A program made the position numbers and the translations under genes. From positions 1-44,640 of IMG/VR virus record IMGVR_UViG_3300043570_002521: DNA of 44,640 nt; one strand, given 5' to 3'. The notes beneath the pieces are model-generated. The model was not told the origin of the DNA. It saw only the letters and a program-made list of their open reading frames with translations, and ran no database searches. Source of the stretch: a virus. Of this stretch, positions 1 to 44,640 are shown in pieces (the first letter of the stretch is position 1; every line of letters begins with the position of its first letter).

Positions 1-37
1 ATTGTTATAGTCGAATTCGACTAATATATTTTCGGGT

Positions 38-364
38 TTACCTACCATAATAATAGAAATGATTGTCTAATTGAGATTTATATTCTTGTAAAGATGATAC
101 TAAAGGAAATGGAATTGTCAATATAGCAGCATCCGGGATAGCCCACTCATTTCCCCCAAAAATTGGGTTTGCGGCTAAAATTAACCACCCAAATGTTGGT
201 GTACCATAATATTGTTGAGATATTTTATCCAATCTAGATTGACCTATCTTATAAATTACTCTTTTATCTGATGATTTACTTGAAATGGAGATGTATGGGA
301 CAACACTCTGTTCACCATTTATTAAAAATTCATTATACCTATTATAATTTTGTCTATTAGTCAT
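38..364 (-). CDS. Baseplate wedge protein, gp53-like (LysM-like fold)
   Basis: This 108-residue protein has the pattern of T4 gp53-like baseplate wedge proteins. A short N-terminal part with Tyr and Asn is followed by a LysM-like core around residues 38-85: a D-K-I-S-x-x-Y-Y-G segment, then W-L-I-L-A-A-N, then a W-x-I-P-D element. Known members join baseplate wedges to each other. It starts 2 bases after the giant baseplate gene ends, so the two are translationally coupled and it closes the visible tail operon. T4 gp53 is longer (about 196 residues), so this is a minimal version. Other small LysM-like tail proteins (tail protein X) have a similar core. The family call is from motif reading. 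Confidence 0.65.
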   Translation of the reverse strand: MTNRQNYNRYNEFLINGEQSVVPYISISSKSSDKRVIYKIGQSRLDKISQQYYGTPTFGWLILAANPIFGGNEWAIPDAAILTIPFPLVSSLQEYKSQLDNHFYYYGR

Positions 365-366
365 TT

Positions 367-3300
367 TTAATTAAATTGAGTTTTATCCGTCCAAATTGTT
401 TTATCACCTGTATTATCACCTTTATACAATAATATTAAATTATTAGTTTGTTCATCATTTGTTGGTGAAGGTTCTGTAGTATACGTAAACTTACGTACTT
501 TTCCCTTATTATAAATGTTATCTTTAGTCCACCCAATATAGTCAGGCGATTTTTTAAGAGATTTAATATTTTTTTCTTCAAAATCTAATTCTTCAATTAC
601 ACTATCTCTAAATTTATCAACAATTTTGTTAAAATTTTTAGATAAGTCATCATAAGTATTATCCAACTCATTTGTAATAATTGCAGATTTAAATGTGTTG
701 AAATTACTTCTATTATTGAATACTTGAGCCATAACCATAAAAAATCTTTTATCAGTTAAATCATCAAACACCGCCGAAGTAAATCCTCCCGGTTCAGTAT
801 ATCCATTACTAATTATATTAAAATCTACACTACTTAAAGTTTCATTATATTTATTCATTCTAGTCGCAACCAAATCATAATCAAATATCATTTCTTGGAA
901 TGTGTCCACACTCTCTTGAGTATCACCTCTGTCAACTTCTTCAGTTGCGGTAATTGTATAAATTTTTGCTTTACTATCTATCAACACACCATCAGATAAT
1001 GTTGTCACATAATTAATTTTTCTAAAAACTTGTACCATACCCTGTTCTTGTTCAACAATCTTATTACTAATTTCCTCAATCCCGTTACTGAAATCCGTCT
1101 GCATTGCTTTAATGTAATTTGTTAAATTAGTTGTAACACTCCTAACCGCTGTTGTGTCAGTAAACACACTATTTAAACCAACAATAATAAAATTAGTGCC
1201 ACTTGATATATCATTTAATAATGCCGAAAATAAATCAATCACTCTTTGTTCATAAACTGACTTACCATAGATTGTAACTAATTGACTTGATGTTCCCATA
1301 TTAAATTCACCACCTGTATATTGTCTTTCTTGAGTCATTAATTGCCAAACACCACCATTATATGATTTAATTGTCGATTCTGATTGATTCACTAGATTTA
1401 CAATATATTCTTTACTAACATCCAATAAACTATCCATAATTTTCATATAAGTGATATCACCTGTTTGACCACTAGCACCATTAACAGTTGTTTGAATTTG
1501 TCCAATAGTTTCTCCCGCAGAATTTGTTTGTTGATTATCAACTTGAGTTTGCGTAGGTTGTTCATCAATTAAATCTTGGAAATATTGTTTGTCTAATTTT
1601 TTCCAACTATCATCGGTCGCTTTAGCTCTTTCGTCATAAATTTCAGTATTAGCGTAGTAATTGAATGATAATGCGTTTTGTAATTCTTCAACAGGTTTTT
1701 CAAGACCCATACCACCAATAATATCAAAATTCATTGAAACATTAGCAATCATAGGTTGAATACCAATTCCTTCAGGGTTTAAATCAAACACTAATGGTTC
1801 GTATGAGAACGCAACACTTTTTGGTATTATTTTACAATTATAAAAATCCCCAATCCTTAAAACTAATACCGGTGGAGCACCAAAGGAGGTATTTAAGGCA
1901 TCATTTGCAACTATCTGTCCATTATCCCCAATAACCGGAATTGTTTCACCAGGACGAACACATTGATTCAAGAAGGTTAAACGAGAGTTTAATCCTTCCG
2001 GTGTCATAGAGTGGAACGCAGGATTAAAATATTTGATTTTTTCCTGAATAGAATCATATAACATAGGAACCTCTTTTTTAACAACATCAAAATAATCACA
2101 TTCAGAAAGTAATCTTCTTACAATTAGTTTACTAATCCCATCCTTTATTGTTTTTTCTGTTCGATATGTTGGTTTTGGTTTTGGTTTTGGTGCCACTACC
2201 GGAGGTATTATAACATCCTCAATAATAGGTTCTACCGGTTTATCAACAGGTGTTGCCGTTACTTTTATATCTTTTAATGTAACTCTTCGACAAGCCATTG
2301 CACTAACAGAATACTTTTGAGAATCTTTAGTAACTTTATTTGTTTTTGATAAAATATCGTCAGTACAGTTAACTGACGCACCAAAAACACCTGTCGATGA
2401 TTGTGGGAATGAAACAACTTCTCCCTCACCTTTATTAACATCAAGAAACGTTAGTGTCTTATCCACATCAATAAATGGTTTTAATTTAGTTGTTTGTAAA
2501 TATTCAACAACAGAATTTTTTCGTCTTATGGATAATTTTACATTGTAATCTTTACTCGCAGGAGCGGAAGCTGAACTAGTTAATAATATTTGAATAGTCC
2601 CTGTTTTTTCACTTAATATTTTAAAAGCATCTTCAACAAAACCAGAGTTAATCTGATTAAAATTGTCAATAACAACATTAGTAAAAAATGGTTGAACATT
2701 TAAATTAATACTTGGTGGACTAAAAGTATTTGTTGATATCGCAACATATTGGTCTTGATTCATAGTACTAGTGTAATTATCATAATCCGCCTTATATGAT
2801 GAGTTTGGTTTTTCCGCAGTTTTATTATTTGGTCCCGGAACATCATTATCAAAATAGAACCCTAAATTATTATACTTACTTAAATCGGCAATTGATAACT
2901 CAGGGTTTGATTTTGTCGAACTATTACGAGGCGTTGTTACCGTTCCAACCGACGCATTTCCTTCATTACTACTAATAACCTCTTTTGCGGTATTTTTATC
3001 TAAATTAGGGTCGTTTAATATCTGTTGATAAGTATATAAATCTTTAGTTGGGACAGTATTGAATTTTTTAGCCAATTCGTAAATATCATATTTAACACAA
3101 CCCGCAAAAAATGAATCAATAATAGAATTAATTCTTTCTTTATTCTGTCCTTTTAATTGTTTCTCAACAATAACATTCATAACCGAAGGGTGGTCAACAA
3201 TTATTTTCCAACTTAATGTTCCACTTCTTCTAGTGTCTTTATATGTATAGATTGGTTCGGGTCTACCTAAGAAAGAAGTTTCCGTCCAATTAGCGTTACT

Positions 3301-5280
3301 TGTATCGTTAAATTTAATATCATATGGTGGAAACCACATAACTCTACCCCCGTTTGGTCCTTTTTCACAAACAGGTAGTTCATCATAAGTAAAACCTTGT
3401 TTACTTGATGTTCTCCAAGCCAAATTCTCAATTGAGAACATATATTTTTTAGCATACCCACCAATACCATTTGGTCCATCGGCAATAATATTTGTCGACC
3501 CCGGATTTCTTGTTGGTGAAATATTTAAATTAAATGTGTTGTCAAATACTGAACTAGCAAATTTTCTTCCTGATGTTGTAATACCATCTACTTTTTGTAA
3601 ATCATTATATGTGTAATATGGTGTGTCTTTAGTAAAAACTCTACAATATTCAATACCTGCCTCACCACCGGTTGTTTGGTCAGTATACGACACAACCTGA
3701 GAACCTTTTGTCATTTCTTTATATCCATCGTGAAACACTTTACTAACTTGATTAATAGCATTACCGACGTGTTTTAGTCTTGAAATTCCTTGAACATTAT
3801 CAGCAGAATTTACTAATCTTTGAGTTTCATCTAAAATTGATGTTGCTTTAAACACAAAATTAGTTGATTCGTCTTTAAGGTAATTGCTACTAATTAAATT
3901 AAATTCAGAATCCGCTGAACCTGACCCACCTCCGGGTGTCGCTTTGAATCCCGCATTTGGTTTATATTTTGGTGATGTCCAAACAAATTGTCCATCAATA
4001 CCACCACCATCACTTAATGATTTAGCCGCAAGTCCAAAGTTAAGAGTGTCTTGATTACCCTCAAATAAAATACCTAATTCAGATGGTCCATATACCGGAA
4101 CATCTTCTTGTTGTCCAAAAGCGTTAACAGGAACTTGATTTGGTGGTGAAGTTATTGTAGATGGTTCAGCATTTCTACTACCAACATAATAACCACCAAC
4201 TAAGGTTCCATTATCAGGGTTTATTAAACTAACAATAGCTTGCCCAACACCTAATAACCCACCAAAAGTTTTATTATAACTTGGTTGATAACGATTATAA
4301 TTTAGATTTCTAAATAAAACAGACCTTTGTCCATTTCCGGTGTTCGCCAAAAATATTTCAGAAGGGTTTCTTTTAGCATTTAAAATTGGACCCAAAAACC
4401 CACCTGTTAATTGATTAACTACGTTTAACGCGTTTGATGTTTGTTGTGTTTGACCATTTCTTGTGTTATCTGTAAAATAATCTCCCGGAATTGGTGAAAC
4501 AGGCCAATACGCACCACCTAATCTTGTAATTAAGTCAGCGGCTGCCGTAATAGGGTCCTCAGGTGACGTAATCTTCCAATTTCTATAAATTAAAGGTTCT
4601 TGTCCTGAAATAATTAAACTAGCCTCAAATGGGTCCGATAGTGATTCTAAATTTACTTGACCAACTGTGTTTATAAAAATTTGTCTAGCTATCCTATCTT
4701 GAAACGCCTCGTTTAATTGTAGAGCACCTAATCTCGCTAAATACGAATCCTGAGATAATGAACCATCACTACCCGTAGGATTTGTTGATAATAATATTGA
4801 ATAAGGAGAATAGGTTGAAGGTATAAACGTAGACCCATATGGTTGATGTATTGGTGCTGCTAACATTTGTGTGGTAACCCCAAACAAATTGCTAAATCCA
4901 CCAACAGGTCCATAATAGTTTACAATATACGCTGTATCAATAAAAAATTCATTAACTAAATCTAACACAGTATCATCCGGACTATACTCACCCTGATTTG
5001 AATTTACCGGAAGAGGAGCTCCATTATAATCTATTATTGTGTTATAACCTCCATTAGGACCATATTCATTTAATGGATATAATTGTGCAGCAAATGGGTC
5101 ATTAGCAATTAAGTCATTTGGTGAATCAATAACATTACTAACATTTAAAACTGTTTCATAAGTTAAATTACCAACTTGTGGTGAATATACTCCGACAACA
5201 TTATATGGGGCTAAATTTTTAGCCAATAAAATATCTCTAAATGAAGATGATGAAGCAAATGATAATGTACTATTTGACAT
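367..5280 (-). CDS. Giant baseplate / tail structural protein (1637 aa)
   Basis: This very large structural protein is encoded directly after the tape measure and just before the gp53-like gene, where hub and tube-cap proteins (gp27, gp48, gp54) lie in T4-like phages. I cannot match it to one T4 protein. Visible parts are a long Asn/Gly/Pro-rich N-terminal half, a globular segment near residues 650-750 with W-F-P-P-Y-D and R-R-S-G-T-L-S-W motifs, a Pro-Lys hinge (P-K-P-K-P-K-P) near residue 1038, and a segment near 1090-1200 with L-R-I-G-D-F-Y and D-L-N-P-E-G-I-G-I-Q-P-M motifs. The second segment looks like a duplicated tail-tube-like or LysM-linked fold. The last 400 residues are rich in coil and Asn/Thr. 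It may be a fusion of baseplate functions that are separate in T4. A TATTTAT promoter-like motif lies 24 bases before the ATG. Confidence 0.6.
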   Translation of the reverse strand: MSNSTLSFASSSSFRDILLAKNLAPYNVVGVYSPQVGNLTYETVLNVSNVIDSPNDLIANDPFAAQLYPLNEYGPNGGYNTIIDYNGAPLPVNSNQGEYSPDDTVLDLVNEFFIDTAYIVNYYGPVGGFSNLFGVTTQMLAAPIHQPYGSTFIPSTYSPYSILLSTNPTGSDGSLSQDSYLARLGALQLNEAFQDRIARQIFINTVGQVNLESLSDPFEASLIISGQEPLIYRNWKITSPEDPITAAADLITRLGGAYWPVSPIPGDYFTDNTRNGQTQQTSNALNVVNQLTGGFLGPILNAKRNPSEIFLANTGNGQRSVLFRNLNYNRYQPSYNKTFGGLLGVGQAIVSLINPDNGTLVGGYYVGSRNAEPSTITSPPNQVPVNAFGQQEDVPVYGPSELGILFEGNQDTLNFGLAAKSLSDGGGIDGQFVWTSPKYKPNAGFKATPGGGSGSADSEFNLISSNYLKDESTNFVFKATSILDETQRLVNSADNVQGISRLKHVGNAINQVSKVFHDGYKEMTKGSQVVSYTDQTTGGEAGIEYCRVFTKDTPYYTYNDLQKVDGITTSGRKFASSVFDNTFNLNISPTRNPGSTNIIADGPNGIGGYAKKYMFSIENLAWRTSSKQGFTYDELPVCEKGPNGGRVMWFPPYDIKFNDTSNANWTETSFLGRPEPIYTYKDTRRSGTLSWKIIVDHPSVMNVIVEKQLKGQNKERINSIIDSFFAGCVKYDIYELAKKFNTVPTKDLYTYQQILNDPNLDKNTAKEVISSNEGNASVGTVTTPRNSSTKSNPELSIADLSKYNNLGFYFDNDVPGPNNKTAEKPNSSYKADYDNYTSTMNQDQYVAISTNTFSPPSINLNVQPFFTNVVIDNFNQINSGFVEDAFKILSEKTGTIQILLTSSASAPASKDYNVKLSIRRKNSVVEYLQTTKLKPFIDVDKTLTFLDVNKGEGEVVSFPQSSTGVFGASVNCTDDILSKTNKVTKDSQKYSVSAMACRRVTLKDIKVTATPVDKPVEPIIEDVIIPPVVAPKPKPKPTYRTEKTIKDGISKLIVRRLLSECDYFDVVKKEVPMLYDSIQEKIKYFNPAFHSMTPEGLNSRLTFLNQCVRPGETIPVIGDNGQIVANDALNTSFGAPPVLVLRIGDFYNCKIIPKSVAFSYEPLVFDLNPEGIGIQPMIANVSMNFDIIGGMGLEKPVEELQNALSFNYYANTEIYDERAKATDDSWKKLDKQYFQDLIDEQPTQTQVDNQQTNSAGETIGQIQTTVNGASGQTGDITYMKIMDSLLDVSKEYIVNLVNQSESTIKSYNGGVWQLMTQERQYTGGEFNMGTSSQLVTIYGKSVYEQRVIDLFSALLNDISSGTNFIIVGLNSVFTDTTAVRSVTTNLTNYIKAMQTDFSNGIEEISNKIVEQEQGMVQVFRKINYVTTLSDGVLIDSKAKIYTITATEEVDRGDTQESVDTFQEMIFDYDLVATRMNKYNETLSSVDFNIISNGYTEPGGFTSAVFDDLTDKRFFMVMAQVFNNRSNFNTFKSAIITNELDNTYDDLSKNFNKIVDKFRDSVIEELDFEEKNIKSLKKSPDYIGWTKDNIYNKGKVRKFTYTTEPSPTNDEQTNNLILLYKGDNTGDKTIWTDKTQFN

Positions 5281-5297
5281 ATTTTTTTTCTTTTATA

Positions 5298-5304
5298 ATA
5301 AATA
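5298..5304 (-). promoter_or_regulatory. TATTTAT promoter-like motif, giant baseplate gene
   Basis: The sense sequence is CTATTTATTATAAAAGAAA, 24 bases before the ATG, with an A-rich stretch directly before the start. Confidence 0.6.
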
Positions 5305-5319
5305 GATTAATAATCTATT

Positions 5320-7065
5320 TTAAGGTCGTTCATTTTTAACAGGATTCATTTTATTAATACCATCTCTAACACTAACTGTTAATTTTTCCATTAATGCGGG
5401 ATTTGTAAAAATTTGTTCCATTTGTTTTGCATCAATATTTGGAGAATTAGAATCCACTTTAACATTTAAATTAACGTCCATTGTTGATTTTTGATTTGAC
5501 ACTTGTGAACTACTAGTCCCAACTGTTCCTCGAGGTATTGATGAATTTGTTGAGGATGGAGGTAAGGTCCCTGCCATCATTTGGTTGAATGCCTTTATTG
5601 TACCTGTTGCCATAGGAAATTCCGCACTTAGCTTATCCGCCTGAACTTGTACATTTGAAAATGAATCCATTAATTCTTTTTTTACAAACCCTCCAAAACT
5701 AGACATAATATTTCCTAAAACATCTGTTTTTTCCCCTGTCGCCGCATATTTTGCAATCGCAGTTTTTAGTGAGTCCACAGTATTATCAATACCTTGAGCA
5801 ATGTTTTTTGCTGATAACCCTTCACCTGGAATTTCTGACGCCGCGGTGGCAACCGCTCTCGTCCCTTTTAATATCCCACCTGCAGTTTCACTACGAGCAG
5901 CACCTAAACCCGTTCTATCCGCCAAACTATTTATCGCTGCCGTAATAGATTGTGTTGCGGTTAATTGTTGTTTGGCTAACTCTTCCATTGTTGGAGGAGC
6001 GGTATTTGCCATTTTTTCAAGAGCTTCTATTTCAGGACCTGTTAATTTACTAACATCTTTAGTTTCTCCCGCGGCTGTTTTAATTTCATAAGTTCCACCG
6101 GCACCCATTTCTGCCATATTGGCAATCATTTTCTTTTGGTCCTCAGTCGCGCTTGGAAAGGATATTTCCTTCATTTTCTTATCTAAGTCGGCACTACCTA
6201 ACGCCATTTTAGTAATGTCATTATATGATATCCCCATAGCACTTGAAATCTCTCTCAATTGTCGTTTCGCTCCCGGCATAATTTCAAAATGTCCATCTTT
6301 ACCCAATTGAACAAATTGTTTACTCATTTGTGCAATTTGATTTTGTAATTCAGCAGGGTCATTTTGAGCTAAATCCATTAATTTTAATGGGTCTAATAAT
6401 GAACTTTGTGAAACACCTAATCGTTGCATTGATGCGGCTAAATCAATCGCTTTTTCAGGGTCAAATAATCTGTCAGCCAACTCTAATGTTTTACCCATAT
6501 CAACTCTTAACGCTGTTGATTGTGCTGCCATTTTTGCCAAACCTTCAACACCACCAGCAAAATTAAATTTATTAAGAGCCTCCATATTTTTAATAACTGC
6601 ACCTGACACCGCCTGAGCATTAACCCCTGATTCTCGAGCAACATTAACAACTTTTAACATTTCACTTGTTGCCCTTCCCGCACCAATACCCGCGTCCGCC
6701 ATACCTGCAACAATATCTTTAACAGATTGTCCGGTAACTTTCATTGTTGCGTATAAATCTTTAGTTGTTTTTTCTGATAAAACAACGTTTCTACCTAAAG
6801 TTTCGGACGCATCTTTTTGTGTCGCAAGAACATCTGCAATATCACCACCTAATTTTCTTACTGAAGTAACAGCCTCCGCCATACTACCACGTAATAAATC
6901 CGACATAGCCTGACCTTGACCAAATTTCTTAAGCATTTCACTTGCCGCATTATCAAGTGTCAACACTACTTTTGCTATTGCGATTGGGTCAAAATTAGAC
7001 CCAAGGGCGTCCCCTAGTCCTTTTATCCCTCCTGTTGAAGTACCCTCCGGTGCTTTATCTACCAT
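5320..7065 (-). CDS. Tail tape measure protein (gp29-like role)
   Basis: The 581-residue protein is Ala/Gly/Met-rich and mostly helical: a long run of small-residue helices (residues 30-230), a central region with Asp/Lys-rich helices, and a low-complexity Ser/Thr/Asn tail near residues 500-540. This is typical of the PhageMin-type tape measure core. T4 gp29 has 590 residues, so a tail tube close to T4 length (about 90 nm at roughly 0.15 nm per residue) is expected. Position supports the call: it follows tube and chaperone genes and precedes baseplate genes. It has its own promoter-like motif (7084-7090), right after the end of the frameshift extension of the upstream gene. No transmembrane segment stands out clearly. 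Confidence 0.75.
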   Translation of the reverse strand: MVDKAPEGTSTGGIKGLGDALGSNFDPIAIAKVVLTLDNAASEMLKKFGQGQAMSDLLRGSMAEAVTSVRKLGGDIADVLATQKDASETLGRNVVLSEKTTKDLYATMKVTGQSVKDIVAGMADAGIGAGRATSEMLKVVNVARESGVNAQAVSGAVIKNMEALNKFNFAGGVEGLAKMAAQSTALRVDMGKTLELADRLFDPEKAIDLAASMQRLGVSQSSLLDPLKLMDLAQNDPAELQNQIAQMSKQFVQLGKDGHFEIMPGAKRQLREISSAMGISYNDITKMALGSADLDKKMKEISFPSATEDQKKMIANMAEMGAGGTYEIKTAAGETKDVSKLTGPEIEALEKMANTAPPTMEELAKQQLTATQSITAAINSLADRTGLGAARSETAGGILKGTRAVATAASEIPGEGLSAKNIAQGIDNTVDSLKTAIAKYAATGEKTDVLGNIMSSFGGFVKKELMDSFSNVQVQADKLSAEFPMATGTIKAFNQMMAGTLPPSSTNSSIPRGTVGTSSSQVSNQKSTMDVNLNVKVDSNSPNIDAKQMEQIFTNPALMEKLTVSVRDGINKMNPVKNERP

Positions 7066-7083
7066 AATTAAATGTGTTTCTAA

Positions 7084-7090
7084 ATAAATA
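7084..7090 (-). promoter_or_regulatory. TATTTAT promoter-like motif, tape measure gene
   Basis: The sense sequence is GTATTTATTTAGAAACAC, 25 bases before the ATG. It overlaps the 3' arm of the stem-loop at 7090-7125 by one base. Confidence 0.65.
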
Positions 7091-7125
7091 CACCAAACAT
7101 AGTTTTTAAATCACTAGTTTGGTGT
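7090..7125 (-). terminator. Stem-loop at the end of the frameshift extension
   Basis: A perfect 9-bp stem (ACACCAAAC with GTTTGGTGT) encloses 18 bases. On the minus strand its 5' arm covers the last three sense codons of the extension and its loop begins with the TAG stop. It sits exactly where the extended reading frame ends, then the tape measure promoter follows. The tract after it is AT-rich, not a clean U-run, so a weak terminator or mRNA end structure is likely. Confidence 0.5.
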
Positions 7126-7270
7126 GTTATTCTCGATTACTCGATTTATTAAATATTTTCTAACATATGTCGGCATTGTGTGGAAATCCGAATATGATAC
7201 GTATATTGTTTGAGCTAAGTACAAATATTCCTCAATTAATAATTGTCTATGATTAGAAGAAAGGTCGAAA
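7114..7270 (-). CDS. +1-frame extension of the gp26-like gene (predicted frameshift product)
   Basis: Past the UUU-UUU-C site near the end of the upstream gene, the +1 frame stays open for 50 codons and ends with TAG at 7114-7116. It reads like real protein: a helix with S-N-H-R-Q-L-L-I-E-E-Y, then L-A-Q-T-I-Y-V-S-Y-S-D-F, then M-P-T-Y-V-R-K-Y-L-I-N-R. It has no ATG start before codon 31 (its internal Met), so it is most simply expressed as a C-terminal extension. A +1 slip after residue 247 would give a 297-residue fusion; a -2 slip adds one Phe. It fills an otherwise unexplained gap just before the tape measure gene, as the T part of gpG-T chaperones does. Basis: sequence seen; frameshift inferred. 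Confidence 0.65.
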
Positions 7271-8008
7271 AAAGTCCACCCCAAAGGTTATCTCGAAAGA
7301 TACCAATTCTCCTGAAGGGGCGATTACACTTCTTTTTAAGTCCAATGACGGTTCATTTTCTCTTAAAAAACTTCTTATGTATTTAGAATCCATAATTGGT
7401 AGTGAATCAACAAATAACGCAATTTTTGATTTATCTGAACTACCATCAACTTCAACAATATGTTTTAACAGTTTCCAAGTAATTTTAGGGGCTTGTCTAC
7501 CAACGGGATATTGTTCCACCATTTTATCTAATTCAATAGTATCATAAAAAGTTGTTGGTCTTAATTTTACTGTAACACCTGTTCTTGGTAATTTAGTTGT
7601 AAACGTCCCATCTTCATCAGGTTTAACTTCAGTTTTTCTAATGTTTAATTCATCTAAAATAACCGAACCAATAAATGGTTTATCAGTTCCCGGGTCAATT
7701 AAATTAACACTATATTCCGAACCAAAAGAAGAGTTTCTTAAAAAAATTAAAATCGCCTCAACATCACCGTCTAATAGTTCTTCAGGACGTAAATCGTGTT
7801 CATACATTTTATTTCTCAATAGTTTTAATATAATATTTTCACTATTACGACCAGAACCGATTAAATAATTTTCATCATTTGCCGTTAAATAACCAATCTT
7901 AACAGCTTTCTTTTTTGATTTATAAAAAATCCCTCCGGTTGGTAATTGAACCACATCGTGTGGTAAGCTGAAATTTTCAGTTGCAGCGTCTATTAAATTT
8001 TGTTCCAT
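7253..8008 (-). CDS. gp26-like baseplate/tail assembly protein, probable tail assembly chaperone
   Basis: This 251-residue protein fits the T4-like gp26/'T4_baseplate' family pattern: L-P-T-G-G-I-F-Y near residue 22, a helix with L-L-R-N-K-M near 65, G-D-V-E-A-I-L-I-F-L-R near 80, S-S-F-G-S-E-Y near 93, a V-K-L-R-P-T strand-turn near 150, and a C-terminal F-G-V-D-F-F-R-P end. It lies between the tube and tape measure genes, which in many tailed phages is the place of the tail assembly chaperone. The zero-frame stop follows the slippery site by only four sense codons. It has a promoter-like motif at 8026-8032 and an A-rich leader. Whether it is a virion hub part or a non-virion chaperone cannot be told from sequence. 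Confidence 0.7.
   Translation of the reverse strand: MEQNLIDAATENFSLPHDVVQLPTGGIFYKSKKKAVKIGYLTANDENYLIGSGRNSENIILKLLRNKMYEHDLRPEELLDGDVEAILIFLRNSSFGSEYSVNLIDPGTDKPFIGSVILDELNIRKTEVKPDEDGTFTTKLPRTGVTVKLRPTTFYDTIELDKMVEQYPVGRQAPKITWKLLKHIVEVDGSSDKSKIALFVDSLPIMDSKYIRSFLRENEPSLDLKRSVIAPSGELVSFEITFGVDFFRPFF
7266..7275 (-). promoter_or_regulatory. Candidate frameshift site (UUU UUU C) in the gp26-like gene
   Basis: The zero frame reads GAC-UUU-UUU-CGA-CCU. A Phe tRNA on the second UUU can move +1 to UUC, or -2 to UUU within the run of six U. UUU followed by a CGN codon is also the core of the known influenza PA-X +1 site. Moving +1 opens the 50-codon extension to 7114. Confidence 0.6.
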
Positions 8009-8025
8009 ATAATTTTGTTTTTATT

Positions 8026-8032
8026 ATAAATA
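8026..8032 (-). promoter_or_regulatory. TATTTAT promoter-like motif, gp26-like gene
   Basis: The sense sequence is ATTATTTATAATAAAAAC, 24 bases before the ATG. A second TATTTAT lies upstream, overlapping the U-run of the tube terminator. Confidence 0.6.
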
Positions 8033-8057
8033 ATAGGATATGTTTTTTTTATATAAA

Positions 8058-8087
8058 TAAAAAACCCCACATAATTAAATGTAGGGT
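8058..8087 (-). terminator. Rho-independent terminator after the tail tube gene
   Basis: On the minus strand, ACCCUACAU pairs with AUGUGGGGU (one G-U) around a six-base loop, followed by six U and an AT-rich run. It ends transcripts from the tube promoter, 24 bases after the tube stop codon. Confidence 0.85.
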
Positions 8088-8110
8088 GTAATATATTTTA
8101 TTTTAATTGA

Positions 8111-8599
8111 TTAGTAAACTAATACACATCTATCCATACGAAGTGTCGCAGAAATTGTTGCCAATGCGTCTGAACTATAAGCTAAAGTATCAAAGTTAAC
8201 ATCAGATAAGAAAGTTCCTTCTAATATCCATTTTTCAACAACAACACCTGTTGGGTCTAACATCTCAAGGTCAATGTTTTTCTTATACCCCGCAGCATAT
8301 CCCATACGTCCTGTAACAGACTCCGCACATAAACGCACCCATTCCATAAGTGCTTGTGATGCTGAAGGTCCAATTGGGTCTCTAAATTTGACATTAATTG
8401 TTCCCCAAGTAAATCTACCCGCAACATAAGTTGAAGTGTTTAAAAAGGGTATCTCAACGTCTTTAATAGTGATATGTGGTCTAGCAGCCGACTCTACAAA
8501 CCATTCGTTAATCCCTAATGTAGAAGGGAATCGTACAATAAACCTATTTTGTCTTTTTGGTTCATACGGTATGGGCATTTTCATTAATAAATCAGCCAT
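8111..8599 (-). CDS. 19: Tail tube protein (gp19-like)
   Basis: At 162 residues it is nearly the same length as T4 gp19 (163). It has the expected features: an N-terminal R-Q-N-R-F-I-V-R-F strand, the P-x-I-T-I-K-D-V-E-I-P-F-L-N strand pair, a W-G-T-I-N-V-K-F-R-D-P turn, the helix with A-L-M-E-W-V-R-L, and the final L-E-G-T-F-L-S-D-V-N-F and T-L-R-M-D-R strands. It polymerises into the inner tube inside the sheath. It has a promoter-like motif (8643-8649) and is followed by a strong minus-strand terminator (8058-8087), so it can be transcribed alone and in large amount. Its leader of about 50 bases is A-rich with no Shine-Dalgarno sequence. Confidence 0.88.
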   Translation of the reverse strand: MADLLMKMPIPYEPKRQNRFIVRFPSTLGINEWFVESAARPHITIKDVEIPFLNTSTYVAGRFTWGTINVKFRDPIGPSASQALMEWVRLCAESVTGRMGYAAGYKKNIDLEMLDPTGVVVEKWILEGTFLSDVNFDTLAYSSDALATISATLRMDRCVLVY

Positions 8600-8642
8600 T
8601 TTCTATTTGTTTTTTAATTTTTATTTTTTTATCTTGTTTATT

Positions 8643-8649
8643 ATAAATA
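8643..8649 (-). promoter_or_regulatory. TATTTAT promoter-like motif, tail tube gene
   Basis: The sense sequence is TATATTTATAATAAACAAG, 50 bases before the ATG with a long A-rich leader. The 163-base gap 8600-8762 holds this motif, short inverted repeats and no coding frame that I can support. Confidence 0.6.
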
Positions 8650-8762
8650 TAACCTATTTAATTTTTTTCTCTTGACTTTTAGAATTAAAAAATCTATCAT
8701 TCTAGAAATCCTAGTTTTTATATTAATAGTTTTTATTTATTAATTATTTTATAATAAATATT

Positions 8763-9581
8763 TTAATATTCTTTTTTAATTCCTCCTGCTGTTGAATATG
8801 TTTTAATTATATTCTCTGGGTCTTGCTCAAAATGTTTTTTCACTACATCCACATTTTTTAAGTCGTCATCTGAAAAACCTATCTTAGGGACAAAATAATT
8901 ATTTATTTTATTTTTTAAGAAAGCTTTCTTTTGTATATGTTGAGACATCGCCTTAACATATTGAACAAACTCTTTTAATGCGTTAATTTTACCTTGTTCC
9001 GGATTTGTTGCAGAACCCTCACCGTAACTTACCGGATAAAATCTACACAAGTCTAAATATTCTCGAATCATTTCTCTTTTAGAGACATTTTCTTCATCCG
9101 CTAAATCACGATATTTTTCTAAATTTTTAACCAATTCGTCTGAATCAATCCCATTTGTATTTGACACAATATAATTGTAACAAGCCTCTTTTAATATTGA
9201 AGGTGTGTGTCCTCTAGCGGTAACAATTGAAAAAATTGAACCGTTATTAATTGCCTCAACAAAATCATCCCAAGCCGGACCCGGTTTTGCGGTTATCGCA
9301 TCAACAATAAATTGTTTATCACCCTTTACACCAAACCATCTAAAAGGGTCGTTTGCAAACCCTACGATTGTGTGACCATCAAATTCTAAAGGTTCTTTTC
9401 CAACTTCTTCTCTGTAAGTTGCAAAATCTTCAGTAGACATTCCTACTTCGTCACCTTCTTCATCTTTCAAGATTATCTTTGTTGGCATTGAAACAATGTT
9501 ATCATCCCAATCAAACGCGTAATACTTTTCATCGGGGGCACCAAACTCGTCAATACCTTCTTTTATTCTATTTTTTAACAT
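8763..9581 (-). CDS. HAD-superfamily hydrolase-like protein
   Basis: The 272-residue protein has three HAD (haloacid dehalogenase) motifs: motif I A-F-D-W-D-D-N with D24 and D26, motif II S-I-V-T-A-R-G with T121, and motif IV G-F-S-D-D-D with D228-D230. K198 is a possible motif III lysine. The region between motifs I and II (residues 30-110) would be the cap or insertion. Known members are Mg-dependent phosphatases or nucleotidases using an aspartyl-phosphate intermediate; the substrate here is unknown. It sits between the sheath and tube genes, adjacent in T4. The start is the first ATG after the hairpin that follows the sheath gene. There is no clear TATTTAT motif in front of it. Confidence 0.7.
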   Translation of the reverse strand: MLKNRIKEGIDEFGAPDEKYYAFDWDDNIVSMPTKIILKDEEGDEVGMSTEDFATYREEVGKEPLEFDGHTIVGFANDPFRWFGVKGDKQFIVDAITAKPGPAWDDFVEAINNGSIFSIVTARGHTPSILKEACYNYIVSNTNGIDSDELVKNLEKYRDLADEENVSKREMIREYLDLCRFYPVSYGEGSATNPEQGKINALKEFVQYVKAMSQHIQKKAFLKNKINNYFVPKIGFSDDDLKNVDVVKKHFEQDPENIIKTYSTAGGIKKEY

Positions 9582-9599
9582 ATCTTTATATTAAGGCTT

Positions 9600-9630
9600 A
9601 TTATGACCCACTATTACAATGGGTCATAAT
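9600..9630 (-). terminator. Perfect 11-bp stem-loop after the tail sheath gene
   Basis: ATTATGACCCA and its exact complement TGGGTCATAAT enclose a 9-base loop, 9 bases after the sheath stop. There is no clean U-run on the minus strand, so it may instead protect the sheath mRNA 3' end or be a partial terminator. Confidence 0.55.
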
Positions 9631-9638
9631 TTTATTTA

Positions 9639-12600
9639 TTATATATTCTCGAAAGAAGCTCCTGTTGGAGTAATATAGAACGTAATGTCTATAAATTCTA
9701 ACGATTTGGTTGGTTTGATGTAAATCTTACCTGTCATTTGATTTCTATCTAAATCAGCCGTATCTGACGATACTGTAACTCGGAAATCATATAAACCTCT
9801 GTCTCTTCTGATAGCATCCAAGATAGGGTTAACCGCGTCTAAGAAGTCTTGTCTTACTTTTTGGTCGTTTTGTTCAAACAATAATCTTACAGATACCGCT
9901 GAAATCAATTTACGAGCTTGAAGTAATAATCTTCTTACGTTTATTCTATCAAGTGCCGATTGAGCCACTTGTAGTGTTTTATTACCCCAAATTACCGTCC
10001 CAACATCAGAGAAAGTTGCAATTGGATTGATACGTCCTTGGTAAAGGGTGTCTCTATCTTCTTGAGTAAGTTTCTTTCTCGCTTTGATTGCGTTTACGAT
10101 ACCTCTTGTGTAACCTGCCGCCGCGAACCAAGGGAAAGCGATGTTGTCGGTTAACGCTAAGTTTCTAACAACTTCTGCCGTTGGTGGTAAGTAGATTTGT
10201 GTATTGTTAACACTATCTCTTGTTAATACCCAAGGGTAGTATGTTGCGGTATAGTTAGAGTCGACTCCTGTAGTTTCTAAGTTATTTATTGCCTCTTGAG
10301 GGTAAATTAAATCAGTTGCCAAGTTTACTGTTGGCATAAACAAATCAATATCCGGTGTTGTACAAACGTATAATGAGTCAGCTCTGTTAAATTCAATCAT
10401 CTCAATCGCATCTTCAACTAAATCAGAATTATTAACATAATCAATACCCGGAGTAACAAATAAGTTAATATTCACCGCCTCAGGATTAGAGAATGTTTGT
10501 TGTCCTAATAAGTAAGCGTAATAATCGGTGTTTGCCCAATCAACATTATTTTTTCCAACAGTAATTTTCTTGAATGCTCCCCATCCTGTTGCCGTTGGAT
10601 ATTGTATACTTGTACAAGCCCCGTTTAAGTAACCTCTTCTACCTAATTTAAATGTGTCGGTATTTGTTCTAGATTCTCTATAGATATCCCAACCATCAAA
10701 TCCTCCTTGAACTAATAATGAGAATTTACGTGAATAAATTCTGTAATAAGGACTAACTTCACTATCAGGGTCTGATGTAAATGGTGCGTCACCAACAAAG
10801 AATTCTGGGTTAGATGTTCCCGGATAAACAATTGATGATGCGTTAACATCCATATGGAATCCTCTTGTTTTATATGTCCAATCATTCCCTTCCACAGCTG
10901 TACATAAATCTAATGGTAATTGTTTACCTTTATATTGGAAGAAATCAGGGTCATATCCTGCACCATATCCTGTAGAAATACCTAAGTAAGTTCTACGAAC
11001 ATTATCGCCCGGACTTTGGATTGCCAAGTTAGAACCTGAACTTAATCCAAATGGTGGGTCAAATACAACCTCTCCAGGGTAATCATATTTAGTTTTATAA
11101 ATTGGGAACGGTGGTCTAGAAGTTGCGTAATTTCTAAATCTAAATCCTTGGAAACCACAAGGTAACGCATCAATCGGTGCGTCCTCATTCATCTCAACCA
11201 TAATGTATTTTGAGTTCAACGCGTATTCTCCATCGGCAGTACCAATTTTTTGTCCAACAAACGCATTATCCTGAGGATTCATCGAACAATTTGTGAATTT
11301 CTCAATAACAACAGGATTATTATCTGTGTCATAAAAATCTCTAACTAAAATATCAAAAGTTAAATTACCAAATGACATATTTGCTATTGAAATTTTAACC
11401 TCAGTGTTAGCGTCATCACCATCAGAAACTGTTGTGAATCTGAATAGATTGTATACTTTACTACCTCTTAATTCAGATACAACCCAAGGGGAAGACGGTG
11501 TTTGGTATTTTTCTAAATAAAACGCTATCGAAGACATATCGTTATTACTGTTATTAGCTCTTGGTAATCCAACTAAATTACAATTAATACCTCTAATATA
11601 ACCTTTATTATAACCATAGTTTAATAATGTTTGAAATCTCTCTTCTACAAATAATGGAACCGTAGTTCTTGGTTTTGCAAAGTTTGAAGAACCAAATACT
11701 TTTGGTAAATATTTAGAATCTGACTCACTAAATGAGGTTTCAAAGAAAAATGTATTATTATCCTTATCAGTTATGTTTAAACCAAATTCAGAATAAGGAT
11801 TTTTACCAATACTTGAGTATCCACCTGTACAATTCATTGTTACATCGGTCACATCATTTACTTGATAAGTTGGTCCATCACTACCCGCACCATAAGTCGC
11901 AATACCTCTTGAACGAAGTGTTGCAAGAATTAAATCGTCAAAGTCTGTATAAGATGTTCCTGTATAAACATAAACAGAACCTCTAACACTACCCGTATAA
12001 CAAGTTTTAATTGAACCTGAAGTATAGTTTCCAGTATTACCTGATGTTAGTGGGTTACAAGGATTTTGTATTTCAACGGTTACGTTAAAAGATGTTCCTG
12101 TTGAACTACCATCGTTAGGTATTAAAAGATATGTAACAGCACCTGTTGAAAAATTAACAACCGATACATTACTAGTTTGTGCTGATAAATTTACCGTTAC
12201 ACCTGTACAACAAGCACTAAACGTTGGAACAATAGTTGATAAATTTGTTCCTGAAAAAGTCGCAAAAGGTAAAACAACACTAATTGTGCTGTTATTGTAA
12301 TTAATACTTCCTGCAACACCAAGAACACTAAATGAATAGAAAGATGAACAATTTGATGATGTAGAACTTTGTCCAAGAGTATCGATTACCGTATAGTAAG
12401 AACTACCTGTATAACTACCATTATTATTATCAAATAATGCGTAATACCAAGGGTCATTCTCTGGAGCAGTATAATCAGCTAAATGTGAATCAACATTGTT
12501 TACGTCGAATACGTTTGTTACGTTTGTATAACCTATTGAAACTAAATTATCGTAATCATCACCTAATATTGTACCATAACAGTATAATGAGGTTGCTGAA

Positions 12601-13232
12601 GTTGATAAAGTTGTTGAGGAAACAATAACATTGAAAACTTGTTGTTGGAAATCTGAAATTATTGTTGACGATGTTCCGTTAAAATTTTCATAAGTTTCAT
12701 TAAATTTATTTGTTATTATCGATTCATCACCTGTAAATGCACCAAAGACAACTGAACTTATATCATTATTACATCCGGTAAACGGTAATGTGAATGAATA
12801 TTCCGTATATCCTGTACATATAGATTCACATGATGTAAAATCATATGTACTACCTGAACAGTCAAAATCAACTGTTGTTTTATCAACATTCGCTATCGTT
12901 CTAAAAGACCAAGATGGTCCCGCGTCATATCCTGACAATCCCAAAATTCTTGTAACAAACAATTGATTTGATTGTTGTAAATAAGATTTTGCGATATACG
13001 AAGCTTCATACTTCGGTATTTGTGTATTAATAAACTTTTCAGGGGATGTTCCTCCAAAAAAAGTTGAGAATTCATCGAAATTTCGTATAAAGATAGGTTC
13101 GAATGCTGGTCCTTTTTGTGTTTCACCAACAATACCTAATGTGGTTACCCCCACACTTTGTGCTACGAAACTTAAATCAACTTCGGAAGTATATACCCCG
13201 GGAGATACGAATACTTTGCTGTTTGTTGCCAT
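9639..13232 (-). CDS. 18: Tail sheath protein (gp18-like), enlarged
   Basis: The N-terminus (F-V-S-P-G-V-Y-T-S-E-V-D, then G-I-V-G-E-T-Q-K-G-P, residues 8-45) and C-terminus (P-W-F-A-A-A-G-Y-T-R-G, Y-Q-G-R-I-N-P-I, V-I-W-G-N-K-T-L, N-V-R-R-L-L, and the closing strands, residues about 1010-1197) are classic contractile sheath. At 1197 residues it is almost twice T4 gp18 (659). The extra length is mainly an insertion between about residues 115 and 510 that is Ser/Thr/Asn/Gly-rich, has several cysteines and looks like beta-sandwich repeats; a second variable part lies at about 560-900. Such insertions normally decorate the outside of the sheath. The gene has a promoter-like motif (13264-13270) and is followed by a perfect 11-bp stem-loop (9600-9630). 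Confidence 0.9.
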   Translation of the reverse strand: MATNSKVFVSPGVYTSEVDLSFVAQSVGVTTLGIVGETQKGPAFEPIFIRNFDEFSTFFGGTSPEKFINTQIPKYEASYIAKSYLQQSNQLFVTRILGLSGYDAGPSWSFRTIANVDKTTVDFDCSGSTYDFTSCESICTGYTEYSFTLPFTGCNNDISSVVFGAFTGDESIITNKFNETYENFNGTSSTIISDFQQQVFNVIVSSTTLSTSATSLYCYGTILGDDYDNLVSIGYTNVTNVFDVNNVDSHLADYTAPENDPWYYALFDNNNGSYTGSSYYTVIDTLGQSSTSSNCSSFYSFSVLGVAGSINYNNSTISVVLPFATFSGTNLSTIVPTFSACCTGVTVNLSAQTSNVSVVNFSTGAVTYLLIPNDGSSTGTSFNVTVEIQNPCNPLTSGNTGNYTSGSIKTCYTGSVRGSVYVYTGTSYTDFDDLILATLRSRGIATYGAGSDGPTYQVNDVTDVTMNCTGGYSSIGKNPYSEFGLNITDKDNNTFFFETSFSESDSKYLPKVFGSSNFAKPRTTVPLFVEERFQTLLNYGYNKGYIRGINCNLVGLPRANNSNNDMSSIAFYLEKYQTPSSPWVVSELRGSKVYNLFRFTTVSDGDDANTEVKISIANMSFGNLTFDILVRDFYDTDNNPVVIEKFTNCSMNPQDNAFVGQKIGTADGEYALNSKYIMVEMNEDAPIDALPCGFQGFRFRNYATSRPPFPIYKTKYDYPGEVVFDPPFGLSSGSNLAIQSPGDNVRRTYLGISTGYGAGYDPDFFQYKGKQLPLDLCTAVEGNDWTYKTRGFHMDVNASSIVYPGTSNPEFFVGDAPFTSDPDSEVSPYYRIYSRKFSLLVQGGFDGWDIYRESRTNTDTFKLGRRGYLNGACTSIQYPTATGWGAFKKITVGKNNVDWANTDYYAYLLGQQTFSNPEAVNINLFVTPGIDYVNNSDLVEDAIEMIEFNRADSLYVCTTPDIDLFMPTVNLATDLIYPQEAINNLETTGVDSNYTATYYPWVLTRDSVNNTQIYLPPTAEVVRNLALTDNIAFPWFAAAGYTRGIVNAIKARKKLTQEDRDTLYQGRINPIATFSDVGTVIWGNKTLQVAQSALDRINVRRLLLQARKLISAVSVRLLFEQNDQKVRQDFLDAVNPILDAIRRDRGLYDFRVTVSSDTADLDRNQMTGKIYIKPTKSLEFIDITFYITPTGASFENI

Positions 13233-13263
13233 TAGTTTGTTTTGTTTATAATTTTATTTATAT

Positions 13264-13270
13264 ATAAATA
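13264..13270 (-). promoter_or_regulatory. TATTTAT promoter-like motif, tail sheath gene
   Basis: The sense sequence is AATATTTATATATAAATAAA, 31 bases upstream of the ATG from its 3' end. It also contains an exact T4-type late box TATAAATA (13255-13262 on the minus strand). Confidence 0.65.
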
Positions 13271-13306
13271 TTAAAAAAAAATCAAAATACTTTACTTCGT
13301 AGCAAC

Positions 13307-13313
13307 TATTTAT
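13307..13313 (+). promoter_or_regulatory. TATTTAT promoter-like motif, small RHH-like gene
   Basis: The sequence is CTATTTATATTTTAGGG, 43 bases before the ATG. It points away from the sheath promoter at 13264-13270; the two lie 36 bases apart. Confidence 0.5.
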
Positions 13314-13349
13314 ATTTTAGGGAGATTATTTTCTACCTTTTTTCTACTT

Positions 13350-13514
13350 ATGGATAAAGACATCAAAAAGATTAAAAATTTAAAGATATCGGTGGAGACA
13401 CACGAGATTCTTAAAACTTACTGTGAAAAGAAAGGTATTAAAATGTATCGGTTCTTAGAAAGACTTATTATTGAAAAATGTAAACCGACTAAAGATATCT
13501 ATGGGGAAGACTAA
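13350..13514 (+). CDS. Small ribbon-helix-helix-like DNA-binding protein (54 aa)
   Basis: This short plus-strand gene lies between two minus-strand tail genes. The protein has a Lys-rich start, then N-L-K-I-S-V (a beta strand), helix T-H-E-I-L-K-T-Y-C-E-K-K, a turn G-I-K, and helix M-Y-R-F-L-E-R-L-I-I-E-K. That order and spacing match CopG/Arc-type ribbon-helix-helix repressors. A promoter-like TATTTAT motif is at 13307-13313. Its TAA stop overlaps the TAG stop of the convergent gp15-like gene by two bases. It may regulate the divergent sheath promoter or others; that is inferred. It is short, but codon use and the fold-like pattern argue it is real. Confidence 0.6.
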   Translation: MDKDIKKIKNLKISVETHEILKTYCEKKGIKMYRFLERLIIEKCKPTKDIYGED

Positions 13515-14545
13515 AGTATCTTATCAATAAATTGAATTGTTGATTCTAATGAGTCATCTTTCTTAACAATATTTAACCTTAATACGTCTCCGGAGTTAAT
13601 TTGTATTAACTCTAAATCAGAACCATAGTAATCATCATTGATATACACATCAAATGATTCAACATTTATTGTTTCACCAATTTTAATATCAACAATGTAA
13701 CTAAACAATTGTGTTAACGTATTATTACCAACAACAAACAATGCTTGACTACCAAGACCGGTTTCGTCATTTTGTTTCCGACCACGCTTAGTTGTTTTTT
13801 TTTCTATTTCAACAACTTGTAAAACTCTTGTTATTGCCGGGGAAACTTCAAACTCATCTTCATCAATTAAAAACCCTAACATTGTAAATTCATAACTTTG
13901 TATGTAGTATTTTCTTTTCTCAACATCAACAACAGATTCATCAGTAATCGCACCCATAACAATTGGAATGTAATGTCCTTTGATTACCGCATAGGCTTGT
14001 CTTGATGCAAATTTTTCTAAAATAACCTGATTAAGTTTATTTAACTCTCTCATTCTGTTACAAATAATTTTAACAGAATATGTTATATCAACCGGAACGG
14101 GTTGAGGTATTGTATAAACATCCATACCATTTCGTTGTCCATCCCAAGTAGGTACTTGAGCGTAAAAATATTGTCTTCTATTTGGAATATTATACATAAG
14201 AGCCGGGTTAGTCCCAAATTTAACCTCCGGGATTCTAATTGTTGTAATAAAAGGCGGTTCCGTGTTTTTATCAATATTTTGGAAATTCCAAGTTTCAGTA
14301 AACTGAGCCCAATTTTGTGTGGTAACAATAATATCAACGGTTGGTATTGTTTTACCCTCAACCACCACTTTTAAATCATCTCTAACAAAATCTAAAAAAC
14401 CTCTATCTAAATCGGCATGCAATAAAGATTTTGGAAGATAAGTTCCGTCTTTATTGATTTTATCCAAAAGTTCTTCTCTTCTTGGTAAAAGAGTTTTGGA
14501 CTCCGTTAGTGGTATATTTTTCTTTATTTTACTTGGTAAACCCAT
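13511..14545 (-). CDS. Tail sheath stabiliser / completion protein, gp15-like
   Basis: The 344-residue protein resembles T4 gp15 in layout: an I-P-E-V-K-F-G-T-N strand near residue 120, then P-V-P-V-D-I-T-Y-S-V-K-I near 160, a helix with N-K-L-N-Q-V-I-L-E-K-F, then I-K-G-H-Y-I-P-I, and a Y-E-F-T-M-L-G-F strand before residue 240. T4 gp15 caps the tail at the neck. Position between the gp14-like and sheath genes agrees. The C-terminal 100 residues are extra: a Lys/Arg patch (K-K-T-T-K-R-G-R-K) and a small beta domain. The promoter-like motif (14560-14566) lies inside the 3' end of the upstream gene, so this gene can be transcribed on its own. The gp3-type terminator is an alternative. Confidence 0.6.
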   Translation of the reverse strand: MGLPSKIKKNIPLTESKTLLPRREELLDKINKDGTYLPKSLLHADLDRGFLDFVRDDLKVVVEGKTIPTVDIIVTTQNWAQFTETWNFQNIDKNTEPPFITTIRIPEVKFGTNPALMYNIPNRRQYFYAQVPTWDGQRNGMDVYTIPQPVPVDITYSVKIICNRMRELNKLNQVILEKFASRQAYAVIKGHYIPIVMGAITDESVVDVEKRKYYIQSYEFTMLGFLIDEDEFEVSPAITRVLQVVEIEKKTTKRGRKQNDETGLGSQALFVVGNNTLTQLFSYIVDIKIGETINVESFDVYINDDYYGSDLELIQINSGDVLRLNIVKKDDSLESTIQFIDKIL

Positions 14546-14546
14546 T

Positions 14547-14993
14547 TTATTGTTTTGTTATAAATATTTTGTTTCTTGAATTTATCATTTCTACCTCACC
14601 GGCTCTATATATAGGTTCTTCGGTGTCTTTCATAACGTAAGAGTTGTATTTGTATGGGTTGTAAGTCACAATATTACTATTTGGTTCGGTTGGTAGGTTT
14701 TCACAAGGATATTTACAATAATCCATCAATGTTCCAATCACAAATGAATGAACATTCTTTCTTTTCTCTTTTATTACCTTTTCTCTTCCTCCCGGTCTAA
14801 CTCTAAACTCAACATCACTTAGTTTGACGTAATCAGAATGATTAACAACTAAACCTTTATATATTATTGAAAAAGTGTGTTTATGTAGATTATAATAAAT
14901 CATAACTTTTTTACCGATGTAATCCTTTTCTTCATCATTTGAAACATCTTCAAAGATTCTGTTTGCTTGTGATTCTGTTATTAATACTTTCAT
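14547..14993 (-). CDS. Unknown protein with MKVLITE leader (148 aa)
   Basis: I do not recognise the body of this protein. It is basic, with a beta-rich middle (residues 25-75), a very basic stretch (R-P-G-G-R-E-K-V-I-K-E-K-R-K-N), two cysteines (C-K-Y-P-C near residue 95) and a polar C-terminus. The first seven residues, MKVLITE, are identical to those of the gene directly upstream, although the rest differs. The I-T-E triplet fits the (I/L)-x-E cleavage consensus of the T4 prohead protease. The gene starts 2 bases after its neighbour ends and lies in the neck region. A virion or capsid-internal protein is possible. Confidence 0.5.
   Translation of the reverse strand: MKVLITESQANRIFEDVSNDEEKDYIGKKVMIYYNLHKHTFSIIYKGLVVNHSDYVKLSDVEFRVRPGGREKVIKEKRKNVHSFVIGTLMDYCKYPCENLPTEPNSNIVTYNPYKYNSYVMKDTEEPIYRAGEVEMINSRNKIFITKQ
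14560..14566 (-). promoter_or_regulatory. TATTTAT promoter-like motif, gp15-like gene
   Basis: The sense sequence is AATATTTATAACAAAAC, 21 bases before the ATG and inside the last codons of the preceding gene. Confidence 0.55.
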
Positions 14994-14995
14994 TA

Positions 14996-15397
14996 TTAGT
15001 AATATGTTGTTACCGTTTTAACGGGTAAATTAAAATTATCTTGAAACCATTTTTTCATTGGTCCCTTCCAATGGTTACCAAACATAGAGTCTAAATGTTC
15101 GGAATATTCACCTGTTACATCTAATGTTGGTGCATCATCTTTAAATGGTTTAGCTGATGGTTCGTCACTATAATATTCTACTTCTAAATAATAAAAAATA
15201 ACATCACTATCTTCTTCACCTTCCCAATCTCCATTATAGAAAATTAATAAGTTTTCATTTTCATTATAATCAACTAAATCACCATCCTCACCGTCATCCA
15301 TACCATAAGTCCAATGAATATCGTCTTTATTAAAATCTCCTTCGATATATGAATATATTGAATCAAATAATTTATTTTCTGTTATTAATACTTTCAT
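14996..15397 (-). CDS. Unknown acidic protein with MKVLITE leader (133 aa)
   Basis: The body is strongly acidic, with many Asp, Glu and Tyr (for example the M-D-D-G-E-D-G-D and E-G-E-E-D-S-D segments), and ends with W-K-G-P-M-K-K-W-F-Q-D-N. I do not recognise a family. It shares the exact MKVLITE start with the next gene, and the DNA of this start is the same over 21 bases. Its ATG overlaps the stop of the gp14-like gene (TAATG), so the three are co-translated. The contrast of an acidic and a basic neighbour with the same leader is notable. Function is unknown. Confidence 0.5.
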   Translation of the reverse strand: MKVLITENKLFDSIYSYIEGDFNKDDIHWTYGMDDGEDGDLVDYNENENLLIFYNGDWEGEEDSDVIFYYLEVEYYSDEPSAKPFKDDAPTLDVTGEYSEHLDSMFGNHWKGPMKKWFQDNFNLPVKTVTTYY

Positions 15398-15909
15398 TAT
15401 AACCCTCTAAATTCGTTATTTGTAACCGGTGACGCCATAATTGTTCTATAGAATGGTTTGTATCCACCCAAAGTATGTTTGTTGTCAGAAGTAACCCTTC
15501 CATCATTATTAACCGTGTAATATCTTACTTTGTCTTCTGTTTCGTAGTATCCGATATAATCACCATAACTAATCTCCACCTCTAACTCATCCAAATCTCT
15601 TTGATAAACAGATACTTTCATATTACCCGGCTCCATTTGGTCAATTTTAGAATTACCTAAATATTTGTTCTCAGGGGCCATAATTTGAACATATCCTTTG
15701 AACTCCACCGGTGGTAAAAATTTGATACCGTCAGATACCGTCTCACCATAAACATCGTCCGTTTTGGTCTTATATCTATCAACACGATATAGAACTAATG
15801 TAAAGTTCATATCCCCGTGTAACCATTCGGTCCCAAAGTCTTGTTCTAACTTGAAATCCTCCGCTCCAAAGAACTTACCTATCCTTGTAATTGGTACTTT
15901 ATTATCCAT
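15397..15909 (-). CDS. Neck protein, gp14-like
   Basis: The 170-residue protein has the order of elements seen in T4 gp14-type neck proteins: a Y-R-V-D strand, D-D-V-Y-G-E, F-L-P-P-V-E, a helix or strand region, then S-Y-G-D-Y-I-G-Y, Y-Y-T-V-N-N-D-G-R-V and P-F-Y-R-T. T4 gp14 (256 residues) forms the neck with gp13 and links head to tail; this one is shorter. It is followed by overlapping genes leading to the gp15-like gene, and a gp13-like gene is 3 kb away on the plus strand. I saw no TATTTAT motif directly before it, so it is probably read from the promoter of the upstream gene. The assignment is by pattern only. Confidence 0.5.
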   Translation of the reverse strand: MDNKVPITRIGKFFGAEDFKLEQDFGTEWLHGDMNFTLVLYRVDRYKTKTDDVYGETVSDGIKFLPPVEFKGYVQIMAPENKYLGNSKIDQMEPGNMKVSVYQRDLDELEVEISYGDYIGYYETEDKVRYYTVNNDGRVTSDNKHTLGGYKPFYRTIMASPVTNNEFRGL

Positions 15910-15916
15910 ATTGTTT

Positions 15917-16234
15917 TTATCTATTATAAAAATTTTCGTTTCTTGTTCCGGATTGGTTGATATACACTTTTAATCCAAAATAATCTTTTAAATCTTTTGT
16001 TATATGATGATTCCATTCGTCTCTGTAACGAACAGGAATTAAATTTTTGTCGTTAGCTTTCAAATATTTACTATCATCAGGAACAACATAAGTTATTTTC
16101 ATATAATATTCGCTCTCATCTCCTACGGGAGTTATTTCAAACGCAATCTTTGAGACCCCTTCAGGTTTTGATATATTTAGATATCGTCTAATTAACTTTG
16201 TATCCCGGTCAAGATTTATTGGTTTGTTGTTCAT
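15917..16234 (-). CDS. Unknown small protein (105 aa), first gene of the neck block
   Basis: The protein starts with a polar, basic helix (residues 8-22, D-T-K-L-I-R-R-Y-L-N), then two or three beta strands (I-A-F-E-I-T-P-V, Y-Y-M-K-I-T-Y-V-V) and a C-terminal helix (I-T-K-D-L-K-D-Y-F-G-L-K-V). No family is recognised. It is the first minus-strand gene of the neck and tail block, and lies head to head with the SNF2 gene with only 18 bases between the starts. A TATTTAT motif is at 16239-16245, unusually close (11 bases) to the ATG, so its start could be further inside if that motif is the promoter. Confidence 0.45.
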   Translation of the reverse strand: MNNKPINLDRDTKLIRRYLNISKPEGVSKIAFEITPVGDESEYYMKITYVVPDDSKYLKANDKNLIPVRYRDEWNHHITKDLKDYFGLKVYINQSGTRNENFYNR

Positions 16235-16238
16235 ATTG

Positions 16239-16245
16239 ATAAATA
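16239..16245 (-). promoter_or_regulatory. TATTTAT motif, unknown gene at 15917-16234
   Basis: The sense sequence is AATATTTATCAATATG, only 11 bases before the ATG and within the 18-base gap of a divergent pair. The short spacing makes it a weak member of the set. Confidence 0.35.
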
Positions 16246-16252
16246 TTATAAA

Positions 16253-18058
16253 ATGTGTTATATTTCTACTAAAAGATTAAATTTGGAAAACAATACATCT
16301 GAAAATTCTAATTTAACAATAGAACAACGAGCGATATCTATCCTTGAAACTTATCAGGGGGCAAATAACTATATCCTAAAATTAAAATTCCAAAAGGAAA
16401 CTAACAAAAGATTCTTCCCGACTCGGGCACAATCTGACTACATAATAAATTTTAACGAAGTAACACCAAAGGTAGCCAAAAGATGGGTTGATTTAGACCC
16501 CTACTTTGCCAAAAAAATTGCTGATGAAAAATTATTACTTAAAATCCCCGAACAGGTATGGGTGGAAAAGCTATTAGTTGAGAAAGAAAAATCCTACCAC
16601 GTTTGGGGAAAAGTTTTAGAATCTGAAACAATCCACGATTTTTGGTTACCTAAAGGTGCTTTGATTAAAACACACACAATTAAGAATATTGTGGTAGATT
16701 ATTCAAAATACTCTAATCGTCCACCATTAGAACATCAAAAAGAAGCTATCGAAAAACTTGCCGGTTCTAAAAGGTTTATTCTTGCCGATGATATGGGATT
16801 AGGTAAAACCACCGCAACCATTATCGCCGCTTTAGAGACGGGTGCAAAGAAAATATTAATTGTTTGTCCGGCATCTCTTAAAATTAACTGGCAAAGAGAA
16901 ATTGAGAACTATACCGATAGAAGTGTTTATATCTCTGAAGGTAAGAATTTTTCAATAGAACACGATTTTGTTATTGTAAATTACGATATTCTTAAAAACT
17001 TCTACGATTTGAAAGGTAAATCAGAATCTTTAATAACACAAGGAAATTTTGATTTAATTATTTTGGATGAGGCTCATTATGTGAGTAATGGACAAGCCGC
17101 AAGAACCAAACTTGTTAATAGTTTTTCTAAAAGTTGTGAAAGAGTGTGGTTATTAACCGGGACACCGATGACTAACCGTCCAATGAATTATTTTAACTTA
17201 TTGGCTCTTATTGAGAGTCCGGTGGCTCAGAATTGGATGGCTTACGCTATTAGATATTGTCAAGGTTACCAATTCACCGCAGGAACTCGTAAAATATGGA
17301 ATGTAACCGGAGCATCCAATTTGGAAGAATTAAGAGACAGAACCTCAAGACAAGTTTTACGTAGGTTGAAAACGGAAGTGTTAGATTTACCTGAGAAAAT
17401 TATTACACCGGTTTATCTAAGATTAAAGTCAAAACTTTATGAAGGGTTGATGGGGGAATACTATGATTGGTATAATAAGAATCCCGATGAGTCAACATCT
17501 TTGACGGTTCAATTCAGTAAGTTAATGAAAGTTCGTCAGGTAATTGCTGAAGAAAAAATAAAAGATACTATAGAATTAGCTGAAAATATTTTGGAACAAG
17601 ACAAAAAAGTTATTATCTTTACCAACTTTACTGAAACATTAAACAGAATTGCCGACCATTTTGGAAAACAAGCGGTTAGATTAGATGGTTCAACATCAAA
17701 ACCTCAACGACAATATGCTGTTGACCAATTCCAAGATAATGAAAAGATTAAAGTCTTTGTTGGTAACGTAAAAGCTGCCGGTGTAGGTATCACATTAACC
17801 GCCGCTGAAGCAGTAATCATTAATGACTTATCATTTGTTCCGGGTGACTTAGCTCAAGCAGAAGACAGAGCATACAGATACGGACAAAAAAATTCGGTAT
17901 CAGTTTACTACCCAATATTTGATAACTCAATTGAAGGAATTATTTACGATATGGTAAATCAAAAGAAACAAAACATTGGAACCGTGATGGGGGACAATAT
18001 CTCTGAAAGTGGAGATTTTATCGGAGAACTTATGAATAAAATAAACAACCGGGGTTAA
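16253..18058 (+). CDS. SNF2-family DNA-dependent ATPase / annealing helicase-like
   Basis: The 601-residue protein has the full SNF2 helicase set: Q-like P-P-L-E-H-Q-K-E-A near 157, Walker A A-D-D-M-G-L-G-K-T (178-186), motif Ia V-C-P-A-S-L-K-I-N-W, motif II L-D-E-A-H (271-275), motif III L-T-G-T-P (301-305), and in the second lobe V-R-L-D-G-S-T, G-V-G-I-T-L-T and Q-A-E-D-R-A-Y-R-Y-G-Q. It looks like the compact SMARCAL1/HARP type more than T4 UvsW, which plays a comparable role in fork remodelling and recombination. The N-terminal 150 residues are a phage-type domain of unknown use. The ATG chosen is the first after the minus-strand start; TTG at about 16280 is a possible alternative. A stem-loop overlaps its stop. 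Confidence 0.85.
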   Translation: MCYISTKRLNLENNTSENSNLTIEQRAISILETYQGANNYILKLKFQKETNKRFFPTRAQSDYIINFNEVTPKVAKRWVDLDPYFAKKIADEKLLLKIPEQVWVEKLLVEKEKSYHVWGKVLESETIHDFWLPKGALIKTHTIKNIVVDYSKYSNRPPLEHQKEAIEKLAGSKRFILADDMGLGKTTATIIAALETGAKKILIVCPASLKINWQREIENYTDRSVYISEGKNFSIEHDFVIVNYDILKNFYDLKGKSESLITQGNFDLIILDEAHYVSNGQAARTKLVNSFSKSCERVWLLTGTPMTNRPMNYFNLLALIESPVAQNWMAYAIRYCQGYQFTAGTRKIWNVTGASNLEELRDRTSRQVLRRLKTEVLDLPEKIITPVYLRLKSKLYEGLMGEYYDWYNKNPDESTSLTVQFSKLMKVRQVIAEEKIKDTIELAENILEQDKKVIIFTNFTETLNRIADHFGKQAVRLDGSTSKPQRQYAVDQFQDNEKIKVFVGNVKAAGVGITLTAAEAVIINDLSFVPGDLAQAEDRAYRYGQKNSVSVYYPIFDNSIEGIIYDMVNQKKQNIGTVMGDNISESGDFIGELMNKINNRG

Positions 18059-18069
18059 TTCGGTTGTTT
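18043..18069 (+). terminator. Stem-loop over the stop codon of the SNF2 gene
   Basis: A perfect 9-bp stem (AAACAACCG with CGGTTGTTT) holds the TAA stop in its 9-base loop and ends in three T. The next promoter-like motif begins 4 bases later. Confidence 0.5.
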
Positions 18070-18072
18070 AGA

Positions 18073-18079
18073 TATTTAT
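18073..18079 (+). promoter_or_regulatory. TATTTAT promoter-like motif, putative nuclease gene
   Basis: The sequence is GATATTTATCGTAATAAACA, 25 bases before the ATG, right after the stem-loop that ends the SNF2 gene. Confidence 0.65.
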
Positions 18080-18097
18080 CGTAATAAACAAGCCTAT

Positions 18098-18982
18098 ATG
18101 AAAAATACAGAAAACAAGGTTAATCTATTAATTCAAGAGATTAACAAAAACGAAACGGACAGAAAAATATCATTAGTTTTATCAGAATCAAAAGCAGAAA
18201 AATGCTCACCATCTAAAGTTGAAGAAATTAGACAAGTATTCAACACAAACCCAAGAGTGAAAGAGTCGTTTAAAAACTCAATCAACCATATATTAAGAGA
18301 AGTGTTCCCTAACAATTATTACGCAAAAGGTAAATATGGTGAAGGGGAGATGTCCGGAATATACGATTTAGAACAAGAGGGTCGTTCAGTAATAAACAAA
18401 TTAAACACAAACTATAGTTGTTTTTGTGTGTTACTTAGAGATGTTAATAAAGTTTTATTATCTCAAAAACAACAACCAATATCGTTTCAAAACTCAGACT
18501 CATTTGAACAATTAAACCAAGTTAAACGTTTTGTTAACGTTATTGATGATTATAAAGACAGAATTTTTAATCCCGAGTCATCAACATTCCAATCTCTTAT
18601 GATGGTTTTAGGACAAACCCACGCTTGGGGTCAAAAACGAGAAGACACTACGGTCGAAATCCTTAAAAAACAATTTGGTAAAGATAATGTAAATGCTGTT
18701 GGTAAACTTGGTAGTAGTGAAGATATGATTGGTGGAATTGATTGTGAAATAATTATTGATGGTGAGAGAAAAACCGCACAAATTAAACCATTCACAAATA
18801 CCAAAACTGAAGACGGTAACACTATTGTTATGGGTTCAGGAAATGTTAAAAGATATAATACCGATTGGTTGATATTTGCCAAAAACAACAAAGAAATCCT
18901 GATATTTAACAATAAAAACGGTAAAATATGGGGTGGTAATTTTGTTTTCCCTGAAGAAAATTTAATTTATACTCTTAGCTGA
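18098..18982 (+). CDS. Putative PD-(D/E)XK-type nuclease
   Basis: The C-terminal half of this 294-residue protein has a restriction-endonuclease-like core: a helix with T-T-V-E-I-L-K-K-Q-F-G (E187), then G-G-I-D-C-E-I (D215), then K-T-A-Q-I-K-P (Q228-x-K230). The Q-x-K variant replaces the usual (D/E)-x-K but occurs in this superfamily. The N-terminal half is helical and polar, possibly a DNA-binding or regulatory part. A DNA cutting role, perhaps in recombination, repair or host DNA breakdown, is inferred. It follows the SNF2 gene by 39 bases and has its own TATTTAT motif 25 bases before the ATG (18073-18079). It could also be an inactive structural relative. Confidence 0.5.
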   Translation: MKNTENKVNLLIQEINKNETDRKISLVLSESKAEKCSPSKVEEIRQVFNTNPRVKESFKNSINHILREVFPNNYYAKGKYGEGEMSGIYDLEQEGRSVINKLNTNYSCFCVLLRDVNKVLLSQKQQPISFQNSDSFEQLNQVKRFVNVIDDYKDRIFNPESSTFQSLMMVLGQTHAWGQKREDTTVEILKKQFGKDNVNAVGKLGSSEDMIGGIDCEIIIDGERKTAQIKPFTNTKTEDGNTIVMGSGNVKRYNTDWLIFAKNNKEILIFNNKNGKIWGGNFVFPEENLIYTLS

Positions 18983-18989
18983 TATTTAT
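18983..18989 (+). promoter_or_regulatory. TATTTAT promoter-like motif, gp13-like gene
   Basis: The sequence is GATATTTATATAGAAACAC, 25 bases before the ATG, starting one base after the upstream TGA. It is almost the same as the motif of the tape measure gene (GTATTTATTTAGAAACAC). Confidence 0.65.
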
Positions 18990-19007
18990 ATAGAAACACA
19001 AATCTAT

Positions 19008-20129
19008 ATGGCTGGAATTGCAGAACCGGAAAGAACCCAACTTTACACACGAATCAAACACTTATTGGGTGCACCACTTCGTTCGATTGAAATCGAAGAC
19101 GAAATGATGGATAGTTTAATGGAATTGTCAATTAGTGATTATTCCCAATATGTTCAAGATTGGTTAATTGAATCCCAATGGACATCCCTATATAATCTTA
19201 ACTTAGATACTCAATCATTATCAAGAGCATTCATAACTAAAAGTTTAGACTATGAAACTCGATACACTTACGCTTATTCAAAAATTGTTGGATTACAAGC
19301 CGGTGGTGATTGGGAACTTAAAAAAGATTATATTGATTTAGTTGCTCATCAACAAATTTATGAAATCCCTGCTAATAGAGAAATCAATGAAGTTATGTGG
19401 TATACACCCGCAGAACTTAATAGTATGTTATTAGACCCTTGGACTTTTGGTTCATTGGGTGCCGGTGGTATTGGTGGACCGGGTGGGTTTGCTCAGATGG
19501 GTATGTCAGGTTCAATGTTTATGATGCCAGCGTTTGATATGTTATTGAGAATGCAAGAGAATAATATTCAACGAAGAATTATTGCCGGTGATTTAACTTA
19601 TAGAATTACAGCTTTACCTGAAGGTAAAAAGGCGTTACATTTAATGCAAGTTCCCGGTGGTAAATTTGACTTTGGTAGTGCAACAATGAAAAGAGGTAAA
19701 GTTTGGTATTGGTATTATGACGTAGGTCCTGCAGATAGAGACAAATGTTTAAAATCAAATCCGGACATTATTAAATTACCTTCAGATGTTCCGTTAGAAG
19801 GAATTGATTGGGTAGATTTAAATAACCCCGCTCAAGTTTGGATTCGTCGTTGGTTTACCGCTTATGTTAAAGAAACTTTAGCGAGAGTTCGTGGTAAATT
19901 TAGTGGTAATGTTAAAACACCTGATAGCGAGTTAACAATGGACTATCAATCATTAGCGACAGAAGCTAAAGATGAAAAGACTAAATTAATTGAAGAATTG
20001 ATTGGTGCTGAAGGTAGGTTAACAAGATTAAAACCTGAAAAAGTAATGGAACGAGAGGCATTAATCGCAGAGAACTTAAACAAACAGTTAAAGTTCAGAG
20101 CAATGCCAAGACAAATATACGTAATTTAA
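19008..20129 (+). CDS. Neck protein, gp13-like
   Basis: The 373-residue protein has the gp13-type pattern: an N-terminal helical part with E-I-E-D-E-M-M-D-S-L (residues 22-34), a Y-E-I-P strand, a Gly/Met-rich insertion (residues about 145-175, with several G-G and M-F-M-M), and near residue 275 N-N-P-A-Q-V-W-I-R-R-W-F-T-A-Y-V-K-E-T-L-A-R-V-R-G-K-F-S-G. The last 90 residues are helical. In T4, gp13 and gp14 form the neck that joins head and tail. The promoter-like motif is at 18983-18989, 25 bases before the ATG, starting one base after the TGA of the nuclease gene. Confidence 0.65.
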   Translation: MAGIAEPERTQLYTRIKHLLGAPLRSIEIEDEMMDSLMELSISDYSQYVQDWLIESQWTSLYNLNLDTQSLSRAFITKSLDYETRYTYAYSKIVGLQAGGDWELKKDYIDLVAHQQIYEIPANREINEVMWYTPAELNSMLLDPWTFGSLGAGGIGGPGGFAQMGMSGSMFMMPAFDMLLRMQENNIQRRIIAGDLTYRITALPEGKKALHLMQVPGGKFDFGSATMKRGKVWYWYYDVGPADRDKCLKSNPDIIKLPSDVPLEGIDWVDLNNPAQVWIRRWFTAYVKETLARVRGKFSGNVKTPDSELTMDYQSLATEAKDEKTKLIEELIGAEGRLTRLKPEKVMEREALIAENLNKQLKFRAMPRQIYVI

Positions 20130-20134
20130 TTTAT

Positions 20135-20479
20135 ATGACATTTATAACAAGAACAAAAATTGGGAACAAATTATTTGGCTCAATGTCCAATTTAAACACA
20201 ACTAACCCTATTCAAACAGTTACGGTTCCGGAACATAGAACTAATGGCGAAGAATTCATCTTAGTTAAAGATGTCCCTAATTGTAAAATAATATTAGACC
20301 AAAGTAGTACTGAACACATTGTAATAAAGTCATTAACTAATGTTTTAATAGTTCCATTTATGGGTCTTATTGATGAACAATATGATGAAATATTAATTGA
20401 AAGAGGTGCTGCCGTTGAATTATTCCGGGTTGACGGTAATTGGTATATTCTTTCAAGTGATGGGGTAAAACTACAATAA
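20135..20479 (+). CDS. Unknown small beta-rich protein, probably virion-associated
   Basis: This 114-residue protein follows the gp13-like gene by 5 bases, with no promoter of its own, so it is co-transcribed. Residues 35-112 look like a run of beta strands (E-F-I-L-V, C-K-I-I-L-D, H-I-V-I-K-S-L-T-N-V-L-I-V-P, Y-D-E-I-L-I, A-A-V-E-L-F-R-V, N-W-Y-I-L-S). The pattern suits a small virion or head-tail protein. I do not recognise a family. A strong terminator follows directly. Confidence 0.5.
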   Translation: MTFITRTKIGNKLFGSMSNLNTTNPIQTVTVPEHRTNGEEFILVKDVPNCKIILDQSSTEHIVIKSLTNVLIVPFMGLIDEQYDEILIERGAAVELFRVDGNWYILSSDGVKLQ

Positions 20480-20505
20480 AAAAGGTGTCGTATTCGACAC
20501 CTTTT
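20480..20505. terminator. Bidirectional terminator between convergent genes
   Basis: AAAAGGTGTCG and CGACACCTTTT form a perfect 11-bp stem with a TATT loop, A-rich before and T-rich after, so it works on both strands. It ends the gp13-like operon and the DNA polymerase gene, whose stop codon is 6 bases away. Confidence 0.9.
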
Positions 20506-20510
20506 CTGTT

Positions 20511-23300
20511 TTAATTAATATGTTCTTCCCAACCTGGTTCTGCCAATTCATAAATGTATTCAGAACTAACACCAACTCTATCCCAAAACTTTAATTCCAA
20601 ATCAGTTATTGTTAATAAATCCTCAATCGTATCTTGGTCCCCTTCTTTATTTGGTATACCTCCAACCAACTCACATTGAGTCTTAGTAAAAAACCCTCTA
20701 TCTTCAGGGTTAGCAATTAATAAACTTTCTCTTAACTCCTTATTAAAAACAATTAATAATGGTTCCACTTTTTTATTAAATGTTGAGATTGCTCTTGCAA
20801 CATTATAATCTCCGGTTAAGTCAGGGTTATTCTCAATTTCGGTTTGGTCCAACATATAACAATTAAGTTGTATTGTTGAGGTAGACTTATCTTCAGGTTC
20901 CATACCATTAACTGATGTAAATAAATCCAATTCTTTTTTAGTGTAATTGTTTTTTGTGATTTTTTGAACATCTCCGTGTGACGCTTTTAAACCATTATTG
21001 ACATAGCTAATAACATCTCCCAATGAAACTTTTAAGTCGTGTTTGATAGCCAATTCCATATGAGCCATTCTACTCATCAATGAACCCGCCTTTGTTTTCT
21101 GACCACATCTCTTTTTATAATCTTCAACAGATAGTTTAACTCTCGCTCTTTGAGCGATTTGTTTTAATGGGATTTGTTGGTTGTATATTCTTTGGTGATA
21201 CTCAAAATACCACTCAACGAATTCTTGTCCTTTTCCTTCTAATAACAATTTCACACCTTTATCTAAAAACACCTCAATGTATAGTGGTAATTTCTTAGAT
21301 TTAATTGAGTTCCCGGTTAATTTAATTTTACCATTAGATTCCATTGTTGCGTAGTTCTTTCTACTCAAGTTAATACAAGAATCCCAAGTTCCATCACAAT
21401 CTAACCCCATCTCACCTTTCATAAACAAATCATTGTATTCTGCGGTGTCGGCGTAATATCCTCTGTATTCTTTACCCTCTTTAACTAACCAATTTAGTCC
21501 TTTACCAATATAAACTCTATCATCAACACCCTCATCCGGTAAACTAAAGTTAACACCATCCGTATCAAGTACCAAAGGTGTGTATCCTCGTTTAACAAAG
21601 TATTTTACCATTTGACGAAGATATTGTCTTCCGGTGCAGGTAATTCTTTCACCACTATTCATTTCCCCCCACTCATAAACGTGTGGTGCTGATAATCCAC
21701 CAAACATCGAGTTAATAAAGATTTTTAATGGTAATTGTTTTCTATCGTATGAAAGTGATTTTTTAGAATCAATTGATTTATACTCCGACGCCAAGTTTTT
21801 ATACATAATACGAGCATTACGGAAATAAGTTAACATCCCTTTCATCCCACCCATAACATCACACTCAGGGAACACGTCGTGAACCAATTGAATAGACGGA
21901 TATAGGGAAGAGTAATCGAGTTTTAATACGTTGGTAGAGTAACCCACCTTAAGTAGTCTTGAAAGTCCTCCTACGAAGTCTGTCTTCTCTTCTTTTGCTG
22001 GAATAGCTAATTTGTTCTTGTAAGACCAAGCCAACATAATCATTCTCCATAGAGTTGCGGTTCCCATTGTGGAAACTCTCTCGTATGTTGTTGGTACCAT
22101 TGATGCTAATAGAAACGTTCCTTGGTTGAATTCATCATCCACTGTCAACGTTTCCTCTAAGTCATCGTCAAGATATCTCTCCACAATATTATCTCCGGTA
22201 ACCTTTAAGTATTTCCCCGGGAATCTTGTATCTAAATTATTAAAGTCCGGATTATCGGCTCTTTTATATTTCCCATTCTCAACATTTAACCAATATTCCT
22301 CCTTTTTGGCATACATCGGTCCAATTTCTAAGTGGTCAATATAAACTCGGTCGGGGGCTTCAGCTTTAATGTATTGAGTAATGTATTTAAGTCCTGCGGA
22401 TTTAATACTTGAATTGATTGCTTGTGCTCTACGAACTGAGTGGATAATATCAATAATATTATAACCCCACAATTGAGTTTGTGAGAATCTCTCTACCTCG
22501 TTGGCAAGTTTTAACATACCGTCTTTTTGAGATATGGGTCTTGCCGGGTTTAGTGATTTAGCGATTTTTTTGATGTCCAAGTTAAGTGCTTTGCATCTCT
22601 CAAATATCCAAAACCAGTCAAAGTTTGCTGAATTGTATCCACCAATGATTGATGGTTTAAGTTCATCGATAATGTTGAAGAACTCAACTAATCCTCTTCG
22701 TTCTTGGTCCTCATCCGCACATTCAATAACTTTTTGGTATCCTTTATTGGTTTTGATTCCAATCATAAATATACGACCGTCTTTAGGTTCAAGAGCAGTC
22801 GTCTCCAAGTCAAATCCGAGTCGGGTGATGTCATTGTATTCTTCATACCCTTTGAATAGTCTTTTCTCTCTTGAAATTAAATATTGTTCTACCGGTGGGA
22901 GAACTGTTAATTTTCCTTTTGTCTTTTCACCCCACGGGTCTACACCACCCTCTTTAAAGAATTGGATGAGTGAACGATAACCCTTCATTGATTTAACCAT
23001 ATATTTGAGACCCTTTTCTAATCTCTCATTACCTTTGGTTTCTAACTTATCAATGATGATTCCGTGTTTTTTCATCGCATCTTTTTGTAAGTCTTTAGAT
23101 TTTGAATAAAAGTTCAAATCTCTCAAGTCTCCAACCCAAGCAAATGCCGTAAATGTATCTTTTTTGATTATTTTTCCCTGACTCGGGATTTCTTTAATTT
23201 TGTAGACTGAATCTGATACGTAATCATATTCAATCGCAACTATGTGCTCTTCGGGGTCATTCCCTTCAAGGAATGCCTTAATTTCTTCTTGTGTTATCAT
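20511..23300 (-). CDS. 43: DNA polymerase, family B (gp43-like) with proofreading exonuclease
   Basis: The 929-residue protein is close to T4 gp43 (898). Exonuclease motif I F-D-L-E-T-T (D164, E166) and motif II Y-N-S-A-N-F-D (D228) are present, and a possible motif III has Y-N-I-I-D-I-I. Polymerase motif A L-D-Y-S-S-L-Y-P-S (D462), motif B K-I-F-I-N-S-M-F-G-G (K526, N530) and motif C L-D-T-D-G-V-N (D579, D581) are all in order. Motif C has Gly where the usual sequence is D-T-D-S. The C-terminus has polar helices. It copies the phage genome and is the only clear replication gene here. It has a leader of about 60 bases with a small hairpin, a promoter-like motif (23360-23366), and lies between two terminators, so it is a single-gene unit. 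Confidence 0.95.
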   Translation of the reverse strand: MITQEEIKAFLEGNDPEEHIVAIEYDYVSDSVYKIKEIPSQGKIIKKDTFTAFAWVGDLRDLNFYSKSKDLQKDAMKKHGIIIDKLETKGNERLEKGLKYMVKSMKGYRSLIQFFKEGGVDPWGEKTKGKLTVLPPVEQYLISREKRLFKGYEEYNDITRLGFDLETTALEPKDGRIFMIGIKTNKGYQKVIECADEDQERRGLVEFFNIIDELKPSIIGGYNSANFDWFWIFERCKALNLDIKKIAKSLNPARPISQKDGMLKLANEVERFSQTQLWGYNIIDIIHSVRRAQAINSSIKSAGLKYITQYIKAEAPDRVYIDHLEIGPMYAKKEEYWLNVENGKYKRADNPDFNNLDTRFPGKYLKVTGDNIVERYLDDDLEETLTVDDEFNQGTFLLASMVPTTYERVSTMGTATLWRMIMLAWSYKNKLAIPAKEEKTDFVGGLSRLLKVGYSTNVLKLDYSSLYPSIQLVHDVFPECDVMGGMKGMLTYFRNARIMYKNLASEYKSIDSKKSLSYDRKQLPLKIFINSMFGGLSAPHVYEWGEMNSGERITCTGRQYLRQMVKYFVKRGYTPLVLDTDGVNFSLPDEGVDDRVYIGKGLNWLVKEGKEYRGYYADTAEYNDLFMKGEMGLDCDGTWDSCINLSRKNYATMESNGKIKLTGNSIKSKKLPLYIEVFLDKGVKLLLEGKGQEFVEWYFEYHQRIYNQQIPLKQIAQRARVKLSVEDYKKRCGQKTKAGSLMSRMAHMELAIKHDLKVSLGDVISYVNNGLKASHGDVQKITKNNYTKKELDLFTSVNGMEPEDKSTSTIQLNCYMLDQTEIENNPDLTGDYNVARAISTFNKKVEPLLIVFNKELRESLLIANPEDRGFFTKTQCELVGGIPNKEGDQDTIEDLLTITDLELKFWDRVGVSSEYIYELAEPGWEEHIN

Positions 23301-23330
23301 AATTATATTTTTTAGATTGACATATTGGCT

Positions 23331-23344
23331 CCGATATAAATCGG
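23331..23344 (-). other. Small hairpin in the DNA polymerase leader
   Basis: The minus strand has CCGAT-TTAT-ATCGG (5-bp stem, 4-base loop) about 30 bases before the polymerase ATG. T4 gp43 binds a hairpin in its own mRNA leader to repress translation. A similar role here is only a suggestion. Confidence 0.3.
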
Positions 23345-23359
23345 GTTTGTCTTGTTTCT

Positions 23360-23366
23360 ATAAATA
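23360..23366 (-). promoter_or_regulatory. TATTTAT promoter-like motif, DNA polymerase
   Basis: The sense sequence is TATATTTATAGAAACAAG. It lies about 60 bases before the ATG, farther than at most late genes, leaving room for a leader with a small hairpin. Confidence 0.5.
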
Positions 23367-23395
23367 TATTGTAATAATCTCATTTAGTCAAATAC

Positions 23396-23422
23396 AAAAA
23401 AAAAAGACCCGAAGGTCTTTTT
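23396..23422 (-). terminator. UUCG-loop terminator after the LCIB-like gene
   Basis: On the minus strand the stem AAAAAGACC / GGTCTTTTT has a UUCG tetraloop, and the 3' arm runs into ten U in a row. It is 4 bases after the stop of the LCIB-like gene and isolates the polymerase unit. Confidence 0.9.
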
Positions 23423-23425
23423 GTT

Positions 23426-24499
23426 TTATAATGGTAATCCTGAAACATATTCTGATGTTAGGTCAACCCAACCACCGTTAATACTATATTTCCAAAATTG
23501 GTCGATATTAACGTATGATTCATATCCATAATCTGTATTAATAAAAACACCACTAGTGAAAAATATCTCAGTAGAAGGTCTTGATAATAACACACTATTT
23601 GTTGCTCCCGATAAATTAGCAAATAAATAAGTAAATGCGTTTTCTTTAATTTTATTTGTTGAAAAAATCATTTGTTTATTATATATTTCTTCCGATGTTC
23701 CCGTAAATCCTGATAATGTACCACGAAACGGCCATAAGATATCAACTAACTTATAAAATTCATAATCTCCTGAACCTGAATAAGTACTAAATGTTGGTGT
23801 GGTAGCACTCCAAGTTGTTAATACCTCACCTATGGCTCCCGCCACAGCTCCACAAGTATTATCTGTGATACTATCTGGTTTACCTTTTCTTAACATTCTT
23901 CCCGCACGACCATCTATTGTTACACCAATATGAGGTGTACTTGTTATAAATAAAGTTCCGCCACTTGTAATGTGGCTAGCCCAAGCACCTAACCCAACAG
24001 TTCCAACAAATGGGAACCCTGCTAAACCACCTGACATAAACGGACCAAGAAATGTGTTCATAGAAGTTGGAAATTGTCCAATATTATCAACACCTGTAAA
24101 TACGGGACCATCAACATCATCAGAACATATACCTTCGGCGTAAATAATATCATCAGGGGAATAACCTTTACTAGTAATAAATCCTTTTGTATACTCACCC
24201 CAAGATTCCGATAACGTTGACGAAGAATATGCTAAACCACCTTCCGGATTAACAATACCTCTAAGGGTAGTTGTATAACCTGATTGTAATGGAGCCGGCG
24301 CCGGCACATTAAAATTGTAACTATAGTTATATTCTAAAACATTAATATCATAATTACCATATGGATATGGTGTAATATTATTAAATGGTATTGTCTGAAT
24401 ACCTAAATTTTGTGGTGTCCCTCCGGATGCTGGAGTAAAGGTAACAGACGCGGTTTTACCTATTAAATTATTACTGATAATTCTTAAACCTATTGACAT
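23426..24499 (-). CDS. Virion-type protein with LCIB/LCIC-like beta-carbonic-anhydrase domain
   Basis: Residues 1-68 form an N-terminal domain also found at the start of the fibre protein at 37557-38624 (N-x-x-G-x-x-A/T, F-x-P, N-L-G-x-Q-x-x-P, Y-G-x-Y, then N-V-P). Residues about 100-260 resemble the LCIB/LCIC carbonic anhydrase family: G-I-C-S-D-D (C125, D127), then G-G-L-A-G-F-P-F-V-G-T-V-G-L-G-A (157-172), S-H-I (H176), T-P-H-I-G-V (H190), G-R-M-L-R and N-T-C-G-A-V (C216). C125, H190 and C216 are in the order and spacing expected of the zinc ligands. In this family the reaction is CO2 to bicarbonate, but several members are inactive alone. The last 90 residues look like a small beta fibre tip. 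A UUCG-loop terminator follows. Confidence 0.6.
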   Translation of the reverse strand: MSIGLRIISNNLIGKTASVTFTPASGGTPQNLGIQTIPFNNITPYPYGNYDINVLEYNYSYNFNVPAPAPLQSGYTTTLRGIVNPEGGLAYSSSTLSESWGEYTKGFITSKGYSPDDIIYAEGICSDDVDGPVFTGVDNIGQFPTSMNTFLGPFMSGGLAGFPFVGTVGLGAWASHITSGGTLFITSTPHIGVTIDGRAGRMLRKGKPDSITDNTCGAVAGAIGEVLTTWSATTPTFSTYSGSGDYEFYKLVDILWPFRGTLSGFTGTSEEIYNKQMIFSTNKIKENAFTYLFANLSGATNSVLLSRPSTEIFFTSGVFINTDYGYESYVNIDQFWKYSINGGWVDLTSEYVSGLPL

Positions 24500-24530
24500 A
24501 ATTATTTTTTTTGTTTTTTTTTATTTATTT

Positions 24531-24537
24531 ATAAATA
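24531..24537 (-). promoter_or_regulatory. TATTTAT promoter-like motif, LCIB-like gene
   Basis: The sense sequence is GATATTTATAAATAAATAAA, 38 bases before the ATG. The downstream leader is almost only A, fitting initiation without a Shine-Dalgarno sequence. Confidence 0.6.
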
Positions 24538-24576
24538 TCAAACACTTTAAAAAAGTTAAAGTAAAATGTTTGATAT
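24535..24576 (-). terminator. Long stem-loop at the end of the 228-residue gene
   Basis: ATATCAAAC and GTTTGATAT form an outer 9-bp stem, with a second 7-bp stem (ACTTTAA/TTAAAGT) inside that includes the stop codon. It overlaps the promoter-like motif of the next gene. It may be a terminator or an mRNA end structure. Confidence 0.4.
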
Positions 24577-25242
24577 AATATCATTATTTGGGATTATATC
24601 ATCACCTAAATTATTATCAGGAATACTATTTGTTATAATATTGTTATTTGGTATGATGTCATCACCTAAATTATTGTCAGGAATATTACTCGTTATAATA
24701 TCGTTATTTGGTATAACATCGTCATCTAAATTATTATTAGGGATTGTTTTATAAATAAAATCTTTGTCTTTAATTAATTCATAATTAAAATATACAAGTG
24801 ATGGTGGTTGTGGTATAACAGAATGTGATACACAACAAGGATAAACTGATGTGTAGCAAGTATCATATTCTAAATCGTCAGCAATAAATGACTCTTGAAT
24901 ATATATGTTTAGTTTTTCCCTAATTGGTAATATTATATTACCGTCAGATGTCTTTATTAAAAATTGTCCTTCATTTCTACCCTCAACACTCGTGTCTTGT
25001 TTGGTAAATTGATAGTAAATATAATATTCAGGTTCTGCATTGGGGTCGTCAAATATTTTTTCAACAAACCCCGCTGGTCTTGAAGTTATTTTTGGAATAC
25101 CTGTCTCAGAATTAACCATAGAAAAGAATATGGTTGAGGATTCCAATAATTCCATAAAATTATTGTAATCACTTCTACCATCTTTTACTACTTGAAGTTT
25201 AAGAAGAGGTAAGGTTGCGTTTTTCTTTATAAAAAATTCCAT
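24556..25242 (-). CDS. Structural protein with BppU-like N-terminus and C-terminal tandem repeats
   Basis: Residues 1-120 look like the N-terminal beta-domain of upper baseplate or fibre-adaptor proteins: I-K-K-N-A-T-L-P-L-L at the start, later F-F-S-M-V-N-S-E-T-G and strands such as Y-Y-I-Y-Y-Q-F. Four cysteines occur near residues 128-137. From about residue 166 to the end, three nearly identical 20-residue repeats (core I-P-D-N-N-L-G-D-D-I-I-P-N-N) make up the tail. The repeats are 60 bp long in DNA. It lies just upstream of the LCIB-like gene, with a promoter-like motif at 25257-25263. A virion role is likely; the exact one is unknown. Confidence 0.5.
   Translation of the reverse strand: MEFFIKKNATLPLLKLQVVKDGRSDYNNFMELLESSTIFFSMVNSETGIPKITSRPAGFVEKIFDDPNAEPEYYIYYQFTKQDTSVEGRNEGQFLIKTSDGNIILPIREKLNIYIQESFIADDLEYDTCYTSVYPCCVSHSVIPQPPSLVYFNYELIKDKDFIYKTIPNNNLDDDVIPNNDIITSNIPDNNLGDDIIPNNNIITNSIPDNNLGDDIIPNNDIISNILL
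24570..24750. repeat. Three tandem 60-bp coding repeats
   Basis: Three copies of a 60-bp unit encode the C-terminal I-P-x-N-N-L-x-D-D-x-I-P-N-N repeats of the gene at 24556-25242. The two copies nearest the 3' end of the gene are the most alike. Confidence 0.8.
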
Positions 25243-25256
25243 TAAAGTTTTTATTT

Positions 25257-25263
25257 ATAAATA
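25257..25263 (-). promoter_or_regulatory. TATTTAT promoter-like motif, gene at 24556-25242
   Basis: The sense sequence is GTATTTATAAATAAAAAC, 21 bases before the ATG. Confidence 0.6.
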
Positions 25264-25278
25264 CTTCAAAATATAGAA

Positions 25279-26952
25279 TTAACTTTCTTTTCTTAATGAA
25301 CCGTCATAATGTTCAAATCTATCGTGTTCCGTTGGTGTTAATAACAATAATCCCGGATTAATTTTTCCTTTAACAGTTTCTTGATAACAATAAGACATTA
25401 ACGTCTGTTCAAATGGGTGAGCCCATTTTGTTTCTAAATAACACTTATAGTTACCTTCTCTTGTTAATATTATCGGCCAATTACATAAATAAACTTCCCC
25501 TGTCGCATATGATAACCCTTTATATGTCCTTATCTCCTTAAATTGTGTTTTAGGTGAATTAGGGTCTAGTCCTTGAACCGGTAATTTAGGGTTATTCGGC
25601 CAATGAGATTGTCTAAAATCTTGAGGGACATTATACCAACTCCATTGAACACTATTATCACCAAAAAATTCACTAAAATTTAATTTAAGAAAATCAAAAT
25701 TTTCTTTTTTAACAATCTCTACTGATTTTTGATATAATTTATCAACAAAACGAGGGAACCCATTTCTACATACCTCACCTTTTTTTGGATAAAAAGCCAT
25801 ATCGTCTTCAAACCACCAATAACAATCTAAATCAGTTTCATCAAAATGTTCAGCAACAAACACTCTCCCCCCGACAATACCAATGTTGTCTTTTTTAATA
25901 TGTTCAAAACCATATTGTTCACATAGTTCAAGATATCTTGGTGTTGTTGATAAATCGGTTGAGTTATCTAATAAGAATTTTTTTGGTTTATCAATAAAGT
26001 CAGAATCATAATCTAACATAGATTGGATTAATACCTCAAATTGTTTAGGTGAGTTAAATGCTATAACATACAATCCAACTTTGGATGTGTCTAAACTATT
26101 CGGTTTAATTGGTAAAACACTTTCTTTAACTTGAGTCGTGTTATTTTTTAAGTCCTCAAAAAATTTACCCATTAATCCATTATCTTCTATTTCTGAATAA
26201 CTAATCAACTCAGGGTATTTGTATGTCATAATTGTAAATAACGATTCTTCAGTTCCCATTAACCCTTGTGATAATGTATCATTCATTAACCCGTAATAGA
26301 TACCGTTAATATCTGATATAACATCTTTTCTTCCTCCGAAGAAACCTGCTCGAGCAACCATTTTAACTGGTTCTCCGGCTAATTCACATAATTCAGGATA
26401 TTTAAATCCGTGGATTTCAGAATTAGTTTCATAAGGGAAACAAACAAAATGAAAATTTTTAACTAATTGAGGTAATTTATCTAAAACCTTATCGTGTGTA
26501 AAATATCCCGGGTGAATTGTATTTGTTAACCCAGCGTCAATCCAAAACATATATTCTGAATTAAACCTATCTAAAATTTTAGCATCGTGTAGGAGATAAA
26601 TTTTTGACATAACCAACGGGTTATACATCTCTAATTTAGCTTGAGTTGAATCGGTTAACCATCCGACTTGATTATACCAATCCGGATTTGTTCTTATATT
26701 TTGTATTTTATCAAAAAAATCGTTGTCTTTAAACCAAGACAAACTTCTACGAACAAATTGTGTGTTTTCACTTCGTCTATTGTTTGACACAAATTTCTCT
26801 AACTCTTCGTCACCAAAAATAATCATATTCACATCAACTTGTAATAGTTGTTGAAATTTATCTAAATAATGTTGGAATGAACGAGACCAACCCTCTTGAA
26901 GGTCTCCTCTACCTATATCCCATAATCCTGTCACTAATGTTACTTTACTCAT
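25279..26952 (-). CDS. Two-domain glycosyltransferase (HtrL/YibB-type plus GT-A type)
   Basis: The 557-residue protein has two sugar-transfer parts. Residues 1-270 match the HtrL/YibB family: T-L-V-T-G-L-W-D-I-G-R-G at the start, I-F-G-D-E-E-L, Y-N-P-L-V-M-S-K, and F-W-I-D-A-G-L-T-N-T, followed by G-G and E-E/S repeats. Residues 290-557 look like a GT-A fold with G-L-Y-V-I-A-F-N-S and a W-W-F-E-D-D-M motif in the metal-binding place, and a C-terminal H-P-F-E-Q-T. Two sugars could be added by one protein. It overlaps the previous gene with an ATGA join and is the last gene of the glycosyltransferase run. Confidence 0.7.
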   Translation of the reverse strand: MSKVTLVTGLWDIGRGDLQEGWSRSFQHYLDKFQQLLQVDVNMIIFGDEELEKFVSNNRRSENTQFVRRSLSWFKDNDFFDKIQNIRTNPDWYNQVGWLTDSTQAKLEMYNPLVMSKIYLLHDAKILDRFNSEYMFWIDAGLTNTIHPGYFTHDKVLDKLPQLVKNFHFVCFPYETNSEIHGFKYPELCELAGEPVKMVARAGFFGGRKDVISDINGIYYGLMNDTLSQGLMGTEESLFTIMTYKYPELISYSEIEDNGLMGKFFEDLKNNTTQVKESVLPIKPNSLDTSKVGLYVIAFNSPKQFEVLIQSMLDYDSDFIDKPKKFLLDNSTDLSTTPRYLELCEQYGFEHIKKDNIGIVGGRVFVAEHFDETDLDCYWWFEDDMAFYPKKGEVCRNGFPRFVDKLYQKSVEIVKKENFDFLKLNFSEFFGDNSVQWSWYNVPQDFRQSHWPNNPKLPVQGLDPNSPKTQFKEIRTYKGLSYATGEVYLCNWPIILTREGNYKCYLETKWAHPFEQTLMSYCYQETVKGKINPGLLLLTPTEHDRFEHYDGSLRKES

Positions 26953-27515
26953 ATTGTATCTCTAATTTTATATATTATTTTATCAACAAATTCATATTCC
27001 ATAATTTTGGATAAGTCTTCGTAAAATAACCCATCCCCGAATACGTCTTCTTGAAACATTGGTAAATTTTTAGTATTAGGAATGACACCCATACATTTAC
27101 CAATATTCCCTAGTGTTACTTCTTTTGTCGTCCAATTAATTGTTCCTCCCCATTTATGTTTAAAAATGTATAGTTTTTTTTCTGTAACGACTTCCCTTAT
27201 ATACTCAAAGGCATCATCAACATAATAATCATCGTCGTCCGCAAACATAATAAAATCACCGTCAAGGTTATTAATGTGTTTGTTTAATAAAGGGTGTCCA
27301 AACTTACCTAATCTATCCCCATCATTTATAATGTGATTTAATTTAAAATTAACATCATAATTAGATAAAACATTTTGAACAAACTCGTGATTTGTATCGG
27401 ATATTATGGTAAAAGAATCGTTTTGGGTTAACTGATTTTTAAAACTATCAATCAATCTTGGTAATGATTCTCTTCCAATAGTTGTGCAAACAATGTTAAA
27501 AGAATAGTTAGACAT
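26949..27515 (-). CDS. GT2-type (GT-A fold) glycosyltransferase
   Basis: From the start at 27515 the protein has 188 residues. It begins S-N-Y-S-F-N-I-V-C-T-T-I-G-R-E, a typical nucleotide-sugar-binding strand, and has a F-A-D-D-D-D-Y-Y motif near residue 90, the metal-binding D-x-D of GT2 enzymes. I prefer the ATG at 27515: it overlaps the stop of the upstream gene by a few bases, as the other genes of this operon do. The open frame upstream reaches an ATG at 27548, which would overlap the neighbour by about 40 bases. The sugar and acceptor are unknown. Confidence 0.7.
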   Translation of the reverse strand: MSNYSFNIVCTTIGRESLPRLIDSFKNQLTQNDSFTIISDTNHEFVQNVLSNYDVNFKLNHIINDGDRLGKFGHPLLNKHINNLDGDFIMFADDDDYYVDDAFEYIREVVTEKKLYIFKHKWGGTINWTTKEVTLGNIGKCMGVIPNTKNLPMFQEDVFGDGLFYEDLSKIMEYEFVDKIIYKIRDTI

Positions 27516-28353
27516 CATATTTCTCATCAATTTTATATTTGTCGACATCCAATAAATCCATAAGGTCCAATATCCCTCTTTGTAAATCTAACCAATCACC
27601 AAAATTAAAAAATTTAACGTCATTTGTGTGAGTTAATATAGATAAAACCTCTTGTTCACTAATTAATTTACCTGTTGTTGTGTAATATGTTTCAAAAATC
27701 GATAAGTAATTAGATAAAACTTTTTGAATAGACTCACTTGTCCCTCCAAACATACCTCCGGGAACTAACTTAAAGTCTGTGTTAAACATATTAACAAGAA
27801 CTGCTTTTAATTCGTAATTAACCTGAATTGATTCTCCTCTTAAACAAATAAAACCATTCTCAGATATTTTTTCATTTATTTTATTTAAAAATAATTCTGA
27901 ATGGGCAAAAACATTAATGTAATCTCTCCATCTATCGTGACAACTAGTTCCAAAAAGTCCGGAATCAATCCACACAACATTTTTATTATCTTCACACTCA
28001 TCGAGTAAAAATTGTAACTTATTAAAAATAACTTCTACATAATTTTTAACACAATAAATTCTATCGTAAATTTCCCCTTCGGCAAATTTAACTAATCTAA
28101 TTGGGTTTATGTTGTTTAGGTAATTTTCAGAATTTAATTCGTGAAACTTTATGGTTACATTTGGTTGGTTAAATTGTTCACCTAAATGATATTTGTCGTA
28201 AGTGTATTGATTAGTGTAAATAACATATTCAAAACCTTCAAAAATTATACTACGTAATGTTTGGGTTAATAATGGATATGATTTATATACCATACCACCT
28301 CTGGAATCTTCATAGTTTAATTCATAAACTGATGTAATAATTTTTAATACCAT
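27508..28353 (-). CDS. Probable glycosyltransferase, HtrL/YibB-like
   Basis: The 281-residue protein starts L-K-I-I-T-S-V-Y-E-L-N, has G-F-E-Y-V-I-Y-T-N-Q near residue 42, then N-V-V-W-I-D-S-G-L-F-G (the D in the metal site), and later V-P-G-G-M-F-G-G-T and a S-E-Q-E-V-L helix. This order (W-I-D-x-G, then G-G-x-F-G-G, then an E-x-x-x motif) matches the N-terminal domain of the two-domain gene downstream. The role is sugar transfer; target unknown. It overlaps both neighbours by about 10 bases, so translation is coupled in this operon. Confidence 0.6.
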   Translation of the reverse strand: MVLKIITSVYELNYEDSRGGMVYKSYPLLTQTLRSIIFEGFEYVIYTNQYTYDKYHLGEQFNQPNVTIKFHELNSENYLNNINPIRLVKFAEGEIYDRIYCVKNYVEVIFNKLQFLLDECEDNKNVVWIDSGLFGTSCHDRWRDYINVFAHSELFLNKINEKISENGFICLRGESIQVNYELKAVLVNMFNTDFKLVPGGMFGGTSESIQKVLSNYLSIFETYYTTTGKLISEQEVLSILTHTNDVKFFNFGDWLDLQRGILDLMDLLDVDKYKIDEKYDV

Positions 28354-29051
28354 TTGTCGTGATTGGGGATTAATAAGTTTATGTGTTTGCTAGAATTGTT
28401 TTTTAAGTCAACACCGTTATGTAATGCTGAGAAACACATTTCATCTATATTACCCGCAGGTATATTATATAAATTGTCAACATATTTAATCTCAATACAT
28501 TCATCCCAAGTTTTTAAAAATGAATAAAATTTATCTTTATCAATATCTAAAAATTGAATGCAGTCTTCCGGCATCCACATATCCACTTTATTATATTGAA
28601 CGTCAAATTTATTTTCATAATGTAAGTATCGTCTTCCTAACATACTATTTGTCTCAACCTCTTTTTCAAAAAGATAGGTTACTTGACCGGCAACACTATT
28701 AGGTATAAAACACTCTAACACATTTTTTTTTGTGAATAATGATTTGTTTGGTATAACATCCGTATCTGTTAAAATTACTTTAGTAAATCCACTATCTAAC
28801 GCAAATTTTACTGAGAATCTTTTAACTGAAAAATCAAAATCATAATAATTCGTATTATATGTCACATATTTTTCATTATATTCCTTAATATGTGAAACAA
28901 ATACATAATCTTCTTTAGTAATTGATTCCGGATTATCTGTAACTATGAAAATATTTGGTTTATCTTCAAATTCTTTAAATGATTCTATCATTCTATTTGT
29001 TTGGGCATAATATCTATCACCATAACAAAATGTTGCTATCGCATATTCCAT
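28344..29051 (-). CDS. GT-A-fold glycosyltransferase (GT8-like)
   Basis: The 235-residue protein starts E-Y-A-I-A-T-F-C-Y-G-D-R, has I-F-I-V-T-D-N-P near residue 34, and V-I-L-T-D-T-D-V-I-P-N near residue 91, the D-x-D motif of GT8-type and related retaining enzymes. Later G-R-R-Y-L-H-Y and I-P-A-G-N-I-D-E-M are similar to acceptor-site segments. The Thr in D-T-D is a usual variant. It lies 4 bases after the GT60-like gene and overlaps the following gene. The C-terminus, after residue 210, is short, and no membrane segment is seen. Confidence 0.65.
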   Translation of the reverse strand: MEYAIATFCYGDRYYAQTNRMIESFKEFEDKPNIFIVTDNPESITKEDYVFVSHIKEYNEKYVTYNTNYYDFDFSVKRFSVKFALDSGFTKVILTDTDVIPNKSLFTKKNVLECFIPNSVAGQVTYLFEKEVETNSMLGRRYLHYENKFDVQYNKVDMWMPEDCIQFLDIDKDKFYSFLKTWDECIEIKYVDNLYNIPAGNIDEMCFSALHNGVDLKNNSSKHINLLIPNHDKWY

Positions 29052-29055
29052 ATTT

Positions 29056-30303
29056 TTACAAATTACCTGTTATTCTTTCACACCAACCTTTTGACTTACT
29101 AAACGGCCAAACAACCCAGTATTTTGGTTTATGAACAGTTTGGAAATCTCTCCAAACTTTACAATACCCATCAGGGTCTCTCATCATATTATTAATCTCA
29201 TTGATATCAGCATCTTTTCTAAAAAGTGTTTCATCTTTTTCATCGTGGAAAGCAACAACCCAAAATTCGTAATCTTTTTCAGGAACTTGAGAAAATCCAA
29301 TGTCGATACAATGTTTAAAGATACTAGCGTAACTTGCCAACCATTCTTCCTCAGTTTCAAATATTTGAGGATTAGGTGCGTAATTTTTATCTAAAGTATA
29401 TTGTTGAACAGCTCTATTTGAAAATTTAAGACCTGAATAAATTTCATAATCTTTTAAAGTTCTTTCAGTTCCGAACCCGTAAAAACTAAAGTCCATTGTA
29501 ACGTCTTCACCGTCCATACCAAATAGTTGACGATTCTTTTTATGAGATAATTCATTTTTCTTACCCCACTCTTTATCATCATCCCATTGTTTGGTTCTAC
29601 CCTTACGAGTATATTCGTGCCAAATAACAGTTTTGTGTGGGTGAAATAAATCGTATCCGTGTGTAAATGCTCTAACAGCGATTGAGATTTCTTCTCCGTG
29701 GAAATAGAATTCAGGGTCGTGTTGAACCTCGACACTAAATTGTCCCAATGTAAATGCCATATGGGCGGAGTAAAATCTTGAGGTAACGGGTTCTTTAAGA
29801 TTTTCCCACCCCGGAATTGTTTCAGGTAAAAAGAAGACGGCACCTTCCGGTATAAATCTATCAAAAGCCATTCTCCAAGGTTCTTTAACTCTACTTGCCG
29901 GGTCATTGTCCGGGTCGAATGAAGAAACATAACCTGTTAGTAAAGGTTTCTTAAATCCTTTCTTTTGAAGTTGTTTAACCATTTTGATTAGGGTGTCGTC
30001 CCAATCTTTTTCAAATCTCATATGAGAATCGATTTGTAAGGTATATTCTTCACCTTTATATAGTTGTTGAACTTGGTTTCTTGCCCAACAAACCCCTTTG
30101 GATTCGGTGTATAGAACATCAATAACTCTAAAACGTTTATCACCTTTGAATTCTGATAAATTATCAAAACCATCTTCCGGATGATATTGACGACAAATAC
30201 CGATTACTAAATTTTTAGGTTTCTTTGCATTCTCCAACATTGATTTAATTGTTGGGATAAGTTGGGGGTCACGATAGGACGCAATTTGGACAAATATCTT
30301 CAT
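29056..30303 (-). CDS. GT60-like glycosyltransferase (polypeptide GlcNAc-transferase type)
   Basis: The 415-residue protein shows the pattern of the GlcNAc family (GT60), known from the Dictyostelium Skp1 enzyme Gnt1 that puts GlcNAc on hydroxyproline and from relatives acting on threonine. Seen are I-F-V-Q-I-A-S-Y-R-D-P (residues 3-13), G-I-C-R-Q-Y, S-K-G-V-C-W-A-R-N-Q-V, L-Q-I-D-S-H-M-R-F (the D-S-H metal site), H-G-E-E-I-S-I-A, and T-V-I-W-H-E-Y. The length fits the catalytic domain without a membrane anchor, so it is cytoplasmic. It is the first gene of a five-gene glycosyltransferase run and follows a fibre gene with Pro-Thr stretches. A sugar on Pro/Thr of the phage fibres is an attractive but unproved target. 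Confidence 0.75.
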   Translation of the reverse strand: MKIFVQIASYRDPQLIPTIKSMLENAKKPKNLVIGICRQYHPEDGFDNLSEFKGDKRFRVIDVLYTESKGVCWARNQVQQLYKGEEYTLQIDSHMRFEKDWDDTLIKMVKQLQKKGFKKPLLTGYVSSFDPDNDPASRVKEPWRMAFDRFIPEGAVFFLPETIPGWENLKEPVTSRFYSAHMAFTLGQFSVEVQHDPEFYFHGEEISIAVRAFTHGYDLFHPHKTVIWHEYTRKGRTKQWDDDKEWGKKNELSHKKNRQLFGMDGEDVTMDFSFYGFGTERTLKDYEIYSGLKFSNRAVQQYTLDKNYAPNPQIFETEEEWLASYASIFKHCIDIGFSQVPEKDYEFWVVAFHDEKDETLFRKDADINEINNMMRDPDGYCKVWRDFQTVHKPKYWVVWPFSKSKGWCERITGNL

Positions 30304-30356
30304 TTAATATCTTTTTATTGTAAAAATAATATTTTTTATAAAAAGATAAATAGAAA

Positions 30357-32999
30357 TTATATTCCACCATCAATAATTGTCCAACCATACGTTCCGGTTA
30401 GAATTGCTCTACCGGCTGAACTACCGGCAGTATATTTAATTGTTCCAAAATTAATGTTAATTCCAGAGGTTAATGTTGGTAAAGAACTCCATCCATTATA
30501 AATTGCGTCAAGATTTGTTGTTGAGTAATCACTAAATGTTTTACCATTCATAAATCCATTAAAGTTTGTTACGCCGGTAACGTTCCAAGAACCAATATTT
30601 TGATTAAATCCTACTGAACCAAACATATTTGACATATTAGTCACATTACTAACGTTCCAAGAACCAATAGGTTGATTGAATTGTGTTGCTCCGTTAAACA
30701 TCTGTTGCATATTTGTTACATTACCAACGTTCCAACCACTAATATTTTGATTAAAAATACTACACGTAGCAAACATTAATCTCATTGTTGTAACATTAGA
30801 AGTGTCCCAACTAGTTATATTACCATCAAATGCGTAATCAAACCAAAACATATAATCCATATTAGTTACTGAACTTACATCCCAAGAATTAAGGTTTTGG
30901 TTGAATATTGTGTTAAAAAAGAACATACCTTCCATAGTTGTAACATTTGATACATCCCAAGAATTAATATATTGATTAAATGGGGATAAACTAAACATAT
31001 AATTCATATCTGTAACATTACTTACATTCCATCCCGATAATGGTTGGTTAAATGATGTTGATTGATAAAACATATAATCCATTTTAGTAACACTACTAAC
31101 ATCCCAAGAATTAATTGGTTGGTTAAATGGTGTTAAAGGGAACATATCACCCATATCAGTAACATTATATGTTGTCCAACCACTAATCATTGGTGAACCA
31201 CCGTTATTAAATGATGTGCAACCATTAAAAGTTCCTTTCATATTAGTAACACTACCAACATTCCAAGAACTTAAATTTTGGTTAAAAACGGTATTTTGTA
31301 AGAACATATAACTTATAGATTGAACATTTGATACATCCCAAACACCAATTGGCTGATTAAATAAATAAGTGTTATCAAACATTGCTCCCATATCAGTAAC
31401 ATTACTAACATCCCAACCTGATATGTCGTCATTAAAATTATGACACTCAAAAAACATACCTTGCATATTTGTTACGTTTGATGTGTTCCAAGAATTTATA
31501 AAAGGGACTGTTGTTAAATTAGTACAATTCTCAAACGTATAAGATAAATTATTTGTTCCCGTTAAATCTAAAACATCGGTAACATTTGATAATGATAAAT
31601 TATTACAATTAGAAAAATACGAACCACTATTACCCAAACGTAAACAACCCCACTGTAGAACTTCTCTAATTTTATTTCTACTAATAGGGTTAACACCAAA
31701 CGACCACCCAATTAATGTCCCTGTTATTGTTATTATATAATCACCCGGAGTTACATATGTGTGTGTTCTATTATCGTAAATATTATTAGAGGTTTCCCCA
31801 TCACCCCAATCAATTGTTCCATAATAAAACCCCGAAGTTTCATATGGTAATGTAATTGATTCGTTTATAGTTGTTGTTCTCCAAACAGAGATAAAGGATG
31901 GTGGTATAACAGGATTACAAGTTTGATATTTAACACATACCTCACAAAAAATGTATGTTGTTCCGTGGTCCCAAAAATCGGTTACCCAAGTCACAATTTT
32001 AGATACACTAATAATTTCTAAACACTCACCAAATGAATTGACAACCGCAGTTCCCGGTAAAAAGTTAGACGGTAACATAATATATTTTATAATCTTTTTA
32101 GCACAACAAGATTGAACTTGGAACAACACATACTTAACAGGTGTTGTTGGTGTGGGAGTGTGAGTCGGAGTTGGTGTAGGTGTATGAGTCGGAGTTACCG
32201 ATGGTGTTATTGATGGTGTAGGTGTTGGTGTGGGTGTTGATGTTGGACACGGATAGATAAAATTGGCTTTCTGACAATGGTAAATACTCGGTTGAGAACC
32301 CATCGCAATAAATGAATAGAAATTGTTTGTAGATGAACTAACAACATAAGTGGCACATCCAATGAAACCACTACTTTCAATATAATACGCTCCTGACAGA
32401 GGACTAAATGATATTGGTATGTTTGATAAGGTAAATTGGTTTGATGAATCACAACTATCCTCAAAATAACCAACTATCGGTGGTAATGTTGGAGTGGGTG
32501 TCGGAGTGGTGGTTGGTGTAGGTGTTGGTCCGGGGCAAACATCCCCAACACAAATATTAGATGAAACCTGAATTATTAATCCACTATCACCATACGGAAA
32601 TTGACCACAAACATATAATGTGGTTGCCGAGTAAATCTCACCATAGATTAATGTCCCGTCACATTGAGTATACCCAAAATTTAATGTTACCCCTAAAGGG
32701 TTATCAATTGAGATACAATTACAAACGGAATTTGTTGGTGTGGGAGTGGGTGTTGTCGTTGGTGTTTGACTAGGAGCAGGTTCACCACAAAAATGATATT
32801 GAATTTCTTCACAACCAATGTTATCTGTGACTATCACTAAGACTTCTTGAGAACCTGATAATTCTGTTGGTATGTTTAGAATTAACGGGACTGATGAGAC
32901 AGCTGTCGCAACAACATAACAATACGTTCTTGTTATATCACATATTGATATGTTATATGGGGAATGTCCGGATAAACTTGTGATTTCAATTACTTGCAT
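30357..32999 (-). CDS. Fibre/adhesin-type protein: Pro-Thr linkers, PKD-like domain, BspA-like repeats
   Basis: The 880-residue protein is a chain of modules. A small beta domain (residues 1-75, with a C-x-x-x-x-x-x-C pair) is followed by Pro-Thr linkers near 75-90, 155-178 and 250-290 that separate two Cys-containing small domains. Another Cys-rich part spans about 290-365, then a PKD-like domain at about 365-440 (G-T-I-D-W-G-D-G-E-T, then T-H-T-Y-x-x-P-G-D-Y). Residues 440-830 are BspA/DUF285-type repeats of about 24 residues (core F-N-Q-x-I-x-x-W-D-V-S-N-V-T-x-M-x-x-M-F). BspA-like proteins bind surfaces or host molecules, so this is probably receptor binding. The next genes are glycosyltransferases. 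The gene has a promoter-like motif at 33017-33023. Confidence 0.75.
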   Translation of the reverse strand: MQVIEITSLSGHSPYNISICDITRTYCYVVATAVSSVPLILNIPTELSGSQEVLVIVTDNIGCEEIQYHFCGEPAPSQTPTTTPTPTPTNSVCNCISIDNPLGVTLNFGYTQCDGTLIYGEIYSATTLYVCGQFPYGDSGLIIQVSSNICVGDVCPGPTPTPTTTPTPTPTLPPIVGYFEDSCDSSNQFTLSNIPISFSPLSGAYYIESSGFIGCATYVVSSSTNNFYSFIAMGSQPSIYHCQKANFIYPCPTSTPTPTPTPSITPSVTPTHTPTPTPTHTPTPTTPVKYVLFQVQSCCAKKIIKYIMLPSNFLPGTAVVNSFGECLEIISVSKIVTWVTDFWDHGTTYIFCEVCVKYQTCNPVIPPSFISVWRTTTINESITLPYETSGFYYGTIDWGDGETSNNIYDNRTHTYVTPGDYIITITGTLIGWSFGVNPISRNKIREVLQWGCLRLGNSGSYFSNCNNLSLSNVTDVLDLTGTNNLSYTFENCTNLTTVPFINSWNTSNVTNMQGMFFECHNFNDDISGWDVSNVTDMGAMFDNTYLFNQPIGVWDVSNVQSISYMFLQNTVFNQNLSSWNVGSVTNMKGTFNGCTSFNNGGSPMISGWTTYNVTDMGDMFPLTPFNQPINSWDVSSVTKMDYMFYQSTSFNQPLSGWNVSNVTDMNYMFSLSPFNQYINSWDVSNVTTMEGMFFFNTIFNQNLNSWDVSSVTNMDYMFWFDYAFDGNITSWDTSNVTTMRLMFATCSIFNQNISGWNVGNVTNMQQMFNGATQFNQPIGSWNVSNVTNMSNMFGSVGFNQNIGSWNVTGVTNFNGFMNGKTFSDYSTTNLDAIYNGWSSLPTLTSGININFGTIKYTAGSSAGRAILTGTYGWTIIDGGI

Positions 33000-33016
33000 A
33001 AACTATTCATTATTTA

Positions 33017-33023
33017 ATAAATA
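33017..33023 (-). promoter_or_regulatory. TATTTAT promoter-like motif, fibre gene at 30357-32999
   Basis: The sense sequence is CTATTTATTAAATAATG, 24 bases before the ATG. It lies between the stop of the 166-residue gene and this start, so the fibre and the glycosyltransferase run after it can be read separately. Confidence 0.55.
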
Positions 33024-33030
33024 GTCCTAA

Positions 33031-33531
33031 TTAACCAATTGAAATTACTAACCCATTTTTAATTACAACAGTTAATCCATCAACGGTTTTAAATGTAGTT
33101 GTTATACCGGAAAAAATAGGTTCTTCATTTTGGTTAATAATTAACTCTTCCGAATAAAGAGTGTCTGATGGTATATAAATTTGTTGATTATCAATATCGT
33201 CTAATGATAAAGCAACAAATGCGTCATATAAAAAATAACCTAAATCAAATTGATTGTTGTCAAATTCACTTCTTGTTGATTTAAAATTTTTATATACTTC
33301 ATCATTTAACGATAAACGTATTTCGATTGCATCCCAATTCTTACAATCGGAAATCCCATTTTGTGTTTTTATTGCGTCTAACACAATAGAATTAGAAACG
33401 TCATTCAATAGATTTTTAACTGAAATACTATCCATTGTATTAATATCCCTTCTCATTATTAAAAGACTATTTATTTCTAAAATATTTTGATATAAAACAA
33501 TCGTCAAAAAATTCCAATTTGTATATTCCAT
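33031..33531 (-). CDS. Unknown protein (166 aa) in the fibre block
   Basis: No family is recognised. The protein has a helical N-terminal half, a stretch D-A-I-E-I-R-L-S-L-N-D-E-V-Y-K, and a beta-rich C-terminal third (residues about 115-166) ending in V-V-I-K-N-G-L-V-I-S-I-G, which could be an adaptor or assembly domain. The ATG is 1 base from the stop of the preceding 1340-residue fibre gene (TAATATG), so I keep it; internal Met codons at residues 26 and 33 are other possible starts. A fibre-assembly chaperone or connector is a guess only. Confidence 0.4.
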   Translation of the reverse strand: MEYTNWNFLTIVLYQNILEINSLLIMRRDINTMDSISVKNLLNDVSNSIVLDAIKTQNGISDCKNWDAIEIRLSLNDEVYKNFKSTRSEFDNNQFDLGYFLYDAFVALSLDDIDNQQIYIPSDTLYSEELIINQNEEPIFSGITTTFKTVDGLTVVIKNGLVISIG

Positions 33532-33532
33532 A

Positions 33533-36500
33533 TTATGTATTTTTTAATATCATTATTGTTAATGTGCCTTGGTTTATTGCTCCAAAACCACCACTTACCG
33601 TGGCGTTTTGACCCTGAACAGTTGCTGTATCAACCTCAACAGTATGAATTCCTGCTGATAATGTTATAATAACCGACATATTCCAATTTGCGACCCAGTT
33701 TCCTACCGTAGCATTTCCCGTTGGGTTGTCGGCATACATTCTTTGATATCCACCGTTGGGTAATATAATACCATCCACCACTAATGCCACATCAATTGCC
33801 GAACCACTAGTTGTTGTGGTTCCAACGGTATTAACCCCACCATTTGTTTGTATACAAACCATAGTTTGTGTAGGTACAGTTATTGTAGTGGTCAATCCCG
33901 GTATTAATGTTAGTAATGTAGTTGTATTGGTAACGAGTAATGAGGTAGAACCTGTTATCATCGTACCAAATTGACCCAACGTAAGTGCACTACCATTACC
34001 AAAATATGTTCCACCACTAATTGTTGTTCCTGAGATACCCCCGGTTGATGATATAAGTCCGGTCGATGTTACTGAACCATCATCTTTAACATCAAATACT
34101 TCAGTATTTGCGTAATTTTTCAACGTTAAATAACTTTGAGGAGTAAATACAGAAGGTGAGTTTAGTTTAACAACTAAATTATCAAATTGTAAATTTTGAT
34201 TTGCTGCGGTTGAATAATTAAAGAATACTCCAAGAGAACTCATTAAACTAGACGTGTATGTACTATCAACTGCACTACCAATTAATGTTGTTACGGTTGT
34301 AGGGTCACCCCACGCAACTGCACCATCGTCTCTGAAATAGTATGTCCAAGTATTTGTTGATGGCGTATATACAATTCTTGCACTAACATAATTAGTACCT
34401 GCCGCGAAAACACCTCCTGAAATTATATCTGTTCTAGTACCAAATAATCCACTGGTATATCTAACTAACCTCCAATTTCTTGTTCCTGTTCCACCATAAA
34501 CTAATGCGTATCCGTTACCGGTATTCAGAAGTGTTCCACTAGTACCCGCTAAAACAACTGCAGCTCCATAGGTACCGGCTGAGAATCCTGGAAATATGGT
34601 GTTTCTATTTGTTCTTAGATTAAATGACCATTCAACATTTACAGTATTTAATGATAATGTTGGATTAAATGGTGAGTTAAAACCGGATAATGGTACCGTA
34701 GTGTATGACTGACCCGCAGGATTTCCGTTTGCAATATTTAAATAAGTTGATGCCGTTATTGTTGCATTACCAGCACCTGTATTTGTATTTGTGTAGGTTA
34801 ACGATGGTGAACCTCCGGGTGATAGAGTAACTCTATTATAATCATCAGTAAATGCTGAAACAGCAATCGGTGTTGACGGTAGATTGGTTGAGTTAAGAAC
34901 TACAGTTCCCCCACTTATTGTTGTTGCGGATATTGTATTTGCCGTTAAACCTCCTGTAAATATTGTTGCTCCCGTTACTGTTCCTCCTGATAATGGTAAG
35001 AAAGGTGTTGGTGGTAAATTTTGGTATGTTGTTGCTGAAATAGTAGTGGCGGTTAAACCTCCTGTAAAGTTTGTTGCACCTGTCACTGTTCCTCCTGATA
35101 ATGGTAAGAAAGGTGTTGCCGGTAAATTAAAATAAGTTGTTGCTGATACTGATGTCGCACCAAAAGTACCGTTTACATCTAAATTAAAATTTAATATTGG
35201 ATTGACAACATTTGTATTAACACCAACATTACCATTCCCTAATTCTTGAAGGATTAAATTCCCTGGATTTCCACCCCCGTTTGACCTAGAACTAATTGAC
35301 TTCCCATTAGTTGACCCCGTGATATCCCCGTAAAATAGTATATTACCTGATATCCCCGGACTATAATTATCGGTTGTGATTATTAATGGGCTCGAGTTAT
35401 TTTTTAGTATTACTTGACCTGTTACCGTTCCACCTGATAAAGGTAAGAAAGGTGTTGGTGGTAAATTTTGGTATGTTGTTGCGGATATTGTAGTTGCAGT
35501 TAACCCTGATGCAAATGTTTGTCCCGCACTAAAATTATTATCAATATTTGTTAATGCTAAATTATTATATTTGTTTGAATCTAAATGATAATATTGGTTA
35601 GGAAGACCTCCTTGTATGTTCGTTAAATCATTGTGAACTCCGGGAGCACCACTTGGTTGAAATACTGATGAAAATGCCGACTGTGTAATACCTGTTGTCG
35701 CACTTACCTCAATAATAATCCTACCAACCAAAAATGTGTGTGATGTAATTAGTTCAGGTAAATTTGGTTCACTTGAAGCGTCCGCTAATAATATATTATC
35801 GAATTGTCCATCACTAACCACCTCATATAAGTGGTCATTTAATTCTTGTCCTCTAAAATACCAATTAACTAAATATTTTCCTGCGGTTGCTGATACTAAA
35901 TCAGTACCATTATCATAGTAAAGATTATTAATTGTATTTGCTGTTGTGGTATAAACCCACGTACCGCCTGAATGGAAATTTCTAAAAAAAAGTCCTAATG
36001 AAGTTGTGTCATTAACTATTTGACGATTAGTGGCGTTCCAAACAACACCTGAAGATAAGGTTACAATACCTGTACTTCCACTTAAACCTAACGAACAACC
36101 ACTTTCTCTCGCGAATCTATCTGTATATACAATACGTTCATTTAATTTACTTGGTAAACCCGCACCCTCATCACCAAACTCTAAAACGTGAATAAAATTA
36201 TTTGTTCGATAGACAATCATATATAATAGAATACTACTAAAATCAACAGTCCCCTCATTATCTAAAACATTATATCTAGGAACCCCATTATTATATTCAA
36301 TTATAATATAATTTGTGTCGTTATTTATTAATGCCGGAAGTGACCCGACACCTGTGGTTCCGCTTGAAATTGAATAAAATTTAAGAGGCTCAAAAAAATT
36401 AGGGTTGTCGTATAATGCAACCGTTATCTGCGGTAAATTAATTGACCCGTCATTATTACTTGACCAACCTGTGTTACCACTAATAACTCCCGGGTCATAA

Positions 36501-37555
36501 TTAGATGGTCCAAAAATATTAAAAGTACCACCTGTACTATTTGTAAAAATAGTGTTGCCTTGGAAATATGTTCCTCCGGTAATAAAAACGTCTTTTGGTA
36601 AATTATAATATGTTGTTGCCGAAATTGTGTTTGCGGTTAAACCATCTGTAAATATTGTTGCTCCCGTTACTGTTCCTCCTGATAATGGTAAGAAAGGTGT
36701 TGCAGGCAAATTTTGATATGTTGTTGCGGAAATTGTGTTTGCAGTTAAACCATCTGTAAATATTGTTGCTCCCGTTACTGTTCCTCCTGATAATGGTAAG
36801 AAAGGTGTTGCAGGCAAATTTTGATATGTTGTTGCGGAAATTGTGTTTGCAGTTAAACCATCTGTAAATATTGTTGCTCCGGTCACTGTTCCTCCTGATA
36901 ATGGTAAGAAAGGTGTTGCAGGCAAATTTTGATATGTTGTTGCCGATATTGTGTTTGCAGTTAAACCATCTGTAAATATTGTTGCTCCCGTTACTGTTCC
37001 TCCGGTAAATGTTTGAAGAACTCTCCAAGAAGCGTTTGTATCGTCATAACCATTAATACCTGATATTGTTGATGCCGTCCAAGCATTAATTAACACAATA
37101 CCTTCAGGTGAGTTATTTTTAACCGTTGTTCCAAAATTTGATATAACTACTGTAGAACCCCCCGGACCTGTTGCTCCGGTAGCGTTGTTCCATAACGTAT
37201 CATAATTATCAATATTGTATTGATATATTTTTTTGGTTTCATAAACATAAACTAACATCCCTAATTTTCTTCTACCTGAAGAAATGTTGTCAGAATTTAA
37301 TGTTAACACATTAGGTGAAAAAATTTGACCCGTCCCAATTTGTAACTGAACCGGAATCGTATTACCGGAATATTCAACTAAACCTTGATAACCGTTAGGG
37401 ATTATGTAATCTAAATCGGTTAAATTGTAAACTTCCATATACCCCCCTGTTTGAAGGATACTGAAATTTGTTCCAAATGTTGCGTTATTACGAACAGAAG
37501 GATTACCTAATGATTTTATAGGTGAAACTGGTATGTTATTTAAAAAATTACTCAT
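33533..37555 (-). CDS. Large tail fibre protein with tandem 36-residue repeats
   Basis: The 1340-residue protein begins with a short anchor-like part and a collagen-like scrap (G-A-T-G-P-G-G). Residues about 180-320 hold four near-identical 36-residue repeats (core L-P-L-S-G-G-T-V-T-G-A-T-I-F). Further copies or parts occur at about 680-715 and 800-880. Residues about 900-1135 form a concanavalin/LamG-like domain almost the same as the one at the end of the 1972-residue fibre. The last 180 residues are a beta domain rich in Thr/Val, perhaps the tip (A-I-D-V-A-L-V-V-D-G, then I-H-T-V-E-V-D). The L-P-L-S-G-G-x-x-x-G repeat is widespread in tail fibres. It is coupled to the genes on both sides. 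Confidence 0.75.
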   Translation of the reverse strand: MSNFLNNIPVSPIKSLGNPSVRNNATFGTNFSILQTGGYMEVYNLTDLDYIIPNGYQGLVEYSGNTIPVQLQIGTGQIFSPNVLTLNSDNISSGRRKLGMLVYVYETKKIYQYNIDNYDTLWNNATGATGPGGSTVVISNFGTTVKNNSPEGIVLINAWTASTISGINGYDDTNASWRVLQTFTGGTVTGATIFTDGLTANTISATTYQNLPATPFLPLSGGTVTGATIFTDGLTANTISATTYQNLPATPFLPLSGGTVTGATIFTDGLTANTISATTYQNLPATPFLPLSGGTVTGATIFTDGLTANTISATTYYNLPKDVFITGGTYFQGNTIFTNSTGGTFNIFGPSNYDPGVISGNTGWSSNNDGSINLPQITVALYDNPNFFEPLKFYSISSGTTGVGSLPALINNDTNYIIIEYNNGVPRYNVLDNEGTVDFSSILLYMIVYRTNNFIHVLEFGDEGAGLPSKLNERIVYTDRFARESGCSLGLSGSTGIVTLSSGVVWNATNRQIVNDTTSLGLFFRNFHSGGTWVYTTTANTINNLYYDNGTDLVSATAGKYLVNWYFRGQELNDHLYEVVSDGQFDNILLADASSEPNLPELITSHTFLVGRIIIEVSATTGITQSAFSSVFQPSGAPGVHNDLTNIQGGLPNQYYHLDSNKYNNLALTNIDNNFSAGQTFASGLTATTISATTYQNLPPTPFLPLSGGTVTGQVILKNNSSPLIITTDNYSPGISGNILFYGDITGSTNGKSISSRSNGGGNPGNLILQELGNGNVGVNTNVVNPILNFNLDVNGTFGATSVSATTYFNLPATPFLPLSGGTVTGATNFTGGLTATTISATTYQNLPPTPFLPLSGGTVTGATIFTGGLTANTISATTISGGTVVLNSTNLPSTPIAVSAFTDDYNRVTLSPGGSPSLTYTNTNTGAGNATITASTYLNIANGNPAGQSYTTVPLSGFNSPFNPTLSLNTVNVEWSFNLRTNRNTIFPGFSAGTYGAAVVLAGTSGTLLNTGNGYALVYGGTGTRNWRLVRYTSGLFGTRTDIISGGVFAAGTNYVSARIVYTPSTNTWTYYFRDDGAVAWGDPTTVTTLIGSAVDSTYTSSLMSSLGVFFNYSTAANQNLQFDNLVVKLNSPSVFTPQSYLTLKNYANTEVFDVKDDGSVTSTGLISSTGGISGTTISGGTYFGNGSALTLGQFGTMITGSTSLLVTNTTTLLTLIPGLTTTITVPTQTMVCIQTNGGVNTVGTTTTSGSAIDVALVVDGIILPNGGYQRMYADNPTGNATVGNWVANWNMSVIITLSAGIHTVEVDTATVQGQNATVSGGFGAINQGTLTIMILKNT
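34150..34860. repeat. Concanavalin-like domain copy 1 (of 2)
   Basis: This segment of the 1340-residue fibre gene encodes about 235 residues highly similar in protein and DNA to 38645-39350. Shared marks are F-T-D-D-Y-N-R, W-S-F-N-L-R-T-N-R-N, N-G-Y-A-L-V-Y-G and W-T-Y-Y-F-R-D-D-G-A. Confidence 0.9.
36603..37010. repeat. Four tandem 108-bp coding repeats in the large tail fibre gene
   Basis: Units begin near 36630, 36738, 36846 and 36954 (period 108 bp, 36 residues) and are almost identical. Diverged copies lie at about 34914-35150 and 35419-35520 in the same gene. Confidence 0.9.
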
Positions 37556-37556
37556 A

Positions 37557-38624
37557 TTATTGTGTTATGGTATTACCTCTAAAATAAATATTATTGTTAT
37601 CGGTAATGTTAAATATTATGTTAGGATATGTTGTATAAACTCGGTATGTTGTTTGTGGAATTGTTGTTCCGGTGTAGGTAAATGTATATGTGTTAATTGC
37701 ATCTTCAGTATATATATTTGTTAATAAATTAGAATCATTACTTTCATTAAAATCAATAATTGTTTGTCTTCCATTATTAGTTAATGAAATTGGGATAATC
37801 CAAATATACCACCCTAAACCACCAACATAACCTTGCAACACTTCGGTTGTTAAGAAATTATAGGCAACTATTGGGTTACCAAAACTATCGAGCCCTCCTG
37901 AAATTTGAGGAACCGTTTGACTAATTATTGGTGGGAACTCACCACTAGTCCAACCACTGAAATCAACATATTTGTTCATATCAATATTAAATTGTGTTTG
38001 GTCTTGTGTTGGTTGTGTATTGTTTGTAAAACCAAAGAAATTAGAACCACTATCATACATCCATTGACCAATACTTTCAGACCCACTTACAGGTTCAATA
38101 AATAACTTAGCATAATATACCGGAGTTGGTGTTAATGTTGGTGTTGGTGTATTTGTCGGAGTGTGTGTATTGGTTGGTGTTTGTGTTGGTGTTGGTGGTA
38201 TTGGGGCGTAACATCCACATGGGTTCGTACAAGTCTCCGTAGGTGTTATTGTTGGGGTCGGTGTGGTAGTTGGTGTAGTGGTGGTTGTTGGTGTTTGTGT
38301 AGGAACTTTACAAGGGTTGAAAGAAGGAGTTGGGGTTAGTGTTGGTGTAGCTGTCGGTGTTTGAGTGTTTGTAACAGTCGGTGTTGGTGTTGGTGTAGGA
38401 GTAGGAACCGGAACATTCATAATAACAGGACAATCCGCCCCCTCAACTAATATAGTGTAAACACCATATACATTACGAGGTGGTGTTAATAATGACGGAT
38501 TAAACACATAAGGTAATATTTGATTACCTAAATTTATAACCACATTAACACCGTTAGGTTTAAACAAAATATTTGCAACCTCCCCACTATAATTTATACT
38601 TTGTATCGTTATTGTATTTGACAT
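37557..38624 (-). CDS. Fibre-type protein with shared N-terminal domain and Pro-Thr stalk
   Basis: Residues 1-70 are homologous in pattern to the start of the LCIB-like protein at 23426-24499 (G-x-x-A-N-I-L-F-K-P, N-L-G-N-Q-I-L-P, Y-G-V-Y). Residues about 72-170 are almost all Pro, Thr and Asn, interrupted by two short Cys-containing pieces (N-P-C-K-V-P and N-P-C-G-C-Y). The C-terminal domain (residues 172-355) has W-M-Y-D-S-G-S-N, Q-F-N-I-D-M, G-W-Y-I-W-I-I-P-I-S and beta strands to the end. It looks like a virion protein with an anchor, a stiff stalk and a head. It lies between two large fibre genes, 1 base from the next and 14 bases from the previous. Confidence 0.6.
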   Translation of the reverse strand: MSNTITIQSINYSGEVANILFKPNGVNVVINLGNQILPYVFNPSLLTPPRNVYGVYTILVEGADCPVIMNVPVPTPTPTPTPTVTNTQTPTATPTLTPTPSFNPCKVPTQTPTTTTTPTTTPTPTITPTETCTNPCGCYAPIPPTPTQTPTNTHTPTNTPTPTLTPTPVYYAKLFIEPVSGSESIGQWMYDSGSNFFGFTNNTQPTQDQTQFNIDMNKYVDFSGWTSGEFPPIISQTVPQISGGLDSFGNPIVAYNFLTTEVLQGYVGGLGWYIWIIPISLTNNGRQTIIDFNESNDSNLLTNIYTEDAINTYTFTYTGTTIPQTTYRVYTTYPNIIFNITDNNNIYFRGNTITQ

Positions 38625-38638
38625 ATTTTATTTTTTTG

Positions 38639-41600
38639 TTAACCTGTTATTAATACCCTTAAATTATCAAATTGTAAATTTTGATTTGCCCCTGTTGAAT
38701 AGTTAAAGAACACACCAAATGAACTCATTAATGATGAGGTATACGTACTATCAACCACACTACCAATTAACGTACTTACAGTTGTTGGGTCACCCCAAGC
38801 AACAGCACCATCATCTCTAAAATAATATGTCCAAGTATTTGTTGCCGGAGCGTATACAATTCTCGCACTAACATAATTAGTGTTTGCCGCGAAAACACCT
38901 CCCGTAATTATGGTGGTTTGTGTTCCCGCTAAACCACCGGTATATCTAACAAATCTCCAGTTTCTTGTTCCCCCACTACCATAAACTAATGCGTATCCGT
39001 TACCGGCATTTTGAAGGTTAGTTGTTGTACTTGCTAATACAACTGCTCCTCCGTATGACGACGCAAGAAATCCTGAGAATATGGAGTTTCTATTTGTTCT
39101 TAAATTAAACGACCATTCAAGTGTTCCACTATTACTCGACAATGTTGGGTTAAATGGTGAACCAAATCCTGAAAGAGGTACTGTGGTATATGACTGTCCC
39201 GCAGTACCACCGTTTGCAATATTTACATAAGTTGATGCCGATATTGTTGCATTACCCGTACCAGTATTTGTGTTTGTATAAACTAAAGATGGTGTTCCAC
39301 CCGGAGATAATGTGGCTCTATTATAATCATCAGTAAATGCTGAAAAAACAGTCGGTGTTGAAGCCGATGTTGGTGTAGGTGTTTGTGTTGGTGTAGGTGT
39401 GTTGGTTAATGTTGTTGTTGGTGTTTGAGTCGGTGTTTCAGTTAATGTTGGTGTTGGTGTAGGGGTTTCCGTATTAGTTGGTGTTGGTGTAGGGGTTTCC
39501 GTATTAGTTGGTGTTGGTGTTGGAACAATAAATATACCACCATCTGTTATTGTCCAAGCATAACCTCCACTTCCGGTTGAACCTGTAAGGATAGCTTTTC
39601 CTGAGGAACCTGTTGATGTATAATTGGCTGAACCAAAATTAATTGTTACTCCTGTTTTTGGGTTTTTTGTGGACCATCCATTATAAATAGAATCTAAATT
39701 TGTTGTCGAGAATGTTGCTGGTGTTTTTCCTAACATAAAATTAGTAAAATCGGTTACACCTGAAATATTCCAATTTCCAATATCTTGGTTAAATTGTGAA
39801 TCACTAAACATTTGGTACATATTATCAACTTTTGAAACATTCCAACTCGAGATATCTTGGTTAAATTGTGAATTTTGAAACATAGCTCTCATATTAGTAA
39901 CACCCGAAACATTCCAATTATTTATAGGTTGATTAAATTGTGACCCATAAAACATTTGTTGAGTGGAAACAACTTTTGAAACATTCCATCCTGACAATGG
40001 TTGATTAAATTGTGAATCTTGAAACGCTGCTACCATATTAGTAACCTTTGATACATTCCAATTTCCAATAGGTTGGTTAAATATTGAATTACCAAACGTA
40101 AAAAACATACTTGTTACATTTGAAACATTCCATCCCGATAATGATTGATTAAATGAGGTGTTACCATTAAACATCGCACTAATACTAGTTATACCGGACA
40201 TATTCCAATTCTCAATTGGTTGGTTAAATGTACCACTATCAAACATACCCTGTACACTAATAACTTTTGAAATGTCCCAATTTCCTATTGGCTGATTAAA
40301 TTGTGACCCTTTAAATATTTGTTGTAAATTAACATTTGAAATATTCCATCCGGATAATGGTTGGTTAAATTGACTACCATCAAACATATTTTGCATATCG
40401 GTTACACCTGAAACGTTCCAATTTCCAATAGGTTGGTTAAACTGACTATTTTGAAACATTGAACGCATACTTTGAACTTTTGAAATATCCCAATTAGCGA
40501 TTGGTTGATTAAATGGTCCATTAGAACTTGAAAACATTCGCTCCATAGTTGTTACATTTGAAACGTTCCAACCACTAATATCACTATTAAATTGAGTGTT
40601 AAAAAACATACCATACATACTTGTAATACCAGAAACATTCCAATTATTTACATTATTTATTGTTGATAAATTGTTACAACTAGTAAACATTCCTTGTAAA
40701 CTTGTTATACCACTTAAATTTAATGTATCACTAACATTTGTTAATGACAAATTACTACAATTACTAAATTGACTAGTGGTTCCAACACCTAAATTAAAAT
40801 AAGGTCCCCACTGTAATATTTCGTAAATATTACCATAACTTCCAAAGTAATTACCGAAACTAAATTTATTAATTAAACCATATATAGTCACAGTATAGTA
40901 TCCCGGTGTTGTATATGTGTGAGTTTTATTTGCATTTGTGTTTGCTGAGGTACTTCCGTCCCCCCAATCTATAGTTCCTGAATATGTTCCTAAAGATGAA
41001 TAAGGTAATATTATTGATTCTGAAGCGGATGTTGTTCTCCAAACAGAAACAAATGGTGGTGGTGGTGTTGATGATGGGGTTACTGTTTGTGTTGGTGTAG
41101 GTGTTTGAGTCGGTGTTTCAGTTAATGTTGTTGTTGGTGTTGGTGTATTTGTTGGGGTTTCAGTTGGTGTATTTGTTGGTGTTTCTGTATTAGTTGGTGT
41201 TGGGGTTTGTGTCGGAGTTTGCGTAGGTGTTTCTGTGTTAGTTGGTGTTTGAGTAGGTGTATTTGTTGGAGTTTCAGTTGGTGTTTGAGTCATTGTTGGT
41301 GTTGGGTTTGGTTGTGGGCAAACATTAATATTTACCACTTCTCCTATATTGTTTACATAAAAATAACCATCATAAAAGTTATAATATCCTTGAGAAAGGA
41401 GTGCTCCTCTATTATTTGTATATATTATACATCCTACTGTTATTGCAGCTAAACATGCTGCAGAGGTGTAGGAAGTAATAGGTGTAGGAAGAACAGATGG
41501 TGTACAAGGAGTACCAAGCCCCCACGAAGATAGATTAATTGTAACTAAAGATGGTGGTGTTGGAGTAGGTGTTGAGGTTGATGTCAAAGTAGGTGTTGGT

Positions 41601-44557
41601 GTAGGTTGTGGGCATACATCTATATTTAATACTAACCCTTCCTTATCGATATACAATAGTCCTGGTGTTCCATCCCATCTATTGTAATATCCTTTCTCAG
41701 CATTTTCTGTTCCTTCTGAATCAAGATACAAGTGACATCCAACAGTAATAAAATCAACACACGATTGTTCTGTATATAAAGTAATTAAACCTAATAAACA
41801 AGAAGTCTCACAAGGTATGCAACCTTCATAAGAAAATAAACCTTGTATTAAAACTAATGGTATAATTGGTGTAGGGGTCGGAGTTGGTGTTAAGGTATTT
41901 GTTGGAGTATTAGTTGGAGTTTCTGTAATAGTCGGAGTTGGAGTGTTTGTCGGAGTTTCAGTTAAGGTTTGAGTTGGTGTTTCAGTTGGAGTATTAGTCG
42001 GAGTTAAGGTTTGTGTTGGTGTTATGGTATTAGTCGGAGTTAAGGTTTGTGTTGGTGTTATGGTATTAGTTGGAGTTACGGTATTAGTTGGTGTTATGGT
42101 ATTAGTTGGAGTTACGGTATTAGTTGGTGTTGGGGTTGGTGTTGGTTGGATTAAAATTATTTCCCACGTACTTCCATTCGGAGTTCCCGATAATTGACTA
42201 AAAAATGGTTCCCCATTATAGTTGTTATAATCTTCATTTATTGTAACAATAGTTTGTCCTGATAAATCCCCTAAACTAACCGTAACACCAGTAAATATTG
42301 TAATCGGAGTCCCACTATAGACATTTAGAACATTTTCAAAAGTAACATTTATTTCTTCACTATATGAACGGTTCAATACTAATCTATAATACGCAATTAT
42401 AGAACCCGGTGTATATTCCACGAAAAGGGTTAAATTTAATGGTTCTGATGTGGGTGTTGGTGTTTGAGTATTGGTAGGTGTTGGAGTAGGACCATTAATC
42501 ACATATGTAAAATCATCAACCGGACAGAAATTTTCACCACAATCAGGGCAATCAGGATTAAACATATCAAACGTATCTTTTAATAATTTAAAATTATGTT
42601 TAACTTCGTCTGATGATAATGGCTCCACATACATTCTGAATTGAGATATACCCCCATCAAATGTTCCACCAAAATTTTGTTCTAATAATATATCAGTCGT
42701 TAATCCACTAAACGTTGTTCCTAACAAATCGTTAGTTGGTAAACATTCCGGGTCTTGGATATAAGTTGTTCCGGTAATTGCCGAGAAAGTTAAATTTTCT
42801 CTTAAACCTTGGGTTCCACCACCCCACGAAATATTATAAGGAACACCGACTTGTTTTTCCTTATCTGTGGATAATGCTCTTGGGATAATTTCCTCAATAT
42901 CTTGAAATGTGTGGAATATTCTTCCATTAATGTATATTTTTAATCTTCCTTTTCTAAAATCCTTATCAATCAACCATTTCTCATTTAGATTAACCAAATC
43001 AATTTGTTGTGGGTCAGTCCCACAAGTTTGTGTATATGGAACAGTGATTAACTCTTTTGAGTTATTTGCTAATCCATCTAAATATTTTTTCTCCGTGATA
43101 TCTCCAATACCCCCTCTATACCATAAGTCACAAGTGTCTAACCAAGTATATCTCTCCCAAACGGCTGTAATATGAAACCAATGTTCCATATCTAAATAAC
43201 TTGGATTAACTTCTAAACAATAAGGATAAATTGGTGGTGTACAATAATTGTCTATAGTGTATCCTGTTGTGTAAGTAATTCCTGTTGTTGAACAACTTCC
43301 ACTAGTCTCACATCCTCCGGTAAATCTTAGTAATCTAACACCAATTTGAGGGTTATGTGGGTCACCACATAATTTAAATGATAATGCGTTTGACATTGAA
43401 TCAAACAATGGGTCACTCTCACAAGTATTCTCAACTGAACCCGGAGTTACATTACAATTATCACAAGTTTGACAATCGTTACAAGATATACATTGTACAC
43501 AAGTACATCCCGCAGTACAAGCCGTGATTGGTTCGCAATTTGAAGGGACCGGTATCGGAGTTGGTGTTGGAGTTGGTGTTGGTGTAGGTAATGGACAATC
43601 GTGTATTTTATATTCCCAACCACAACTAATACAACCATCACAATCCGCTTTAGTTGGTCTAGGTGGATAAACATAGATACATCTACTATTAACAACAGAA
43701 TTATTACAACAAGCACAAGTTGTTAAACCTGTGACCTCTGAGGTAACTCTAGTGTAACCGGTAAAACATCTTGGGTGTCCGTCGGCGTAATGATAGAATT
43801 TATTTTCAGCACGAGCCCCAAAGTAAAAGAATATATCTTTGTTGTTTGGGTAAATCTCATTTAAGGTTGTTTCACCTAACGATGGAGTATATTCGTTAAT
43901 TAATCTTGGTTTTAACAACATTTCAACCGACCATCCTTTATTCATTCTTTCAGGAAAAATGTTATAGTCATAACCAAATAATCTATAGAACCCTTGATAG
44001 AATCCACCATAAAGTTCGTGGTATCTACCTACACTATCATTTTTACTAACAACCTCATATAATATTGTGTCATTAAAACCTGAGAATCTAACATTAGAAC
44101 TAGTGTATCCTGTAACTTGAAATAACTTTAATCGTCTATCAAAAGACAATCTATTGAATTTGGTGTAATCATTAATACCGTTTGTAAATGTGATTGACTG
44201 TCCCGTCATTGATTCCACCAACCCATTGTCAATCCCGGTTAAACCAATATCACAAGATGTATTAGCGGTTAAACAAAATAAATCAACATTATCAGGGTTG
44301 TAATAGTTTTTAGAAACAAAAAGATTATTGAAGTTATAGTTTTTATAGTATAAATCAATTTGTTGTGCAGAAATTGGGTTATTAATATCAAAATTAATAG
44401 GTAATTTATTACCATATGTCTCGGCAATTAAATAAGGGGAAAAAACAACCTCTTCTTTATAGTTTCTTTCATCAGTAGATAATGATATATCACTAACGTC
44501 TAACGCTAATTTTACACCCCAATTTGGTTTCGGAAATTGATTTATATTTTGACTCAC
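38639..44557 (-). CDS. Giant multi-domain fibre/adhesin protein (1972 aa)
   Basis: The start is GTG at 44557, 20 bases after a TATTTAT motif. Domains in order: an N-terminal LamG/concanavalin-like domain (residues about 150-690) broken by a very Cys-rich insertion (about 280-400); Pro-Thr stretches at about 322-332, 690-702, 806-896, 981-1000, 1082-1162 and 1677-1734; a beta domain (715-800); two related Cys domains (about 900-985 and 1000-1085, each ending V-N/D-I-x-x-C-P-Q-P); a PKD-like domain (about 1164-1249, G-T-I-D-W-G-D-G-S-T); BspA-like repeats (about 1250-1612); and a C-terminal concanavalin-like domain (1736-1972) nearly copied in the fibre at 33533-37555. Its role is probably receptor binding. 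It overlaps no neighbour and is the first gene of the fibre run. Confidence 0.75.
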   Translation of the reverse strand: MSQNINQFPKPNWGVKLALDVSDISLSTDERNYKEEVVFSPYLIAETYGNKLPINFDINNPISAQQIDLYYKNYNFNNLFVSKNYYNPDNVDLFCLTANTSCDIGLTGIDNGLVESMTGQSITFTNGINDYTKFNRLSFDRRLKLFQVTGYTSSNVRFSGFNDTILYEVVSKNDSVGRYHELYGGFYQGFYRLFGYDYNIFPERMNKGWSVEMLLKPRLINEYTPSLGETTLNEIYPNNKDIFFYFGARAENKFYHYADGHPRCFTGYTRVTSEVTGLTTCACCNNSVVNSRCIYVYPPRPTKADCDGCISCGWEYKIHDCPLPTPTPTPTPTPIPVPSNCEPITACTAGCTCVQCISCNDCQTCDNCNVTPGSVENTCESDPLFDSMSNALSFKLCGDPHNPQIGVRLLRFTGGCETSGSCSTTGITYTTGYTIDNYCTPPIYPYCLEVNPSYLDMEHWFHITAVWERYTWLDTCDLWYRGGIGDITEKKYLDGLANNSKELITVPYTQTCGTDPQQIDLVNLNEKWLIDKDFRKGRLKIYINGRIFHTFQDIEEIIPRALSTDKEKQVGVPYNISWGGGTQGLRENLTFSAITGTTYIQDPECLPTNDLLGTTFSGLTTDILLEQNFGGTFDGGISQFRMYVEPLSSDEVKHNFKLLKDTFDMFNPDCPDCGENFCPVDDFTYVINGPTPTPTNTQTPTPTSEPLNLTLFVEYTPGSIIAYYRLVLNRSYSEEINVTFENVLNVYSGTPITIFTGVTVSLGDLSGQTIVTINEDYNNYNGEPFFSQLSGTPNGSTWEIILIQPTPTPTPTNTVTPTNTITPTNTVTPTNTITPTQTLTPTNTITPTQTLTPTNTPTETPTQTLTETPTNTPTPTITETPTNTPTNTLTPTPTPTPIIPLVLIQGLFSYEGCIPCETSCLLGLITLYTEQSCVDFITVGCHLYLDSEGTENAEKGYYNRWDGTPGLLYIDKEGLVLNIDVCPQPTPTPTLTSTSTPTPTPPSLVTINLSSWGLGTPCTPSVLPTPITSYTSAACLAAITVGCIIYTNNRGALLSQGYYNFYDGYFYVNNIGEVVNINVCPQPNPTPTMTQTPTETPTNTPTQTPTNTETPTQTPTQTPTPTNTETPTNTPTETPTNTPTPTTTLTETPTQTPTPTQTVTPSSTPPPPFVSVWRTTSASESIILPYSSLGTYSGTIDWGDGSTSANTNANKTHTYTTPGYYTVTIYGLINKFSFGNYFGSYGNIYEILQWGPYFNLGVGTTSQFSNCSNLSLTNVSDTLNLSGITSLQGMFTSCNNLSTINNVNNWNVSGITSMYGMFFNTQFNSDISGWNVSNVTTMERMFSSSNGPFNQPIANWDISKVQSMRSMFQNSQFNQPIGNWNVSGVTDMQNMFDGSQFNQPLSGWNISNVNLQQIFKGSQFNQPIGNWDISKVISVQGMFDSGTFNQPIENWNMSGITSISAMFNGNTSFNQSLSGWNVSNVTSMFFTFGNSIFNQPIGNWNVSKVTNMVAAFQDSQFNQPLSGWNVSKVVSTQQMFYGSQFNQPINNWNVSGVTNMRAMFQNSQFNQDISSWNVSKVDNMYQMFSDSQFNQDIGNWNISGVTDFTNFMLGKTPATFSTTNLDSIYNGWSTKNPKTGVTINFGSANYTSTGSSGKAILTGSTGSGGYAWTITDGGIFIVPTPTPTNTETPTPTPTNTETPTPTPTLTETPTQTPTTTLTNTPTPTQTPTPTSASTPTVFSAFTDDYNRATLSPGGTPSLVYTNTNTGTGNATISASTYVNIANGGTAGQSYTTVPLSGFGSPFNPTLSSNSGTLEWSFNLRTNRNSIFSGFLASSYGGAVVLASTTTNLQNAGNGYALVYGSGGTRNWRFVRYTGGLAGTQTTIITGGVFAANTNYVSARIVYAPATNTWTYYFRDDGAVAWGDPTTVSTLIGSVVDSTYTSSLMSSFGVFFNYSTGANQNLQFDNLRVLITG
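38645..39350. repeat. Concanavalin-like domain copy 2 (of 2)
   Basis: This is the C-terminal domain of the 1972-residue fibre, paired with the internal copy at 34150-34860. The different place in the two proteins shows the domain moves as a module. Confidence 0.9.
39750..40800. repeat. BspA-like repeat array in the giant fibre
   Basis: The minus strand encodes repeated units of about 24 residues (F-N-Q-P-I-x-N-W-N-V-S-x-V-T-x-M). A second array of the same type is at about 30540-31500 in the gene at 30357-32999. Confidence 0.85.
41870..42140. repeat. Longest Pro-Thr coding repeat tract
   Basis: The minus strand encodes about 90 residues built of P-T-N-T/P-T-Q-T steps. Within it, 36-bp units (12 residues, P-T-N-T-I-T-P-T-Q-T-L-T type) are repeated nearly exactly. 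Shorter tracts of the same kind are at 41070-41310, 39355-39525, 38120-38410, 32465-32530 and 32140-32250. Confidence 0.85.
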
Positions 44558-44570
44558 AATCTTTTTTATG

Positions 44571-44577
44571 ATAAATA
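44571..44577 (-). promoter_or_regulatory. TATTTAT promoter-like motif, fibre gene at 38639-44557
   Basis: The sense-strand sequence is CTATTTATCATAAAAAAG, 20 bases before the GTG. It is one half of a divergent pair with the motif at 44591-44597. Confidence 0.6.
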
Positions 44578-44590
44578 GTCAGAAACGAAG

Positions 44591-44597
44591 TATTTAT
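44591..44597 (+). promoter_or_regulatory. TATTTAT promoter-like motif, right-edge gene
   Basis: The sequence is GTATTTATATATAAAAAG, 22 bases before the ATG at 44613. Confidence 0.6.
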
Positions 44598-44612
44598 ATA
44601 TAAAAAGTTGAT

Positions 44613-44640
44613 ATGATTAATTTTAATACCGAATATTTTG
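44613..44640 (+). CDS. Start of a new plus-strand gene (cut by the window edge)
   Basis: An ATG at 44613 opens a frame reading M-I-N-F-N-T-E-Y-F before the window ends. It is preceded by a TATTTAT motif (44591-44597) 22 bases upstream with the A-rich downstream part, exactly as in complete genes. Too little is visible to say what it encodes. It is divergent from the 1972-residue fibre gene. Confidence 0.5.

Follow-up and report, generated by a model that had tools for sequence, protein, structure and literature searches.

A candidate phage-encoded O-glycosylation locus: a GT60-type enzyme, exchanged middle genes and Pro-Thr fibre-like proteins in a large water phage

Glycosylated virions are known from a few phages, mucin-type O-glycans from eukaryotes. 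The Dictyostelium Skp1 enzyme is a GT60 polypeptide alpha-GlcNAc-transferase, and the primer of the serine-rich-repeat adhesins is GtfA/GtfB. As far as the accessible parts of the sources go, a GT60 enzyme of T. cruzi (TcOGNT1) makes GlcNAc-alpha-Thr in mucin-like proteins (PMC9472816), mycobacteriophage glycosyltransferases modify the capsid and tail tube of the virion (Freeman 2023, cited in PMC12619734 and PMC10877033), and in the serine-rich-repeat adhesins of Gram-positive bacteria a repeat protein is O-glycosylated on Ser/Thr by neighbouring glycosyltransferases (PMC6973325), the glycans being strain-specific (PMC6291802). The isolated phage XacN1 has at least two glycoproteins, for which its authors suggested phage-encoded glycosyltransferases; according to the same source, available in part, tail fibres were not seen and fibre homologues were not found (PMC5852040). 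Moraphages are T4-like aquatic jumbo phages of Bacteroidota hosts that carry DnaK/DnaJ and four glycosyltransferase groups among their core genes; DNA, host or virion are given as possible targets of these enzymes, DNA being named first, and in the portion of that paper at hand the word 'proline' occurs 0 times and Pro-Thr tracts are absent from the account (PMC12619734). Our literature search, outside which most subscription papers lie, returned nothing on phage GT60 enzymes together with Pro-Thr fibres.

The locus considered here lies in a 44.6-kb virus record (44,640 nucleotides, hereafter the window, meaning the whole stretch of DNA that was analysed) with family matches to the tube, sheath and baseplate of T4-like contractile phages. 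The phage is a large water phage, and a 272-kb record (G001, L437-L450), taken as the same species, matches the GT60 and polB proteins of the window at 100%. A family scan of G001 covered 124 of its 281 ORFs, and the features named here come from 25 of 76 families, among the matches listed. They include Gp23, the T4 portal, HSP70, DnaJ and Clp. G001 also has a second sugar-gene block, in which a GDP-mannose 4,6-dehydratase (E 1e-116) and an epimerase are accompanied by a DegT aminotransferase and two GT2 proteins. The presence of Gp23, T4 portal, HSP70 and DnaJ agrees with the moraphages, a likeness in gene content. PAS-domain and SprB-repeat proteins of G001 are also among the matches listed, and the SprB repeats presumably hint at a gliding Bacteroidota host. 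Further Pro-Thr ORFs of G001 lie at 13.8-25.0 kb (three) and at 140-154.6 kb (five). Two other structural-region genes of the window were also noted. In the tail sheath protein the family match is confined to the C-terminal part and the length of homologues varies from about 600 to 1195 aa, so that a large variable insertion is likely. The N-terminus of the carbonic-anhydrase-like protein resembles, by eye, that of the Pro-Thr proteins, blast connects such proteins in relatives, and possible zinc ligands are apparently retained (by eye); a carbonic anhydrase carried in the virion, if that is what it is, would be odd. The features are collected in Table 1. The reading that we favour, at a probability of about 0.6, is that the enzymes of the locus O-glycosylate Pro-Thr stalks of the virion with a glycan that is switched by exchange of cassette genes.

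Table 1. Glycosyltransferase run, fibre-like genes and neighbouring structural genes of the window
Feature	Position	Strand	Evidence
Tail sheath protein, 1197 aa	9639-13232	-	sheath family match, C-terminal part
LCIB-type beta carbonic anhydrase domain	23426-24499	-	PF18599, E 4.6e-27; within structural region
228-aa protein, 60-base repeats	24556-25242	-	homologues carry Pro-Thr tracts; no family match
557-aa conserved closing enzyme, two GT-A-like domains	25279-26952	-	PF09612 (HtrL_YibB), E 2.6e-17, residues 3-252; model; domain matches
199-aa middle GT2-family enzyme	26949-27548	-	PF00535, E 4e-6
281-aa middle protein, probable HtrL-type glycosyltransferase	27508-28353	-	hhalign to HtrL-type domain of 557-aa protein, probability 92.9, E 4e-7, 120 columns
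235-aa middle protein, glycosyltransferase-like by motif only	28344-29051	-	hhalign links to cassette proteins
415-aa GT60-type enzyme, proposed O-glycan primer	29056-30303	-	PF11397, E 2.5e-70; fold; D92/H94
880-aa fibre-like protein, proposed acceptor	30357-32999	-	TPT 18; PF03382, E 7e-125
166-aa protein of fibre-like block, no tract	33031-33531	-	no family match
1340-aa fibre-like protein, 108-base repeats, no Pro-Thr tract	33533-37555	-	TPT 0; repeats
355-aa Pro-Thr protein, proposed acceptor	37557-38624	-	TPT 18, shuffle maximum 8
1972-aa Pro-Thr protein, DUF285 repeats, proposed acceptor	38639-44557	-	TPT 64; PF03382, E 6e-97

The first-pass annotation had described a tight run of five glycosyltransferase genes, with six domains and overlapping starts and stops, between fibre genes. 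The run is real, and in gene order its last three joints overlap by 10, 41 and 4 bases, whereas the first is a 4-base gap. Three of the five proteins are glycosyltransferases by family and one by profile, but the 235-aa protein is one by motif only; family, structure, hhalign and motif evidence for each protein makes four domains firm, one probable and one motif-only, so that a total of six is plausible. The run does stand between fibre-like genes and a gene with tract-bearing relatives: in minus-strand order the fibre-like genes, from the 1972-aa to the 880-aa one, are followed by the five small genes of the run, the 228-aa gene, whose relatives often bear tracts, and the carbonic-anhydrase-like gene. 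That description did not include the bacterial relatives, the replacement of middle genes, the conservation of the last enzyme or the nucleotide-sugar genes at other places in the genome. In PHROGs, four of the five enzymes had no match. The 235-aa protein matched no Pfam family even at E 10; it carries the glycosyltransferase-like motif LTDTDV, and its hhalign partners are other cassette proteins only, which are unannotated in the matching stretch. No Pfam match was obtained for the 281-aa protein either.

The first enzyme scores 238.1 bits against PF11397 (GlcNAc), for which the curated cut-off is 21. Its predicted structure is of moderate confidence (pLDDT 75.6), and when the PDB chains ranked highest by Foldseek were given a second look, mucin-priming polypeptide GalNAc-transferases filled all of the first 29 places by Z (19.4 to 15.6), RmlT following at Z 15.3, tied with the lowest of the 29; in Foldseek's own ranking RmlT was first and GalNAc-T2 third. 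In this model-based comparison the GT27 enzymes would thus be the nearest solved folds, but identity to them is 11-14%, there is no profile match in sequence, and the sugar may differ; the Pfam matches at 0.001 included no GT27 family, and none of the PDB chains matched a wider GT60 profile (A4) at E 10. Residues D92 and H94, in the arrangement D92-S-H94, do not vary among 18 members from phages and bacteria, and they may correspond to the metal-binding D-x-H of GT27. A PDB sequence search with the GT60 protein returned T7 RNA polymerase and a ribosomal protein, weak matches that make no sense and were set aside. With the known GT60 alpha-GlcNAc-transferases the phage protein has PF11397 in common, and the acceptor in T. 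cruzi, Thr of mucin-like proteins, is what would be expected here; unlike them, it is phage-borne, apparently cytosolic and adjoins a block of exchangeable glycosyltransferases, its activity being a prediction.

The closing enzyme is modelled with higher confidence (pLDDT 87.6) as two GT-A-like domains, of which the first (1-268) resembles the blood-group glycosyltransferase AAGlyB (Z 13.1) and the second (about 288-546; matched over about 283-545) B4GALNT1 (Z 15.8). For the whole protein the first Foldseek matches were the collagen-modifying LH3 and mimivirus R699; a PDB sequence search gave one weak match, which was unrelated and was discarded. Of 80 loci, 73 have this enzyme downstream of GT60. 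Three of the other seven end early, and four (L026, L028, L064, L066) continue as far as the 228-aa gene but show no match to the closing enzyme.

That three fibre-like proteins of the window have long Pro-Thr tracts was confirmed, the TPT counts of the 880-, 355- and 1972-aa proteins standing far above the maxima of 4, 8 and 11 in 500 shuffles. In the 880-aa protein the tracts lie between small segments, with DUF285 repeats after them. Over the four short tracts that were scored for codon use (57 residues) the Pro codons are mixed (CCA 13, CCT 6, CCG 5, CCC 2). From their position, these Pro-Thr proteins are probably in the virion. Tandem repeats of 108 bases occur in the 1340-aa gene at 36600-37003 (96% matches) and 34919-35146 (85% matches). 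The end part of the 228-aa gene, which is the place of the Pro-Thr tracts in its homologues, holds a 60-base tandem repeat (24569-24741, 2.9 copies).

The expectation that the run and Pro-Thr fibres occur together in related phages was upheld among GT60-bearing records, but in only a minority of the records chosen for the tract. The motif (Thr-Pro)3-Thr, or (TP)3T, was present in 14/14 and 11/13 GT60-bearing records, 25/27 together, against 0/35 random viral records; the first set comprises 12 of 80 GT60 loci with XacN1 and RAS14, the second was drawn from 17, and the two records lacking the motif there are fragments of 29 and 40 kb. Relatives were also anchored on polB, and were taken from viral contigs because the polB search in annotated phages gave 17 distant matches. 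The 29 records used (of 80; at least 44 kb, chosen regardless of PF11397 or motif, five also in the 14-record set) contained PF11397 in 23 and the motif in 27: both in 23, the motif alone in four, which are fragments, and neither in two. Of the six without PF11397, three end near or before the site. In the other three (L492, L513, L518) the usual cassette site upstream of polB is occupied by different genes, and two of these three are without both PF11397 and (TP)3T. Among 36 polB loci with 9 kb upstream, GT60 was found in 19 and the closing enzyme in 27 within the flank examined. In the opposite direction, records picked for a (TP)5 tract had PF11397 in 10/49 (39/49 without) versus 0/35 random ones (p 0.004), and PF00535 in 17/49 versus 5/35, both sets being records of at least 25 kb (49/80 and 35/80 of the loci listed); 29/49 tract-picked records had neither family, so that the tract does not require these enzymes. 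These Fisher values overstate independence, since many records are close relatives.

It could be argued that the link reflects the shared ancestry of one phage clade and not function, as a single clade supplies most of the loci, the random set has another composition of phages and tracts occur without PF11397. Within 2 kb upstream of GT60 a tract was found in 20/26 non-redundant clade loci, 1/15 of the XacN1 set (marine L356) and 7/60 bacterial loci. Under the strict definition a tract was in the locus in 23/27, 7/15 and 8/73 non-redundant loci respectively, and under a definition loosened after Ser-rich bacterial partners had been seen in 25/27, 6/15 and 12/73, leaving 61/73 bacterial loci with no tract in the flank examined. 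Bacterial tracts were denser near GT60 (10/123 bins within 2 kb, 2/196 at 2-6 kb, p 0.0017), a result in which bins share loci and which is partly post hoc because of that loosening. Nevertheless, the link turns up again among XacN1-type phages, in several bacterial phyla and in L356, where the tract stands directly upstream, and in a quick GT60 tree these recurrences fall in separate places: the window clade beside Bacteroidota, the XacN1 type apart and L356 beside Verrucomicrobiota. Ancestry by itself is an unlikely explanation.

The bacterial loci also bear on whether the enzymes might glycosylate other virion proteins (capsid, tail tube or sheath), the tracts being bare spacers. In a Saprospiraceae chromosome (L358) both outer enzymes (68% and 60%) adjoin a Ser/Thr/Pro repeat protein, and other bacterial GT60s, in Azospirillum, Pseudoduganella, Magnetospirillum, an acidobacterium and Prosthecobacter, adjoin (EPPVTT)n, (ETPAPT)n, (PTTTSA)n or TPTPTP proteins. 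Beside the Saprospiraceae pair and its repeat protein lies an ORF that is sulfotransferase-like by eye (L358:4349-6424, minus strand), and the bacterial glycan there may be sulfated. Three bacterial contigs (L394, L395, L389) start inside a Pro-Thr repeat adjoining a GT60-type gene, and such pairs may thus be under-counted in draft genomes. The pairing of outer enzymes is also found in XacN1-type phages; XacN1 itself has a GT60 homologue (ORF334, 48%) and a closing-enzyme homologue (ORF330, 41%, with its own HtrL_YibB match), and so resembles the window phage in both enzymes, with glycoproteins in addition, but differs in that its tract is not adjacent and its glycosylated proteins are unnamed in the main text, as far as that was available (PMC5852040). 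The tracts located in XacN1 are at the end of ORF325, adjoining baseplate genes. That tracts in XacN1-type phages stand 5-10 kb from the enzymes or elsewhere, that tracts without PF11397 are common (39/49), and that phage glycosyltransferases are reported, in sources seen in part, to modify capsids and tail tubes (cited in PMC12619734, PMC10877033) would suit targets other than the tracts. The mycobacteriophage case is alike in that phage-encoded enzymes act on the virion, and unlike in its targets, which are not Pro-Thr stalks as proposed here. The fold of the 415-aa enzyme is nevertheless like that of a mucin primer, and in bacteria, where no phage virion exists, tracts adjoin GT60-type genes; we hold other virion proteins to be improbable as the targets.

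Between the two outer enzymes the gene content is highly variable. In the 80-locus set there are 1 to 9 ORFs between them, 259 in total, falling into 90 clusters at 40% identity. The Pfam matches listed for the 90 representatives (25 of 52 families) include FkbM methyltransferases (10), GT25 (7), GT2 (5), GT10 (4) and GT34 (3), with one each of GT11, UDP-GlcNAc 2-epimerase, DegT aminotransferase and carbamoyltransferase, and nucleotidyl- and acetyltransferases, singly. Close relatives, on comparison of sequences, keep the outer enzymes and exchange the middle ones. In 69 loci, only 2/52 pairs with GT60 at least 99% identical were without any common middle family, versus 40/56 pairs at 95-99% and 58/66 at 92-95%. 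Five loci (L010, L011, L012, L016, L056) have GT60 97-99% and the closing enzyme 92-97% identical, and among their ten pairs middle sharing is zero in nine and 0.29 in one. The exchange looks like a way to change the sugar coat of the virus. Serine-rich-repeat loci are comparable, as far as their partly available descriptions go, in having a repeat protein with neighbouring glycosyltransferases and strain-varying glycans, and differ in their GtfA/GtfB primer (here PF11397), their accessory Sec export and the absence of a phage. Such variable middle genes also resemble O-antigen loci, and remodelling of host surface polysaccharide, which would block other phages, has been proposed for glycosyltransferase clusters of cyanophages and other jumbo phages, in the accessible part of that source (PMC7824862). 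Against this stand a hydropathic segment (at least 1.8) in just 1/259 middle ORFs, nearly all being without a membrane segment, the absence of flippases, polymerases and ligases from the middle-gene families listed (25 of 52), and a primer of protein-modifying type by PF11397 and fold, which make the host surface a quite improbable target. Hydroxymethylases carry Asp where the thymidylate synthase motif has Asn. Hypermodification of phage DNA is very improbable, for although phage glycosyltransferases often act on DNA, the target named first in what is available of the moraphage paper (PMC12619734), thymidylate synthase occurs in 11/12 large records, with the Asn form in 9/9 motifs read (of 14 loci), and Tet_JBP in 0/12, though the same search was silent in controls too.

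O-glycosylation of the Pro-Thr stalks, the preferred reading, would make the locus a cytosolic, phage-encoded mucin-type system for the phage's own virion. The GT60-type enzyme would add one sugar to Thr/Ser of the tracts, probably alpha-GlcNAc from host UDP-GlcNAc, to judge from family and fold, and the two-domain and middle enzymes would then extend and decorate the primed sugar. Since the outer genes are conserved and the middle ones replaced, the glycans would be expected to differ among close relatives, in the manner of capsule serotypes. Once glycosylated, the tracts may serve as spacers that are stiff, hydrated and resistant to proteases, and variation of the glycan may change which partners the virion binds or is bound by; masking of antigens and sticking to surfaces, also put forward in the first-pass annotation, are guesses. 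That annotation's central proposal of stalk O-glycosylation agrees with the fold, the bacterial neighbours and the XacN1 glycoproteins, but the tract records that are without PF11397 and the distance of the tract from the enzymes in XacN1-type phages do not favour it, and glycan, donor and acceptor site are all predicted. Also against it are the 4/80 loci that run from GT60 to the 228-aa gene without a closing enzyme, and XacN1, a phage reported to have no tail fibres.

A wider proposal, which we put forward tentatively and at a little under even odds, is that bacteria and phages share a mucin-type O-glycosylation, with a GT60-type primer, sometimes an HtrL-type two-domain partner and Pro-Thr repeat acceptors, which large phages have turned into a glycan-serotype locus, a capsule-like switching of coats. 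If true, the finding would bring a mucin-type primer together with mucin-like stalks and an exchangeable set of glycan-tailoring enzymes in one phage locus, and would point to a little-noticed bacterial O-glycosylation pathway. The enzymes would be a source of soluble catalysts for O-glycan making in the E. coli cytosol. For the phages themselves, it would explain why glycosyltransferase genes are part of the core of such jumbo phages, and would make the reason for the diversity of these enzymes testable.
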